64,000 nt of DNA from NCBI GenBank assembly GCA_021234155.1, contig JAJEKV010000034.1, positions 10,243,614 through 10,307,613 of the forward strand, read 5' to 3'. This DNA comes from Isoetes taiwanensis (taxonomy: Eukaryota > Streptophyta > Lycopodiopsida > Isoetales > Isoetaceae). Both the position numbers and the translations under genes were made by a program. Of the stretch, positions 1 through 64,000 are shown piece after piece; within the stretch, counting starts at the first letter, position 1; each line of letters begins with the position of its first letter. The notes under the pieces were generated by a model that saw only the letters and a program-made list of their open reading frames with translations, was not told the origin of the DNA and did not search any database.

Positions 1-214
1 TGCTGGTTCTTTCTCTTGACGCTATCACAGTCATTTTAAGCTTCTGCAATTGCAAATGCAGATTAGATATAAATGTTCAGAGATTTCCAAGTTGCACATT
101 TCATTGTTATGCAACTTTTACGAATCATTTTACGGAAAAATCCTCTAGAAAAATTCTACTAGCACACACTATTTCTATTCTTTAAAATCACATTGCTACA
201 GGAATGCTGCCAGA

Positions 215-350
215 AATCGCATTATATTGTCGCTCGTATGGAGCACTTGAAGGCTGCTGCACTGTCCAAGCTCTCTAGAAATGACCCCTGTCAAAAAGTT
301 CTGAGACAGATCCAGCCGTTGCAATTGTTTCAATGTTGCTTTTATTTTGT
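215..350 (-). pseudogene. Leucine-rich-repeat (LRR) gene fragment
   Basis: A short open stretch on the minus strand reads LQRLDLSQNFLTGVI followed by LGQCSSLQVL, the spacing of the plant extracellular LRR consensus (LxxLxLSxNxLxGxIPxxLGxCxxLxxL) found in receptor-like kinases. Only about one and a half repeats remain; there is no signal peptide, membrane segment or kinase domain nearby. It sits 500 bp from a PPR scrap and 800 bp from a superoxide dismutase exon, so it looks like one of several gene scraps gathered here rather than a working gene. The family assignment is fairly safe; the exact parent gene cannot be named. Confidence 0.55.
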
Positions 351-835
351 TGATGATGCTCCACACCTTTGAGAAAGCGAGATCCAAACTAATATTTGAT
401 GTCAAATGATGAGAGCTTCAATCACAGATCGTTGCCAAGTAAAATTTTCTTAGCATAGATTTCAAATGCCAAGCATTTGCTCCATTGAGATATTTTGGCA
501 TAACATTTGCTAAAGGCATCATGCTTGACTCCAAGCCCAATGCATGTCTGCATCAATTTTGCCCATAAATCTGCAGTTTAGATATTCAGAACATTGTTCT
601 AGTCATTGCATCAGAGGACACAATCTCTGAGATGACTTGTAAAAATCGTGTTCTCATGCTTTTGCTGGAAAATCGTAGCCTCTGGTTGTACAATGTACCA
701 CTACATCAGATTGGTGCCCAGTGACTATAAGACAGTTATGAATGCTCCTAGCTTGAGTTAAGTTACGTGTACTACTACATGCTCTTAGTATGCTAGGAAA
801 TATAAATTTGTCTGGTTTTGCATCCTGGTATTCAT
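351..835. other. Spacer between gene fragments, nothing recognised
   Basis: AT-rich sequence without a convincing reading frame, splice pattern or repeat. It may hold further decayed parts of the LRR or PPR fragments on either side. Confidence 0.4.
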
Positions 836-1138
836 TGTATAATACAAATGAAGGACAGTTTCGCTCTTACCAAGTTTAGCATGTCCAATAAAAATTGCAT
901 TCCATGTATACTGGTCGGGTTTTGAATTCCTGTCAAATACGTAATTTGCTTCAGCAATATTTCCACCTGAGGCAAACAAACAGACAAGACAGTTAGCCAA
1001 GTACAAAACTGAATCAAGCCCACTATGAAGCATAACGGAATTTACTCGCCTGCCAAGTTGAGCATCTTGCAATTTTGTGCACTCAGAAAGGATCCAATGT
1101 GCAAGGGGCTTGGAAATGCTATGCCTAGCAAATGCAGC
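836..1138 (-). pseudogene. Pentatricopeptide-repeat (PPR) gene fragment
   Basis: About 100 codons on the minus strand match PPR proteins, the plant organelle RNA-binding factors. Visible blocks are LGRRVNSVMLHSGLDSVLYL, then CLFASGGNIAEANYVFD, then SKPDQYTWNAIFIGHAKLGK, which is the usual order of PLS-class repeats (helix A/B pairs, with the D-x-x-T-W-N-A-I turn). Family members normally have 400-900 residues and no introns in the repeat region; here both ends are missing. The reading frame continues past 1138 only as a shadow of the adjoining superoxide dismutase exon on the other strand, so the PPR similarity stops at about 1138. A non-functional scrap. Confidence 0.75.
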
Positions 1139-1164
1139 GTCCAACCATACTAGAGTAAATGTAG

Positions 1165-1328
1165 ATATGGAATCACGACCTTTTTTGGGAGTCCATGAAG
1201 CCAGGAGGTGGCAAAAAACCAAGTGGAGAGTTGCTTGAAAAAATTATTGCAGACTTTGGATCATACGAAGAATTTGTGCGGCAATTTAAGGAAGCTGTTG
1301 CAACACAATTTGGAGATCTGGGCATGGC
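1165..1328 (+). pseudogene. Fe-superoxide dismutase exon (fragment)
   Basis: The plus strand encodes [15 protein letters not shown], then PSGELLEKI and [15 protein letters not shown], then ATQFG: the central part of plant Fe-type superoxide dismutases (chloroplast FSD family), which dismutate superoxide to peroxide and oxygen. The His in WNHD lies in the helix around the iron site. The fragment starts right after an AG (possible splice acceptor) and ends at a GTAAGA (possible donor), but the expected GSGWAW block after ATQFG is garbled, so this is a decayed exon. Upstream metal-binding and downstream DVWEHAYY-type exons are not seen in the window. It abuts the PPR scrap on the opposite strand. 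Confidence 0.8.
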
Positions 1329-1815
1329 CGTAAGAGCATAGATTGGCATAAAAAATCATTTTCCCTCCGGATGAATGTTCCAAACTTGGGTCATAAAATC
1401 TAGGTGCAGCAGAAGAAAAAAAGGAACGGAAAGCTACGGTGAAATGAATCGAAATTCACCTTTCGATTTTTGACTTGACAAATAATACTGGAGAGGAATA
1501 GGCAAGTCAGACCATCTCCGGCTTCTTAGCTATCAAATACGCCAGAACCCTAAAACCCTAAGAACGAAGACTGCTCTGATTATCCTTGATTTTGCAAACT
1601 ATAACGGGGCAAGTAACCATAGGTGAAGCAGCGTCCACAACGCTTGCCATCTCCGTGCTTATTTTAATGGGCTTTTCTAATTTTCATGGCCATTGATCTA
1701 CAAAATTACAGATCTAACGGTTGTACTTCTGCCACAGTAGATTTTGATGACATGGAAGAGCCACGTGGATAGGCTAGAATTGCAAGGAGGGTTGCACGCT
1801 TGGTTAGGCTGGCGT
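1329..1815. other. Intergenic, nothing recognised
   Basis: Contains two neighbouring CCCTAAA-like words near 1548-1562, too few to be a telomeric tract. No convincing gene, RNA or element end was seen. Confidence 0.4.
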
Positions 1816-2200
1816 GCTAAAAAAAAAAAATTTTTTTTAAATCCGTAAAAAAAAAAAAAAAAAAAAAATTTTTTTTTTTTTTTTTGAATTTCGCGTCAGA
1901 CGAATTCTTCTTATCAGCGTGCTGCGAAAATACTTTCGCACGCTAGATCTGAAGGTTTTCGCGCGACCGAAAAAAAAAAAAAAAAAATTTGGCGTTGCGT
2001 CAGACGCAGTTTTTTCATCGTTTTCACAGACGCGCGAAAAAATTTTCGCAGACGCTTTCCGCGTTGTTTTCACAGACGCCGAAAATCTTCCGACGCCGGA
2101 ATTTTTTTTTGCCGTATTTTTTACGTTTTATACGGCAAATATGTGCCGTATCATACAATTCATACGTATTCCGTATAAAACGTACAACGTATTGAACCTA
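1816..2200. repeat. Homopolymer and CG-word-rich low-complexity block
   Basis: Runs of A and T (about 1819-1885 and 1971-1987) are followed by repeated short words containing CG (CAGACGC, TTTTCGC, TACGG). Reading frames through it are rich in Lys, Phe and Arg and have no protein character. It ends where the LINE reverse transcriptase begins (about 2200), so it marks the broken 3' side of that element. Confidence 0.6.
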
Positions 2201-3593
2201 TCCCTGCTCCATAATGCTTACTGACGTCCATTCCCAATACCTTTTAAAAAATTCTACAGGGATACCATCCATACTTGGACATTTATCTGAAGCCAACTCA
2301 AATGTTGCGGCTCGCAATTCAGACATGGAAAGTGGGGCCTCTAACAATTGAGATTCCTCTTGTGAAAGAATTGCATGAACCTTAGAAAGCACAATATCCT
2401 GCATTACATCTTCATGAGGCAAGTGTTTGACCTTAAAAAAAGTTTCAAAGTATTGAGTAAGGGACTGCTTAATCTCATTTGGCTCTGTCATTACCCTCCC
2501 ATCCGGCAGAGATAAAGAGTGCATAGTAGTTGCATACCTCTTCTGCTTTGAAGCTCTAAAAAACAGCTTATTACAATGATCTCCATCTTTCAGCCAGGTT
2601 AATCCAGATTTAACTCGTGCTGAATGAATTTAGGCCACTTCAAGACCACGAATAACATCAATAACCTGTTGCAATCTAAAAGAGTTCGTACCCACTTTCT
2701 TAAGCTGCTCTAATTCAGCATATAACTTACTTAATGTCTCTTTTTCTTCACGAACTCGTTGCGCTCCCCACCTTTTTGCAAAAATCTTGACATAGGCAAC
2801 CATCTAGTATTCAATTTAAATACCGTTTTTCTCTTTAGTCGACTATGAGTAAGTTCACGATTTTCAAGAATTTGAGGATTATATGGTCAGAGACTGCTTG
2901 TGCCAAATAATTAAGCCTCCATAACCGTGGACATATATTACAAAGCACACTATTTGCATACATTCGATCGTGACGAGCCTGTGACAATCCTGGGCCAACC
3001 CAATTATTAGTCCAAGTAAAAGATGAATCTCCATCAACTTCCATAAACCCATGTTGAAAGAGTAACTTCTGCCGTTCAAAGCCGCTTACAATCCGTCCAC
3101 CACCTAATCTGTCTTGAGCTGATTCGACTATATTGAAATCCCCTACTAAAAGCCAAGCCACATTTTCTCCCCATTTTGGTATTTTATTACATAAATAGAA
3201 TAGAATAGAATAGAATAGTAAAGAAGCCCATAAAGTTGCTCTTTTTATAGGAATATTAGATGCATATACATTAATGATACCACATTCTTGAAGTCCTTGC
3301 TTCCATTTAATGACTGTCCACCTTCTAAATTTATCTTTTGCTGTAAATGTGACATGAACATCCATACTCCAGGCTATCATTGTACCACCCCGAGCCTTGC
3401 CTGAAGTACTTATTATAGCAGAAGTTTGCTTCCCAAACAAATTCATCATTGGAACAACCCTGCCTCTATCACATTTATGCTCTTGAATACATAAAATATC
3501 TGGATTAATGTGTTTAATTAAATTAGCCAACCTCTGCCGTTTTTGAGGAGATGAACGGGCTCCTCTCACATTCCAAGACATGATCTTAAGCAT
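2198..3593 (-). pseudogene. LINE ORF2: APE-type endonuclease plus start of RT
   Basis: The frame beginning at 3593 reads MLKIMSWNVRGARS, the N-terminal metal-binding block of apurinic-like (EEP) endonucleases. Further blocks follow in order: DILCIQEHK (catalytic Glu), GGTMIAW, LLVGDFNIV (catalytic Asp-Asn), SFTWTN, RHDRMYAN and the terminal SDH. This enzyme nicks target DNA to prime reverse transcription. After 2835 the frame is lost; at 2524-2198 the RT entry region reappears (SLTQYFETFF, FELASDKCPSMDGIPVEFFK). The RT YxDD core is absent. Within the endonuclease a five-fold AATAG tract (3194-3218) adds a FYSILFY stretch not expected in the family. Confidence 0.8.
3194..3218. repeat. (AATAG)5 pentanucleotide tract inside LINE endonuclease
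   Basis: Five perfect units in coding sequence between the RATLW and LLVGDFN blocks of the endonuclease; it keeps the frame open. Confidence 0.9.
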
Positions 3594-5338
3594 GAGGTAT
3601 TTTGGATTTCTTCTTCCTCCTCTTTTTTGATGAGGCTTTTCCCACTTTTACCTCAGTTTCCTGTGGCTTATATAATACCAAGGCCTGGTCCATGTTATGC
3701 TCACTAATATCACCAGTATCCTTGTGCCTATCTTCCTCCTCAGATGAATCGTCACCAGCCTCTGACCCTATGATATCACCGTTATCCAGGTTATGCTTCA
3801 CCCTTGCTTTACTTTTACGCTTTTTAGGACTTTGCCACACTCATCATTGGAACATTTTACCATCTCTTCATCTGGTGATGAATCATGAACATCCTCACCA
3901 ACCACCATTGGAACTGCTTCTATATCTTTTCCACGTTCTTGCGAACCAGATACCTTCTGTTCATCCAGATTCTCTGGAGCAACTTCTGTAGGGTTTGCAG
4001 ACATATCCATATTTTGTTGTTTATCACCAATGGGATATTCCTTCTGCACATCTACAACCAAGATCTTCAAAGAAGGAAACCAACACTTTAACTCACTGCC
4101 ATTCAAAAGCTCTAAGTTAAAGCGTGAGAAAAACTTCCCACTCTTCACTATTACCTCCTTAGGAAGACTCTGATCCATTGGTAATGCTACACAAACACGA
4201 GCACCTCTGAGAATTGAATGAGATATATGCTTACCAATACCATTAGCAATAGAGATACGGAACTTTGGAAGCAATAGATCCGGTGGCAAACCATGAATTT
4301 GAAACCAACAAGGCAACATTGCTTTATAAGGATTATCAGCAGAAAAGCCTGGTGAATAATGCTGAAAAATGACACATGAGCCTCCTATTGAGAAAACACC
4401 TCTTGAAGTCAATCTATTAACAGGCGCTTCGTCTTCAAACCCCAGCAAAAAGAAATTATTGCCTAACACTTTGAAAGAATTAAAAGGTGCAATAGACATC
4501 CTTCTGAGCATAGAACCAATCCATCCAGTAATTTTAGTAGAATTAAAATAATTTCCAGCAAAGTACCCAATTACAGAATGTGCCACCAGTTTAGCCACAC
4601 ACTTTCGATGCTCCAATTGATCCACTTCTATAAGCGGGTGCGCCACAAACTTTGTTTCCAACAATGAGAACCATTAATGCCTTGAACAAAGTCCTCCACA
4701 CAACCAGAATGCGAAAACTCCCATTTCCTCTCTTTCAACACTTCAAAAAAATCCTGCTTATTACCCTGATCCAAGAAAGTAAGCGCTTCCTGCACACGTG
4801 AACTCTAATAATTATGAGCAAGATCTTTACGCACCCAAGTACTAAAATGAGCATTCCTCCTCAATTAATTAGCGTGTCATTTGATCTCCAAGCATTTGGA
4901 GGATCTTGGCGAACAGGATTAGACCGCAAATATGCAAACCCACCATTATTACTTTCGGTAGCTTTAGGTGCCTCAGCATCTCCTTTCTCCACCTGTAAAG
5001 CCTCAGCACATGGCAAATCTTCAGAAACATTGGCTAGTACCTCCATACTTGTTTTGCCCACTATTTTATCATTTGTCATTTTAGTTACTTCCTCGATCCA
5101 CTTTGTAAACAAAGATTTCAAGGGTTGCAATGCCTTTTTGCAATTGAAAAGCGATTGATGTATTTACCTGCATATGCATCTTTGCTACTTCACCTGCATG
5201 GCTTGAGCCTAAAGGAGTATAAGAGCAAAAATTTTCTGGAAACCCACCAGCCTTCTCCATTTGACTCATAGACCGAAAGTCAGACTTTCGTGCTAAATCC
5301 TTCCACCGAACATTATCCTTGATAGAAGATTCAGACAT
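3586..5338 (-). pseudogene. LINE ORF1 (DUF4283-like RNA-binding protein), broken
   Basis: The minus strand holds several overlapping frames that together look like plant LINE ORF1: an N-terminal part starting MSESSIKDNVRWKDLARKS (5338-4861, two frames), the central domain (4664-3798) with GNNFFLLGFEDE, CWFQIHGLPPDLL and GKHI, and a charged C-terminal tail (to 3586) with basic runs such as SKKRRKKKSK. The central part fits the DUF4283 domain common in plant L1 ORF1 and gag-like proteins, where WxxxxGxP and the following helix are typical. A frame change near 3830 separates the tail from the domain. The protein would coat element RNA. The stop codon overlaps the ORF2 start. Confidence 0.7.
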
Positions 5339-5740
5339 TGAGACATCTGAAGTGAAAACCCCTTCACCAAAACCTACGCCACGCCCTGTTGCGGTAAAAC
5401 CCCTGCTGCAACAGAGCCCCTAAGAAATAGAGATCCGCCCAAGAGAATAGTGCAGGTTGCTCCACTGAACCTAATCAACCCTGCTACTACCTCCAATCCT
5501 CAGAGGATTTCAGGCAAGAGTCTGTAATATGGCCGAAACTGAAAGACTCTTGACTTGCACCAATAATCTTCTGTAAAAGCATTCATATAATATACCAATG
5601 GAAAGGGCTCGAAAAGAGCTTTCCAACGGTGTAAAGAACACTGAATTCTGACTCCGAACGCCAAAGTTATGGCCTCTCAAAGTTGGCTCCGGCAAAGTAC
5701 TGCGCCCTACCTGCGACTTTTTTATTTTATTTTACCTGCA

Positions 5741-7142
<1,402 letters not shown>

Positions 7143-7289
7143 ATCCGTTCCAGTGTTATATTCAAACCTTAGTTAAAATCAAAACACCCAGCAATTTTTA
7201 TGGACACACATCGCATATCCATTCCAGTGTTGTATTCAAACCTTAGTTAAAATAAAAAAACACGGCAATTTTTATGGACACACATCATG
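7143..7289. repeat. Two-copy tandem repeat, unit about 74 bp
   Basis: The block starting ATCCGTTCCAGTGTT (7143) is repeated from 7217 (ATCCATTCCAGTGTT) with a few substitutions and a short A-run difference, ending in TTTTTATGGACACACATC in both units. Confidence 0.9.
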
Positions 7290-7328
7290 CTCGCTATTGT
7301 TTTGCAAATATATATTGCTCTGAAAAAT

Positions 7329-7409
7329 CTGTTGAGGTCATTTACAACTACACATCAAGAATACTGAAATCATCTATTGAGGTCATGTATAACTACACAT
7401 CAAAAATAC
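7329..7409. repeat. Two-copy tandem repeat, unit about 45 bp
   Basis: TTGAGGTCAT plus ACAACTACACATCAA-type sequence occurs at about 7332 and again at about 7377, with small changes. Confidence 0.8.
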
Positions 7410-7551
7410 CAAATCGCTAAGGATTCAAACAAAAGAAAGACGAACAATGTACAAATACATTATGACTCCAAGGAACTGGATTTCATTTGTGAAGTATTGG
7501 CAAAGTATAATATTCAACTCTCCTGTGTCATTTACAAGTTTCTAGCCTACC

Positions 7552-7578
7552 CCCAGCAATGCTGGGCAACTTTACTAT
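7552..7578 (+). mobile_element. Helitron-like 3' end on the plus strand (degenerate)
   Basis: A perfect short hairpin, CCCAGCAATGCTGGG (7552-7566), is followed 8 nt later by CTAT where Helitrons have CTRR. Hairpin and tail closely resemble, in opposite orientation, the 3' end of the neighbouring Helitron whose tail begins at 7586. The two ends therefore face each other with only a few bases between them. The 5' start of a plus-strand element was not found. Confidence 0.5.
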
Positions 7579-7596
7579 ATATAAACTAGTAATGGT

Positions 7597-7613
7597 GCCC
7601 AGCGTTGCTGGGC
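7597..7613 (-). other. Helitron 3' terminal hairpin
   Basis: Read on the minus strand: GCCCAGCAACGCTGGGC, a perfect 7-bp stem with an AAC loop, then ACCATTA and CTAG. This is the replication-termination hairpin of Helitrons. Confidence 0.8.
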
Positions 7614-9230
7614 ATGAACTTTCTTTTAGATGTATGTCCTGCTCTTGAGTACCTCTACCAATGTTCTCTGGATCACCAACACAAACAGAAAAGAAATAAC
7701 TTCAGACTCCTGAAAGCAAAAACTCAAAAATCTTGGCGATTCTTTAATTCATGCAAAGAGCAAAAAACCCTCTATTCTGCCTCTATTGCCTTGTTGCCTT
7801 TATGACACCGCCTCTCTGCCATAGCTCAAAGAAAAAAAATATAACCCTAGATGCGTGTTGGATAAGGCAATACACGAAGTATATTTCTCTCTTTGAAAAA
7901 TACATATATAAGGACTTGCTCATATATCATATCCATGTAGCAGGCTGCATATATTCTTAAAACCCATTCCTCTAACCTTACTTTCATAGATCCCTGCTAT
8001 AGCAATTCGTTTTTGATCATTCGAAGCCTTTTTTTGCCTTTTGCAGTAGATATTGATCCTTTGAGGCAAATATCCTAGCCACAGCTTCTTTACACTTGCT
8101 CCTCTTTGCATTTTTGGTAGTGTATAGGTATGTACACCTATTATACAACAATTTTGATGATTGTTGAAGTGCAGGGGGGTTACAATTTCAACTGAGCAAT
8201 TTTGTCTTGTTCTGCAACCGCTTATTGTCTTTTGATTCTTCAAATTCTCCTACTTAGTTTTTGGCCGAAACAACCTCCTACTCTTGATATAAAACTCAAG
8301 AACGTCTTGTTCCAGGTGCCAAAATTAGTTAAAACAAAAGGCAGTCGACCATTATTGCATCGATAAGTGTCTATTGCAAGTTATCATGCTTAAATAAGAG
8401 TGTTATTTCTCCTTTTTATGGTAACTTGAATTTCTATCACATCTATGTTCTCTTCAGACCAAAATCATTGTAATCAGAGCTTTTCCCCCTTTCTAATATG
8501 GCCTACACCAATATATACACCCTAGTTCTCTGCATTAACTTCAAACATGACAAAGACAAAGCTTATGTGTTCAAGGTTTTTGCTAATAGTCCGTGCGCTT
8601 TTGTTCAATGCACATTCAGTTCAAACATGGACACGAAAAATAGCAAGGGTAATATTACATGATTTGGTGGTTGTACCAATGGCAATATCAATTGTCGAGG
8701 CATCGGCCAGTCTACAATCTGCAAAGAATCTGGGATTTGGCACCATCACCCATTAATCCAAGAGTATGGCCACATTTGCGGTGTTTAATCCAGAGTAATG
8801 CCACAATAGAACCCTTAGCTTCCATGGCCACAACGGAACCCTTAGCTTCCATGGCGCGGATCGATTTATCCAGAACCATGGCCATGCCCTCCAAGCCTCA
8901 AATCAGCCACAAACAGAGATCTTTGCACCTTATAAAAGAATTTTTAGCTTTATAAATCTTGAAGCCCTTCTACCAACAAAAAGGATGGCCTAATCAAATT
9001 CTATTAATGCTTGTACAATGCTCTTAGCACAAAAACATGTCTCGGCATTCATTCGCACCAGAAGTGGCCAGATAGAAATTAAAGCCAAAAACAACATTAC
9101 GAATGACATCCTGTTTTGGTAAAATCTAATCTACAATCTTGGCACTTAATTTGAAAAGCTATGCTGCAAAATCCTGCAAAACTTACCCATTTACACTACT
9201 TATAAAGTAAACTGGTGTGCCATAATTGTA
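7614..9230. other. Helitron interior without recognised genes
   Basis: Noncoding or decayed. Around 8745-8860 a short phrase (CCCTTAGCTTCCATGGC) occurs twice in tandem. Open frames here have no protein character. Confidence 0.4.
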
Positions 9231-9590
9231 TAAATAATGAATGGTATACCTACAAATAATGGGTTGCATTTCCTGATAAATTAAGTACTATCAAACACTG
9301 CTCACAAATAACCATATTTGCTTTTATCTTCTGATACAGTTGCAAGCCACATGCTCGACAATTCCAGAATTTGACATCAAATAATGTAGGATAATGAATG
9401 GTATATCATAAACTGTAATGGGTTGCATTTCCTGATAAATTAAATGGTATATCATAAACTATAATGGGTTGCATTTCCTGATAAATTAAGTACAATCAAA
9501 CAGTTGTCCACAAATAATCATATTTGCTTTTATCTTCTGATACAGTTGCAAGCCGCCTGCTCGACAATTCCAGAATTGACATCAAAAATA
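9231..9590. repeat. Imperfect tandem duplication inside the Helitron, including an exon end
   Basis: The phrase AATGGGTTGCATTTCCTGAT occurs three times (about 9257, 9417 and 9463), and the block from TTTGCTTTTATCTTCTGATA to ATTCCAGAATT occurs twice (about 9318 and 9521). The second copy runs into the VIP3-like exon, so the end of that exon was duplicated along with flanking sequence after capture. Confidence 0.8.
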
Positions 9591-9790
9591 GTAATTGCGC
9601 CATCCATCATATTACAGGCAAGCTATTTTTCATCTATGCTCCAAGCTACAGACAATACAAATTTTCCAGCTGCGTATCTGCTGACTCCAGCTTGGGAAGT
9701 GCAAATGTGCATCCATCTTGCACGATGAATGAAGTGTTCCATAGCTTAACAATACCACTTCCTCCACCAGCCACTGCAAGGAAATCATTC
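9548..9790 (-). pseudogene. Captured exon of a VIP3/WDR61 (SKI8)-like WD40 gene
   Basis: On the minus strand, right after a splice-acceptor-like AG, the sequence reads NDFLAVAGGGSGIVKLWNTS, then FALPKLESADT, then after one frame change GKFVLSVAWSIDEK and LACNMMDGAITIFDV. This is the order of plant VIP3 (Paf1/SKI-complex WD40 subunit): the AVAGG...VKLWDT repeat, a PKP/S linker, KFVLSVAWSPDG and LACGSMDGTI.VFD. Two consecutive WD repeats are present; at least one frameshift and one stop break it. Orientation equals that of the Helitron that contains it, the usual arrangement for Helitron transduplication. The parent gene should exist elsewhere in the genome. Confidence 0.75.
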
Positions 9791-10672
9791 TAGTTATGAA
9801 CCAAAAAGCAATTTTATGAATCTAGAAAATTGTTTTCATCATTCCAGCAGCATAAAGATCAATCAAATGAAGACCTTGCAATGCAGATTTCAACCAAAAC
9901 AACCTGGTTCTACAATGCTAAGGAACTTTTCAAAGATTTTTCAAACCTATAGGGAACTCTGTGATTCTAGATTGGCACAATCTTAGATCATTTTGCATTT
10001 TTATATTATCTCAATCATCTCAATGGGGAGATATCCACGTGACAAATCCAGGACAGTAAAACAGATCACAATTGCTGGGATGAATGAACCATAAAGCTCA
10101 AATTTTACTCTGATTGTTCTTCTCCATATTTGGATCACCTCAATGCTAAGATGTAAAGTATGTCAAACCATATTTTGATTGTTGAACAATGCTATCAACA
10201 CTTCCTTTACTTTTTGGTTTCCTTTTCTAGGGCAGTATGCAGACACAATCACTGCATATCATATACACTGTGGTGCTATGGCAAATAATTAATTAGAAAT
10301 GTTGAAACTATTTGCAGCGGATTTTTACCCTCATTTGGCACTACCTAGAATCATAAGCTGTATAGCAATACTCTGTCCACGTGTTGCCCTCCATTGTGCC
10401 TCTATCCTGCAAACAACAAAACAAATACAGATCAAATATGTACGAAAAAGAAATGTCAGTTTATGCATACTTGAAGAGGGAATGTTGAAAATACTTACGG
10501 CTAGCTAGCTGCCTTTTGCCGTTAGTTGACACTTAAGCTATGCAGGAGCTTCTAACTCATCTTTGGTGAGTACAAAACCAGCACCCATTAACTGTGTGAA
10601 AGTTTCGTTACCTAAACATATACTACTTTTGAAGCCATAACTCCTGATGGACACCACCTTGTCCTCTGTCTA
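9791..10672. other. Helitron interior, possible intron sequence of the captured gene
   Basis: AT-rich, no recognised coding blocks. It lies upstream of the VIP3-like exon on the minus strand and may include captured intron sequence. Confidence 0.35.
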
Positions 10673-11026
10673 TCAGAACCAGGAGCAATTTGTATGGAGC
10701 TGCATACCATGACAATTAAAAATAAGCATTGATTTGAAGGTTTTGCAGCATTTTGCATCACTATAAACCTTTGAGGGATCTCGATAGCCCAGAAATGAAC
10801 ATAGAAATGGAAACAAATATAATGTGATCTTGGCATAGAACCCTGAAAGCAGAAGGCTAATATCATCTTTGAAGTAAATCGTTTGCCCCTTCCTCGTCCA
10901 TCTTAGCTGCTCGAAAACTTCTGCAATGCTTTCCTGATATTGACTCATAATTGAATTCAAGAACGTATCTATTCTAAAATTAAATAAACAACCATTCTGA
11001 TGGTTGTGCATGTCCATGCATCTCAC
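10673..11026 (-). other. Unrecognised open frame in the Helitron, possible captured exon
   Basis: A 117-codon open frame on the minus strand includes a stretch with normal protein character (SIMSQYQESIAEVFEQLRW, then KGQTIYFKDDISLLLSGF). I do not recognise the family. The rest of the frame looks like translated intron. Same orientation as the Helitron and its VIP3 exon, so it may be another captured exon; chance is also possible. Confidence 0.3.
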
Positions 11027-11420
11027 AAAATCAACAGCCAGCTACTGACCGCATCCAAAATTGTATCCTTGTCTTTCACCTTTCTCCATATATAAATTAA
11101 TTTCTCATCATAGTTTTCCAAGTTCAAGCTATGGTGGAATAAACGTCCAAAATAAAGTCTCAAGATTTCCTTTGGCGACCGGCGATGTTAGGGCTGATGA
11201 ATCGAAGTCTTTGCATTGCTACATGCCACATCCGCATGGGGAGGGTGCAAGCCGTAGAAGCCACCATAGCCGGTAGAAGTCACCATAGCCAGAACCCTAA
11301 AAAAAAGGGACGTGCATAAATTCAACCTTAAGATGCTGCCACGTGGCCTCATTGAATGTAAGCCGCCCGATTTAGGGCGTGATTCATAACGGACACACCC
11401 TATAATTTTATTATATAGGA

Positions 11421-12374
11421 TAATATTATATACCTTATATTAACAATGTTCAAAACAAAAATGACAACATAATAAGAAAATATAGTGAATGTAAAAGAAT
11501 AAAGTTTGTAATAAAAAATAGACTTATAATGCATGTTTGATAAAAAATTATCAATTATACAGATAAAACTAATAAAACATTATTCAATATTTGATGATAA
11601 GATCCAGCTACTTTATTATAAGTAACAATGATAAAAAGATATAGTAAATAATAATACCACAATTTTTTTTTCTACTTTTATAAGTGCCAAATTCATCCAA
11701 AACTATTTCTACTATGTTAATAAATACAAACCAATAAATGATACACAATAAACAGATAAGGAAAATTTTCTTAATAGTTTTTTAAGTTTAAAAAAATCCA
11801 ATAAAGTTATTAGCTCCACTTACTGTATACACATTTGCACATAAATTAGTTAAAATTCATGTGTTATTCATACAATTTAAGATTTTACTTTAAAGATCTT
11901 TAAGAAATAAATTTTCTTCATTTCAAAATAGAATTTGTTGAGCAAGGATGTTATTGTGTATTTTGATTAAAAGTTAATTGCTACTCTCTATTCTGTTGTT
12001 CTATACGTAACAAAGCCTAATAATGGATTGTAATTATAGAGTCATGTGATCTATTTTACGATTTTCCATTTATTGACCATACAATAGCGCTTGGGAATTA
12101 AGGTATATAATGCATGTCTCACATAACATTGAGTGGATTGATATTCACTTGGTAGGTCATATCTGTTGCAGTTTCTTGATTTGAATTAACAATATGAGAA
12201 AGAAACATATGACTCATATAATAATTACACTATCAAATATATAAAGAGGACTGTTTTCTTGTTTTATTCGCGCTTCTGCAATAGAGATATCAATTCTTCT
12301 CTACTTCTGATTGCATGCCATGCTTCAAATGAAGATGATTTTCGCACAAATTACGTACACCAAAGCCCAAAAAT
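11421..12374. other. Very AT-rich intergenic
   Basis: No gene, RNA or element end recognised. Confidence 0.45.
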
Positions 12375-12657
12375 ATCAGGTGATAACTTTGAAGTTTTTG
12401 TGTTTTGTAATCCTTAACACTTACGAGTCTTTGGGTGCATTTTATAGGTGAAGCAGATGCTATAATAGTTAAGGAATTTTATACGAGGGTATCCAATTTG
12501 TTAAAGTGTAATTTTCATATACTAAGAACACTAAAAACATTAGGTGATAACTTTTGATTTTTTTTTTTTGTTTCGTGTTTCCGTGGATATTCAATTCAAT
12601 TCAGTTTATTCACCAATCTTTGGGTGCATTTGACAAATGATGCAGATGCTATAGTAG
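12375..12657. repeat. Direct tandem duplication interrupted by a hAT element
   Basis: A block of roughly 170 bp starting AGGTGATAACTTT (about 12378) and containing TTTGGGTGCATTT and GCAGATGCTATA is repeated from about 12541. The second unit is split at its TATAGTAG by the hAT element; its remainder (TTGAGGAATTT...) continues at 13788. The duplication is therefore older than the hAT insertion. Confidence 0.75.
12650..12657. repeat. hAT target-site duplication, left copy
   Basis: TATAGTAG, identical to 13780-13787; 8 bp is the hallmark of hAT insertion. Confidence 0.92.
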
Positions 12658-12676
12658 CAGTGTTAAAATTTGACGG
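12658..12676 (+). repeat. hAT left terminal inverted repeat
   Basis: CAGTGTTAAAATTTGACGG; perfect complement of 13761-13779. Confidence 0.95.
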
Positions 12677-12789
12677 TTTTCTAATGACAGGCAAAATAAT
12701 TTTATGCCTTTCGCATGACAGAAAGTTCTCAAATTCCAACCTTTAAAATGCCGGACAAAATTTTAAAATGACAGAATCCAAGTTTTTAG

Positions 12790-13260
12790 TCAAAAAACAT
12801 AGAAAAAATACCCATTTGTATTACTTGCATTATAACTCAAAAAAGAGTACATAAATGGATCAAATAACGAGTGGCATCTCCTGTCTTTTGTTGTATACCA
12901 ATCCTTAAAACACGCTTGCCAATCTATAGATTCAAATGGTTCATCACACAATGAGACCAACATTGTTGCATCAAGTGTCTCTAGTTTCATATGAGTTCTT
13001 GTAACACTCTTGATAGCATTTTGGCGAGAAAAACCTCGCTCACGACTTGTTGTGTTTCCAAGAATGACCATGCAACATTGCCATAAATTCATTAGGGCCG
13101 GAAAACTGTTCCACCAGCTATCAAAACTTCCATTTTCATCTCTACAAATAGACCAAGCCACCATCATACCTTTATTCTTCATAACCCTATAAATTATCCC
13201 AACAAAGTCTTCTCTCTCACTTAAACATCGTAGCCGATCAACCTTTGAAGCAAACTTCAA
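12790..13260 (-). pseudogene. hAT transposase C-terminal dimerisation domain remnant
   Basis: A 156-codon open frame on the minus strand carries the hAT C-terminal signature: FPALMNLWQCCMVILGNTTS, then RERGFSRQNAIKS, then RTHMKLETLDATMLVSL. In hAT transposases the (S)SERxFS block and the following R..L....L..L helix form the dimer interface. The DDE catalytic core and BED zinc finger are missing, so the fragment cannot cut DNA. Family members have 600-800 residues. The rest of the frame continues into a short unrelated tail. Confidence 0.82.
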
Positions 13261-13760
13261 AAGTAAAGTTTCCAGCCATTCTGTAGTTTGTTTATCTCAA
13301 TTCGGCGGCGCACAGTAGCTCGGCTGTTTCCCAAATTCCCAATTTTCCCCGCCAAAAAAAACCGTGTATAAAGCAAAATACAAAAAGTGTTCAATTTTGT
13401 TGGATATACTCAATGGTTGGCAAATTGCATTGGCGCCGAGTTAAATTTGACGTTGCAAGCATATTAATTATTATAGTAACCATTACCGAAACCATTGGCA
13501 TTCCTAACTAAGTATTTTTATTTATGGTGATATATGTAGAAAATACAAGCATAAACCATATTACATTAAATATATTATATGGATGAACTATAAGAAAAAA
13601 TGACAGGCAAATCTACATTTTTAGCCTTTCAAATGACGTGTAAATATTTGTCTTGACTTTCCGATGACGGGCATTTAACTATTTGATGCCCGTCATATGC
13701 AGGGAAAAAAAAATTTCTGCCCGTTTTGACGGGCAAAATAGCCAAAAACGGGCATGAAAG

Positions 13761-13779
13761 CCGTCAAATTTTAACACTG
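13761..13779 (-). repeat. hAT right terminal inverted repeat
   Basis: CCGTCAAATTTTAACACTG, complement of the left end; directly followed by the second TATAGTAG (13780-13787). Confidence 0.95.
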
Positions 13780-13787
13780 TATAGTAG

Positions 13788-15193
13788 TTGAGGAATTTAT
13801 TAGAAGATATCCCATCCATTCAAGAGCATTCTTCATATACCAATTATTATTTATGGACACCAATTTCGTCCACCCACACGTATGCATTCCCCTCCTAGTC
13901 AATCTTTACCTCTAACCTCATCCCCACCCTCGCCTGAAGCCAGTCCATTATTAACATATGCAGTATCATCATCAAACATTCAAAGCATAAGCTGCAGCTA
14001 TATCAAGCCAAAAAATGGGGTTGCTGGCCTACCTAGTAGAAGAAGGGGGGAGCTTGGTCACCTGGGTGGATCATGATCGGATGCGTCGTCGATATGTGGC
14101 ACTCTAGCTGGCAATGAATGCCCTGGTGGTCCATATGGCCCTGCCTAGAGGCCCTGGTGGTTCAAGTGGCGATGGAAACTATTCTTAGTATAACAACAAG
14201 TACCAAAAGGTTTTTTCCATGATGGATTTTTTAATCCTCTAGTAATGACAATAATTGTACTAATCACAACATATATAAAGTAGACTTACAATTTTAATAA
14301 GCGCTCAATCATTATTCATTTATTTTAGGATTATGTCTGGTCCAAAATAGTGCCAAATAAGCATTATCTTTAAGGCATCTAGCATTTTTTAAAAACTTTT
14401 TTTTTTATTTAAAAAATCATAGTGTATGTTGCATTTTCATTATATTTTTTCATTTGTTTCAAATAAGGCTAAAAATGACCTGTTTATTTGAAATTAACAA
14501 CAACAGATCATGTTGCATTATAACAACAGATATACATGAAATAACAATTTTTGTTTTTACATCCATATTGAAAATCATCACTCCCTGTATAGAAATGAGT
14601 AAATATTAGAACATGGTCAGCATGAAAAACCATGAATATGATCACCACGATCCACCAAAGTCATAATATTTTAGACAAACAAAGCTAACTATCTCGACAA
14701 AACAGTGAAAATAATATCCTCCAAAAGGCTTTACAAGGAACAGTTTTAGAAAATGCACTAAAGTGAAAACGCGCTTGACGCAATTTTCCAAGTTGTGGGT
14801 AGTCCAAAACAATAAAGTATATCTCTAAAATGTTAGAAAAGCAACATTTTATAAAAATAATTTAGACTTGAATCACACATGGAGCGACTTTCCAAGCTGC
14901 CATAGTTCAAAACAGTAAGTGTATGTTCTCCATGAAGTACTTAAACCACAATATTCTTCTGCCATGACTATCAGCATGTAAATGGGCACCACATTTGACA
15001 CCCTTATAGATGCAGCAATGGATTGAGTGACAATAGATTATGCATTTGTGCATAAAAATTCTGAGCTACAACCTCCAACAAAATGGCCAGCAACTAAATA
15101 TGTTACTCAACTCATTCCCTGCTATGCAGCTTAATCTTCTTGCTATGATTCTTGTTTCCTTTTACTCTTAAATAGAAGACAGAAAGAGCACAA
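13788..15193. other. Intergenic, nothing recognised
   Basis: Starts with the remainder of the duplicated block split by the hAT element; then AT-rich noncoding sequence. A 64-codon Ser/Pro-rich frame at 13882-14076 has no family resemblance and is not called. Confidence 0.4.
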
Positions 15194-15665
15194 CACTACA
15201 AGAGGATAGGATTTTTGCATCAAAGCTTGCGTCACTACCTTTTAAGGTTTGTCAGATTTGTGTCAAAAGCTTGAAAGTGACACAAATTAATTTGATTGTG
15301 TCAGAACTTGTGTCAATATAGTTGTGTCAAGAGCAATGTCATTTTTGTCACATATTTGTGTCTTTATTACTTTTTGGTTAGCATTTGTAATAATAATTAC
15401 ATCATGTATTGTGAAAAGATTGTGACATGATTTAAATCAAGCATAGCAATAGGTTTGTGTCCATTATAACATCAGTAGTTCTAAAGTTTTGGGTCGTTTT
15501 TTGTGATGCTTTTATGTCATACTTTATGATAACTTCCTGTCATCGTTTGTAAAATGTTTCTTTCATTTTATAGCGTCAAACGTATTGGGGATTTTATATT
15601 TATTCTCTGTTATGTGTTGTGACACTTGCGTCTCGTCATTGCGTCAAAAAAGCATCATTGTAGTA
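15194..15665 (+). mobile_element. CACTA-like non-autonomous element or CACTA end
   Basis: Begins CACTACAAGAGGATAGGA and ends with ATTGTAGTA, an imperfect inverted partner (the CACTA family needs TTGTAGTG). Between them GTGTCA/TGACAC words recur many times in both orientations, as expected for the subterminal transposase-binding repeats of En/Spm-CACTA elements. A matching 3-bp target duplication was not found, so this could instead be only the terminus of a larger CACTA element that includes the DUF4216 fragment at 16183-17165. Confidence 0.55.
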
Positions 15666-16182
15666 GCATTTTAAAGTAGAAATACATAGACATCTTGATG
15701 CAATAAGGGCTAAGTTTGACACAAAAGTGCCACTAGCTAGTATGAGGAAAACAACCTTGCAAATAAGCATTTCATAATATTCAATCAGATTGGCATGGTT
15801 TTTGATGATAATCTGCTAAATGTATGAATAACATTGGAAGTATTGCAGAAACATCATATCCAATATTTATATGTGTCATGTATGTTCTTAGGTCCTATAT
15901 GACAAATCAAATTGCAAGAAACACAAGTTAGAACAAATTGCACGAAAAGCAAGTTAGAGCAAACGTTTACAAAATATTTAACATAAATTGTCATAAAGCA
16001 TTGAATTGGTCTTCAATATCACGCTCAATGTCGTCCAACTCATCATCATCCAAACGCAAGCATAAATTTGTATGCAAACCAAAACGTGAACCAATGCTTG
16101 GAACTTCTTCATCTTCAATATAGTCATCGCCAATGCCATCGTCACTTAGTTGCCCACCACTTCCAACCTCATCTCGTGCAGA
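15666..16182. other. Noncoding stretch next to CACTA gene remnant
   Basis: No recognised gene. Near 15915-15955 a short phrase (AAGTTAGARCAAA) occurs twice. Confidence 0.35.
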
Positions 16183-16764
16183 TCATCTCATTGGAGATGG
16201 AATAATGAAATCCATATCTCCTTCATTGATGTCATCATTAACATCTGATCCTTGAGGTAATGCATCATTTATACCTTCATTATGCCATATAGGTGTAATA
16301 TGGCCTTCAATAGTATCAACTTCCCTTTCTATTACGGGTGTAAAGTCTTCTGCTATTTGCTCCGATTGCCGATCCTCATCATCAGACATTGGCTCAATGT
16401 TGTCTTCTGTTGCAAAAATTCCAATCACACGACGGGATCTAGGATGAGAATGTATAACGATCCACCAATCATTATTGTCAAAATCTTGATGAAAGAAGAC
16501 TTGCACAACTTGATTTGGAAATACAAATGGCTCATCCATATCTGCTAGCACTTTTGTCGAGTCAATCTCCATAAATCCAGAAGCATGTATTTTTATCATT
16601 CTTCCACGACCTTTATAAACAACTTTGAACCACTTTGCTTTCAAGACACTTACTCGAAATGCCCGATAGTTTAACTCAATAATATTGGATATTGGTTCTA
16701 ACATAGCATAATTCACCATCAATAAGGTTACGATCTCTACTACTTGCTTGACTTTTTTGTTCAA
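16183..16764 (-). pseudogene. CACTA-associated DUF4216 protein fragment
   Basis: The minus-strand frame (about 193 codons) reads IIELNYRAFRVSVLKAKWF, then GFMEIDSTKVL, then DEPFVFPNQVVQVFFHQDF and DWWIVIHSHPR. These match the DUF4216 domain (IIELxYxx....LFKCxWFD...; EPFxLAxQVxQVFYVxD), a part of plant En/Spm-CACTA transposon proteins downstream of the transposase. It is followed by an acidic tail rich in Asp/Glu. The N-terminal transposase (Tnp2) is absent. Another scrap of the same kind lies just upstream on this strand. Confidence 0.75.
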
Positions 16765-16864
16765 AGCGTGTCATGATTCCAGAGTCAAAAGCAACTCTAT
16801 GTTTATCAACGTTACTAATATAAAAGTGTTCTCCATAAGCCCACATGGATGTATAAAATTGTGC

Positions 16865-17165
16865 CTAAATAACAAAATTATAATTACTAAAATCAAGTTT
16901 CCCAAACCTATTATATTTTCCAATTCTTAACTCCAAAAGCAATAATATACTGATGAATTTTACATGAAAGAAAAGGAATACTTTCATTACATACTTTTCT
17001 ATTGCATCCAATAGCAATCTCATAATCATCATCTGGAACGACTTGTCCACTATCTCTTGCTTCATCCATACGAGCTAATAATCAATCATTGGTCATGGTC
17101 TCTGCCAAAGCACATTGTCTGTGTGAGCCATTCCTTCGAGCTTCTTCCTTTGCAATCTCGTACAT
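16865..17165 (-). pseudogene. CACTA transposase-family scrap
   Basis: On the minus strand, fragments MYEIAKEEARRNGSH and DDDYEIAIGC in broken frames resemble the Transposase_24 (Ptta/En/Spm) region that accompanies plant CACTA elements. It lies directly upstream of and on the same strand as the DUF4216 fragment. Heavily decayed, and the match rests on short blocks. Confidence 0.4.
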
Positions 17166-18462
17166 CTCTCGCCAAGGTTGCAAGGGTGTTATTTGATGTT
17201 TTGATGATTATATAGAAGTTGTGGATGGGATGCATAAAGACTAGTTGAAAATGTAGTTATGGCTTTAGATTTTGGGACAGTTTCAAAGGTGGAATAAAAT
17301 ATCACACATTTTTATCTGCTTTTGATTATCCTACCACATACAGAGGTTCAAATTCCCCAAGCATCGATGTAAGCATTGCAGTTACTTCAACTTTCACGTT
17401 TAACTTCAACTTTCACGTCTAGAACTGGCATTGTTCCACCTTAACCATATTCGGTAGAGAGAAATGTTCGCGGTGGCCTTGGACGCAGCAATAAATTTCT
17501 TGTATATTTAATTGAGGTTTAATGATGGTAACATCTCATTCTCACTAGGTATGTCGATAAAACTCTCCATTTTGAGTATTTTGAGTATGTGTTGGGTGGT
17601 AGGTAAGCCCATATCTAGCATCAACGTGGTCCAAGAATGGAGGTTCTTGTATATCTAGCATTAGTTTGTCCAAGAATAGGGGTTCTTGATGTGATGGAGA
17701 TGATAAGAGAAAGAAGCATTAGTCATTCTTTCAGAGCCATGTATTGATAATATGTTAATGGCTCATGTTTTAATATGTTTTTTGGTCCATTGGGTCCTGG
17801 CATATTCCTACAAATATGCTAGATCAGTGTCCAGACATATACACCTCAGACCCAAGTATTTAAAAATGCTCCCCATACAACAAATAATACGATGAAAATA
17901 CATGTTAAAAAGAAGAATACATGGCCCTAGATCATTGCAAGTACACTTGACATAGCCATGCATCTGAGAAGAAATCCAAATCTAACTGTGCTAAATTACT
18001 TGTAGGCATATACGACCATATGCTATGCACCTTAAATACCAAGTCTCTTAGCTACAAGGTGCTAAGTTACTTGTAGACATATACCTCTTGCTATGCAATA
18101 ACCTCTTTTACACCCACCCACTTGCTAAGTCACTTATACATGAATTCGTAAATAGAATAGAATATAATAGAATAGCATAGCATAGCGACATATGCCGTTT
18201 ATAGTACATATGAATTCCTAAGCCTCATTAGAATTCTAGAAAGGTATTATGTTTGCAAATAAGAGTGTATGCATATTGGCATGCAATAGATATGTTTTGA
18301 GAAGATAGTCTGGCCATTTTGCTGATGTATAAGCAAGAGAATACTAATACGATCTCTCCTTGATAAATTATGCAATCTGTCATAACTAATCTCATATCTT
18401 GAGAACATGCCCATGTAGATTTGAACTACATTATGGAAGATCCAAGTACATCATATGGTATA
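17166..18462. other. Intergenic with short local duplications
   Basis: Two-copy phrases are visible: ATCTAGCAT...TCCAAGAAT at about 17611 and 17652, and CTACTTGTAGRCATATA-type sequence at about 17996 and 18065. A degenerate AATAG/CATAG pentamer tract lies at 18151-18185. No gene was recognised. Confidence 0.5.
18151..18185. repeat. Degenerate AATAG/CATAG pentanucleotide tract
   Basis: About seven pentamers with small changes. Confidence 0.75.
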
Positions 18463-18860
18463 CTATACTTCCACACTTGGAGTGTGCATACCATCACTAA
18501 GTGCAGCTAGTTCTTTATCAATGCATGACACAAACACATCTATTCCAGCTTCACATCGAAGAATGTCAGGACGCCTTTATAGCCAACAATGCCTGGTCTT
18601 ACTGCAACAGGTTTGCCCCAACCAAACTCCATCTCATACACTGCAAAATTAGGAGAACTCAAGGTCCCAAACCAGTGCTGCAGTTCTAAATTGGAAGGCA
18701 CAAGAATCACATTTCCTTAATTTTCAAAATTCTCCATCACCATTTTCACATCTGCCACTGTGGCCAACTTTACAGATTCTTCCAAAAGCTTCACAGCATA
18801 AGAAAGTCCATTTTTTAGAAGTGTTGGATCCAGACAACTTAAGGAAACCAAATCCTTAGC
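18463..18860 (-). pseudogene. BAHD acyltransferase C-terminal exon
   Basis: The minus strand encodes the C-terminal ~125 residues of a BAHD (HCT-like) acyltransferase, cytosolic enzymes that transfer acyl groups from CoA to alcohols or amines. Visible in order: AKDLVSLSCLDPTLLKNGLS, LLEESVKLATVADVKMVMEN, VPSNLELQHWFGTL, then the family's structural DFGWG motif as EFGWGKPVAVRPG, then after a frame change EAGIDVFVSC and ELAALSDGMHTPSVEV with a stop at 18463-18465. One internal stop and one frameshift are present. The N-terminal half with the HxxxD catalytic motif is missing; upstream the sequence runs into copia material. The left edge of the large duplication (18648) lies inside it. Confidence 0.8.
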
Positions 18861-19372
18861 AAAGATGTCTTATGACTACAACTTAAAATATAACACACTT
18901 ATGAATAAAGATTTCAAAGATCATTAAATCTTAAGCATGTAATCATATCAAAATTTCAACAACTAGATCAAGTTCTTCTCCCTTGCAAAGGAAGCCACAT
19001 TATGGTCAATAATTCCTTGCACCTTGATCTTCAATGAAAATAAACTTCCCCTAGATTATATCTTACTATAACCATTAAAATTCAACTTCTAGTACTGTAG
19101 CAAGTCACTGTAGCAGAAGGATTGACCATGTTCCTGTAGCAGCATTGACCAAATTCAATCGACCATGGTTGAGGCGAATCTATGCATCATAGGATCCGAA
19201 TACTTCTTCAATGCTCTGCTACAGCTTATAATAGTACAATCCGGCGGTTAAGCATTGCCGGATTAACTTTCTTTTCCCAGCATTTTTCTCCATCGAATTA
19301 TCCCACAGACGTTTCTTTCAAATTCAATATTTGAGTTTGACACCTCGAATATTCAATGTAACTTAACCTTCA

Positions 19373-20160
19373 ACATCCGTGGTGCCCTTTAAATATCTTA
19401 AAACACGTTTGGCAGCAATCCAATGATCTTTTCCTGGATCATTGTTATATCTACTGAGCATGTTTACACTATGAGCAATATCTGGCCTTGTGCAGTTAGC
19501 AATATAGGCCAAGCAACCTGTCAAGGATCTATAAGGAATCTTCTCCATAGCTTTTCTCTCCTCATCATTTTTAGGACACATGTCAAGAGAAAGTTTACAT
19601 CCTGGCACAGCAGAAGTTTTGCTAATATTACACTCTTTCATTTTGAATTTTTCAAGCATACCTCTGATCTACTCCTTTTGAATTAAAATAATGGTACCTT
19701 CATCCCTATTTCTTGACACCTCAATTCCTAAAAACTTGGTCAGTTCTCCAAGATCTGACATTTCAAATCTGCTTTTTAATAATCTTTTGCACATCAACAA
19801 ACATTTAGTACCTTTGGCTACCATAATGTTATCATCAACATATAAGGCAATAATACACCAACCTCCTTGACATTCAAATTTGTCTAAATTCCCATCATTT
19901 AATAGCTTAAAAATCCCTGTTCAACCAGAAAAGATAAGATAAGATAAGATAAGATAAGATGAATTTTTACCATTCTCTGGGAGACTGCCTTAAGCTCATA
20001 TCCTGGTGCTTGTTTCATGAAAATTTCCTCATCTAATTTTGCATTCAAGAAGGCGGTCTTTACATCCATGTGATGCACTTCTAGATCCCATGCATTTGCC
20101 AAAGCCAATAGCATTCTGACACTATTCATTTTGACTAAAGGAGAAAATGTTTCATCAAAA
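19373..20160 (-). pseudogene. copia reverse transcriptase fragment with pentamer tract
   Basis: Minus-strand blocks from the RVT_2 domain appear in order: DFDETFSPLVKMNSVRMLLA, EVHHMDVKTAFLNAKLDEEI, APGYE, LVEQGF, then the YVDDN region in another frame, and later [16 protein letters not shown]. Between APGYE and LVEQGF the normal sequence is lost and an (AAGAT)6 tract (19931-19960) takes the place of a few codons. Several stops break it. It is closely related to the better copy at 20881-22072 but the RNase H part is missing, replaced by the LTR-like block at 19375. Confidence 0.85.
19931..19960. repeat. (AAGAT)6 tract inside copia RT
   Basis: Six perfect units, at the exact place where the related copy near 21945-21960 has ordinary coding sequence. 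Confidence 0.93.
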
Positions 20161-20173
20161 TCCTTAGCAAAGA

Positions 20174-20872
20174 TGTCTTATGACTACAACTTAAAATATA
20201 ACACACTTATGAATAAAGATTTCAAAGATCATTTAATCTTAAGCATGTAATCATATCAAAATTTCAACAACTAGATCAAGTTCTTCTCCCTTGCAAAGGA
20301 AGCCACATTATGGTCAATAATTCCTTGCACCTTGATCTTCAATGAAAATAAACTTTCCCTAGATTATATCTTACTATAACCATTAAAATTCAACTTCTAG
20401 TCACTGTAGCAGAAGGATTGACCATGTTCCTGTAGCAGCATTGACCAAATTCAATCGACCATGGTTGAGACGAATCTATGCATCATAGGATCCGAATACT
20501 TCTTCAATGCTCTGCTACAGCTTATAATAGTACAATCCGGCGGTTAAGCATTGCCGGATTAACTTTCTTTTTCCAGCATTTTTCTCCATCGAATTATCCC
20601 ACAGACGTTTCTTTCAAATTCAATATTCGAGTTTGACACCTCGAATATTCAATGTAACCTAACCTTCAACATTTAACTATTCAACCTTTACAATATTTAG
20701 CCATGGTTTCACCATTAACATTTCAACAACTTTCATAAGCCTTAAGCCTTGCAATGATACTCTTTTGATCTTGTAGCTTCTACTAACAAGTGTACAACCT
20801 TCATTGTGGATTTCTTTGACTGCAACAACTTGGAACATTTCTTATAATGTGATATGACTAATATTTTCAACA
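20174..20872 (-). repeat. Probable copia LTR
   Basis: On the minus strand it starts TGTTGAAAATATTAG directly after a polypurine tract and could end at ...CATAAGACA (20174), about 699 bp, with TG/CA ends. The inner end is inferred only from the CA dinucleotide and from the repeat at 18866; no primer binding site follows it. Confidence 0.55.
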
Positions 20873-20887
20873 CTTCCCCTTCATGTC
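20873..20887 (-). promoter_or_regulatory. copia polypurine tract
   Basis: Minus strand GACATGAAGGGGAAG between the pol stop codon (20881-20883) and the LTR start; primes plus-strand DNA synthesis. Confidence 0.7.
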
Positions 20888-22072
20888 ATATCTGCACCTG
20901 TAAACATGATTTGTTGTCTGAGTTCAGTGAATCTTTTCTCTGCTAAAACCTTTGTCAAAATATCTGCCACCTGTTTATCTGTATTAATGTAGTTGACCTA
21001 AATCAACCCTTTGCATACAGCATCTCTAATGAAATGCATCTCTAGTTCTATATGTTTTGATCTTTCATGCATTACTGGGTTTTTAGTCATGGCTATGCAG
21101 CTTGTGCTATCACATAGCATCTCACTAGATTTTGGTTGCTCAACTCCAAGCTCTATTATTAATCTCCTTTCCCAGATTAGTTCCTTTGTACATAATGTGG
21201 CTGAGGCATACTCAGCTTCTGCAGTTGACAATGCTATGGATGATTGTTTTTTGCATTTCCAAGCTAGAAGACCTCCTCCAAGCATCATAAGGTACCCTGA
21301 TGTAGACTTCCTTGGATCCAAATCCCCTGCCCAGCCAGCATCACAATAAGCAGTTAATATCAAGTTTTTTGAATTGTATGAAACTCCCATATCCGTGGTG
21401 TCCTTTAAATATCTTAAAACACGTTTGGCAGCAATCCAATGATCTTTTCCTGGATCATTGTTATATCTACTGAGCATGTTTACACTATGAGCAATATCTG
21501 GCCTTGTGCAGTTAGCAATATAGGCCAAGCAACCTGTCAAGGATCTATAAGGAATCTCCTCCATAGATTTTCTCTCCTCATCATTTTTAGAACACATGTC
21601 AAGAGAAAGTTTGCATCCTGGCACAACAGGAGTTTTGCTAATATTACACTCTTTCATTTTGAATTTTTCAAGCATACCTCTGATCTGCTCCTTTTGAGTT
21701 AAAATAATGGTACCTTCATCACTATTTCTTGACACCTCAATTCCTAGAAACTTGGTCAGTTCTCCAAGATCTGACATTTCAAATCTGCTTTTTAATAATC
21801 TTTTGCACATCAACAAACATTTAGTACCTTTGGCTACCATAATGTTATCATCAACATATAAGGCAATAATACACCAACCTCCTTGACATTCAAATTTGTA
21901 TAAATTCCCATCATTTAATAGCTTAACAAATCCCTGTTCAACCAGAAAAGCATCCATGCATTTATACCATTCTCTGGGAGACTGTCTGTCTTAAGCCATA
22001 AACTGCTCTTTTTAATTTCCAGACCTTATCTTCCCCTTGCTCATATCCTGGTGCTTGTTTCATGAAAATTTC
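20881..22072 (-). pseudogene. copia reverse transcriptase and RNase H, C-terminal half of pol
   Basis: The longest clean frame (21957-20998, 319 codons) holds the catalytic ALYVDDNIMVA block, SDLGELTKFLGIEV, the connection region [16 protein letters not shown], and the Ty1-type RNase H with AYCDAGWAGD, KSTSGYLMMLGG, SSIALSTAEAEY and HIELEMHFIRDAV. One stop after KGLI interrupts the final tail, which ends MFTGADMT at 20881. Upstream (21960-22072) the frame shifts through AVYGL and APGYE-type blocks and is then cut by a LINE insertion. Among the best-preserved retroelement coding sequence in the window. Confidence 0.93.
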
Positions 22073-23965
22073 TAGGGGGGCGGATCTAGTGTGGTGGACT
22101 ATGTGCTGGTGCCTGAGCAGGATATGCATGTCGTCAAGCACTTTCGAGTGGGAACAACTAATAGGGATGAAGAGATCGACTCAGACCACTTACCACTTTA
22201 CTTGAAGTTGGCTTGGCAGGTTGTGCGAACCCCCGGTGCAACAACTCCTCACATGCCTCAGATGTGATTGGATTATGAACATGCAGGGGCTTATGCCCAG
22301 ATGCTTATAGATGACGGCAGAAATTTTGCAATATCCTACACTAGAGCAACAGGCGGGGCCGGTTGGTGATGTGCTTAGGGCTGCGGCGAGAGAGAGGTGC
22401 TTTGGGATAAGCGACTGCGACGGACCTCGAGGAACACAACCTTCCCGTAATCAATGGTTTGATGCGAGTGCAAGGAATACAAACGCCGGCTCCGCCAAGT
22501 CCACGGAACCACGCTTCACGCCCACATGCGGTCGGGGCGATCAGCATCTTCCTTAAAGCTAAAAAGCGGGTACATTGCGGCGCATCAAAGGGAAATGTTT
22601 TACCTCACGGGCGTCATCCCGGGACCTTCGGCGAAGGGTTCTTAGAAAGCCGATCTGACCCCAGGGAAATATCACTCCCGGCGGTGGAGACAATACTTGC
22701 AACGGCTACTATCTCGACCCTCGGGGTGCACATGCGGCATTACCCTTGCAAAGAAGGCCAGTCTTTGGAAATCCACCGAACCGGACGTGGAACAAGGCTT
22801 GCGGCGTCTTGCCAATGGAAAAGCCCGGACTTGGATGGTATGCGGCGCGAATTGCTTAAGTGGGCACGGTGCTGGCCGCCTTGTTCAACAAGGCATTACG
22901 AGAAAAGGTTTCCATTTGCGGTGGACCAATAGCGAGTTGTTCCCATATATAAGGCGGGTGACCCGCTTTGCCCAGTTATCGAACAATCATGGTCAGTTCG
23001 GTGCTTGCAAAATTGCTTGGCGGGATTCTCGGCGGCGGTTGGCCGGGTTGGCGAGGCGGCCGGAGTCGCGGGCCCTCACCCGGGCGAGGATTGAGACCCG
23101 ACACTCAACCATTGACCACATCTTCCGTTGCGAACTTCGATTGAAAACCGAAGCCGCCCGTCGGGATCTATATTGTTGCTTTGTGGATTTTGTGAAGGCG
23201 TTTGACAACGTGCCTCGGGGAAAAACTATGGGCAAGGCGCAGCAATTTGGGGTTCTGTAGATTTGCAAAATGCGATTAATACGAGGCTATCACGAAAGAT
23301 GCTCGGTCGGTTGCGGCCGGACAAGCCAACCATTTGATAGCGATGTCGGGGTTCGTCGGGGATGCCCTCTCTCCCCAACATTGTTTGGGCTTTACATTGA
23401 TCAATTGGAGAGCGGCTGGCGATACTTGAGGCGATGGAGCTCACCTTCTCTATCGGATCATCGAGCCGGTTAATATATGCGATGATGTGGACCTCTAACT
23501 TACACACCAGCGGACATGCAGCGACATCTCGATGCCACGGACACGATACGCATGGCGGCCCGATATCGCGTCAACTGGCCAAGACTAAGGTGGTTTTCAT
23601 ATCATCTTCCGTCGGAGGGTCCCCTCCTTGATTCTAGAGGCCAAAATGTGGAAGTTGCATCCACATACAAATATTTGGGAGTGGAGTTTCCTTCTACTAT
23701 GCCTTTGGGACACATCCATGCGACTCACAGTGGCCAGTTTGGAAGGCACTATATGCAATGCAAAACAATAGTCATAGAGCGGAGTTGTATGATTGGGCCC
23801 ATCAGTCACGCCTGTTCAAGGTCTTAGTGGAGCCTGTCCTTTTATACGGGGTGGAAGTATGGGGCCCAGTAGTATCACTTGCTACTTGGAATGACTTGGA
23901 GCAGGTCCAGAAGGCCTTCTTAGTACGAGCACTAGGGGTGAAGTCCACAGTCCCATATCAAATTC
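22073..23965 (+). mobile_element. LINE (RT of the FVDF.KAFD type) inside the copia pieces
   Basis: The plus strand encodes the end of an endonuclease (VVDYVLVPEQDMHVVKHFRV, then SDHLPLYLKLAW) and a reverse transcriptase: LYCCFVDFVKAFDNVPRGK, GVRRGCPLSPTLFGLYIDQL, then a YADD-like block with a 1-base deletion near 23475, VEVASTYKYLGVEF and the C-terminal VLLYGVEVWGP. It is 5' truncated and cut at the 3' side where copia LTR sequence resumes at 23966. Frames change at several places, often next to CG or CHG sites. A colinear second copy lies at 46226-48146. Confidence 0.85.
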
Positions 23966-24855
23966 TATCTAAACCATTAAAATTCAACTTCTAGTAATGT
24001 AGCAAGTCACTGTAGCAGAAGGATTGACCATGTTCCTGTAGCAGCATTGACCAAATTCAATCGACCATGGTTGAGACGAATCTATGCATCATAGGATCCG
24101 AATACTTCTTCAATGCTCTGCTACAGCTTATAATAGTACAATCCGGTGGTTAAGCATTGCCGGATTAACTTTCTTTTCCCAGCATTTTTCTCCATCGAAT
24201 TATCCCACAGACGTTTCTTTCAAATTCAATATTCGAGTTTGACACCTCGAATATTCAATGTAACTTAACCTTCAACATTTAACTATTCAACCTTTACAAT
24301 ATTTAGCCATGGTTTCACCATTAACATTTCAACAACTTTCATAAGCCTTAAGCCTTGCAATGATATTCTTTTGATCTTGTAGCTTCTACTAACAAGTGTA
24401 CAACCTTCATTGTGGATTTCTTTGACTGCAACAACTTGGAACATTTCTTATAATGTGACATGATTAATATTTTCAACACTTCCCCTTCATGTCATATCTG
24501 CACCTGTAAACATGATTTGTTGTGTGAGTTCAGTGAATCTTTTCTCTGCTAAAACCTTTGTCAAAATATCTGCCACCTGTTTATCTGTATTAATGTAGTT
24601 GACCTGAATCAACCCTTTGCATACAGCATCTCTAATGAAATGCATCTCTAGTTCTATATGTTTTGATCTTTCATGCATTACTGGGTTTTTAGTCATGGCT
24701 ATGCAGCTTGTGCTATCACATAGCATCTCACTAGATTTTGGTTGCTCAACTCCAAGCTCTAGTATAATCTCCTTTCCCAGATTAGTTCCTTTGCACATAA
24801 TGTGGTTGAGGCATACTCAGCTTCTGCAGTTGACAATGCTATGGATGATTGATAG
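23966..24855 (-). mobile_element. copia LTR part plus RNase H end
   Basis: Starts inside the LTR-like sequence (AACCATTAAAATTCAAC), runs through the LTR start (TGTTGAAAATATTAA on the minus strand), the polypurine tract near 24480, and the pol C-terminus. The frame 24798-24487 includes CDSTSCIAMTKNPVMHERSK, HIELEMHFIRDAVCKGLIQV and ADILTKVLAEKRF without the stop seen in the 21-kb copy. It ends abruptly within STAEAEY-coding sequence at about 24850, joined to a gypsy fragment. Confidence 0.85.
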
Positions 24856-25310
24856 CTCAAGGCAAGATTGCAGCACTCCAAAGGTTAGCATCCCCTCAAA
24901 ATTTGAAGCAAATCAAGAGTTTTAGTGGAATGACTAGTTTTCTTAGGATGTACTTTCCTAACTTTGCTCATATCATTAGTCTTGTCTCTAAGTTAACTAG
25001 AATAGGCAAATTCACTAAGTCTGAGAGCAAGTTTATTCCTGTCATGTGAACACTAGAGTGTCAAGAGGCCTTTGATTTTCTCACTACATTCATTTCTGAG
25101 CATGTACATAAAAAATCTATCTAATCTAATCTAATTAGAACCCCAAATTTAGACATGTCTTTTGAAGTCTATATCGATGTTACTGAAAAGGCCATAGGTT
25201 TAGCAATCCTGCAAGATAAGCACATTATAGTCTATGCTAGCAAACAATAGTCTTCTTGAAGAAAGGTACACACCTATGGAGAAGAGTGCTAATTCTTTAA
25301 TGTTTCTTAT
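24849..25310 (+). pseudogene. Ty3/gypsy polymerase fragment
   Basis: The plus strand reads KIAALQRLASPQNLKQIKSF, then RMYFPNFAHIISLVSKLT, the RT thumb/connection region of gypsy elements (PxxLKxLRSFLGLxxYYRxFIxNFAxIxxPL), then after stops EVYIDVTEKAIGLAIL, the start of the gypsy RNase H (..TDAS..AIGAVL). A CTAAT tract (25121-25135) replaces the usual TAPIL/xTP block between them. Several stops; RT palm and integrase missing. Confidence 0.8.
25121..25135. repeat. (CTAAT)3 tract inside gypsy pol
   Basis: Three perfect units preceded by CTAT and followed by TAGAA; lies between the RT and RNase H blocks of the gypsy fragment. Confidence 0.85.
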
Positions 25311-26612
25311 TTCAAGGCAAGGACGTCTCTTATTGAAAAGCAAAATCCAAGTTCATATGCTATCCTGATGGCAACCCCATACAGCTACTTTAATTTGTGA
25401 GCCGGAATCCTATGGCAACAATGTAGTATCACAGTTCAAATTACTTTATCCCATCTATCGACAAGACTTTTGTTCTAAATGCTTCCCATGACATGAGATG
25501 ATGGGACTCATACTAAGTGTCTTGCAAATGAACCCACCAACATGGAGTAGACAAGCGAAGACCATACCGAATTAATATGAAAAAGTGTCCTAACAGTGTC
25601 CCAATTAGCAAGCAACTTCTTTAGAAATGGAGAAGCATTAGCATACGGATGTATATGATAAAGCAAAGCCTAAAACGGAGGGGCTTAATGGTGGCCTTAT
25701 GAAATGGAAGTCAATGTTGAATCAAATGCATTAGTAACCTCAAGCCGGAAGAATCATTTTTACCAATGAGAATCCTCCAAATAAACTTTGATATCATCAC
25801 CTTAATCTAAAGATGAAAATCCAGCATTTCAAGACCACCAGATGTCTTAAGTTTAATGCATTTTGCCCAAACTACCTTGACCACAACATCTACCTCATTT
25901 CCACCCCAAATAAAATTCCTGACAATATGCACAATCTCCTCCATCTTATACTGAAGCTAATAAAAGAGATGCCATGTACACATGAGTATTACTAAGAACA
26001 CGCCTAGCCACAATGGTTCTTCTGAGTATGGATAGTTTAGCTGTATTCCACCAAAATAAGTGCTTTTTCAATCCTCTAATAATTTCATCCCAAGCATCTG
26101 AAGCACAGACGTGAACTCCAACAAGGATACCAAGTAACTTTGTGGTATTTCCATGCAGAAGAATTTTCCATGGATAGTCCAAAATACAGGGAGGGGTGGG
26201 ACTGTCCAATGTCCACAAAGCAACACATTTTTGCCAACCCACTAGACCTTATGCTAAGGAGAATGTGTCTAGCAATAGTTTAGCATTATAAAGATTTTTA
26301 GCCTCGGCAATTAGGAACAAAAAAGTGTCATCAACATATTGATTACATACTTCTTGAGAACCATCGTCCATTGTCAGACCTTGAATGATGCCATCCTTGC
26401 TAGCCACATAAAAGTCTAGGATAATACTTTTGCCACAATTGTAAAAACAACTACAAAAATATTAGATGGCTCGTCCTGAAAAGTGCAGTATACCTTGCTG
26501 ACGTCTGAAGCTTCATGACATTTCTTGTAAATGACTCCTCGAGTTCGGGGCAAGAAGATACTTCTCTAAGAAATCCCAATCAACATTATCGTAAGCTTTA
26601 GCAAAATCTACT
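25311..26612 (-). pseudogene. L1-type LINE reverse transcriptase fragment
   Basis: Minus-strand blocks in order: VDFAKAYDNVDWDFL (RT motif A, 26610-26560), QYVDDTFLFLIAEA (catalytic motif C, about 26350-26310), then the clean frame 26242-25946 with TTKLLGILVGV and ARRVLSNTHVYMASLL, then FIWGG, VVWAKCIKLKTSGGLEMLDF. This is the C-terminal half of plant L1 ORF2. The region between motif A and motif C is shortened. It belongs to a different lineage from the 22-24 kb LINE. The left edge is approximate. Confidence 0.8.
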
Positions 26613-29600
26613 TACTTAAAATGTTTTTGGGGGTGGATGTCCTCTTTTTTTCGGTCCCCTGTAGACATCAAGATCCGGCGAAAAAGCAAAATTTTGTGAA
26701 CGGAATATCAAAATTCGGCAAACAAGTAATTTAGATTGTGAGCGAGTTTTCGTATTGTTTTTGGTCAGGCTTTTTTTGGGGGGCATTTTCTCAGACATGA
26801 TGTAATGCTCAAAGGCAGTACATGAGCTAAAGATCCAATTGTTCTACTGGAGCATCTTGGTAAGCATGGTTTCATCCAGTTTTTTTGCTCTTTCAGAGCT
26901 TGAAGATGGAGGAAGCAAATTGAAATCCGGTGGATTATGTTTGGAAATCAGATTTAAGATCAAAGTAGACGTTTTGTGAAAAGGGCCTAAATATATTTGA
27001 AGAGCTGACTTACAAAAAGCTCCCATATCTGCTATATTTCTGAGTTTAAATTATGGTTTGCCAATAGTGAATTGTTTGTGATTTTTAGTGCTTTATGCTA
27101 AGCTTGATATTTTTCTCGCATCCATTTTTCATTTCAGGATTTGATATTTCTGGTGCTCTTAGAACCATTTTAACCGATTACACTGGTAAGCATTCCCATC
27201 AAAAGTCTGTAAAGCATGAATAATGGAGAGTTTTTTAGCATTTTCTTTGCATGCAGAGGAAAATTTGAGTCTGATGTGCATGCAATGAAGGCTTAGATGC
27301 AGAAGTTTCAAGTTACTTGGAGGTGGATTTTCCCTTGAGAATAATATGCAAAATCTGAGGACGATCATTGTCAGCCTAGGCAGAGCATGGCCTAGAGAAG
27401 TTTCAGTAGAGCAAGAAGGTAAAGCTGTTGCATTAAGGCTGACGTTTTGTACTTTGCGCCTATTGTGTAGCTTCTATTGTTGTGTAGCTTCTACTTTGTA
27501 TAAAACCCTTTTAGTGCAGGCTAAGCCAGCTCTTGCAGGACATTATTTCCTGTAAGATCTTAAAATGCTTGAAATTTTGTATATTAGCAATCTTTTCTTT
27601 AGGTTTATGGAGCCATGGTCCTCTATTTTGATTGCAAAGAGCCATCCATTAAAACTTTTACTTCCTTCATATGCAGGCAAATAGACTTTAGTTTGAAGTT
27701 CATTTGATATAGGCCTACCATTTGTTAGCAAATAAGAATATCTTTGTATGTGTGTTTGAAATTGCCAATCATGTCCTTATCTGTAGGTTGATTAAAATCT
27801 GGCATCATTTGCAACTCAGATTGCATTTGCTTTGCTTTGGATTTATTGGCTTTGAACTACTACTAAATCTTTGGCAAAATGGATGATTCTAACCCTTCTA
27901 AGTCCTCTAACCCAGCTTGAGCAAATCCGACATTGCATTGTAAGCAGTGAAATCTTTCTAAGTTCTAATTTTTTGTAAGCACTCATTTTCAGTGGTAGCG
28001 CGCATATATAACGTTTATGGTTTGTTGCAGTGGAGCTTCGTGAAGCTAGGAGAGCCATTTTCTAGAGACATTTTCTTGACGTTTTTTCCTCCCCTTAGTA
28101 GAGCTTTTATATTCCCTCGATTATTTTGGATATGCATGCATGCTTTGCACATTACCTAGAGTTTATTACATAGAAGTTTTCTCCTATTCATTTTAATGTT
28201 GCACAGTTCTCTTTTGCAGGTAAAATTTTGCATATATTTGGAGCTATTGTTATTCTGTATTCTACTATGCATACTTGTTGAACGTCTAAGGTCTGTATCA
28301 TGGTTATTGCCTAATTAAAGTGGTCGAAGGCTAACCTAGAGATAGAAAAGGCTGTTGAATATCCTTTTGATAGACGTCCTTCCACAAAGTAAGTGTGACT
28401 TTACCACGTATTTATATGCCTTTTTAAGTATAAATACATGACATATTAATTATTCATAAGCTAAGGTTAGCTATGTTGATCGTTAATTATTAAGGTGGAA
28501 ACCTAACCCTAAATGCTAATTCAAATTTAGGGCTTAACCTAATATTAAAAGGGCTAAAATATTAAATTAATTAATGATAACCAATCTAGAATTGCCACCT
28601 GGCCCAAACCAATTGAGCAAGGCAGACCTGTTAACTTGGGACATCCAAATTGGGGTTTCTACCCCCAATTTGCTCCAATTCAATTTGGGGGTAGTTGGAG
28701 AAGGATGATGAGCTTATTCCACCAGCAGAGCATGGAGAACCTGAGAGATGGGAGATCTAGCTCAGCTACCAGTTAGTAGGCTTAGTTAGCTTAAAATTCT
28801 AGTTAGGAACTAACCCTTGTTTGTTAGATGGATGATTAGTCTCTCTATTTTATGTTCTAGATGAGATTGTGATGGATGTATCAGATATGAATGTTCTCTT
28901 TTTGTTCCTCCTGTGTTGTATGGGTAAAAAGGGGGTAGAGACCTAAAGACCGTCTAGGAGTAGAGATGTTCCTAGTTAGAACCCTTAAAACCCAGTAAAT
29001 GCGGCCTTTGCACAAGAGCCCACTTGGCTGTGGATGTTATGATGTGATTCAACACCAATTAACGAGCATGATGGTGAATCGGGGGGTGGGGTCTTGCTTA
29101 GCGCGGCTACAGGACTCCTATAGTGTGCTAGGCTTATAGCCGGTCACCGAGAAGGGCAGGGTATGGGTCGACACTCCACAGGTCACGAGGAGGCGTGCCT
29201 ATATGGGCATACGGACTCGAGCAGGCGAGGTGAGTCGGCCTTTAGATTTAGGGGAGTAAGTTGGAGTGCCGGATTTGGGGGCGTGTGCAAAATGAGGGGA
29301 AAAAAATGTAGTCATATACATGTGCCACCTTTCCCATCTGTGAATCGTCTAATACGTTGCTAGAATCTAAAAAATATGCTAGGCTTGCCATGCAACCAAA
29401 TGCAATCTAATAAGTGGTGTCATGGCATATATACCTCATGTGTTATGATCTTTGTAACTATAAAATGCTTTCTTTTGCAAGAATAGTTCCATAGTTGCAT
29501 TATTGTGTTTTGTGTTCTAATACTGATGTTCCATTTTGAAGTCCTTTGAATAACATCCATCGACACCCTCCAAGTCAATTATGACGAGCGTATACCTTGT

Positions 29601-29848
29601 ATCAAATAAGTTACACCTTTAGTCAGTTATAGTGGACATCCATGCCTAGCACACCTGTTCCACCACTATAAGTAAAAACATGTTCCACCACTATAAGTAA
29701 AATTTATATTCTATACAACTTTCAGAATTTTCAACATTAAAATCTTAATACTACTATTTCCAAACTAATTCAACATCATCAGCTTACTTGCATTTCTTTC
29801 TCTCCTGGCCACCTTCCAAATTAGCAAGGTATTATAGAATGTATCTAT
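26613..29848. other. Long unrecognised region, probably Helitron cargo with exon-like scraps
   Basis: No full gene recognised. At 27139-27188 a short stretch between AG and GTAAGC reads FDISGALRTILTDYT and looks like a captured exon of an unidentified gene. Another open stretch near 27345-27460 (NLRTIIVSLGRAWPREVSVE) has some protein character. Because a Helitron 3' end on the same strand lies at 29877, much of this region could be Helitron interior; a 5' end was not located. G-rich text near 29050-29290 shows many differences between copies A and B. Confidence 0.4.
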
Positions 29849-29877
29849 GCCCGGCAACGCCGGGCACCCGTTACTAG
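29849..29877 (+). mobile_element. Helitron 3' end
   Basis: Hairpin GCCCGGCAACGCCGGGC (29849-29865, 7-bp stem), 8 nt, then CTAG (29874-29877) followed by T. Same design as the Helitron end at 7586-7613 (loop AAC, tail TTACTAG), so both belong to related families. Confidence 0.75.
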
Positions 29878-29995
29878 TTTTGTATTAATATAAGATTTAG
29901 TCAATATTAGTCTTTAGCTTATGTAATTCATATCAAAAATAATATTTGAAATTATTTTCCCTCATCACAACATATATAATTGAGAATGCCCGATA

Positions 29996-30000
29996 GGGAC
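29996..30000. repeat. Candidate target duplication of the LTR array, left copy A
   Basis: GGGAC directly before the first LTR; compare AGGGC at 35125-35129 (degraded) and AGGAC at 60512-60516. Confidence 0.5.
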
Positions 30001-30625
30001 TGATATGGTTTAAGGTTAATAGGAGTGGCCTTGCATAGAACAATATTTATTGATATGATCAAGTAAGAAAGTCATCCAATATGTCTAAGCCTTGATTTTA
30101 TCAAAGAGAGCGCTAAAAATAAACCTTGACCTTTATTTAGAAGCAAAAAGGCAAAAAAAATGTGTTGTTACCTATAAATAGAAGGACAACTTTGATACGT
30201 GATATCTCCGCGACCACAACTCAGAAATCGGCGATCCTTACATTGTTGGAAAGCTCTTGAAGTCTAGTTTCTAGATTGGGCTTGTTTGTCTATTCCTTAT
30301 GGTTTGAAGGTTATGCCTAGAAAGGTGCATAGGGGTCTAAGCTGACTGCACAGCTAGATCTGCTTCTTCCTATGTTGATGATGTGTCTAGCCTTACCTTC
30401 TAGTATCTTCTCTTGTTCCTTGCTTGATCATATCACTAAAAGGAGATCCTGTAACACTAGTGGTTGGTCGCGAGAAAGAGCTTGTTCTTATACAGTCTTG
30501 CGGAGTAGCTTGACTTGATGGCATCTCTTTTAGTTGGTCCGGTTGGGTGGTAAATCGAGTACCCTATGGTGTTTTGCTTTCTAATAAGTTGATGAATTTG
30601 CAGGAAGAACAGAGCATTCGTAACA
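30001..30625 (+). repeat. LTR A1
   Basis: 625 bp, TG...CA; contains a CCTATAAATAG TATA box near 30173-30182. Confidence 0.85.
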
Positions 30626-31306
30626 ATTGGTATCGAGCCAAGTTAGGTCTTTACGGTAATTTGTGGGTGATGGAAGCATTGGAAATTTGAGTGGCTTAGC
30701 AGCACACAAGATATCTTAAGGCAGCATAGGCGAGCGAGAACCCGAGCGAAGAGCAAAGGTGAAAAGAAGGTAGCACAAGAGGTCAAAAGGGAGGACATTG
30801 CAAATAGGTTACCTCTTGTTTGGGTATGGCCGATGTTTCTGGATTATGATTAGAATCTTTAAATATTTCTTATTGCATCCTTATGGTTGAGGTTGGTGCC
30901 TCAACGGATAATTTTACATTGTTGTCTAAAATTATGAGCAGTAGTTGGTGCTACTGGCTGAGATTGGTGCCTTAAGGATGGAAAGAGTTGGTGCTCTTGT
31001 CCATGATTGGAATGGCGGTTGCCGAGGTCCATGATTGGAATGGAGCGGATGCCATATCAAGAGGTTGGAATGAGTTGATGCCATGTCAAGTGAATGGAAT
31101 GAGTTAGTGCTCATGTCAGTGAATAGAATGTTTGTTATTCACGATGTTTGCATTTTGAGCCATTACTTACGATTGGAATAAACCGTTTCAAGCCTTAGGA
31201 CTTCCTATAATGTTTATTTAGGTATCTTTGAAAGAAAAAAAATCATTTAAGACTATGTTAGTAAAGAACCATACCATTTGGTTGGGTTTTGCGGAGTTCT
31301 AATCTT

Positions 31307-31954
31307 TGATATGGTTTAAGATTAATAACTAATAATGGTGCTTTCGGGGAGTGGCCTTGCATGGAACAATATTTATTGATATGATCAAGTGAAAGCCATC
31401 GGTATGACTAAACCTTGATATTATCAAAAGAGAGCTAGAAATAAACCTTGACCTTTATTTAGAAGCAAAAGGCAAAAAAAAAAAAGGTGTTGTTGCCTAT
31501 AAATAGAAGGACAACTTTGAGACCGCGATATCTCCGCCAAGCAACTTCAGAAATCGGCGATCCTTACCTTGTTGGAAAGCCCTTGAAGTCTAGTTTCAGA
31601 TTGGGCTTGGTTGTCCATAGATTCCTTATGATTTGAAAGTTATGCGAAAGGTGCATAGGGGTCTAAGTTATTTGCACAACTAGATGCTGGCTTCTTCCTA
31701 TGTTGATGATGTGCCTAGCCTTACCTTCTAATATCTTCTCTTGTTCCTTGCTTGATCATATCATTAGAAGGAGTTCATGTAACACCAGTGGTTGGTAGCT
31801 AGAAAGAGTTTGTTCTTATCTGACCTTAGCGGAGTAGCTTGACTTGGTGATATCTCTTCTAGTTGGTCGGTTGGGTGGTAAAGCGAGTACCACTGTGGTA
31901 TTTTGCTTTCTAATAAGTTGATGAATTTGCAGGAAGAATAGAACATTCGTAACA
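31307..31954 (+). repeat. LTR A2
   Basis: About 648 bp, TGATATGG...CGTAACA, followed by a primer binding site damaged to TGGTATCGAGCC. Confidence 0.85.
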
Positions 31955-32929
31955 ATTGGTATCGAGCCGATTCGGTCTTTACCGGTGAGTGTGGGTGATG
32001 GAAGGCGTTGGAAATTTAAGTGGCTAAGCGACAAAGAGGTCCAAGAGGGGCAAATTGCAAATAGGTTACCTCTTGTGCGGTTGGAAAAGAGTTGGTGCTT
32101 TTGACCAAGTGATTGGAAGGAAGTATGCAGGTCCACGATTGGAATGGCGGATGCCATGTCAAGAGATTGGAATGAGTTGGTGCTCATGTCCCGTGAGTAG
32201 AATGTTTGTTATTCGATGTTCGCGAGGTCTTACGGTTGGTCTTTGGAGATTGCAAAGCTGGAATGGAATTGATCGAAGTTGGTGCTTCTAGTGGAGGTTA
32301 GTAAACATTTTGTTGAGACAAATTAAGTTGATGTTCAATTTGTGGTTTTGGAGGCCTTCTCGAGGGAACTAAGTTTATTCACGAGAAGGGAAGGACTAAC
32401 AATTGGTATTATTACTTCTAATGGAAGGGGAAAATATCTTTCTTGTTCAAGTTGAATGATGATGTTTAACTTGAAGAAGCTGGAAAAAAATTTTGGGAAT
32501 GCCATATTTGTTCAAGTGAGGGGCCTACGTGATGGATCGATTATGGAGATTTTTACGTCCATGCTTGGCGGATCTGCCTTGGAGGATCGAGAGAAAAAGA
32601 ACATTCCTAGGAGAACAAGGTTGGTCCCAAGGCGGGAAAAGACTATGTTGTCTGAGAACCATATTATTTGGTTGGGTTTGCAGGTTCTAATGTCATGATT
32701 GAGTTTTACGCAGGACATAGAAATTGTCATGCAGGGAATTATTTGGGAGATATTCTTACCTTCTTATTTGGCACATTAGCAATTTAAGTTTTAGGCAGCT
32801 ATCGGGTAAACGTATATTTGAGTTACATTTGCCTTAGGGGAATTCTAAGGAGGAAGTATAAGGTGTTCTTTTCTTTGTGTAGTGTATAGTAAATCTTGAG
32901 ATCTGTAGCATAATAGTTGGACTTGAATA

Positions 32930-33230
32930 TTTCTGATTGTGGACTCAATTAGGGTTGCAACCATGGACTTGGTTGTGGTAGATGTTTCTAGTTGTGGATT
33001 CAACTAGGGTTGCAACCATGGATTTGGTTGTGGTAAATTATTTTCTAGTTGTGGACTCAACTAGGGTTGTAACCATGGACTTGGATTACGAAAATTTTTT
33101 ACCCTAAAGGGCTGGACTTGAATTTTTTAGCCTAGCGAGGCTGGACTTGACAATTTTTATTATGCGAGGGTTGTAGCCATGGACTTGGTTGTATCATTTC
33201 TTGATCGAGGGCGATCAATCAGAGAAGGGA
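32930..33230 (+). repeat. About 50-bp tandem repeat in internal region (copy A)
   Basis: The phrase CAACTAGGGTTGCAACCATG plus GACTTGGTTGTGGTA recurs three or more times before the polypurine tract. The same units appear in copy B near 57128-57300 and 59580-59730. Confidence 0.8.
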
Positions 33231-33234
33231 GGAA

Positions 33235-33880
33235 TTGATATGGTTTAAGATTAATAACTAATAATGGTGCTCGGGGGAGTAGCCTTGCATGGAACAATAT
33301 TTATTGATATGATCAAGTGAGAAAGCCATCCAGTATGTCTAAACCTTGATATTATCAAAGAGAGAGCTAGAAATAAACCTTGACCTTTATTTAGAAGCAA
33401 AAAGGCAAAAAAAGGTGGTGTTGCCTATAAATATAAGGACAACTTTGAGACGTGATATCTCCGCGACCACAACTCAGAAATCAACGATCCTTACCTTGTT
33501 GGAAAGCCTTGAAGTGTAGTTCCAGATTGGGCTTGGTTGTCCATAGATTTCTTATGATTTGAAAGTTATGCCCAGAAAGGTGCATAGGGGTCTAAGTTGA
33601 TTGCACAACTAGATCTGCTTCTTCCTATGTTGATGATGTGCCTAGCCTTACCTTCTAATATATCTTCTTGTTCCTTGCTTGATCATATCATTAGAAGGAG
33701 TTCATGTAACACCAGTGGTTGGTGGCTAGAAAGAGTTTGTTCTTATACAGCCTTGCGGAGTAGCTTGACTTGGTGATATCTCTTCTAGTTGGTCCGGTTG
33801 GGTGGTAAAATGAGTACCCTGTGGTATTTTGCTTTCTAATAAGTTGATGAATTTGCAGGAAGAATAGAGCATTCGTAACA
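33235..33880 (+). repeat. LTR A3
   Basis: About 646 bp; preceded by GAGAAGGGAGGAAT (polypurine tract) and followed directly by internal sequence with no primer binding site. Confidence 0.85.
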
Positions 33881-34488
33881 AATGCCAATATTGAGTTTTT
33901 CGCAGGATATAGAAATTGTCATGCAGGGAATTGTTTTGGAAGATATTCTTACCTTCTTATTTGGCACATTAGCAACATAAGTTTCTGTGACTGTCGGGTA
34001 AGCGTATATTTGAGTTACATTTGCCTTAGGGAAAGTCGAGGAGGAAGTATAAGATGTTCTTTTTTTTTTTTTGTGTAATGTATAGTAAATCTTAAGACAA
34101 CTAATATATATGCTGCTGACATAGATGTTGGTCTCATTGTTCATTATTAAAAGGTATATAAGGAAAAACTTTTTAGCCTAAGAAATTTTGGACTTGATTA
34201 TTTTCTAGTTGTGAATTCAACTAGGGTGCATAACTCATGGACTTGGTTGTGACAGTTATTTCTAGTTGTGGATTCAACTAGGGTGCTTAACTATGGACTT
34301 GGGTGTGTGATTATTTTCTAGTTGTGGACTCAACTAGGGATGTAGCAAGTGGACTTGGTTATGAAAATTTTTAGCCCTAAAGAAAGGCTGGACTTGACAA
34401 CTTTTATGCGGTTGTAGCCATGGATTTGGTTATGCTAATTTTTCATATAATTTCTTGATCCGAGGGGCGATCAATCAGAAAGGAGAAT

Positions 34489-35124
34489 TGATATAGTTTA
34501 AGGTTAATAATTAATAATGGTGCTCAGGAGTGGCCTTGCATGGAACAATATTTATTGATATGATAAAAGTAAAGAAAGCCATCAATATGTCTAAGCCTTG
34601 ATATTATCAAAGAGAGCTAAAAATAAACCTTGACCTTTATTTAGAAGCAAAGACAAAAAAAGTGTTGTTACCTATAAATAGAAGGACAACTTTGAATATC
34701 TCTGCGACCACAACTCAGAAATTGGCGATCCTTATATATCGTTGGAAAGCTCTTGAAGTCTAGTTTCCAGATTGGGCTTGATGGTGCGTAATTTCCTTGC
34801 GGTTTTGAAAGTTGTGCCGAAAGGTGCATAGGGGTCTAAAATTTGCACAGCTAGATCATGTGTCTTCTATGTTGATGATGTAATGCGGTCTTACCTTCTA
34901 GTATCTTCTCTTGTTCCTTGCTTGATCATATCACTAAAAGGAGATCTGTAACACCGATTGGTTCTTTGGCTAGAAAGAGCTTGTTGAATCTGATCTTGCG
35001 GGTAAGCTTGACTTGATGGCATCTCTTTTAGTTGAGTAGGTTGGGTGGTAAATCGAGTACCCTATGGTGTTTTGCTTTCTAATAAGTTGATGAATTTGCA
35101 TGAAGAATAGAGCATTAAGTAACA
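34489..35124 (+). repeat. LTR A4
   Basis: About 636 bp, the last of the array; its end reads CATTAAGTAACA where copy B has CATTCGTAACA. Confidence 0.8.
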
Positions 35125-35129
35125 AGGGC

Positions 35130-36340
35130 GTCGGATGGAAAGAAATGTGAAGCTCTAAAGCTTAACACATGTTTTTTCGAACATTTTTGCAAGAAGAAAA
35201 GAAAAGAAAAAATGATGTTGCGGTGCTTTAGCCATCTGGCGACTATTGTAGCAGGATCTCAATGCGGCGAACAGGTGTTTGGGGATAATCTCCTCTGTCT
35301 GCCTGCTTGCTCCTCGGATATTGATGTGTTATGCTCTAACGATGGCGATTTATTGAATGAAGGTTGACCCTATTTCTTGTTCGGTTCAACATTCAGGGTA
35401 TTCAAGGCTCCATGTTTGATTTCATGCAAGAGCGGATTTTGTTTAGGGATTTTTCCTCTTTCTACCATTATAATGCTAACTCTGGTAGGAAGTGTTTTGA
35501 AGAAGTTGCATATGAAGTACAGCGATGGGCGTGAGGATGTTTAAGAAAACCACGACTTCCTGCAGAAGTTGGGGATGATCCATTCCAGTATGTATACAAG
35601 CTCTGCTTGCCTTGGCCATGGTGGCCTACCATAATTCGATCCTCGGCAGAAGAACCCAGAGAAAAAAAAGAATAAACATGCATTTAAGCTGCAAAGTCCC
35701 GCCTCACGCAATAGCAGACCATAGATAAATCTGTAGAGGACATTATGCTAGAAGAATCCCCTTTCGGGCGATCAGAGAACGGACCCGACTGATTTATGAA
35801 GAATCTTTCACTTCTGAGCACTTCCCTACCCAGGTATGCATGTCTTTCAAGTCTAATACACAACTGGTTTTTTAATCATAAAATTTGCTCCTGCACAGCC
35901 AGATCTAGAGCTCAGATTAAGTTATGCACAACATCAAATTAGCTTAACTGTAGGCAGCTTGGTTGTATTACAGCTTGGCTTATAGTATAGGCTCTATTTG
36001 TAACATAGACAATCTGTAGATGGGACTATTTATTCATTCTTTCTTTGCTTATTGTCTAGCAGGATCTGATCTCATCTAGAATGGCCATTTTGCTGAAGAG
36101 TTAACAAGGTACATCATCTGCAAAATGTTTCGTACTTCTATGTAGGAAAAATTTACTAATCAATAATGTGAGCGGACTATTGCGGTCGGTGGGGCTTGGT
36201 GGGATCACAGTAGCTAAAAAATTAAGCGTGCCTACCCATGTAATTTACAATGTCTACCATGAATGGTTTAAAGGCGTTAGTATGAGTGCTTAGTTCTACT
36301 TATTATAGCTCTAGAAGAACATCATATCAATGCAATACTT
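35130..36340. other. Unrecognised sequence downstream of the LTR array (copy A)
   Basis: Colinear with 60517-61730. Two short open stretches on the plus strand have some protein character (LRCFSHLATIVAGSQCG near 35220; GSMFDFMQERILFRDF near 35405) but no family is recognised. Confidence 0.35.
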
Positions 36341-38220
36341 TCGACTTATGGAGCCTATTTTATTATCTTACAAGAGCTAATGATAAGATGTAAGGATGGC
36401 AATAGGTTATTCTTAGTGCCAATGCTCTTTGAGGCAAAGATGCCATAAGCAAGTCAATAATAAGCCTAATATTTAGGCAATAATATGATGGCATCTTGCT
36501 CTTTGAGGTGCTTTCCGGATGGAAAAAGGCCAAGCCACAAGGGCCGCGACTCGCGGACCTTATCAACAAGACGGACTCATCTTGTAGCATTATGCGGGGA
36601 AAGAAAAAAGATTCTGCCGCGGTAGAGCGAGGCAATTCACGCTTAATGTGGTTGACAAATATGGTTTGATGGCTAATCAATCTCCAAGGAAAGATGGAGG
36701 TATCACTAAGTTCATAACCACAAACACAGGATCGAACAATAGCATCCTACCAACTCGGCATAAATATGATGGCTGATTTAGTAGGCGACCCGACAAATGG
36801 AAGTAGACAACAATGAAGAATTGAAAATAATTGAGACCTCAACCCAACCAAGTTTTTACGAAATTAATGGGGCTGACACATGCAAGGGCAACAACCCATC
36901 TAAAACACAGGGGACTAGGCCCCATCACCCAAACACAATAACCAAATATTAAAAGGCTACCAAGAATAAGATAAGATAATGCTAATGCTAGTGGTAAATT
37001 TATGCTTCTAAAATTATCTAGACATAGCCAGTCCAAGGATTGGAAGGCCATTGATCTAGAATAATTGCTGCGCCTCCCCTGTACACTGCCCATTTCTTTT
37101 GCAGAGCTCACCTTACGGTTACACCAGTATGGTGCTCCAGCATATCTATATTATTGTGAGCCCTTGTAGGTTCTAAACTAAGTAGTTAATATCGGAATTG
37201 GTTCTATGATAGCAACATCTATCTACAAAAGGCAGATTTATGTGAGAGATAAGCTGAAACCTGTGCAATTAGATCTTAATCTCATCAACTTATATATCAT
37301 AAGTATTATTTAAAAATGTGTGGTGAAGGGCAATAAGCCGAGCATTTCTTGCTCCTCCAATTTTCCCATTTTTTAGATGGATTGAAAGTTTTCGTACAAG
37401 AGAAATCAAACATATCTGGAGGACAAATTGCAGACCTGCTTCTTCTATTCTATTCTTTAACTTGTTTAAACAATCTATTTGTCTTTTATGCAATATTACA
37501 TGAACAAGGTAATCTTTGATCCTGATACAAAAATTAATATTGTTGACTTGCTTATAAAGCAAGTCTTGCCTAATATAAGCCTCGCCTAATATTAGGCAAG
37601 ATGCCATCATGCCAATGCAATATTAGGCTTATGGCATGCAATGTTCTGTTATCTTAAGGAGCTAATATAAGATGTGAGGACTGCTGTAATTTCGTTTAAG
37701 TGTGCCAATAAGACCTTGCTAATCCATCAATGTTTGAGGAACGATTTCTATTGCTATACACTCTATTACAACTTTACAATTACCAACAAATGAAGTTTAA
37801 TAAACCGCCACTCTTGATTCAAAGAATAGACTACAGTACATTCTAATGCCTATGGATATACATAGTGCTGGCATTAGCCAATATTATACTTTAAGTCAAC
37901 GCATACCTTAATGGTCCTATAAAGAGGTGAAGAGGTGAGGAAAAAATATACGAATGAGAAACAAGGTTAAAAACACAGTGGATCTTCGAAATGGAACTTA
38001 GAATCCTTTGCAAATGTGCTCAAAGCTAACATTCTTGAACAATGAGTCAAAGCAAAAGCGCAAAGATTATTTAACAATTGCTACAACCCTCCACACATAT
38101 ACTTGAAATGAGAAAACACAGCCAGAAACAAATTACTGTAGACCTTAAACAGAGAATAGTACAAAAATGGATCGTAAACCACTGTTTGGTGGAAATTCCT
38201 GGAATATTTCCTATTTATTT
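36341..38220. other. Region framed by related direct repeats with GCCTAATATTAGGC palindromes (copy A)
   Basis: A block with TTATCTTACAAGAGCTAAT (36361-36379) and a related block with TTATCTTAAGGAGCTAAT (near 37649) flank about 1.2 kb. A perfect GCCTAATATTAGGC palindrome lies near 37587; near 36467 the copy A sequence has an extra T. The interior has no recognised gene. An ATAAG pentamer tract lies near 36964-36979. Same arrangement at 61745-63060 in copy B. Possibly a small unclassified element. Confidence 0.5.
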
Positions 38221-38296
38221 ATTTTAGGGAACCAAGGGTTTAAAATGTGCGAGGCGGCAAGACGAGCATTTGTCGAGCCATTCCGTTCTATCCATC

Positions 38297-38465
38297 CCCG
38301 ACCATAGCCATCTTTCATGCCATCTTTGCCATAAGCCCGACTTTCATGCCATCTTGCAAGTAGCGGAGCTTTCATGCCATGCACCGCCATAGCCCGACTT
38401 TCATGCTCGCCATAGCCGACTTTCATGCCATGCTCCACCATAGCGACTTTGATGCCATCTTGCCG
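38297..38465. repeat. Minisatellite with CCATAGCCGACTTTCATGCC-type unit (copy A)
   Basis: A unit of roughly 26 bp repeated about six times; degraded here, cleaner at 63690-63845. Confidence 0.85.
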
Positions 38466-38639
38466 GAGATAATGGAGTTCTTGGCGGATAATGGAGTTCT
38501 TGAGCCATGCTTCTGCACGGCGAATAGTGGAGTTCTTGAGTGGTTTTGCTTCTGCAAAAGCTTCGGTTTTGCTTGAATGATTTTGAATAAGCCCTGTTTC
38601 TTCGGCGTTTCTATTCGCGATCGAGGGAGCAAGGAGTCT

Positions 38640-40429
38640 CATGGCTGGTCGGTGGGGGGGTCTCAAATGCGAGGCAAAATAGGGGCCACCGCTTCTGGAA
38701 TTAAATCTTGCATTTCAAGATCTTCTAGTCGGATTCGAGCGGCGATACAACCTTTAGCTTTCTTGGCGGTATCGCATTAGGCATCTATTGTTAGTGAAGC
38801 TTCGACTTGCAGATGCCCCTGTTTTTGCATATCCCTTAAACTTATAGATCTCTTGCTTTCAAGCTCTCCTATTTTTGCAGATCTTCTAAGCTTGTTGATC
38901 TCTTGCTTTCGGGATCTCTGTTTTCTGAATCTACACAAATCGGCTCTTTGAGCCAAACCGAAATTTCCACCAAAGCGGCGGTTTCACGTTTGGTAGCGAT
39001 CCGGTTTCGGGGGTTTTCGGCGGTATGGCCCAGGCGGCCCGGTGCCGCTTCGAGGCTACGCCTTCGTGGTGGTGCCGCTTTGCACGATTTCTTGCGAAAA
39101 CCCTCAAGCCAGAAGCGGTTACCTAGCACATAAAACTTCTGTTTGTAGGAGTTAATAGCTTCTATAGAACAAATGGATGGCTTCAATATCTTAAGGGGAT
39201 TCACGGCAAGCGGTGACCACTAATAAAATTGTTTCCACAAATCGATATTATTAACTACTATGGCGAAAGTTTGGGGCGTTAATAGTGGGTTCAAACTCCG
39301 CGGGGTTTGGAACCAAAGAATGGCGCCAATAAATTTCTTCTTCAGCGAAATTTTAGGGACCTTGAAATTCATTAAAATCACCAAGTTTTTATAAATCGAA
39401 ATCTTCTATCGTTTTCTGGAGAGCATCGATTGGCGTGACTGCTTTAGGAAGCGCCAAATTTCAAGCTCCCCTAAAATTTCGTTGAAGAATTTTCATGACC
39501 AAAAAATTTCCCTCGAAATTTTTCGGCGGCCCTGGCGGCGTGGCGATGCCTTTCGTGGCGCCGCCACTCGCGACTGCCGTCGTGACGCCCGAGAAAATTT
39601 CTTCATGAAATTTTTGGTCATGAAAATTACTCCTTCCTAAATTAGAACTTCGCTAGAAGCTATTATTAATTTATACTATGAACTACCCTTACAATTGGAG
39701 GTGACAAGGTGCATGCTTTTCACGTGGGTCCAACATATATTTATTACCATTGAGTGTAAGTACAAATGACATTGGCACACTGCATGTGCAAAGACAATGA
39801 AGAAAAAGTTGACACCAACACTTACATTAATAGATATATTTCAAATTATTGTGTTCATCATAATGCAAATAAACTTGTTTTATGGATTGATAATAATAAT
39901 ATCATACGTTGGAATGCCAAAATGAAAGAGTGGAAGATTTGTTGAAGTGTCTCCAACAACCATGAGAACGACGGCCTAGATCGTTCGACAATTGAGCTAG
40001 TGGTCACAGGAAGTGCCAGCAGATGTGTAGTCAATTCAGGGGTTGAAAAACTCATCATGTGGCAGGGTGCAGATGCCGTGTAGGTTGAATATCCGAGCCG
40101 ATCTTTGGAGAATATTTAATGAGTAAAGGGGAGATATAGTTCACCTATTCTCTCAAAAGCACATCAGCAGAGCACATCAGCAACACAACCAGCATCGAAA
40201 AACAGGCGGGTTTGATGCGGAATGGAAGGAAGGAAAGATGCTTGGGTGATCTAGACCAGCTCATCAGGGAAGTGTTGGAAGGAGGGATGGGCAAGGCCGT
40301 GCCACGATAAAGGGGCCACGAAAGGCCCATGGGGGATCATAGTCACACATGTACAAAGTGTGTCCACCTTAGAAAAGCATAGCAAAGGTTCAAAACATTA
40401 AAAATAAAATAAAAACAAAGGGACCCCAC
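38640..40429. other. GC-rich stretch with inverted repeats, then unrecognised sequence
   Basis: 38900-39600 is more GC-rich than its surroundings and has many GGCGG/CGCC words. Inverted repeats pair TTCAGCGAAATTTTAGGG (about 39340) with CCCTAAAATTTCGTTGAAG (about 39468), and TTCATGACCAAAAAATTT (about 39492) with AAATTTTTGGTCATGAA (about 39610). No gene recognised up to the GBF promoter; open frames at 39858-40330 have no protein character. Confidence 0.55.
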
Positions 40430-40720
40430 ACTCCAATCAAGACCAAAAAGCCACGTCTCTATTGCGTCTTACGTGGCAAAGTACCCACATGTCCCACGAT
40501 GCGACCTACACATAAGATCAAATATTATGTAAATATTCCATAATTGCCATCAAATACGTGCCGTGTTCTTATTGGCTCAATCCATGTGCTTGGTTCAGCT
40601 TTCCACGTCATGGCAACGAACTACGTATCCCATACGTAGAACGCTCATCATATACGGCGATCGCTAACGATCGCTGGCATATACGAATACGTATATACTT
40701 ATCCGTATTCGTATCGTACC
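40430..40720 (+). promoter_or_regulatory. Promoter region of GBF-like gene, rich in ACGT boxes
   Basis: Contains CCACGTCT, TACGTGGCA (ABRE/G-box-like), ATACGTGCC, TTCCACGTCAT, CTACGTATC, CATACGTAG and AATACGTATA, plus ATTGGCTCAAT (CCAAT-type) and TATATA near 40692. ACGT cores are the binding sites of plant bZIP factors, the same family the downstream gene encodes, so autoregulation is plausible. Transcription start not determined. Confidence 0.5.
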
Positions 40721-42004
40721 GCGCGGAAAAACGACCCTTCTGGAGATGGGGTCCCTTTGTAGATGCCTTGTTGTTTTGCTGCGTGTGCCTTCCAGCTCGG
40801 GCGTTCGCCGTCTTGGCTTCTACTCTAGATCTCTCGCTGGATCTGCTGCCACAGGGACTCCGGCATCTAGGCGCTAAGCTTGAATTTTTTGCTCTTCGAT
40901 TTCTGTCTCTCCATTGCGGTCTCTCTTCCCTCTTTCGATCCCAACCTCGTTTTTCTCGCTTTTTCTCAGCTTTCCAGCAACCTACTACATGCCCTTGTCC
41001 TTTTCAGCTCTCGGTTACCATACCACTTTCGGACGCTTCCTTTGCACTTGTCTTCCAAAACTTTTTGTTCTGGGTTTGTCGGTTGTAATTCGCAAATTTG
41101 GGCCCCTGCCGCCATTGATCGGCTGGAAGTAAGATTTTAGGCTGCTCTGCTTTCTAGGAAGTGGATTCAGCTTGTTATCAACTGGGTAGGCTCAGCTCGC
41201 TGAAGATTGCCTTGTCGGGTGTTTTTCCCCGTCTTCATTTCGGTTCCCTGCTGACCTCTGTAAACTCTCGTCTCTCTCAGCTCAGTTTAGTGTAAGCACC
41301 TTGTATACTACGTTTGCATTGAAACGACTTTGGAGATTCTGTTGCGTCTTCGTTGAAGATCCCAGTGTGCAAAATGCACTGATGCAGGTTAGCAGTAGCT
41401 CTAGTGTTTACTTTTTTTACTGCAAATGTAAGGGAATAGGGCCACAGGGGCTTGGCCTTCTGTCTCTGTTGGCTTTCTAGACCGTTGCAACAAAGCATGC
41501 ACCTGCAAATGTTTTTACACCCTCGTTGACTGGTCAACTTGTAGTTCCATTGACTAGTCAATATCAATTAGATCTGCTGAAGGTAGGGGGATCAAAGCTG
41601 CATTTTTGGAAGTGCATTTTATATTTTAACATTCGATATATAAACAAGTGTCTGCCTAAGTGTCAAAAGTGTTTTCATCTTTAACGAAGTAGAGATGATG
41701 GGAGTTTATGAACTTGCAACTTTTGGCAGCCTGTAAGAAAGTGAAACAGGTACTGGCAATTTTTCTATGACGTGTGTTATTCCACATGGGAACCCTGTGG
41801 CTTTTAGCCTGCTTAAGGGGAAGTAGGTTGAATAGTCCTAGATGTGAAGGCTAGTCATCCTTTGCACATCCAGTCTGCTAACATGTTTGGCTGCTTATTT
41901 TTACGTTTTGCAAGGTTTTTATATCAGTAGGAAGAAAAAGATTTATATGGCATAGAAGATATTGTCTTTTTAAGTTTTATTGAATTGCACAGATTTTCTA
42001 AACA
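40721..42004 (+). other. 5' untranslated region and leader intron(s) of the GBF-like gene
   Basis: A pyrimidine-rich leader (CTCTCTTCCCTC-type) followed by sequence with possible splice sites (GATGCAGGTTAG near 41390). Open frames here, up to 176 codons, have no family resemblance and are best read as leader sequence. Confidence 0.45.
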
Positions 42005-42826
42005 ATGGGGAGTGGAGAAGCGGGAACACCAAGCAAAGACACCTAAAAACACCTACCTCACAGGTGATGCACCTAATTCTTTTTGTACAACCATTTTGCT
42101 AACCCACAGTATACTCTTAATCCTTAGAAATTAATAATAAGAATTTTAGGAACAAAGCTGTTCCTCCTAGTCATATCCTGAATGGGCAGCTGCTTTTTCA
42201 GGTGGTGATATTTTTCTGTTTTTTTTCTATACTATTGTAGACAAGTGTATTTTTACTTAGATTGGGGGCTTAAATAATTAATCTTCCGGGCCTTTCTTGT
42301 TGCAGGCAGCGGCATTTTATAATGCTGGAGCTACACCTCCTGGTTACTTTCCATCTGGATATAATATCCATACATGTGGGCTGGACAGGTGTGTCTGCTA
42401 TGTTCTCGTAATTTGTGCCTTTGTTTTATGTCTGCTGGATGATCAGCTTCTTTACTTTTAAACCTATGATGCCACCGTCTGGAACTCACTCCCTATGTTT
42501 ATCCTCACTATGGGCACCCTTCATTACGCCCGGTATGGTTTTGGTGTTTTGGTTTGCAGTATCTTTTTCATCCAGATATTGTTTTGTGAAAGTTGGCCCT
42601 CTCTTGTTCAAACAGGGAAACAATGCTTATATGGTCAATATGCATTGCCATTACCTGTGCAGGGCCGCGGTATGTTAGATTTTGTTTAGATTTCAGAATT
42701 AAGGCTGTAGTTTGCTCCAATTTATCTTGGTGCATTTAATTCCTATTTGTGCAGGGGCTGCTGGGGCTGGAGAAGAGGCAAAATCTTCAGATGGGGAAGG
42801 AACACAGCCCTGGAAGAGCAATACGC
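42005..42826 (+). pseudogene. G-box-binding bZIP factor (GBF) gene, 5' exons only
   Basis: Exon 1 (42005-42063) starts ACAATGGGG and reads MGSGEAGTPSKDT, the typical GBF N-terminus, ending at CAG|GTGATG. Exon 2 (42306-42388) reads AAFYNAGATPPGYFPSG and, one frame over, PYMWAGQ: the proline-rich MFMR domain (AYYGAGATPPPYF...HPYMWGGQ). Exon 3 (about 42450-42532) reads PMMPPSGT then, one frame over, TPYVYPHYGHPS. A probable exon lies at 42616-42669 (YGQYALPLPVQG) and another starts at 42755 (GAAGAGEEAKSSDGEGTQ). All have AG/GT borders. Single-base frame breaks in exons 1-3 may be decay or consensus errors. The bZIP domain is absent because the gene stops at 42826, where copy B begins. Confidence 0.78.
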
Positions 42827-43031
42827 ATTAGGAGAACTCAAGGTCCCAAACCAAGGTCAGCTCTAAATTGAAGGCACAAGAATCACATTTCCTTTAATTT
42901 TCAAATTTCCATCACCATTTTCAACATCCGCCACTGCGGGCCAACTTTACAGATTTCCTTTCCAAAAGCTTCACAAAGATAAGAAAGTCCATTTTTAGAA
43001 GTGTTGGATCCGCAATAACTTAAGGAAACCA
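42827..43031 (-). pseudogene. BAHD acyltransferase fragment (copy B)
   Basis: Matches 18648-18850. Only the part upstream of the EFGWG motif is included; the C-terminal end present in copy A is missing because the duplication edge cuts it. Small indels relative to copy A. Confidence 0.75.
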
Positions 43032-46000
43032 AACTCTAGCAAAGATGTCTTATGACTACAAACTTAAAAATAAACACACTTATGAATAAAGATTTCAAAG
43101 ATCATTAAATCTTAAGCATGTAATCATATCAAAATTTCAACAACTAGATCAAGTTCTTTCCCCTTGCAAAGGAAGCCACATTATGGTCAATAATTCCTTG
43201 CACCTTGATCTTCAATGAAAATAAACTTCCCCTAGATTATCATCTTACTATAAACCATTAAAAATTCAACTTCTAGTAATCGTAGCAAGTCACCCAGAGT
43301 GTATAGATTGACCATGTTCCCTCAGAAAGATTGACCAAATTCAATCGACCATGGTTGAGGCTAATCATGCATCATAGGATCCTAATATTTCTTCAATGCT
43401 CGCCATATTTTATAATAGTACAATCCGGCTGTTAAGCATTGCCGGATTAACTTTCTTTTCCCAAAGATTTTTCCATAATTATCCCACGACGTTTTTTCAA
43501 ATTCAATATTTGAGTTTGACACCTCAATATTCAATGTAACTTAACCTTCAACATCCGGGTGCCCTTTAAATATCTTAAAAACATCGCTATGCTAAATCCA
43601 ATGATCTTTTCCCGGATCATTGTTATATCTAATGAGCATGTTTACACTATGAGCAATATCCGCCTTGTGCGCTTAGCAATATAGGCCAAGCAACCCGGCA
43701 AGGATCTATAAGGAATCTTCTCCATAGTTTCTCTCCTCATCATTTTAGGACACATGTCAAGAGAAAGTTTGCATCCCGCACAAAGGTTTTGCTAATATTA
43801 CACTCTTTCATTTTGAATTTTCAAGCATACTGATCTTCACTCTTTTGAATTAAAAATAATGGTACCTTCATCCCTATTTCTTGACACCTCAATTCCTAAA
43901 ACTTGGTCGGGCCTCTCCAAGATCCGGACATTTCAAATCTGCTTTTAATAATCTTTGTACATCAACAAACATTTAGTACCTTTGGCTACCATAATGTTAT
44001 CATCAACATATAAGGCAATAATACACACCAACCTCCTTGACATTCAAATTTGTCTAAATTCTATCATTTAATAGCTTAAAAAATCCCCCTGCTCAACCGG
44101 GAAAGATAAGATAAGATAAGATAAGATAAGATGAATTTTACCATTCTCCTCGAGACTGCCTTAAGCTCATATCCCCGGGTGCTTGTTTCATGAAAAATTT
44201 CCTCATCTAATTTTGCATTCAAGAAGGGCTCCTACATCCATGTGATGCACTTCTAGATCCCATGCATTTGCCAAAGCCAATAGCATATTCTGGACACTAT
44301 TCATTTTGGACTAAAGGAGAAAATGTTTCATCAAAATCCTAGCAAAGATGTCTTATGACTACAACTTAAAATATAACACAACTTATGAATAAAGATTTCA
44401 AAGATCATTTAATCTTGGCATGTAATCATATCAAATTTCAACAACTAGATCAAGTTCTTCCCTTGCAAAGGAAGCCACATTATGGTCAATAATTCCTTGC
44501 ACCTTGATCTTCAATGAAAATAAACTTTCCCTAGATTATATCTTTACTATAACCATTAAAATTCAACTTAGTCATCAGAAAGGTATGATTGACCATGTTC
44601 AGAGAAAGATTGACCAAATTCAATCGACCATGGTTGAGACGAATCTATGCATCATAGGATCCTAATACTTCTTCAATGCTCACATAAATTATAATAGTAC
44701 AATCCGCAAGCATTGCCGGATTAACTTTTCCAAAGATTTTTCTCCATCAATTATCCCACAGACGCTTTTTTTCAAATTCAATATTCGAGTTTGACACCTC
44801 AATATTCAATGTAACCTAACCTTCAACATTTAACTATTCAACCTTTACAATATTTAGCCATGGTTTCACCCATTAACATTTCAACAACTTTCATAAGCCT
44901 TAAGCCTTGCAATGATACTCTTTTGATCTTGTAGCTTCTACTAACAAGTGTACAACCTTCATTGTGGATTTCTTTGACTGCAACAACTTGGAACATTTCT
45001 TATAATGTGATATGACTAATATTTTCAACACTTCCCCTTCATGTCATATCTGCACCTGTAAACATGATTTGTTGTCCGAAGTTCGAATCTTTTCTCCTCG
45101 CTAAAACCTTTGTCAAAATATCTCACACACTGCTTATCTCAGATAATGTAGTTGACCTAAATCAACCCTTTGCATACAGCATCTCTAATGAAATGCATCT
45201 CTAGTTCTATATGTTTTGATCTTTCATGCATTACTGGGTTTTTAGTCATGGCTATGCAGCTTATGCTATCACATAGCATCTCACTAGATTTTGGTTGCTC
45301 AACTCCAAGCTCTATTATTAATCTCCTTTCCCAGATTAGTTCCTTTGTACATAATGTGGTCGAGGCATACTCACCAAATTTTCAGCTTGACAATGCTATG
45401 GATGATTGTTTTTTGCATTTCCAAGCTAGAAGACCTCCAAGCATCATAAGGTACCCTCGATGTAGACTTCCTTGATCCAAACCTCGCCCCAAAGATCACA
45501 ATAAGCAAGCTAATATCAAGTTTTTGAATTGTATGAAACTCCCATATCCGTGGTGTCCTTTTAAATATCTTAAAACACGCTTATAAAGAATCCAATGATC
45601 TTTTCCCCGATCATTGTTATATCTACCGAGCATGTTTACACTATGAGCAATATCCGCCTTGTGCAAGTTAGCAATATAGGCCAAGCAACCCGCCAAGGAT
45701 CTATAAGGAATCCTCCATAGATTTTCTCCTCATCATTTTAGAACACATGTCAAGAGAAAGTTTGATCCCGGCACAACAGAGTTTTGCTAATATTACACTC
45801 TTTCATTTTGAATTTTCACATACCGACCGGGCCTTTGAGTTAAAATAATGGTACCTTCATCACTATTTCTGACACCCTCAATTCCTAGAAACTTGGTCAG
45901 GCCTCCAAGATCCGACATTTCAAATCTGCTTTTTAATAATCTTTTGCACATCAACAAACATTTAGTACCTTTGGCTACCATAATGTTATCATCAACATAT

Positions 46001-46225
46001 AAGGCAAAGGAAGGAAGTAATACACCAACCTCCTTGACATTCAAATTTGTATAAATTCCCATCATTTAATAGCTTAACAAATCCCTGCTTCAACCAGAAA
46101 AGCATCCATGCATTTATACTCATTTCTTCGAGATCAGTCTGCCTTTAAGCCATAAACCGCTTCTTTTAATTTCCAGACCTTATCTCTTCCCCTTGCTCAT
46201 ATCCCGTGCTTGTTTCATGAAAAAT
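43032..46225 (-). mobile_element. Rearranged Ty1/copia pieces (copy B, degraded)
   Basis: Counterpart of 18861-22072 with the same order of LTR-like blocks, RT piece with (AAGAT)6 tract (44103-44132), probable LTR ending at 45030, and RT/RNase H. The long RT/RNase H frame open in copy A is broken here into many short pieces by indels clustered at CAG/CTG/CCG sites, yet intervening text is nearly identical. ALYVDDNIMVA (near 45995) and SDLGGLTKFLGIEG remain readable. Confidence 0.85.
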
Positions 46226-48146
46226 TTCTAGGGGCGGATCTAGTGTGGTGGACTATGTGCGGGTGCCCTGATAGCAGATATGCATGTCGTCGCTAACTTC
46301 GAAAGTGGGAAACAACTAATAGGGATGAAGAGATCGACTGCACTTCATTTTACCAATTTTACTTGAAGTTGGCTTGGCAAAAGCCAGCGAACCCCCCTGT
46401 AACAACTCCCCTCACATGCCTTTATGTGATTGATTATGAACATGCAGGCTTATGCCCGTGATGCTTATAGATGACTTGGGCGAAATTTTGCAATATCCTA
46501 CACTAGAGCAACAGCATGTGACGGTTGACTGATGTGCTTAGGACCGCATGGGCAGAGGTGCTTTTGGGATAAGCAACAAGGCGACTTACTTCCGTGAACA
46601 CAACCTTCCCACGCAATCAATGGTTTGATGCGTGAGTGCAAGAATACAAACGCTGGGTTCGGCCAAGTCACGTACCGCTTTTTTCCATGTACGTAGACAA
46701 GCACTGCATCTTCCTTAAAGCTAAGAAAGCCAGGTACATTTGCACAAGATCAAAGGGAAATGTTTTACCTCCCCGAACGCCATCCCGTGACCTTCCGGGC
46801 GAAGGGTTCTTAGAAAGCCAAGATGTTCTACTGTGAAATATCACTCCCGGAAAGCAAAGTTGGAGACAATACTTTGCAAATGCCTATAATGACCCTCGTG
46901 GTGCAATTACATGCAAAGATTACCCTTGCAAGAAGGCCCAAGGTTGGAAATCACGATTCGACGCGGAACAAGGCTTCGGCAGCCGCCTTGCCAATGGAAA
47001 AGCCCCACTTGGATGGTATGCGCGTAATGTTTAAGTGGGCACCAAGGCCGGACCGCCTTTGTTCAACAAGGCATTACGCAAGGTTTCCCGCAAAGGACCA
47101 ATAGCAGAAGTTGTTCCTATATATATGTGTGACCCACAATCGCCTAACCCAATTATCAACAATCATGGTCGGGCTGGGCTTGCAAAATTGTTTGCCGGGA
47201 TTCTCGAGCAAGCGCCAGACTGGGGCCGGGCAGGCGAGAGGGTGCGGGCCCCTCACCCAGGCAGATTCACTCGGCACTCAACCATTGACCACATCTTCAC
47301 GCTATAATCCCCGATTGAAGACAGCCAGAAACCGCCGGGCAGATCTATATTGTTGCTTTGTGGATTTTGTGAAGGCGCTTTGACACCGTGCGGGAAAAAC
47401 TATGGGCAAGATCGGGCAATGTTCCGGGGTTCCCCTAGATTTGCAAAATGCAAGGCAAAGCTATAATGAAGATGCTCGGGTCGGTTGCAGCATTAAGCCA
47501 ACCATTTGATAGCAAGATTCGGGTTCGCTGTGATGCCCCCTCTCCCCCAACATTGTTTGGGCTTTACATTGATCAATTGAGAGCTGGGCTTGTCGATAAC
47601 GGGCATGGAGTCTACCTTCTATCGGATCATCGACAGCTTAATATATGCATGATGTGGACCTCCTAGCTTACATACACCGCCAGACATGCAACCATATCTC
47701 GATGCCCCCGACACATTCTCGCCAAGCTTACCATATATGCGCTAGCAACCCGCCAAGACTAAGGTGGTTTTCATATCATCTTCACGCCACCGAGGGTCCC
47801 TCCTTCGCCATCGAGGCCAAAATGTGGAAGTTGCATCCACATACAAATATTTGGGAGTGGAGTTTCTTCTACTATGCACGGGACACATCCATACCTGGCC
47901 ACGAGTGACTGCAGTCGGAAGGCACTATATGCAATGCAAAACAATAGTCATAGAGCTGAGTTGTAAGATTGGGCCCATCACCACGCCTGCTCAAGGTCTT
48001 AGTGGAGCCCCGGCCCTTTTATACCTGGTGGAAGTATGGGGCCCAAGAGTATCACTTGCTACTTGAATGACTTGGAGCAGTCCGTAAGGCCTCTTTTAGT
48101 ACGAAAGCACTAGGTGAAGTCCACAGTCCCATATCAAATTCTATCT
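46226..48146 (+). mobile_element. LINE (copy B, degraded)
   Basis: Counterpart of 22073-23965. Readable blocks include LYCCFVDFVKAL, PTLFGLYIDQL and VEVASTYKYLGVEF; the rest is interrupted by many indels relative to copy A. Confidence 0.8.
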
Positions 48147-49036
48147 AAACCATTAAAATTCAACTTAGTAATGTAGCAAGTCACCAGAAAGGGTATGATT
48201 GACCATGTTCCTCAGAGCAAAGATTGACCAAATTCAATCGACCATGGTTGAGACGAATCTATGCATCATAGGATCCGAATACTTCTTCAATGCTCTGCTA
48301 CAGCTTATAATAGTACAATCCGGTGGTTAAGCATTGCCGGATTAACTTTCTTTTCCCAGCATTTTTCTCCATCGAATTATCCCACGACGCTTTTTCAATT
48401 CAATATTCTCAGTTTGACACCCTCAATATTCAATGTAACTTAACCTTCAACATTTAACTATTCAACCTTTACAATATTTAGCCATGGTTTCACCCATTAA
48501 CATTTCAACAACTTTCATAAGCCTTAAGCCTTGCAATGATATTCTTTTGATCTTGTAGCTTCTACTAACAAGTGTACAACCTTCATTGTGGATTTCTTTG
48601 ACTGCAACAACTTGGAACATTTCTTATAATGTGACATGATTAATATTTTCAACACTTCCCCTTCATGTCATATCTCGCACTGTAAACATGATTTGTTGTG
48701 TGAGTTCAAGAATCTTTTCTCCTCGCTAAAACCTTTGTCAAAAAATATCTCGCAATTGCTTTATCTCAGATAATGTAGTTGACCTAATCAACCCTTTGCA
48801 TACAAAAGATTCTAATGAAATGCATCTCTAGTTCTATATGTTTTGATCTTTCATGCATTACTGGGTTTTAGTCATGGCTATGCAGCTTTGTGCTATCACA
48901 TAGCATCTCACTAGATTTTGGGTTGCTCAACCCAAGCTCTAGTATAATCTTCTTTCCCGTGATTAGTTCCTTTGCACATAATGTGGTTGAGGCATACTCA
49001 GCTTCTGCAGTTGACAATGCTATGGATGATTGATAG
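48147..49036 (-). mobile_element. copia LTR part plus RNase H end (copy B)
   Basis: Counterpart of 23966-24855, with several small indels; SSIALSTAEAEYASTTLC and SSEMLCDST remain readable on the minus strand. Confidence 0.8.
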
Positions 49037-49490
49037 CTCAAGGCAAGATTGCAGCACTCCAAAGGTTAGCATCCCCTCAAAATTTGAAGCAAATCAAGAG
49101 TTTTAGTGGAATGACTAGTTTTCTTAGGATGTACTTTCCTAACTTTGCTCATATCATTAGTCTTGTCTCTAAGTTAACTAGAATAGGCAAATTCACTAAG
49201 TCTGAGAGCAAGTTTATTCCTGTCATGTGAACACTAGTGTCAAGAGGCCTTTGATTTTCTCACTACATTCATTTCTGAGCATGTACATAAAAAATCTATC
49301 TAATCTAATCTAATTAGAACCCCAAATTTAGACATGTCTTTTGAAGTCTATATCGATGTTACTAAAAAAGGCCATAGGTTTAGCAATCCTGCAAGATAAG
49401 CACATTATAGTCTATGCTAGCAAACAATAGTCTTCTTGAAGAAAGGTACACACCTATGGAGAAGAGTGCTAATTCTTTAATGTTTCTTAT
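49030..49490 (+). pseudogene. Ty3/gypsy polymerase fragment (copy B)
   Basis: Counterpart of 24849-25310; the first 66 codons are identical to copy A at protein level. The CTAAT tract is at 49300-49314. Confidence 0.8.
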
Positions 49491-50806
49491 TTCAAGGCAA
49501 GGACGTCTCTTATTGAAAAGCAAAATCCAAGTTCATATGCTATCCTGATGGCAACCCCATACAGCTACTTTAATTTGTGAGCCGGAATCCTATGGCAACA
49601 ATGTAGTAATACGAGTTCAAATTACTTTATCCCATCTATACGACAAGACTTTTGTTCTAAATGCTTCCCATGACATGAGATGATCAGACTCATACTAAGT
49701 GTCTTGCAAATGAACCCACCAACATGGAGTAGACAACTGAAGACACGCCTCAGAATTAATATGAAAAAGTGTCCTAACAGTGTCCCAATTAGCAAGCAAC
49801 TTCTTTAGAAATGGAGAAGCATTAGCATACGGATGTATATGATAAAGCAAAGCCTAAAAAGGAGGGGCTTAATGGTGGCCTTATGAAATGGAAGTCAATG
49901 TTGAATCAAATGCATTAGTAACCTCAAGCCGGAAGAATCATTTTTACCAATGAGAATCCTCCAAATAAACTTTGATATCATCACCTTAATCTAAAGATGA
50001 AAATCCAGCATTTCAAGACCACCAGATGTCTTAAGTTTAATGCATTTTGCCCAAACTACCTTGACCACAACATCTACCTCATTTCCACCCCAAATAAAAT
50101 TCCCCCGACAATATGCACAATCTCCTCCATCTTATAATCGGGCTAATAAAAGAGATGCCATGTACACATGAGTATTACTAAGAACACGCCTAGCCACAAT
50201 GGTTCTTCTGAGTATGGATAGTTTAGCTGTATTCCACCAAAATAAGTGCTTTTTCAATCCTCTAATAATTTCATCCCAAGCATCTGAAGCACAGACGTGA
50301 ACTCCAACAAGGATACCAAGTAACTTTGTGGTATTTCCATGCAGAAGAATTTTCCATGGATAGTCCAAAATACAGGGAGGGGTGGGACTGTCCAATGTCC
50401 ACAAAGCAACACATTTTTGCCAACCCACTAGACCTTATGCTAAGGAGAATGTGTCTAGCAATAGTTTAGCATTATAAAGATTTTTAGCCTCGGCAATTAG
50501 GAACAAAAAAGTGTCATCAACATATTGATTACATACTCTTTGAGAACCATCGTCCATTGTCGACCTTTGAATGATGCCATCCCTTTGCTAGCCACATAAA
50601 AGTCTAGGATAATACTTTTGCCACAATTGTAAAAAACAACTACAAAAATATTAGATGGCTCGTCCCCAAAAGTGCAAGATACCTTGAAGGATCCGACGCC
50701 CTAAGCTTCATGACATTTCTTTGTAAATGACTCCTCGAAGTTCCACATGGCAAGAAGATACTTCTAAGAAATCCCAATCAACATTATCGTAAGTTTTAGC
50801 AAAATC
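49491..50806 (-). pseudogene. L1-type LINE reverse transcriptase fragment (copy B)
   Basis: Counterpart of 25311-26612; the clean frame 50428-50132 is the same as copy A except at its C-terminal end. Confidence 0.8.
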
Positions 50807-53800
50807 TACTTACTTAAAATGTTTTGGGGTGGATGTCCTCTTTTTTCGGGTCCCCCCAGAGACATCAAGATCCGGCGAAAAAGCAAAATTTTGTGAACGG
50901 AATATCAAAATTCGGCAAACAAGTAATTTAGATTGTGAGCGAGTTTTCGTATTGTTTTTGGTCAGCCTTTTTTTGGGGGGCATTTTCTCAGACATGATGT
51001 AATGCTCAAAGGCAGTACATGAGCTAAAGATCCAATTGTTCTACTGGAGCATCTTGGTAAGCATGGTTTCATCCAGTTTTTTTGCTCTTTCAGAGCTTGA
51101 AGATGGAGGAAGCAAATTGAAATCCGGTGGATTATGTTTGGAAATCAGATTTAAGATCAAAGTAGACGTTTTGTGAAAAGGGCCTAAATATATTTGAAGA
51201 GCTGACTTACAAAAAGCTCCCATATCTGCTATATTTCTGAGTTTAAATTATGGTTTGCCAATAGTGAATTGTTTGTGATTTTTAGTGCTTTATGCTAAGC
51301 TTGATATTTTTCTCGCATCCATTTTTCATTTCAGGATTTGATATTTCTGGTGCTCTTAGAACCATTTTAACCGATTACACTGGTAAGCATTCCCATCAAA
51401 AGTCTGTAAAGCATGAATAATGGAGAGTTTTTTAGCATTTTCTTTGCATGCAGAGGAAAATTTGAGTCTGATGTGCATGCAATGAAGGCTTAGATGCAGA
51501 AGTTTCAAGTTACTTGGAGGTGGATTTTCCCTTGAGAATAATATGCAAAAAGAGGATCTATCATTGTCACTCTAGGCAAGCATGGCCTAGAGAAGTTTCA
51601 AGAGAGCAAGAAGGTAAAAGTCGTTGCATTGAAGGCCGACGCTTTGTACTTTTATGCCTATTGTGTAGCTTCTATTGTTGTGTAGCTTCTACTTTGTATA
51701 AAACCCTTTTAGTGTAAAGGTAAGCCACTTTTGCAGACATTATTTCGTAAGATCTTAAAATGCTTGAAATTTTGTATATTAGCAATCTTTTTCTTTAGGT
51801 TTATGGAGCCATGGTCCCTCTATTTTGATTGCAAAGAGCCATCCATTAAAACTTTTACTTCCTTCATATGCAGGCAAATAGACTTTTAGTTTGAAGTTCA
51901 TTTGATATAGGCCTACCATTTGTTAGCAAATAAGAATATCTTTGTATGTGTGTTTGAAATTGCCAATCATGTCCTTATCTCAGAGGTTGATTAAAAATCG
52001 CATCATTTGCAACTCAGATTGCATTTGCTTTGCTTTTTGGATTTATTGGCTTTGAACTACTACTAAATCTTTGGCAAAATGGATGATTCTAACCCTTCTA
52101 AGTCCTCTAACCCAGCTTTGAGCAAACTGACATTGCATTGTAAGCAAAGAAATCTTTCTAAGTTCTAATTTTGTAAGCACTCATTTTCAGTGGTAGCGCC
52201 ATATATAACGCTTATGGTTTGTTGCAAAGGAGCTTCGTGGAAGCTAGGAGAGCCATTTTCTAGAGACATTTTCTTGACGCTTTTTCCTCCCCTTAGTAGA
52301 GCTTTTATATTCCCTCGATTATTTTGATATGCATGCATGCTTTGCACATTACCTAGAGTTTATTACATAGAAGTTTCTCCCTATTCATTTTAATGTTGCA
52401 CAATTCTTTTGCAGTGTAAAATTTTGCATATATTTGAGCTATTGTTATTCTCAGATTCTACTATGCATACTTGTTGAACGCCTAAGGTCCTAGATCATGG
52501 TTATTGCCTAATTAAAGTGGTCGGCTAACCTAGAGATAGAAAAAGGTCGCTGAATATCCTTTGATAGACGGCCCTTCCACAAAGTAAGTGTGACTTTACC
52601 ACGCATTTATATGCCTTTTAAGCATAAAATACATGACATATTAATTATTCATAAGCTAAGGTTAGCTATGTTGATCGTTAATTATTAAGGTGGAAACCTA
52701 ACCCTAAATGCTAATTCAAATTTAGGGCTTAACCTAATATTAAAAGGGCTAAAATATTAAATTAATTAATGATAACCAATCTAGAATTGCCACCTGGCCC
52801 AAACCAATTGAGCAAGGCAGACCTGTTAACTTGGGACATCCAAATTGGGGTTTCTACCCCCAATTTGCTCCAATTCAATTTGGGGGTAGTTGGAGAAGGA
52901 TGATGAGCTTATTCCACCAGCAGAGCATGGAGAACCTGAGAGATGGGAGATCTAGCTCAGCTACCAGTTAGTAGGCTTAGTTAGCTTAAAATTCTAGTTA
53001 GGAACTAACCCTTGTTTGTTAGATGGATGATTAGTCTCTCTATTTTATGTTCTAGATGAGATTGTGATGGATGTATCAGATATGAATGTTCTCTTTTTGT
53101 TCCTCCTGTGTTGTATGGGTAAAAAGGGGGTAGAGACCTAAAGACCGTCTAGGAGTAGAGATGTTCCTAGTTAGAACCCTTAAAACCCAGTAAATGCGGC
53201 CTTTGCACAAGAGCCCACTTGGCTGTGGATGTTATGATGTGATTCAACACCAATTAACGAGCATGATGGTGAATCGGGGGGTGGGGTCTTGCTTAGCGCG
53301 GCTACAGGACTCCTATAGTGTGCTAGGCTTATAGCCGGTCACTGAGAGGGCCGGGTATGGGTCTGACACTCCCTGGGTCACAGGAGACGTGCCTATATGG
53401 ACGCCCTGGACTCGAACGGGCAGGTGAGTCGGCCTTTAGATTTAGGGGAGTAAGTTGGGTACGGATGCGGGAGGCGTGTGCAAAATGAGGGGAAAAAAAT
53501 GTAGTCATATACATGTGCCACCTTTCCCATCTGTGAATCGTCTAATACGTTGCTAGAATCTAAAAAATATGCTAGGCTTGCCATGCAACCAAATGCAATC
53601 TAATAAGTGGTGTCATGGCATATATACCTCATGTGTTATGATCTTTGTAACTATAAAATGCTTTCTTTTGCAAGAATAGTTCCATAGTTGCATTATTGTG
53701 TTTTGTGTTCTAATACTGATGTTCCATTTTGAAGTCCTTTGAATAACATCCATCGACACCCTCCAAGTCAATTATGACGAGCGTATACCTTGTATCAAAT

Positions 53801-54041
53801 AAGTTACACCTTTAGTCAGTTATAGTGGACATCCATGCCTAGCACACCTGTTCCACCACTATAAGTAAAAACATGTTCCACCACTATAAGTAAAATTTAT
53901 ATTCTATACAACTTTCAGAATTTTCAACATTAAAATCTTAATACTACTATTTCCAAACTAATTCAACATCATCAGCTTACTTGCATTTCTTTCTCTCCTG
54001 GCCACCTTCCAAATTAGCAAGGTATTATAGAATGTATCTAT
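50807..54041. other. Long unrecognised region (copy B)
   Basis: Counterpart of 26613-29848, including the exon-like FDISGALRTILTDYT stretch near 51334-51382. Nearly identical to copy A from about 52640 to 53330. Confidence 0.4.
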
Positions 54042-54070
54042 GCCCGGCAACGCCGGGCACCCGTTACTAG
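54042..54070 (+). mobile_element. Helitron 3' end (copy B)
   Basis: Identical to 29849-29877: 17-nt hairpin and CTAG at 54067-54070 followed by T. Confidence 0.75.
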
Positions 54071-54188
54071 TTTTGTATTAATATAAGATTTAGTCAATAT
54101 TAGTCTTTAGCTTATGTAATTCATATCAAAAATAATATTTGAAATTATTTTCCCTCATCACAACATATATAATTGAGAATGCCCGATA

Positions 54189-54193
54189 GGGAC
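54189..54193. repeat. Candidate target duplication, left side of array B
   Basis: GGGAC; partner AGGAC at 60512-60516 (4 of 5 match). Confidence 0.6.
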
Positions 54194-54818
54194 TGATATG
54201 GTTTAAGGTTAATAGGAGTGGCCTTGCATAGAACAATATTTATTGATATGATCAAGTAAGAAAGTCATCCAATATGTCTAAGCCTTGATTTTATCAAAGA
54301 GAGCGCTAAAAATAAACCTTGACCTTTATTTAGAAGCAAAAAGGCAAAAAAAATGTGTTGTTACCTATAAATAGAAGGACAACTTTGATACGTGATATCT
54401 CCGCGACCACAACTCAGAAATCGGCGATCCTTACATTGTTGGAAAGCTCTTGAAGTCTAGTTTCTAGATTGGGCTTGTTTGTCTATTCCTTATGGTTTGA
54501 AGGTTATGCCTAGAAAGGTGCATAGGGGTCTAAGCTGACTGCACAGCTAGATCTGCTTCTTCCTATGTTGATGATGTGTCTAGCCTTACCTTCTAGTATC
54601 TTCTCTTGTTCCTTGCTTGATCATATCACTAAAAGGAGATCCTGTAACACTAGTGGTTGGTCGCGAGAAAGAGCTTGTTCTTATACAGTCTTGCGGAGTA
54701 GCTTGACTTGATGGCATCTCTTTTAGTTGGTCCGGTTGGGTGGTAAATCGAGTACCCTATGGTGTTTTGCTTTCTAATAAGTTGATGAATTTGCAGGAAG
54801 AACAGAGCATTCGTAACA
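54194..54818 (+). repeat. LTR B1
   Basis: 625 bp, TGATATGG...TTCGTAACA; TATA box TATAAATA at 54366-54373. Confidence 0.9.
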
Positions 54819-54820
54819 AT

Positions 54821-54833
54821 TGGTATCAGAGCC
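54821..54833 (+). promoter_or_regulatory. Primer binding site (initiator Met tRNA)
   Basis: TGGTATCAGAGCC, two bases after LTR B1; the complement of the 3' end of initiator methionine tRNA. Confidence 0.92.
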
Positions 54834-55179
54834 AAGTTCCGGTCTTTACCAGCGGAGCTGTGGGTGATGGAAGCATTGGAAATTTGAGTGGCTTAGCAGC
54901 ACACAAGATATCTTAAGGCAGCGCAAGAAGCGAGAACTTCTGAAGCCGAGAAGAGCAAAGGTGAAAAGAAGGTAGCACAAGAGGTCCAAGAGGAGGACAT
55001 TGCAAATAGGTTACCTCTTGTTTGGTATGAAACTGATGTTTACGGATTATGATTAGAATCTTTAAATATTTCTTATTGCATCCTTATGGTTGAGGTTGGT
55101 GCCTCAACGGATAATTTTACATTGTTGTCTAAAATTATGAGCAGTAGTTGGTGCTACTGGCTGAGATTGGTGCCTTAAG

Positions 55180-55335
55180 GATGGAAAGAGTTGGTGCTCT
55201 TGTCCATGATTGGAATGAGCGGTTGCCAGGTCCATGATTGGAATGAGCAGATGCCATATCCAAGAGGTTGGAATGAGTTGATGCCATGTCCAAGTGAATG
55301 GAATGAGTTAGTGCTCATGTCCAGGTGAATAGAAT
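55180..55335 (+). repeat. Minisatellite in internal 1
   Basis: TTGGAATGAG plus GATGCCATGTCCAAG-type units of about 30 bp repeated four to five times; related units in internal 2 near 56340-56410. Confidence 0.75.
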
Positions 55336-55506
55336 GTTTGTTATTCCTGATGTTTGCATTTGAGCCATTACTTACGGTGGAATAAACCGTTTCAAGCCTT
55401 AGGACTTCCTATAATGTTTATTTAGGTATGCTGAAAGAAAAAAAATCATTTAAGACTATGTTAGTAAAGAACCATACCATTTGGTTGGGTTTGCAGGTTC
55501 TAATGC

Positions 55507-56152
55507 TGATATGGTTTAAGATTAATAACTAATAATGGTGCTCGGGGGAGTGGCCTTGCATGGAACAATATTTATTGATATGATCAAGTGAGAAAGCCAT
55601 CCAGTATGACTAAACCTTGATATTATCAAAGAGAGAGCTAGAAATAAACCTTGACCTTTATTTAGAAGCAAAAAGGCAAAAAAAAGGTGTTGTTGCCTAT
55701 AAATAGAAGGACAACTTTGAGACACGATATCTCCGCAAGCAACTCAGAAATCGACGATCCTTACCTTGTTGGAAAGCCCTTGAAGTCTAGTTTCCAGATT
55801 GGGCTTGGTTGTCCATAGATTCCTTATGATTTGAAAGTTATGCCCAGAAAGGTGCATAGGGGTCTAAGTTGACTGCACAACTAGATCTGCTTCTTCCTAT
55901 GTTGATGATGTGCCTAGCCTTACCTTCTAATATCTTCTCTTGTTCCTTGCTTGATCATATCATTAGAAGGAGTTCATGTAACACCAGTGGTTGGTAGCTA
56001 GAAAGAGTTTGTTCTTATACAGCCTTGCGGAGTAGCTTGACTTGGTGATATCTCTTCTAGTTGGTCCGGTTGGGTGGTAAAACGAGTACCCTGTGGTATT
56101 TTGCTTTCTAATAAGTTGATGAATTTGCAGGAAGAATAGAACATTCGTAACA
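55507..56152 (+). repeat. LTR B2
   Basis: 646 bp, same ends. Directly preceded by internal sequence GGTTCTAATGC rather than a purine tract. Confidence 0.9.
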
Positions 56153-56154
56153 AT

Positions 56155-56167
56155 TGGTATCAGAGCC
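56155..56167 (+). promoter_or_regulatory. Second primer binding site
   Basis: TGGTATCAGAGCC two bases after LTR B2. Confidence 0.92.
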
Positions 56168-56709
56168 CAGTTCCGGTCTTTACCAGCGGAGCTGTGGGTG
56201 ATGGAAGGCGTTGGAAATTTAAGTGGCTAAGCAGCACAAGAGGTCCAAGAGGGGCAAATTGCAAATAGGTTACCTCTTGTCTGGTTGGAAAGAGTTGGTG
56301 CTTTTGACCAAGTGATTGGAAGGAGCGTATGCCAGGTCCACGATTGGAATGAGCGGATGCCATGTCCAAGAGATTGGAATGAGTTGGTGCTCATGTCCAC
56401 GTGAGTAGAATGTTTGTTATTCCTGATGTTCGCAGGTCTTCTGGTTGGTGCTGGAGATTGCAAACTGGAATGGAGATTGATCAGAAGTTGGTGCTTCTAG
56501 TGGAGGTTAGTAAACATTTTGTTGAGACAAATTAAGTTGATGTTCAATTTGTGGTTTTTGGAGGCCTTCTCGAGGAACTAAGTTTATTCCTGAGAAGGGA
56601 AGGACTAACAATTGGTATTATTACTTCCTAATGGAAGGGGAAAATATCTTTCTTGTTCAAGTTGAATGATGATGTTTAACTTGAAGAACTGGAAAGGGCT
56701 GGGAATGCC

Positions 56710-56988
56710 ATGACTGTTCAAGTGAGGGACGCCTACGTGATGGATCAGTATGGAGATTTTTCTGTCCATGCGCGGATCCTGCCTTGGAGGATCAGAAAAA
56801 GAACATTCCTAGGAGAACAAGGTTGGTCCCAAGACGGGAAAGACTATGTTAGTACAGAACCATATTATTTGGTTGGGTTTGCAGGTTCTAATGTCATGAT
56901 TGAGTTTTACGCAGGACATAGAAATTGTCATGCAGGGAATTATTTGGGAGATATTCTTACCTTCTTATTTGGCACATTAGCAATTTAA
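56710..56988 (+). other. Unrecognised 92-codon open frame in the internal region
   Basis: Starts MTVQVRDAYVMDQYGDFSVH and ends ..GTLAI. No similarity to gag or pol that I recognise. Part of it (FYAGHRNCHAGNYLGDIL) is repeated, altered, at the start of internals 3 and 4. The copy A counterpart (near 32480-32790) is frameshifted. Could be a decayed element protein or chance. Confidence 0.3.
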
Positions 56989-57420
56989 GTTTTAGGCAGC
57001 TATCGGGTAAACGTATATTTGAGTTACATTTGCCTTAGGGGAATTCTAAGGAGGAAGTATAAGGTGTTCTTTTCTTTGTGTAGTGTATAGTAAATCTTGA
57101 GATCTGTAGCATAATAGTTGGACTTGAATATTTCTGATTGTGGACTCAATTAGGGTTGCAACCATGGACTTGGTTGTGGTAGATGTTTCTAGTTGTGGAT
57201 TCAACTAGGGTTGCAACCATGGATTTGGTTGTGGTAAATTATTTTCTAGTTGTGGACTCAACTAGGGTTGTAACCATGGACTTGGTTACGAAAATGTTTA
57301 GCCTAAAGGGCTGGACTTGGAAATTTTTAGCCTAACGGGCTGGACTTGACAATTTTTTATTATGCAGGTTGTAGCCATGGACTTGGTTGTATCATTTCTT
57401 GATCGAGGACGATCAATCCC

Positions 57421-57434
57421 GAGAAGGGGAGGAA
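57421..57434 (+). promoter_or_regulatory. Polypurine tract before LTR B3
   Basis: GAGAAGGGGAGGAA, one base before TGATATGG; same tract before LTRs B4 and B5. Confidence 0.85.
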
Positions 57435-57435
57435 T

Positions 57436-58080
57436 TGATATGGTTTAAGATTAATAACTAATAATGGTGCTCGGGGGAGTAGCCTTGCATGGAACAATAT
57501 TTATTGATATGATCAAGTGAGAAAGCCATCCAGTATGTCTAAACCTTGATATTATCAAAGAGAGAGCTAGAAATAAACCTTGACCTTTATTTAGAAGCAA
57601 AAAGGCAAAAAAAGGTGGTGTTGCCTATAAATATAAGGACAACTTTGAGACGTGATATCTCCGCGACCACAACTCAGAAATCAACGATCCTTACCTTGTT
57701 GGAAAGCCTTGAAGATTAGTTCCAGATTGGGCTTACTTGCCCATAGATTTCTTAAGATCTGAGAGATATGATCAGAAAGGTGCTCAGGGGTCTAAGCTGA
57801 CTGCACAACTAGCTCTGCCTCTTTCTATGTTGATGATGTGCCTAGCCTTACCTTCTAGTATCTTCTCTTGTTCCTTGCTTGATCATATCATTAGAAGGAG
57901 TTCATGTAACACCAGTGGTTGGTGGCTAGAAAGAGTTTGTTCTTATACAGCCTTGCGGAGTAGCTTGACTTGGTGATATCTCTTTTAGTTGGTCCGGTTG
58001 GGTGGTAAAACGAGTACCCTGTGGTATTTTGCTTTCTAATAAGTTGATGAATTTGCAGGAAGAATAGAACATTCGTAACA
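57436..58080 (+). repeat. LTR B3
   Basis: 645 bp. Together with the following internal piece it forms the 1,192-bp unit that copy A lacks. Confidence 0.9.
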
Positions 58081-58627
58081 AATGCCAAGATTGAGTTTTT
58101 CGCAGGATATAGAAATTGTCATGCAGGGAATTGTTTTGGAAGATATTCTTACCTTCTTATTTGGCACATTAGCAACATAAGTTTTACGCGGCTATCGGGT
58201 AAACGTATATTTGAGTTACATTTGCCTTAGGGGAATTCTAAGGAGGAAGTATAAGGTGTTCTTTTCTTTGTGTAGTGTATAGTAAATCTTGAGATCTGTA
58301 GCATAATAGTTGGACTTGAATATTTCTGATTGTGGACTCAATTAGGGTTGCAACCATGGACTTGGTTGTGGTAGATGTTTCTAGTTGTGGATTCAACTAG
58401 GGTTGCAACCATGGATTTGGTTGTGGTAAATTATTTTCTAGTTGTGGACTCAACTAGGGTTGTAACCATGGACTTGGTTACGAAAATTTTTAGCCTAAAG
58501 GGCTGGACTTGGAAATTTTTAGCCTAACGGGCTGGACTTGACAATTTTTTATTATGCAGGTTGTAGCCATGGACTTGGTTGTATCATTTCTTGATCGAGG
58601 ACGATCAATCCCGAGAAGGGGAGGAAT

Positions 58628-59272
58628 TGATATGGTTTAAGATTAATAACTAATAATGGTGCTCGGGGGAGTAGCCTTGCATGGAACAATATTTATTGAT
58701 ATGATCAAGTGAGAAAGCCATCCAGTATGTCTAAACCTTGATATTATCAAAGAGAGAGCTAGAAATAAACCTTGACCTTTATTTAGAAGCAAAAAGGCAA
58801 AAAAAGGTGGTGTTGCCTATAAATATAAGGACAACTTTGAGACGTGATATCTCCGCGACCACAACTCAGAAATCAACGATCCTTACCTTGTTGGAAAGCC
58901 TTGAAGTGTAGTTCCAGATTGGGCTTGGTTGTCCATAGATTTCTTATGATTTGAAAGTTATGCCCAGAAAGGTGCATAGGGGTCTAAGTTGATTGCACAA
59001 CTAGATCTGCTTCTTCCTATGTTGATGATGTGCCTAGCCTTACCTTCTAATATCTTCTCTTGTTCCTTGCTTGATCATATCATTAGAAGGAGTTCATGTA
59101 ACACCAGTGGTTGGTGGCTAGAAAGAGTTTGTTCTTATACAGCCTTGCGGAGTAGCTTGACTTGGTGATATCTCTTCTAGTTGGTCCGGTTGGGTGGTAA
59201 AATGAGTACCCTGTGGTATTTTGCTTTCTAATAAGTTGATGAATTTGCAGGAAGAATAGAGCATTCGTAACA
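58628..59272 (+). repeat. LTR B4
   Basis: 645 bp, nearly identical to B3 and to A3. Confidence 0.9.
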
Positions 59273-59868
59273 AATGCCAAGATTGAGTTTTTCGCAGGAT
59301 ATAGAAATTGTCATGCAGGGAATTGTTTTGGAAGATATTCTTACCTTCTTATTTGGCACATTAGCAACATAAGTTTTACGCGGCTATCGGGTAAACGTAT
59401 ATTTGAGTTACATTTGCCTTAGGGGAATTCTGAGGAGGAAGTATAAGATGTTCTTTTTTTTGTGTAATGTATAGTAAATCTTAAGACAACTAATATGTCT
59501 GCAGCATAGATGTTGGTCTCATTGTTCATTATTAAGGTATATAAGGAAAAACTTTTAGCCTAAGAGGCTGGACTTGATTATTTTCTAGTTGTGAATTCAA
59601 CTAGGGTCGCAACCATGGACTTGGTTGTGACAGATTATTTTCTAGTTGTGGATTCAACTAGGGTCGCAACTATGGACTTGGGTGTGACAGATTATTTTCT
59701 AGTTGTGGACTCAACTAGGGATGTAACCGTGGACTTGGTTATGAAAATTTTTAGCCTAAAGGGCTGGACTTGACAACTTTTTATGCAGGTTGTAGCCATG
59801 GATTTGGTTATGCTAATTTTTCATATAATTTCTTGATCGAGGACGATCAATCCCGAGAAGGGAGGAAT

Positions 59869-60511
59869 TGATATGGTTTAAGGTTAATAATTAATAATGG
59901 TGCTCAGGGGAGTGGCCTTGCATGGAACAATATTTATTGATATGATAAAGTAAGAAAGCCATCCAATATGTCTAAGCCTTGATATTATCAAAGAGAGAGC
60001 TAAAAATAAACCTTGACCTTTATTTAGAAGCAAAAAGACAAAAAAAAAGTGTTGTTACCTATAAATAGAAGGACAACTTTGAATATCTCTGCGACCACAA
60101 CTCAGAAATTGGCGATCCTTATATCGTTGGAAAGCTCTTGAAGTCTAGTTTCCAGATTGGGCTTGATGGTCTGTAATTTCCTTACGGTTTGAAAGTTGTG
60201 CCCAGAAAGGTGCATAGGGGTCTAAGCTGACTGCACAGCTAGATCATGTGTCTTCCTATGTTGATGATGTGTCTGGTCTTACCTTCTAGTATCTTCTCTT
60301 GTTCCTTGCTTGATCATATCACTAAAAGGAGATCCTGTAACACCAGTGGTTGCTGGCTAGAAAGAGCTTGTTCAGATACAGTCTTGCGGAGTAGCTTGAC
60401 TTGATGGCATCTCTTTTAGTTGGTCCGGTTGGGTGGTAAATCGAGTACCCTATGGTGTTTTGCTTTCTAATAAGTTGATGAATTTGCATGAAGAATAGAG
60501 CATTCGTAACA
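59869..60511 (+). repeat. LTR B5
   Basis: 643 bp; closer to B1 in several places (for example TTAAGGTTAAT near its start) than to B3/B4, consistent with B1 and B5 being the original pair of one insertion. Confidence 0.88.
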
Positions 60512-60516
60512 AGGAC

Positions 60517-61730
60517 GTCCAGATGGAAAGAAATGTGAAGCTCTAAAGCTTAACACATGTTTTTTCCGAACATTTTTTGCAAGAAGAAAAGAAAAGAAAA
60601 AATGATGTTGCGGTGCTTTAGCCATCTGGCGACTATTGTAGCAGGATCTCAATGCGGCGAACAGGTGTTTGGGGATAATCTCCTCTGTCTGCCTGCTTGC
60701 TCCTCGGATATTGATGTGTTATGCTCTAACGATGGCGATTTATTGAATGAAGGTTGACCCTATTTCTTGTTCGGTTCAACATTCAGGGTATTCAAGGCTC
60801 CATGTTTGATTTCATGCAAGAGCGGATTTTGTTTAGGGATTTTTCCTCTTTCTACCATTATAATGCTAACTCTGGTAGGAAGTGTTTTGAAGAAGTTGCA
60901 TATGAAGTACAAGCAGTAGAGCGTGAGGATGTTTAAGAAAACCACGACTTCCTGCAGAAGTTGGGGATGATCCATTCCAGTATGTATACAAGCTCTGCTT
61001 GCCTTGGCCATGGTGGCCTACCATAATTCGATCCTCGGCAGAAGAACCCAGAGAAAAAAAAGAATAAACATGCATTTAAGCTGCAAAGTCCCGCCTCACG
61101 CAATAGCAGACCATAGATAAATCTGTAGAGGACATTATGCTAGAAGAATCCCCTTTCGGGCGATCAGAGAACGGACCCGACTGATTTATGAAGAATCTTT
61201 CACTTACAGAGCACTTCCCTACTTGGTATGCATGTCTTTTCAAGTCTAATACACAACTGGTTCTTTAATCATAAAATTTGCTCCTGCACAGCCAGATCTA
61301 GAGCTCAGATTAAGTTATGCACAACATCAAATTAGCTTAACTGTAGGCAGCTTGGTTGTATTACAGCTTGGCTTATAGTATAGGCTCTATTTGTAACATA
61401 GACAATCTGTAGATGGGACTATTTATTCATTCTTTCTTTGCTTATTGTCTAGCAGGATCTGATCTCATCTAGAATGGCCATTTTGCTGAAGAGTTAACAA
61501 GGTACATCATCTGCAAAATGTTTCGTACTTCTATGTAGGAAAAATTTACTAATCAATAATGTGAACAGACTATTGCAGATCAGTGGGAGCTTGGTCGGAT
61601 ACGAGTAGCTAAAGAAATTAACTGTGCCTACCCATGTAATTTACAATGTCTACCATGAATGGTTTAAGACGTTAGTATGAGTGCTTCGTTCTACTTATTA
61701 TAGCTCTAGAAGAACATCATATCAATGCAA
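60517..61730. other. Unrecognised sequence downstream of the LTR array (copy B)
   Basis: Counterpart of 35130-36340 with cleaner frames. Plus-strand frames 60557-60757 and 60754-60936 (GIQGSMFDFMQERILFRDF...) adjoin, but belong to no family I recognise. Confidence 0.35.
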
Positions 61731-63640
61731 TACTCAGCTTATGGAGCCTATTTTATTATCTTACAAGAGCTAATGATAAGATGTAAGGATGGCAATAGGT
61801 TATTCTTAGTCTGCCAATGCTCTTTGAGGCAAGATGCCATAAGCAAGTCAATAATAAGCCTAATATTAGGCAATAATATGATGGCATCTTGCTCTTTGAG
61901 GTGCTCAGATGGAAAAAGGCCAAGCCACAAGGGCACAGCTCACGGACCTTATCAACAAGACCGGACTCATCTTGTAGCATTATGCAGGAAAGAAAAAGAT
62001 TCTAGCACAGCCGAACAGGCAATTCCTGCTTAATGTGGTTGACAAATATGGTTTGATGGCTAATCAATCTCCAAGGAAAGATGGAGGTATCACTAAGTTC
62101 ATAACCACAAGCACAGATGCGAACAATAGCATCCTACCAACTCCTGGCATAAATATGATGGCTGATTTAGTAGGCGACCAGCAAATGGAAGTAGACAACA
62201 ATGAAGAATTCGAAAATAATTCGGAGCCTCAACCCAACCAAGTTTTTTCTGAAATTAATGGGACGACACATGCAAGGGCAACAACCCATCTAAAACCTGG
62301 GGACTAGGCCCCATCACCAAACACAATAACCAAATATTAAAAGGCTACCAAGAATAAGATAAGATAATGCTAATGCTAGTGGTAAATTTATGCTTCTAAA
62401 ATTATCTAGACATAGCCAGTCCAAGGATTGGAAGGCCATTGATCTAGAATAATTGCTGCGCCTCCCCTGTACACTGCCCATTTCTTTTGCAGAGCTCACC
62501 TTACGGTTACACCAGTATGGTGCTCCAGCATATCTATATTATTGTGAGCCCTTGTAGGTTCTAAACTAAGTAGTTAATATCGGAATTGGTTCTATGATAG
62601 CAACATCTATCTACAAAAGGCAGATTTATGTGAGAGATAAGCTGAAACCTGTGCAATTAGATCTTAATCTCATCAACTTATATATCATAAGTATTATTTA
62701 AAAATGTGTGGTGAAGGGCGATAAGCCGAGCATTTCTTGCTCCTCCAATTTTCTCGTTTTTTAGATGGATTGAAAGTTTTCGTACAAGAGAAATCAAACA
62801 TATCTGGAGGACAAATTGCAGACCTGCTTCTTCTATTCTATTCTTTAACTTGTTTAAACAATCTATTTGTCTTTTATGCAATATTACATGAACAAGGTAA
62901 TCTTTGATCCTGATACAAAAATTAATATTGTTGACTTGCCTATAAAGCAAGTCTTGCCTAATATAAGCCTCGCCTAATATTAGGCAAGATGCCATCATGC
63001 CAATGCAATATTAGGCTTATGGCATGCAATGTTCTGTTATCTTAAGGAGCTAATATAAGATGTGAGGACTGCTGTAATTTCGTTTAAGTGTGCCAATAAG
63101 ACCTTGCTAATCCATCAATGTTTGAGGAACGATTTCTATTGCTATACACTCTATTACAACTTTACAATTACCAACAAATGAAGTTTAATAAACCGCCACT
63201 CTTGATTCAAAGAATAGACTACAGTACATTCTAATGCCTATGGATATACATAGTGCTGGCATTAGCCAATATTATACTTTAAGTCAACGCATACCTTAAT
63301 GGTCCTATAAAGAGGTGAAGAGGTGAGGAAAAAATATACGAATGAGAAACAAGGTTAAAAACACAGTGGATCTTCGAAATGGAACTTAGAATCCTTTGCA
63401 AATGTGCTCAAAGCTAACATTACTGAACAATGAGTCAAAGCAAAAACTGCAAAGATTATTTAACAATTGCTACAACCCTCCACACATAACGGAAATGAGA
63501 AAACCTGTAGAAACAAATTACTGTAGACCTTAAACAGAGAATAGTACAAAAATGGATCGTAAACCACTGTTTGGTGGAAATTCCTGGAATATTTCCTATT
63601 TATTTATTTTAGGGAACCAAGGGTTTAAAATGTACAGGAA
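61731..63640. other. Region framed by direct repeats and palindromes (copy B)
   Basis: Counterpart of 36341-38220. Related blocks near 61750 and 63035 flank it; GCCTAATATTAGGC palindromes lie near 61858 and 62973. A 90-codon frame at 62035-62307 (starts MVDKYGLMANQSPRKDGGIT) has no recognised family. Possibly an unclassified short element. Confidence 0.45.
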
Positions 63641-63689
63641 GCGCCGCTTGAACGCTGTCAGAGCCATTCCCGTTCTATCCATCCCCAGC

Positions 63690-63845
63690 CATAGCCATCT
63701 TTCATGCCATGCTGCCATAGCCGACTTTCATGCCATGCCGCCGTAGCCGACTTTCATGCCATGCACCGCCATAGCCGACTTTCATGCTCCGCCATAGCCG
63801 ACTTTCATGCCATGCTCCACCATAGCCGACTTTGATGCCATGCCG
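63690..63845. repeat. Minisatellite with CCATAGCCGACTTTCATGCC unit (copy B)
   Basis: About six units of 24-27 bp (CATAGCCGACTTTCATGCCATG plus CYGC or CACC), followed by a related pair ATAATGGAGTTCTTGAG repeated three times to about 63915. Confidence 0.9.
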
Positions 63846-64000
63846 CCGATAATGGAGTTCTTGAGCGGATAATGGAGTTCTTGAGCCATGCTACCGCGAA
63901 TAGTGGAGTTCTTGAGTGGTTTTGCTTCCTGCAAAAGCTCAGTTTTGCTTGAATGATTTTGAATAAGCCCCTGTTTCTTCTGACGTTTCTATTGCGATCT

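Follow-up and report, generated by a model that had tools for sequence, protein, structure and literature searches.

A head-to-tail duplication in a plant genome assembly as a probable false join of unpolished contig ends with methylation-dependent nanopore miscalls

The window analyzed here (the whole stretch of DNA, 64 kb) contains a unit of about 24.2 kb written twice, head to tail, and the differences between its copies probably reflect nanopore miscalls that depend on methylation and were left in the raw ends of two contigs, joined as a false duplication. This reading of the assembled text is made probable by the context bias of the differences, the single switch of the damaged side, the dissociation of error classes in a gene zone, and the adapter word at the junction. 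Modified-base miscalls in raw text had already been proposed in the first-pass annotation, and this part is supported by the dependence on CHG and CG, the gene-zone dissociation, damaged words that are mostly unmatched elsewhere, and adapter words; what we amend is the layout, to a single block at an adapter-bearing junction and a probably false duplication.

Layout of the duplication and its junction

By BLAST, alignment, and polarity, copy A occupies positions 18648..42826 and copy B positions 42827..64000, both on the forward strand, and copy B runs on past the window for about 4.2 kb, ending at base 4195 of the following 6 kb. When 1201 bases of the gene zone (see below) were used as a query, two full-length matches were obtained, both in this duplication. 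Alignment of 18648-38622 with 42827-63999 gave 436 islands of difference (435 with the single large gap dropped), and differing columns reached about 30% in the worst 500-column bins. Copy B also holds one tandem unit of about 1.19 kb that is missing from copy A (57297..58490, forward strand; alignment, with approximate gap placement), besides which clean substitutions outside CG and CHG between the copies numbered about eight in a by-eye count of the island list.

The text of copy A is good to about 28.4 kb and at 29.29-30.63 kb and raw from 30.63 kb, while copy B is raw to about 52.63 kb and then good. A single polarity switch at 28.3-29.1 kb fits 175 of the 209 informative islands (shuffles reach at most 136), and thus the damaged text forms essentially one block around the junction (30627..52630, forward strand; vote, polarity, and alignment), which totals about one unit, has homologous points as its two ends, and encloses a few clean patches, including those at 35.4-36.1 and 37.0-37.8 kb with few errors of either type. 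A small damaged patch also lies in copy A (29148..29290, forward strand; alignment and polarity), within an otherwise identical A/B stretch. The repeated switching of the damaged side described in the first-pass annotation therefore gives way to one switch, while its three quoted pairs (30628-30665 with 54821-54865, 36172-36230 with 61563-61625, and 20404-20440 with 44573-44612) read as it claimed; the damage it placed in copy A after about 30.6 kb begins at 30.63 kb and is joined by the patch at 29.15-29.29 kb, and that placed in copy B at 42.8-48.2 kb is present there and extends to about 52.6 kb.

The damaged side was also judged by a vote, for which the A and B forms of each island were looked up as words in 65 fetched loci. 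One-sided votes went 58 to A and 4 to B before the switch, and 48 to B and 3 to A after it; words of the locally undamaged copy thus recurred elsewhere in 106 of 113 one-sided votes, with 7 of 113 opposite, in a vote that leans that way since the loci were fetched using stretches or words of the locally winning copy, and to which 312 of the 435 islands contributed nothing and 10 contributed votes both ways. Two elements inside the unit illustrate the damage. A Copia-type reverse transcriptase frame (20998..21990, reverse strand) has 330 aa in the good copy A, whereas no frame over its equivalent in copy B exceeds 104 aa, and the pieces there that encode the same protein measure 50-90 aa. A CG-rich, LINE-like retroelement piece (22094..24250, forward strand), named by eye from a frame that had no Pfam match, is good in copy A and heavily garbled in copy B (46248-48424).

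At the A/B junction (42816..42826, forward strand), positions 42817-42825 read AGCAATACG, equal to the first bases of the printed nanopore end adapter (PMC7730629) and matching neither flank. This word occurs once in the window, exactly at the seam; it has only 9 bases, was spotted by eye before testing, and is found somewhere in 64 kb in 21 of 100 shuffles. A search of the window for an N gap found none. Across the assembly, an 18-base adapter word has 427 occurrences and its reversed control 0, and adapter words border N runs at all three sites read. These 18-mer counts and the homopolymer error class (see below) establish the platform as nanopore.

The duplication is, from this text, probably false and built from two contig ends. 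As a sub-case compatible with this explanation, the ends could have been supplied by two haplotypes of one locus (a heterotype false duplication), so that the extra 1.19-kb unit in copy B could be allelic; we regard this as unlikely, since the copies share identical runs (1.3 kb at 29290-30626) and are separated by so few clean substitutions that allelic divergence could only be small. Less likely still is a real tandem duplication that was collapsed by an accurate assembly and then filled with about one raw nanopore unit, with the same miscall mechanism. Such a one-unit fill predicts the observed amount of damaged text and its homologous ends, and the additional tandem unit in copy B also fits, but AGCAATACG lies precisely at the junction, all three adapter sites read adjoin N runs, and, extra unit aside, clean substitutions outside CG/CHG are few.

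Sequence context of the errors and the gene-zone control

CG or CHG in the better copy is touched by 299 of the 435 islands, 50 are changes of homopolymer length only, and 5 have a CG/CHG word in the damaged copy only; the 81 islands with neither CG/CHG nor a pure homopolymer count against the methylation-miscall reading. The overlap of islands with CHG-or-CG words exceeds 500 circular shifts in six of six blocks and in both copies (z 3.6 to 12.0). When mismatches were counted by trinucleotide, as the first-pass annotation had suggested, CAG, CTG, and most CG-containing words stood at or near the top in every block, with exceptions on small counts (e.g., CCG 2/8 in 18.6-22.1 kb); rather than an even spread over contexts, a CHG/CG excess was seen in all six blocks. 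At isolated sites in raw transposon zones, counted by word class, CAG/CTG was altered more often (138/254, 54%) than CG (58/171, 34%), and CHH-type words were changed at 195 of 3246 sites (6%) and A/T-only words at 117 of 2507. Homopolymers were changed in 50 of 98 cases in the transposon zone 18648-24250.

The wrong words are partly reproducible, above chance and far from deterministic. Identical edits were found in 29 of 952 pairs sharing two left bases (shuffled mean 5.3, maximum 16 in 2000 shuffles) and, with one right base added, in 6 of 230 pairs (1.29 expected, maximum 6). A fully deterministic codebook, in which one true word gives one wrong word, was rejected because most same-context pairs disagree. 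Damaged copies often have more CG-touching islands, and a general rewriting of CHG to CG was set aside as a lead, as the new string contains CG in just 30 of 157 isolated edits.

A different pattern was found in a control zone (39641..42050, forward strand) upstream of a bZIP gene whose zipper lies in the 6 kb past the window. In this zone, whose limits, like those of the other zones, were chosen after the profile had been viewed, homopolymers were changed in 24 of 52 cases (46%, similar to raw transposon zones), CAG/CTG in 2 of 67, and CG in 3 of 79. Isolated sites were changed at 1/28 for CAG/CTG, 1/27 for CG, 23/333 for CHH-type, and 13/247 for A/T-only words; errors were mainly in homopolymer and short-repeat lengths, but the sole CCWGG of the zone is changed, which counts against the reading. 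The zone is raw but apparently unmethylated. In two stretches where A equals B, no changes were seen at CAG/CTG (0/13), CG (0/7), or homopolymers (0/13) in 28441..29140, nor at CAG/CTG (0/17), CG (0/22), or homopolymers (0/22) in 29290..30626 (both forward strand). That the control zone was polished, and not unmethylated, is very improbable: the 35.4-36.1 and 37.0-37.8 kb patches, low in both error types, could be polished, but the 46% of homopolymers changed in the control zone, against 0/35 in both truly identical stretches together, argues that it is raw. The adjoining 42051-42815, near the bZIP gene, is a counter-example, with CAG/CTG changed in 11 of 39 cases and control words in 14 of 77.

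Related words elsewhere in the genome

A B-form 30-mer occurs 32 times in the genome and an A-form 29-mer once, as itself. In a survey of one word at 78 places, 32 were intact, 30 had only C>T/G>A changes, 3 had one or two other substitutions, and 13 (two inside the window) were classed by the script as changed in length or scrambled, a count that falls to 12 when one variant of unchanged length is excluded by eye. One garble core was found again on another contig, and scrambled words are present on further contigs; together with the 427 adapter words, these mean that the assembly deserves checking outside the window.

Two candidate signs of wider damage were not retained. Many CAG/CGG and CTG/CCG differences exist among 29 LINE-like relatives, but they accompany low CG decay and most plausibly reflect genuine CpG deamination. 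Three candidate damaged replicates at other loci had 17/31, 9/31, and 8/31 CAG/CTG garbled, with 34/164, 20/164, and 18/164 control words, respectively, which is suggestive yet mixed with real divergence; eight loci picked for an intact word had 0-6 CAG/CTG garbled each. A biological change, whether deamination of methylated C to T or gene conversion involving diverged relatives, would suit the plant methylation contexts, the frequent same-length C>T/G>A variants of the family (30/78 surveyed words), and the resemblance of the differences among LINE-like relatives to ordinary CpG decay, but is scarcely credible given that edits are mostly multi-base with indels (of the 103 CTG edits that are isolated, 4 are a lone T/C change), that C>T/G>A make up 90 of 396 differences of copy B at 22.1-23.6 kb from the relatives' commonest letters, that damaged words are seldom found in fetched relatives, and that gene-zone errors mainly affect the lengths of homopolymers and short repeats.

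Proposed origin, implications, and known systems

We infer that the assembly base was native nanopore reads and that two contig ends overlapping by about 24.2 kb were joined end to end with the overlap kept, which would leave part of an adapter between them. Raw text would have survived at the end of the first contig (about 30.63-42.82 kb) and at the start of the second (42.83-52.63 kb), and the basecaller may have misread plant-methylated sites in this raw text, CAG/CTG most and CG next, giving context-dependent wrong words to which homopolymer-length errors were added as an ordinary raw-read class. Where the DNA upstream of a gene is unmethylated, nearly all CAG/CTG/CG words would then be kept but homopolymer lengths would not, and accurate reads added later may have corrected the good outer copies or favored them.

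The heavily differing text, whose frames are broken, is probably one locus misread, and using it to date duplications, count genes, or define repeat families would give wrong results. As published, the sequence seems to bear an accidental imprint of DNA methylation alongside false sequence, and raw text may offer a methylation check without reads. We lean slightly toward the broader idea that methylomes can be read, from nothing more than the finished FASTA, in the raw contig ends of published plant assemblies made from nanopore data. If so, homopolymer errors would gauge how raw the text is, the share of CAG/CTG and CG words that are garbled would report the methylation of a locus, and hundreds of adapter-marked places in this assembly might be read likewise; the effect may also inflate the apparent divergence of silenced repeats, and false duplications may arise preferentially in methylated DNA.

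Both kinds of error, modification miscalls and false duplication, are already known. Wick et al. 2019 (PMC6591954) and Chiou et al. 2023 (PMC10687267) describe, respectively, basecalling errors at Dcm sites in nanopore consensus and novel motifs with modification-mediated nanopore errors. Their consensus errors gather at motifs that are methylated or modified, followed in Wick et al. by errors of homopolymer length, and ours are likewise motif-specific and systematic; however, their motifs are bacterial (CCWGG, GCAGC, and GCTGG) and ours are plant CHG and CG, with more than half of isolated CAG/CTG changed in raw zones and errors persisting in an assembled genome. Ferguson et al. 2022 (PMC9749173) attributed lower plant nanopore accuracy partly to plant methylation, in passages that concern read accuracy and do not mention assembly footprints, and "CHG" is absent from its text; here the footprint would be in an assembly. 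In the homotype and heterotype false duplications of Ko et al. 2022 (PMC9516828), erroneous reads or alleles are left unmerged and one locus is written twice, as is probably the case here; unlike those, our copies abut head to tail without a gap and with an adapter remnant, and the error spectrum indicates the cause. Lastly, repeat-blind short-read polishing, as outlined in the Polypolish report (PMC8812927), is the published form of the one-copy read assignment that the first-pass annotation had invoked and that may have acted here; it lets reads favor the error-free instance of a repeat while the other keeps its errors, but the coherent block of about 22 kb found here points to contig layout as well.

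Layout and content of the duplicated unit

Self-comparison found one long direct repeat in the window, whose second copy continues past the window end, as positions 1-4195 of L070, the 6 kb of contig that follow the window, match 38623-42815 of the first; the unit therefore comprises copy A at 18648-42826, followed at once by copy B from 42827. When the assembly (1.66 Gb, 1110 contigs) was searched, the two window copies were the only full-length matches to 27400-28900 (among 40 of 2515 candidates scored), 36100-37600 (among 40 of 1761) and 40900-42100 (30 of 30), and a LINE-like stretch at 22094-23594 had numerous relatives. Pfam matches fell among retroelement, DUF4216, PPR-like (below the Pfam cut-off) and bZIP domains. 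A 330-aa Copia reverse transcriptase frame in A (RVT_2, E 1.8e-21) is fragmented in B, where the pieces span 50-90 aa. A leucine zipper matching bZIP_1 (L070:5093-5452, E 7.8e-7) lies to the right of copy B, past the unit end (viewed across 41400-42826 and L070:1-5452). If the start of this gene falls within the unit, annotation of copy A would therefore yield an additional, truncated bZIP gene. B also exceeds A by a single ~1.19 kb tandem unit (window ~57297-58490), which may be allelic, real, or a raw-read collapse.

Differences between the copies and the damaged block

Alignment of 18648-38622 with 42827-63999 gave 3017 differing columns in 436 islands (runs of differing columns). As the first-pass annotation had proposed, the differences cluster at CAG/CTG/CG words: in both copies and in 6/6 blocks, islands overlapped CHG/CG words above circular shifts (e.g., 64/109 vs 24.7 ± 4.2 in A at 18.6-22.1 kb; 51/63 vs 14.9 ± 3.0 in B opposite A 30.6-33.1 kb). 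The count by trinucleotide context, which it had suggested as a check, was uneven, with CTG changed in 40/51, CAG in 27/36 and CAA in 9/111 cases in the better copy of 18.6-22.1 kb. After one large gap was set aside, 435 islands remained, of which 299 touched a CG/CHG of the better copy, 50 were homopolymer-only, 5 had such a word in the damaged copy only, and 81 were neither CG/CHG nor homopolymer-only. Once the extension to the unit end was included, there were 536 islands (344 at CG/CAG/CTG, 93 homopolymer, 99 other).

To assign the damage, every island word was sought, together with six flanking bases, in 65 loci fetched from other parts of the genome (69 minus the window's own 4). No vote came from 312 of the 435 islands, and both forms were present for 10; a single switch fitted 106 of the 113 one-sided votes (A 58 and B 4 before it, B 48 and A 3 after it), a vote that leans to local winners because the loci were fetched with stretches of A or a word of B, each being the copy that then won locally. 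Two checks are independent of this vote: at 22.1-23.6 kb, identity to 29 relatives was 84.5-87.3% for A and 72.8-79.1% for B, and differences found in no relative numbered 221 in B and 32 in A. One word occurred genome-wide 32 times in its B form and once, as itself, in its A form. Finally, one change point in CAG/CTG content, located between 28292 and 29148, fitted 175 of 209 informative islands (best of 5000 shuffles, 136), so the damaged side does not alternate from copy to copy, contrary to the repeated side-switching described earlier. It is essentially one block around the A/B junction (the seam), from 30.63 to about 52.63 kb, with a small patch apart at 29.15-29.29 kb; the start of damage in A first assigned (about 30.6 kb) held, and damage in B reaches beyond the 48.2 kb first assigned.

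Methylation contexts and the nature of the garbles

CG and CHG are the established plant methylation contexts. We counted changes at isolated sites (no other CAG/CTG/CG within 7 bases) in the raw, putatively unpolished transposon zones (18648-28440 in A; B opposite 30627-33000 and 33110-39640) and in a raw gene zone at 39641-42050, upstream of the bZIP gene; zone limits were set after the profile was seen. The proposed CG/CHG dependence was borne out in the transposon zones (CAG/CTG 138/254, CG 58/171, vs CHH-type 195/3246; A/T-only 117/2507; CCWGG 13/14); Fisher p values for these counts assume independent sites. Gene zone counts were CAG/CTG 1/28, CG 1/27, CHH-type 23/333 and A/T-only 13/247, and its sole CCWGG was changed. 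Homopolymers of at least 4 were changed in 24/52 cases in the gene zone, 50/98 at 18648-24250 and 0/35 in two identical stretches (28441-29140 and 29290-30626), and so report raw versus polished state. CHG/CG words carry a further signal on top of the raw state, nearly absent in the gene zone; contexts and precedents suggest that this factor is methylation. The neighboring 42051-42815 was mixed (CAG/CTG 11/39, CG 3/9, homopolymers 8/14, control words 14/77), and polishing may account for the cleaner patches at 35.4-36.1 and 37.0-37.8 kb. Part of the gene zone (40900-41240) has dispersed relatives of 76-89% identity, and thus the zone is not wholly single-copy.

Strand-normalised edits at isolated CTG sites were short rewrites (TGCTG to TCTTTG, TTCCTG to TTCACG, TACTG to TCTTG), with a lone T/C change in 4/103. 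Identical edits occurred in 29 of 952 same-context pairs (5.3 in shuffles); the edits are systematic, not deterministic. A one-word genome survey of 78 places found 32 intact, 30 with C>T/G>A only, and 3 that carried one or two substitutions of another kind. The script's rule classed the other 13 as length-changed or scrambled, although one of these retains its length and probably represents an ordinary variant. Two of the remaining 12 lie in window copy A; length-changed or scrambled versions also occur on contigs C38, C623, C978, C1006, C1028 and C1095, sometimes clustered in a single local array (C38 and C978 have 3 apiece), and the window's CGGTAATT core was found again on C1095. Raw patches therefore probably extend beyond the window. 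For a second word, with 685 genome places, the window's ACACAGGGG form recurs on C65 among the 100 matches listed. From these survey classes, natural variants and garbles are largely separable. The second word belongs to a short element of about 235 bp (window 36867-37105), with ACAC-type garbles among its site variants (100 matches listed, low-numbered contigs first). Among the LINE-like relatives, C>T/G>A made up 0.51-0.63 of substitutions in L023, L027, L035 and L037 and 0.23-0.43 in others, which suggests copies of differing methylation age.

The seam and the origin of the duplication

Between 42815, the final base common to A and L070, and 42827, where B begins, the sequence reads AGCAATACG (42817-42825), flanked by single bases g and c. 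This word, spotted by eye ahead of the test, occurs in the window only at the seam; shuffles average 0.25 per 64 kb and 21/100 had at least one, so its place is what counts. Its letters equal the opening bases of the nanopore end adapter, preceded by one A, presumably the dA-tailing A. That adapter is listed as GCAATACGTAACTGAACGAAGT in PMC7730629. The adapter 18-mer AGCAATACGTAACTGAAC has 427 exact occurrences in the assembly (reversed control, 0), some of them internal to contigs 53.1 and 24.5 Mb long. At three sites examined, in two loci (L073, L074), it adjoins N runs, likely scaffold gaps, though N may also stand for withheld letters. Untrimmed reads can therefore be present at contig ends in this assembly, and the seam resembles a join of two ends of this kind.

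Most likely, two contigs sharing a one-unit overlap were placed end to end, which would duplicate the unit and leave raw 12.2 kb at the tail of the first and 9.8 kb at the head of the second. Accurate reads would prefer the error-free repeat instance, as described for Polypolish (PMC8812927), and the bad halves would stay bad, with the limits of the raw block set by contig layout or by read preference. Homologous block limits would also result from a real duplication whose second copy had been filled in with raw sequence, yet the adapter word at the seam argues against such a duplication, which we consider improbable. An end-to-end placement would make this duplication a clean, instructive artefact. 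No report of methylation footprints in plant assemblies was found in the open-licence literature searched, including excerpts of PMC7501810, PMC8514461, PMC9749173, PMC12576052 and PMC7419231. Both error kinds are already known: Wick et al. 2019 (PMC6591954) reported that, for models untrained on Dcm motifs, these motifs held about 70% of consensus errors, with homopolymers second, and errors at motifs and at homopolymers are the same two classes as here.
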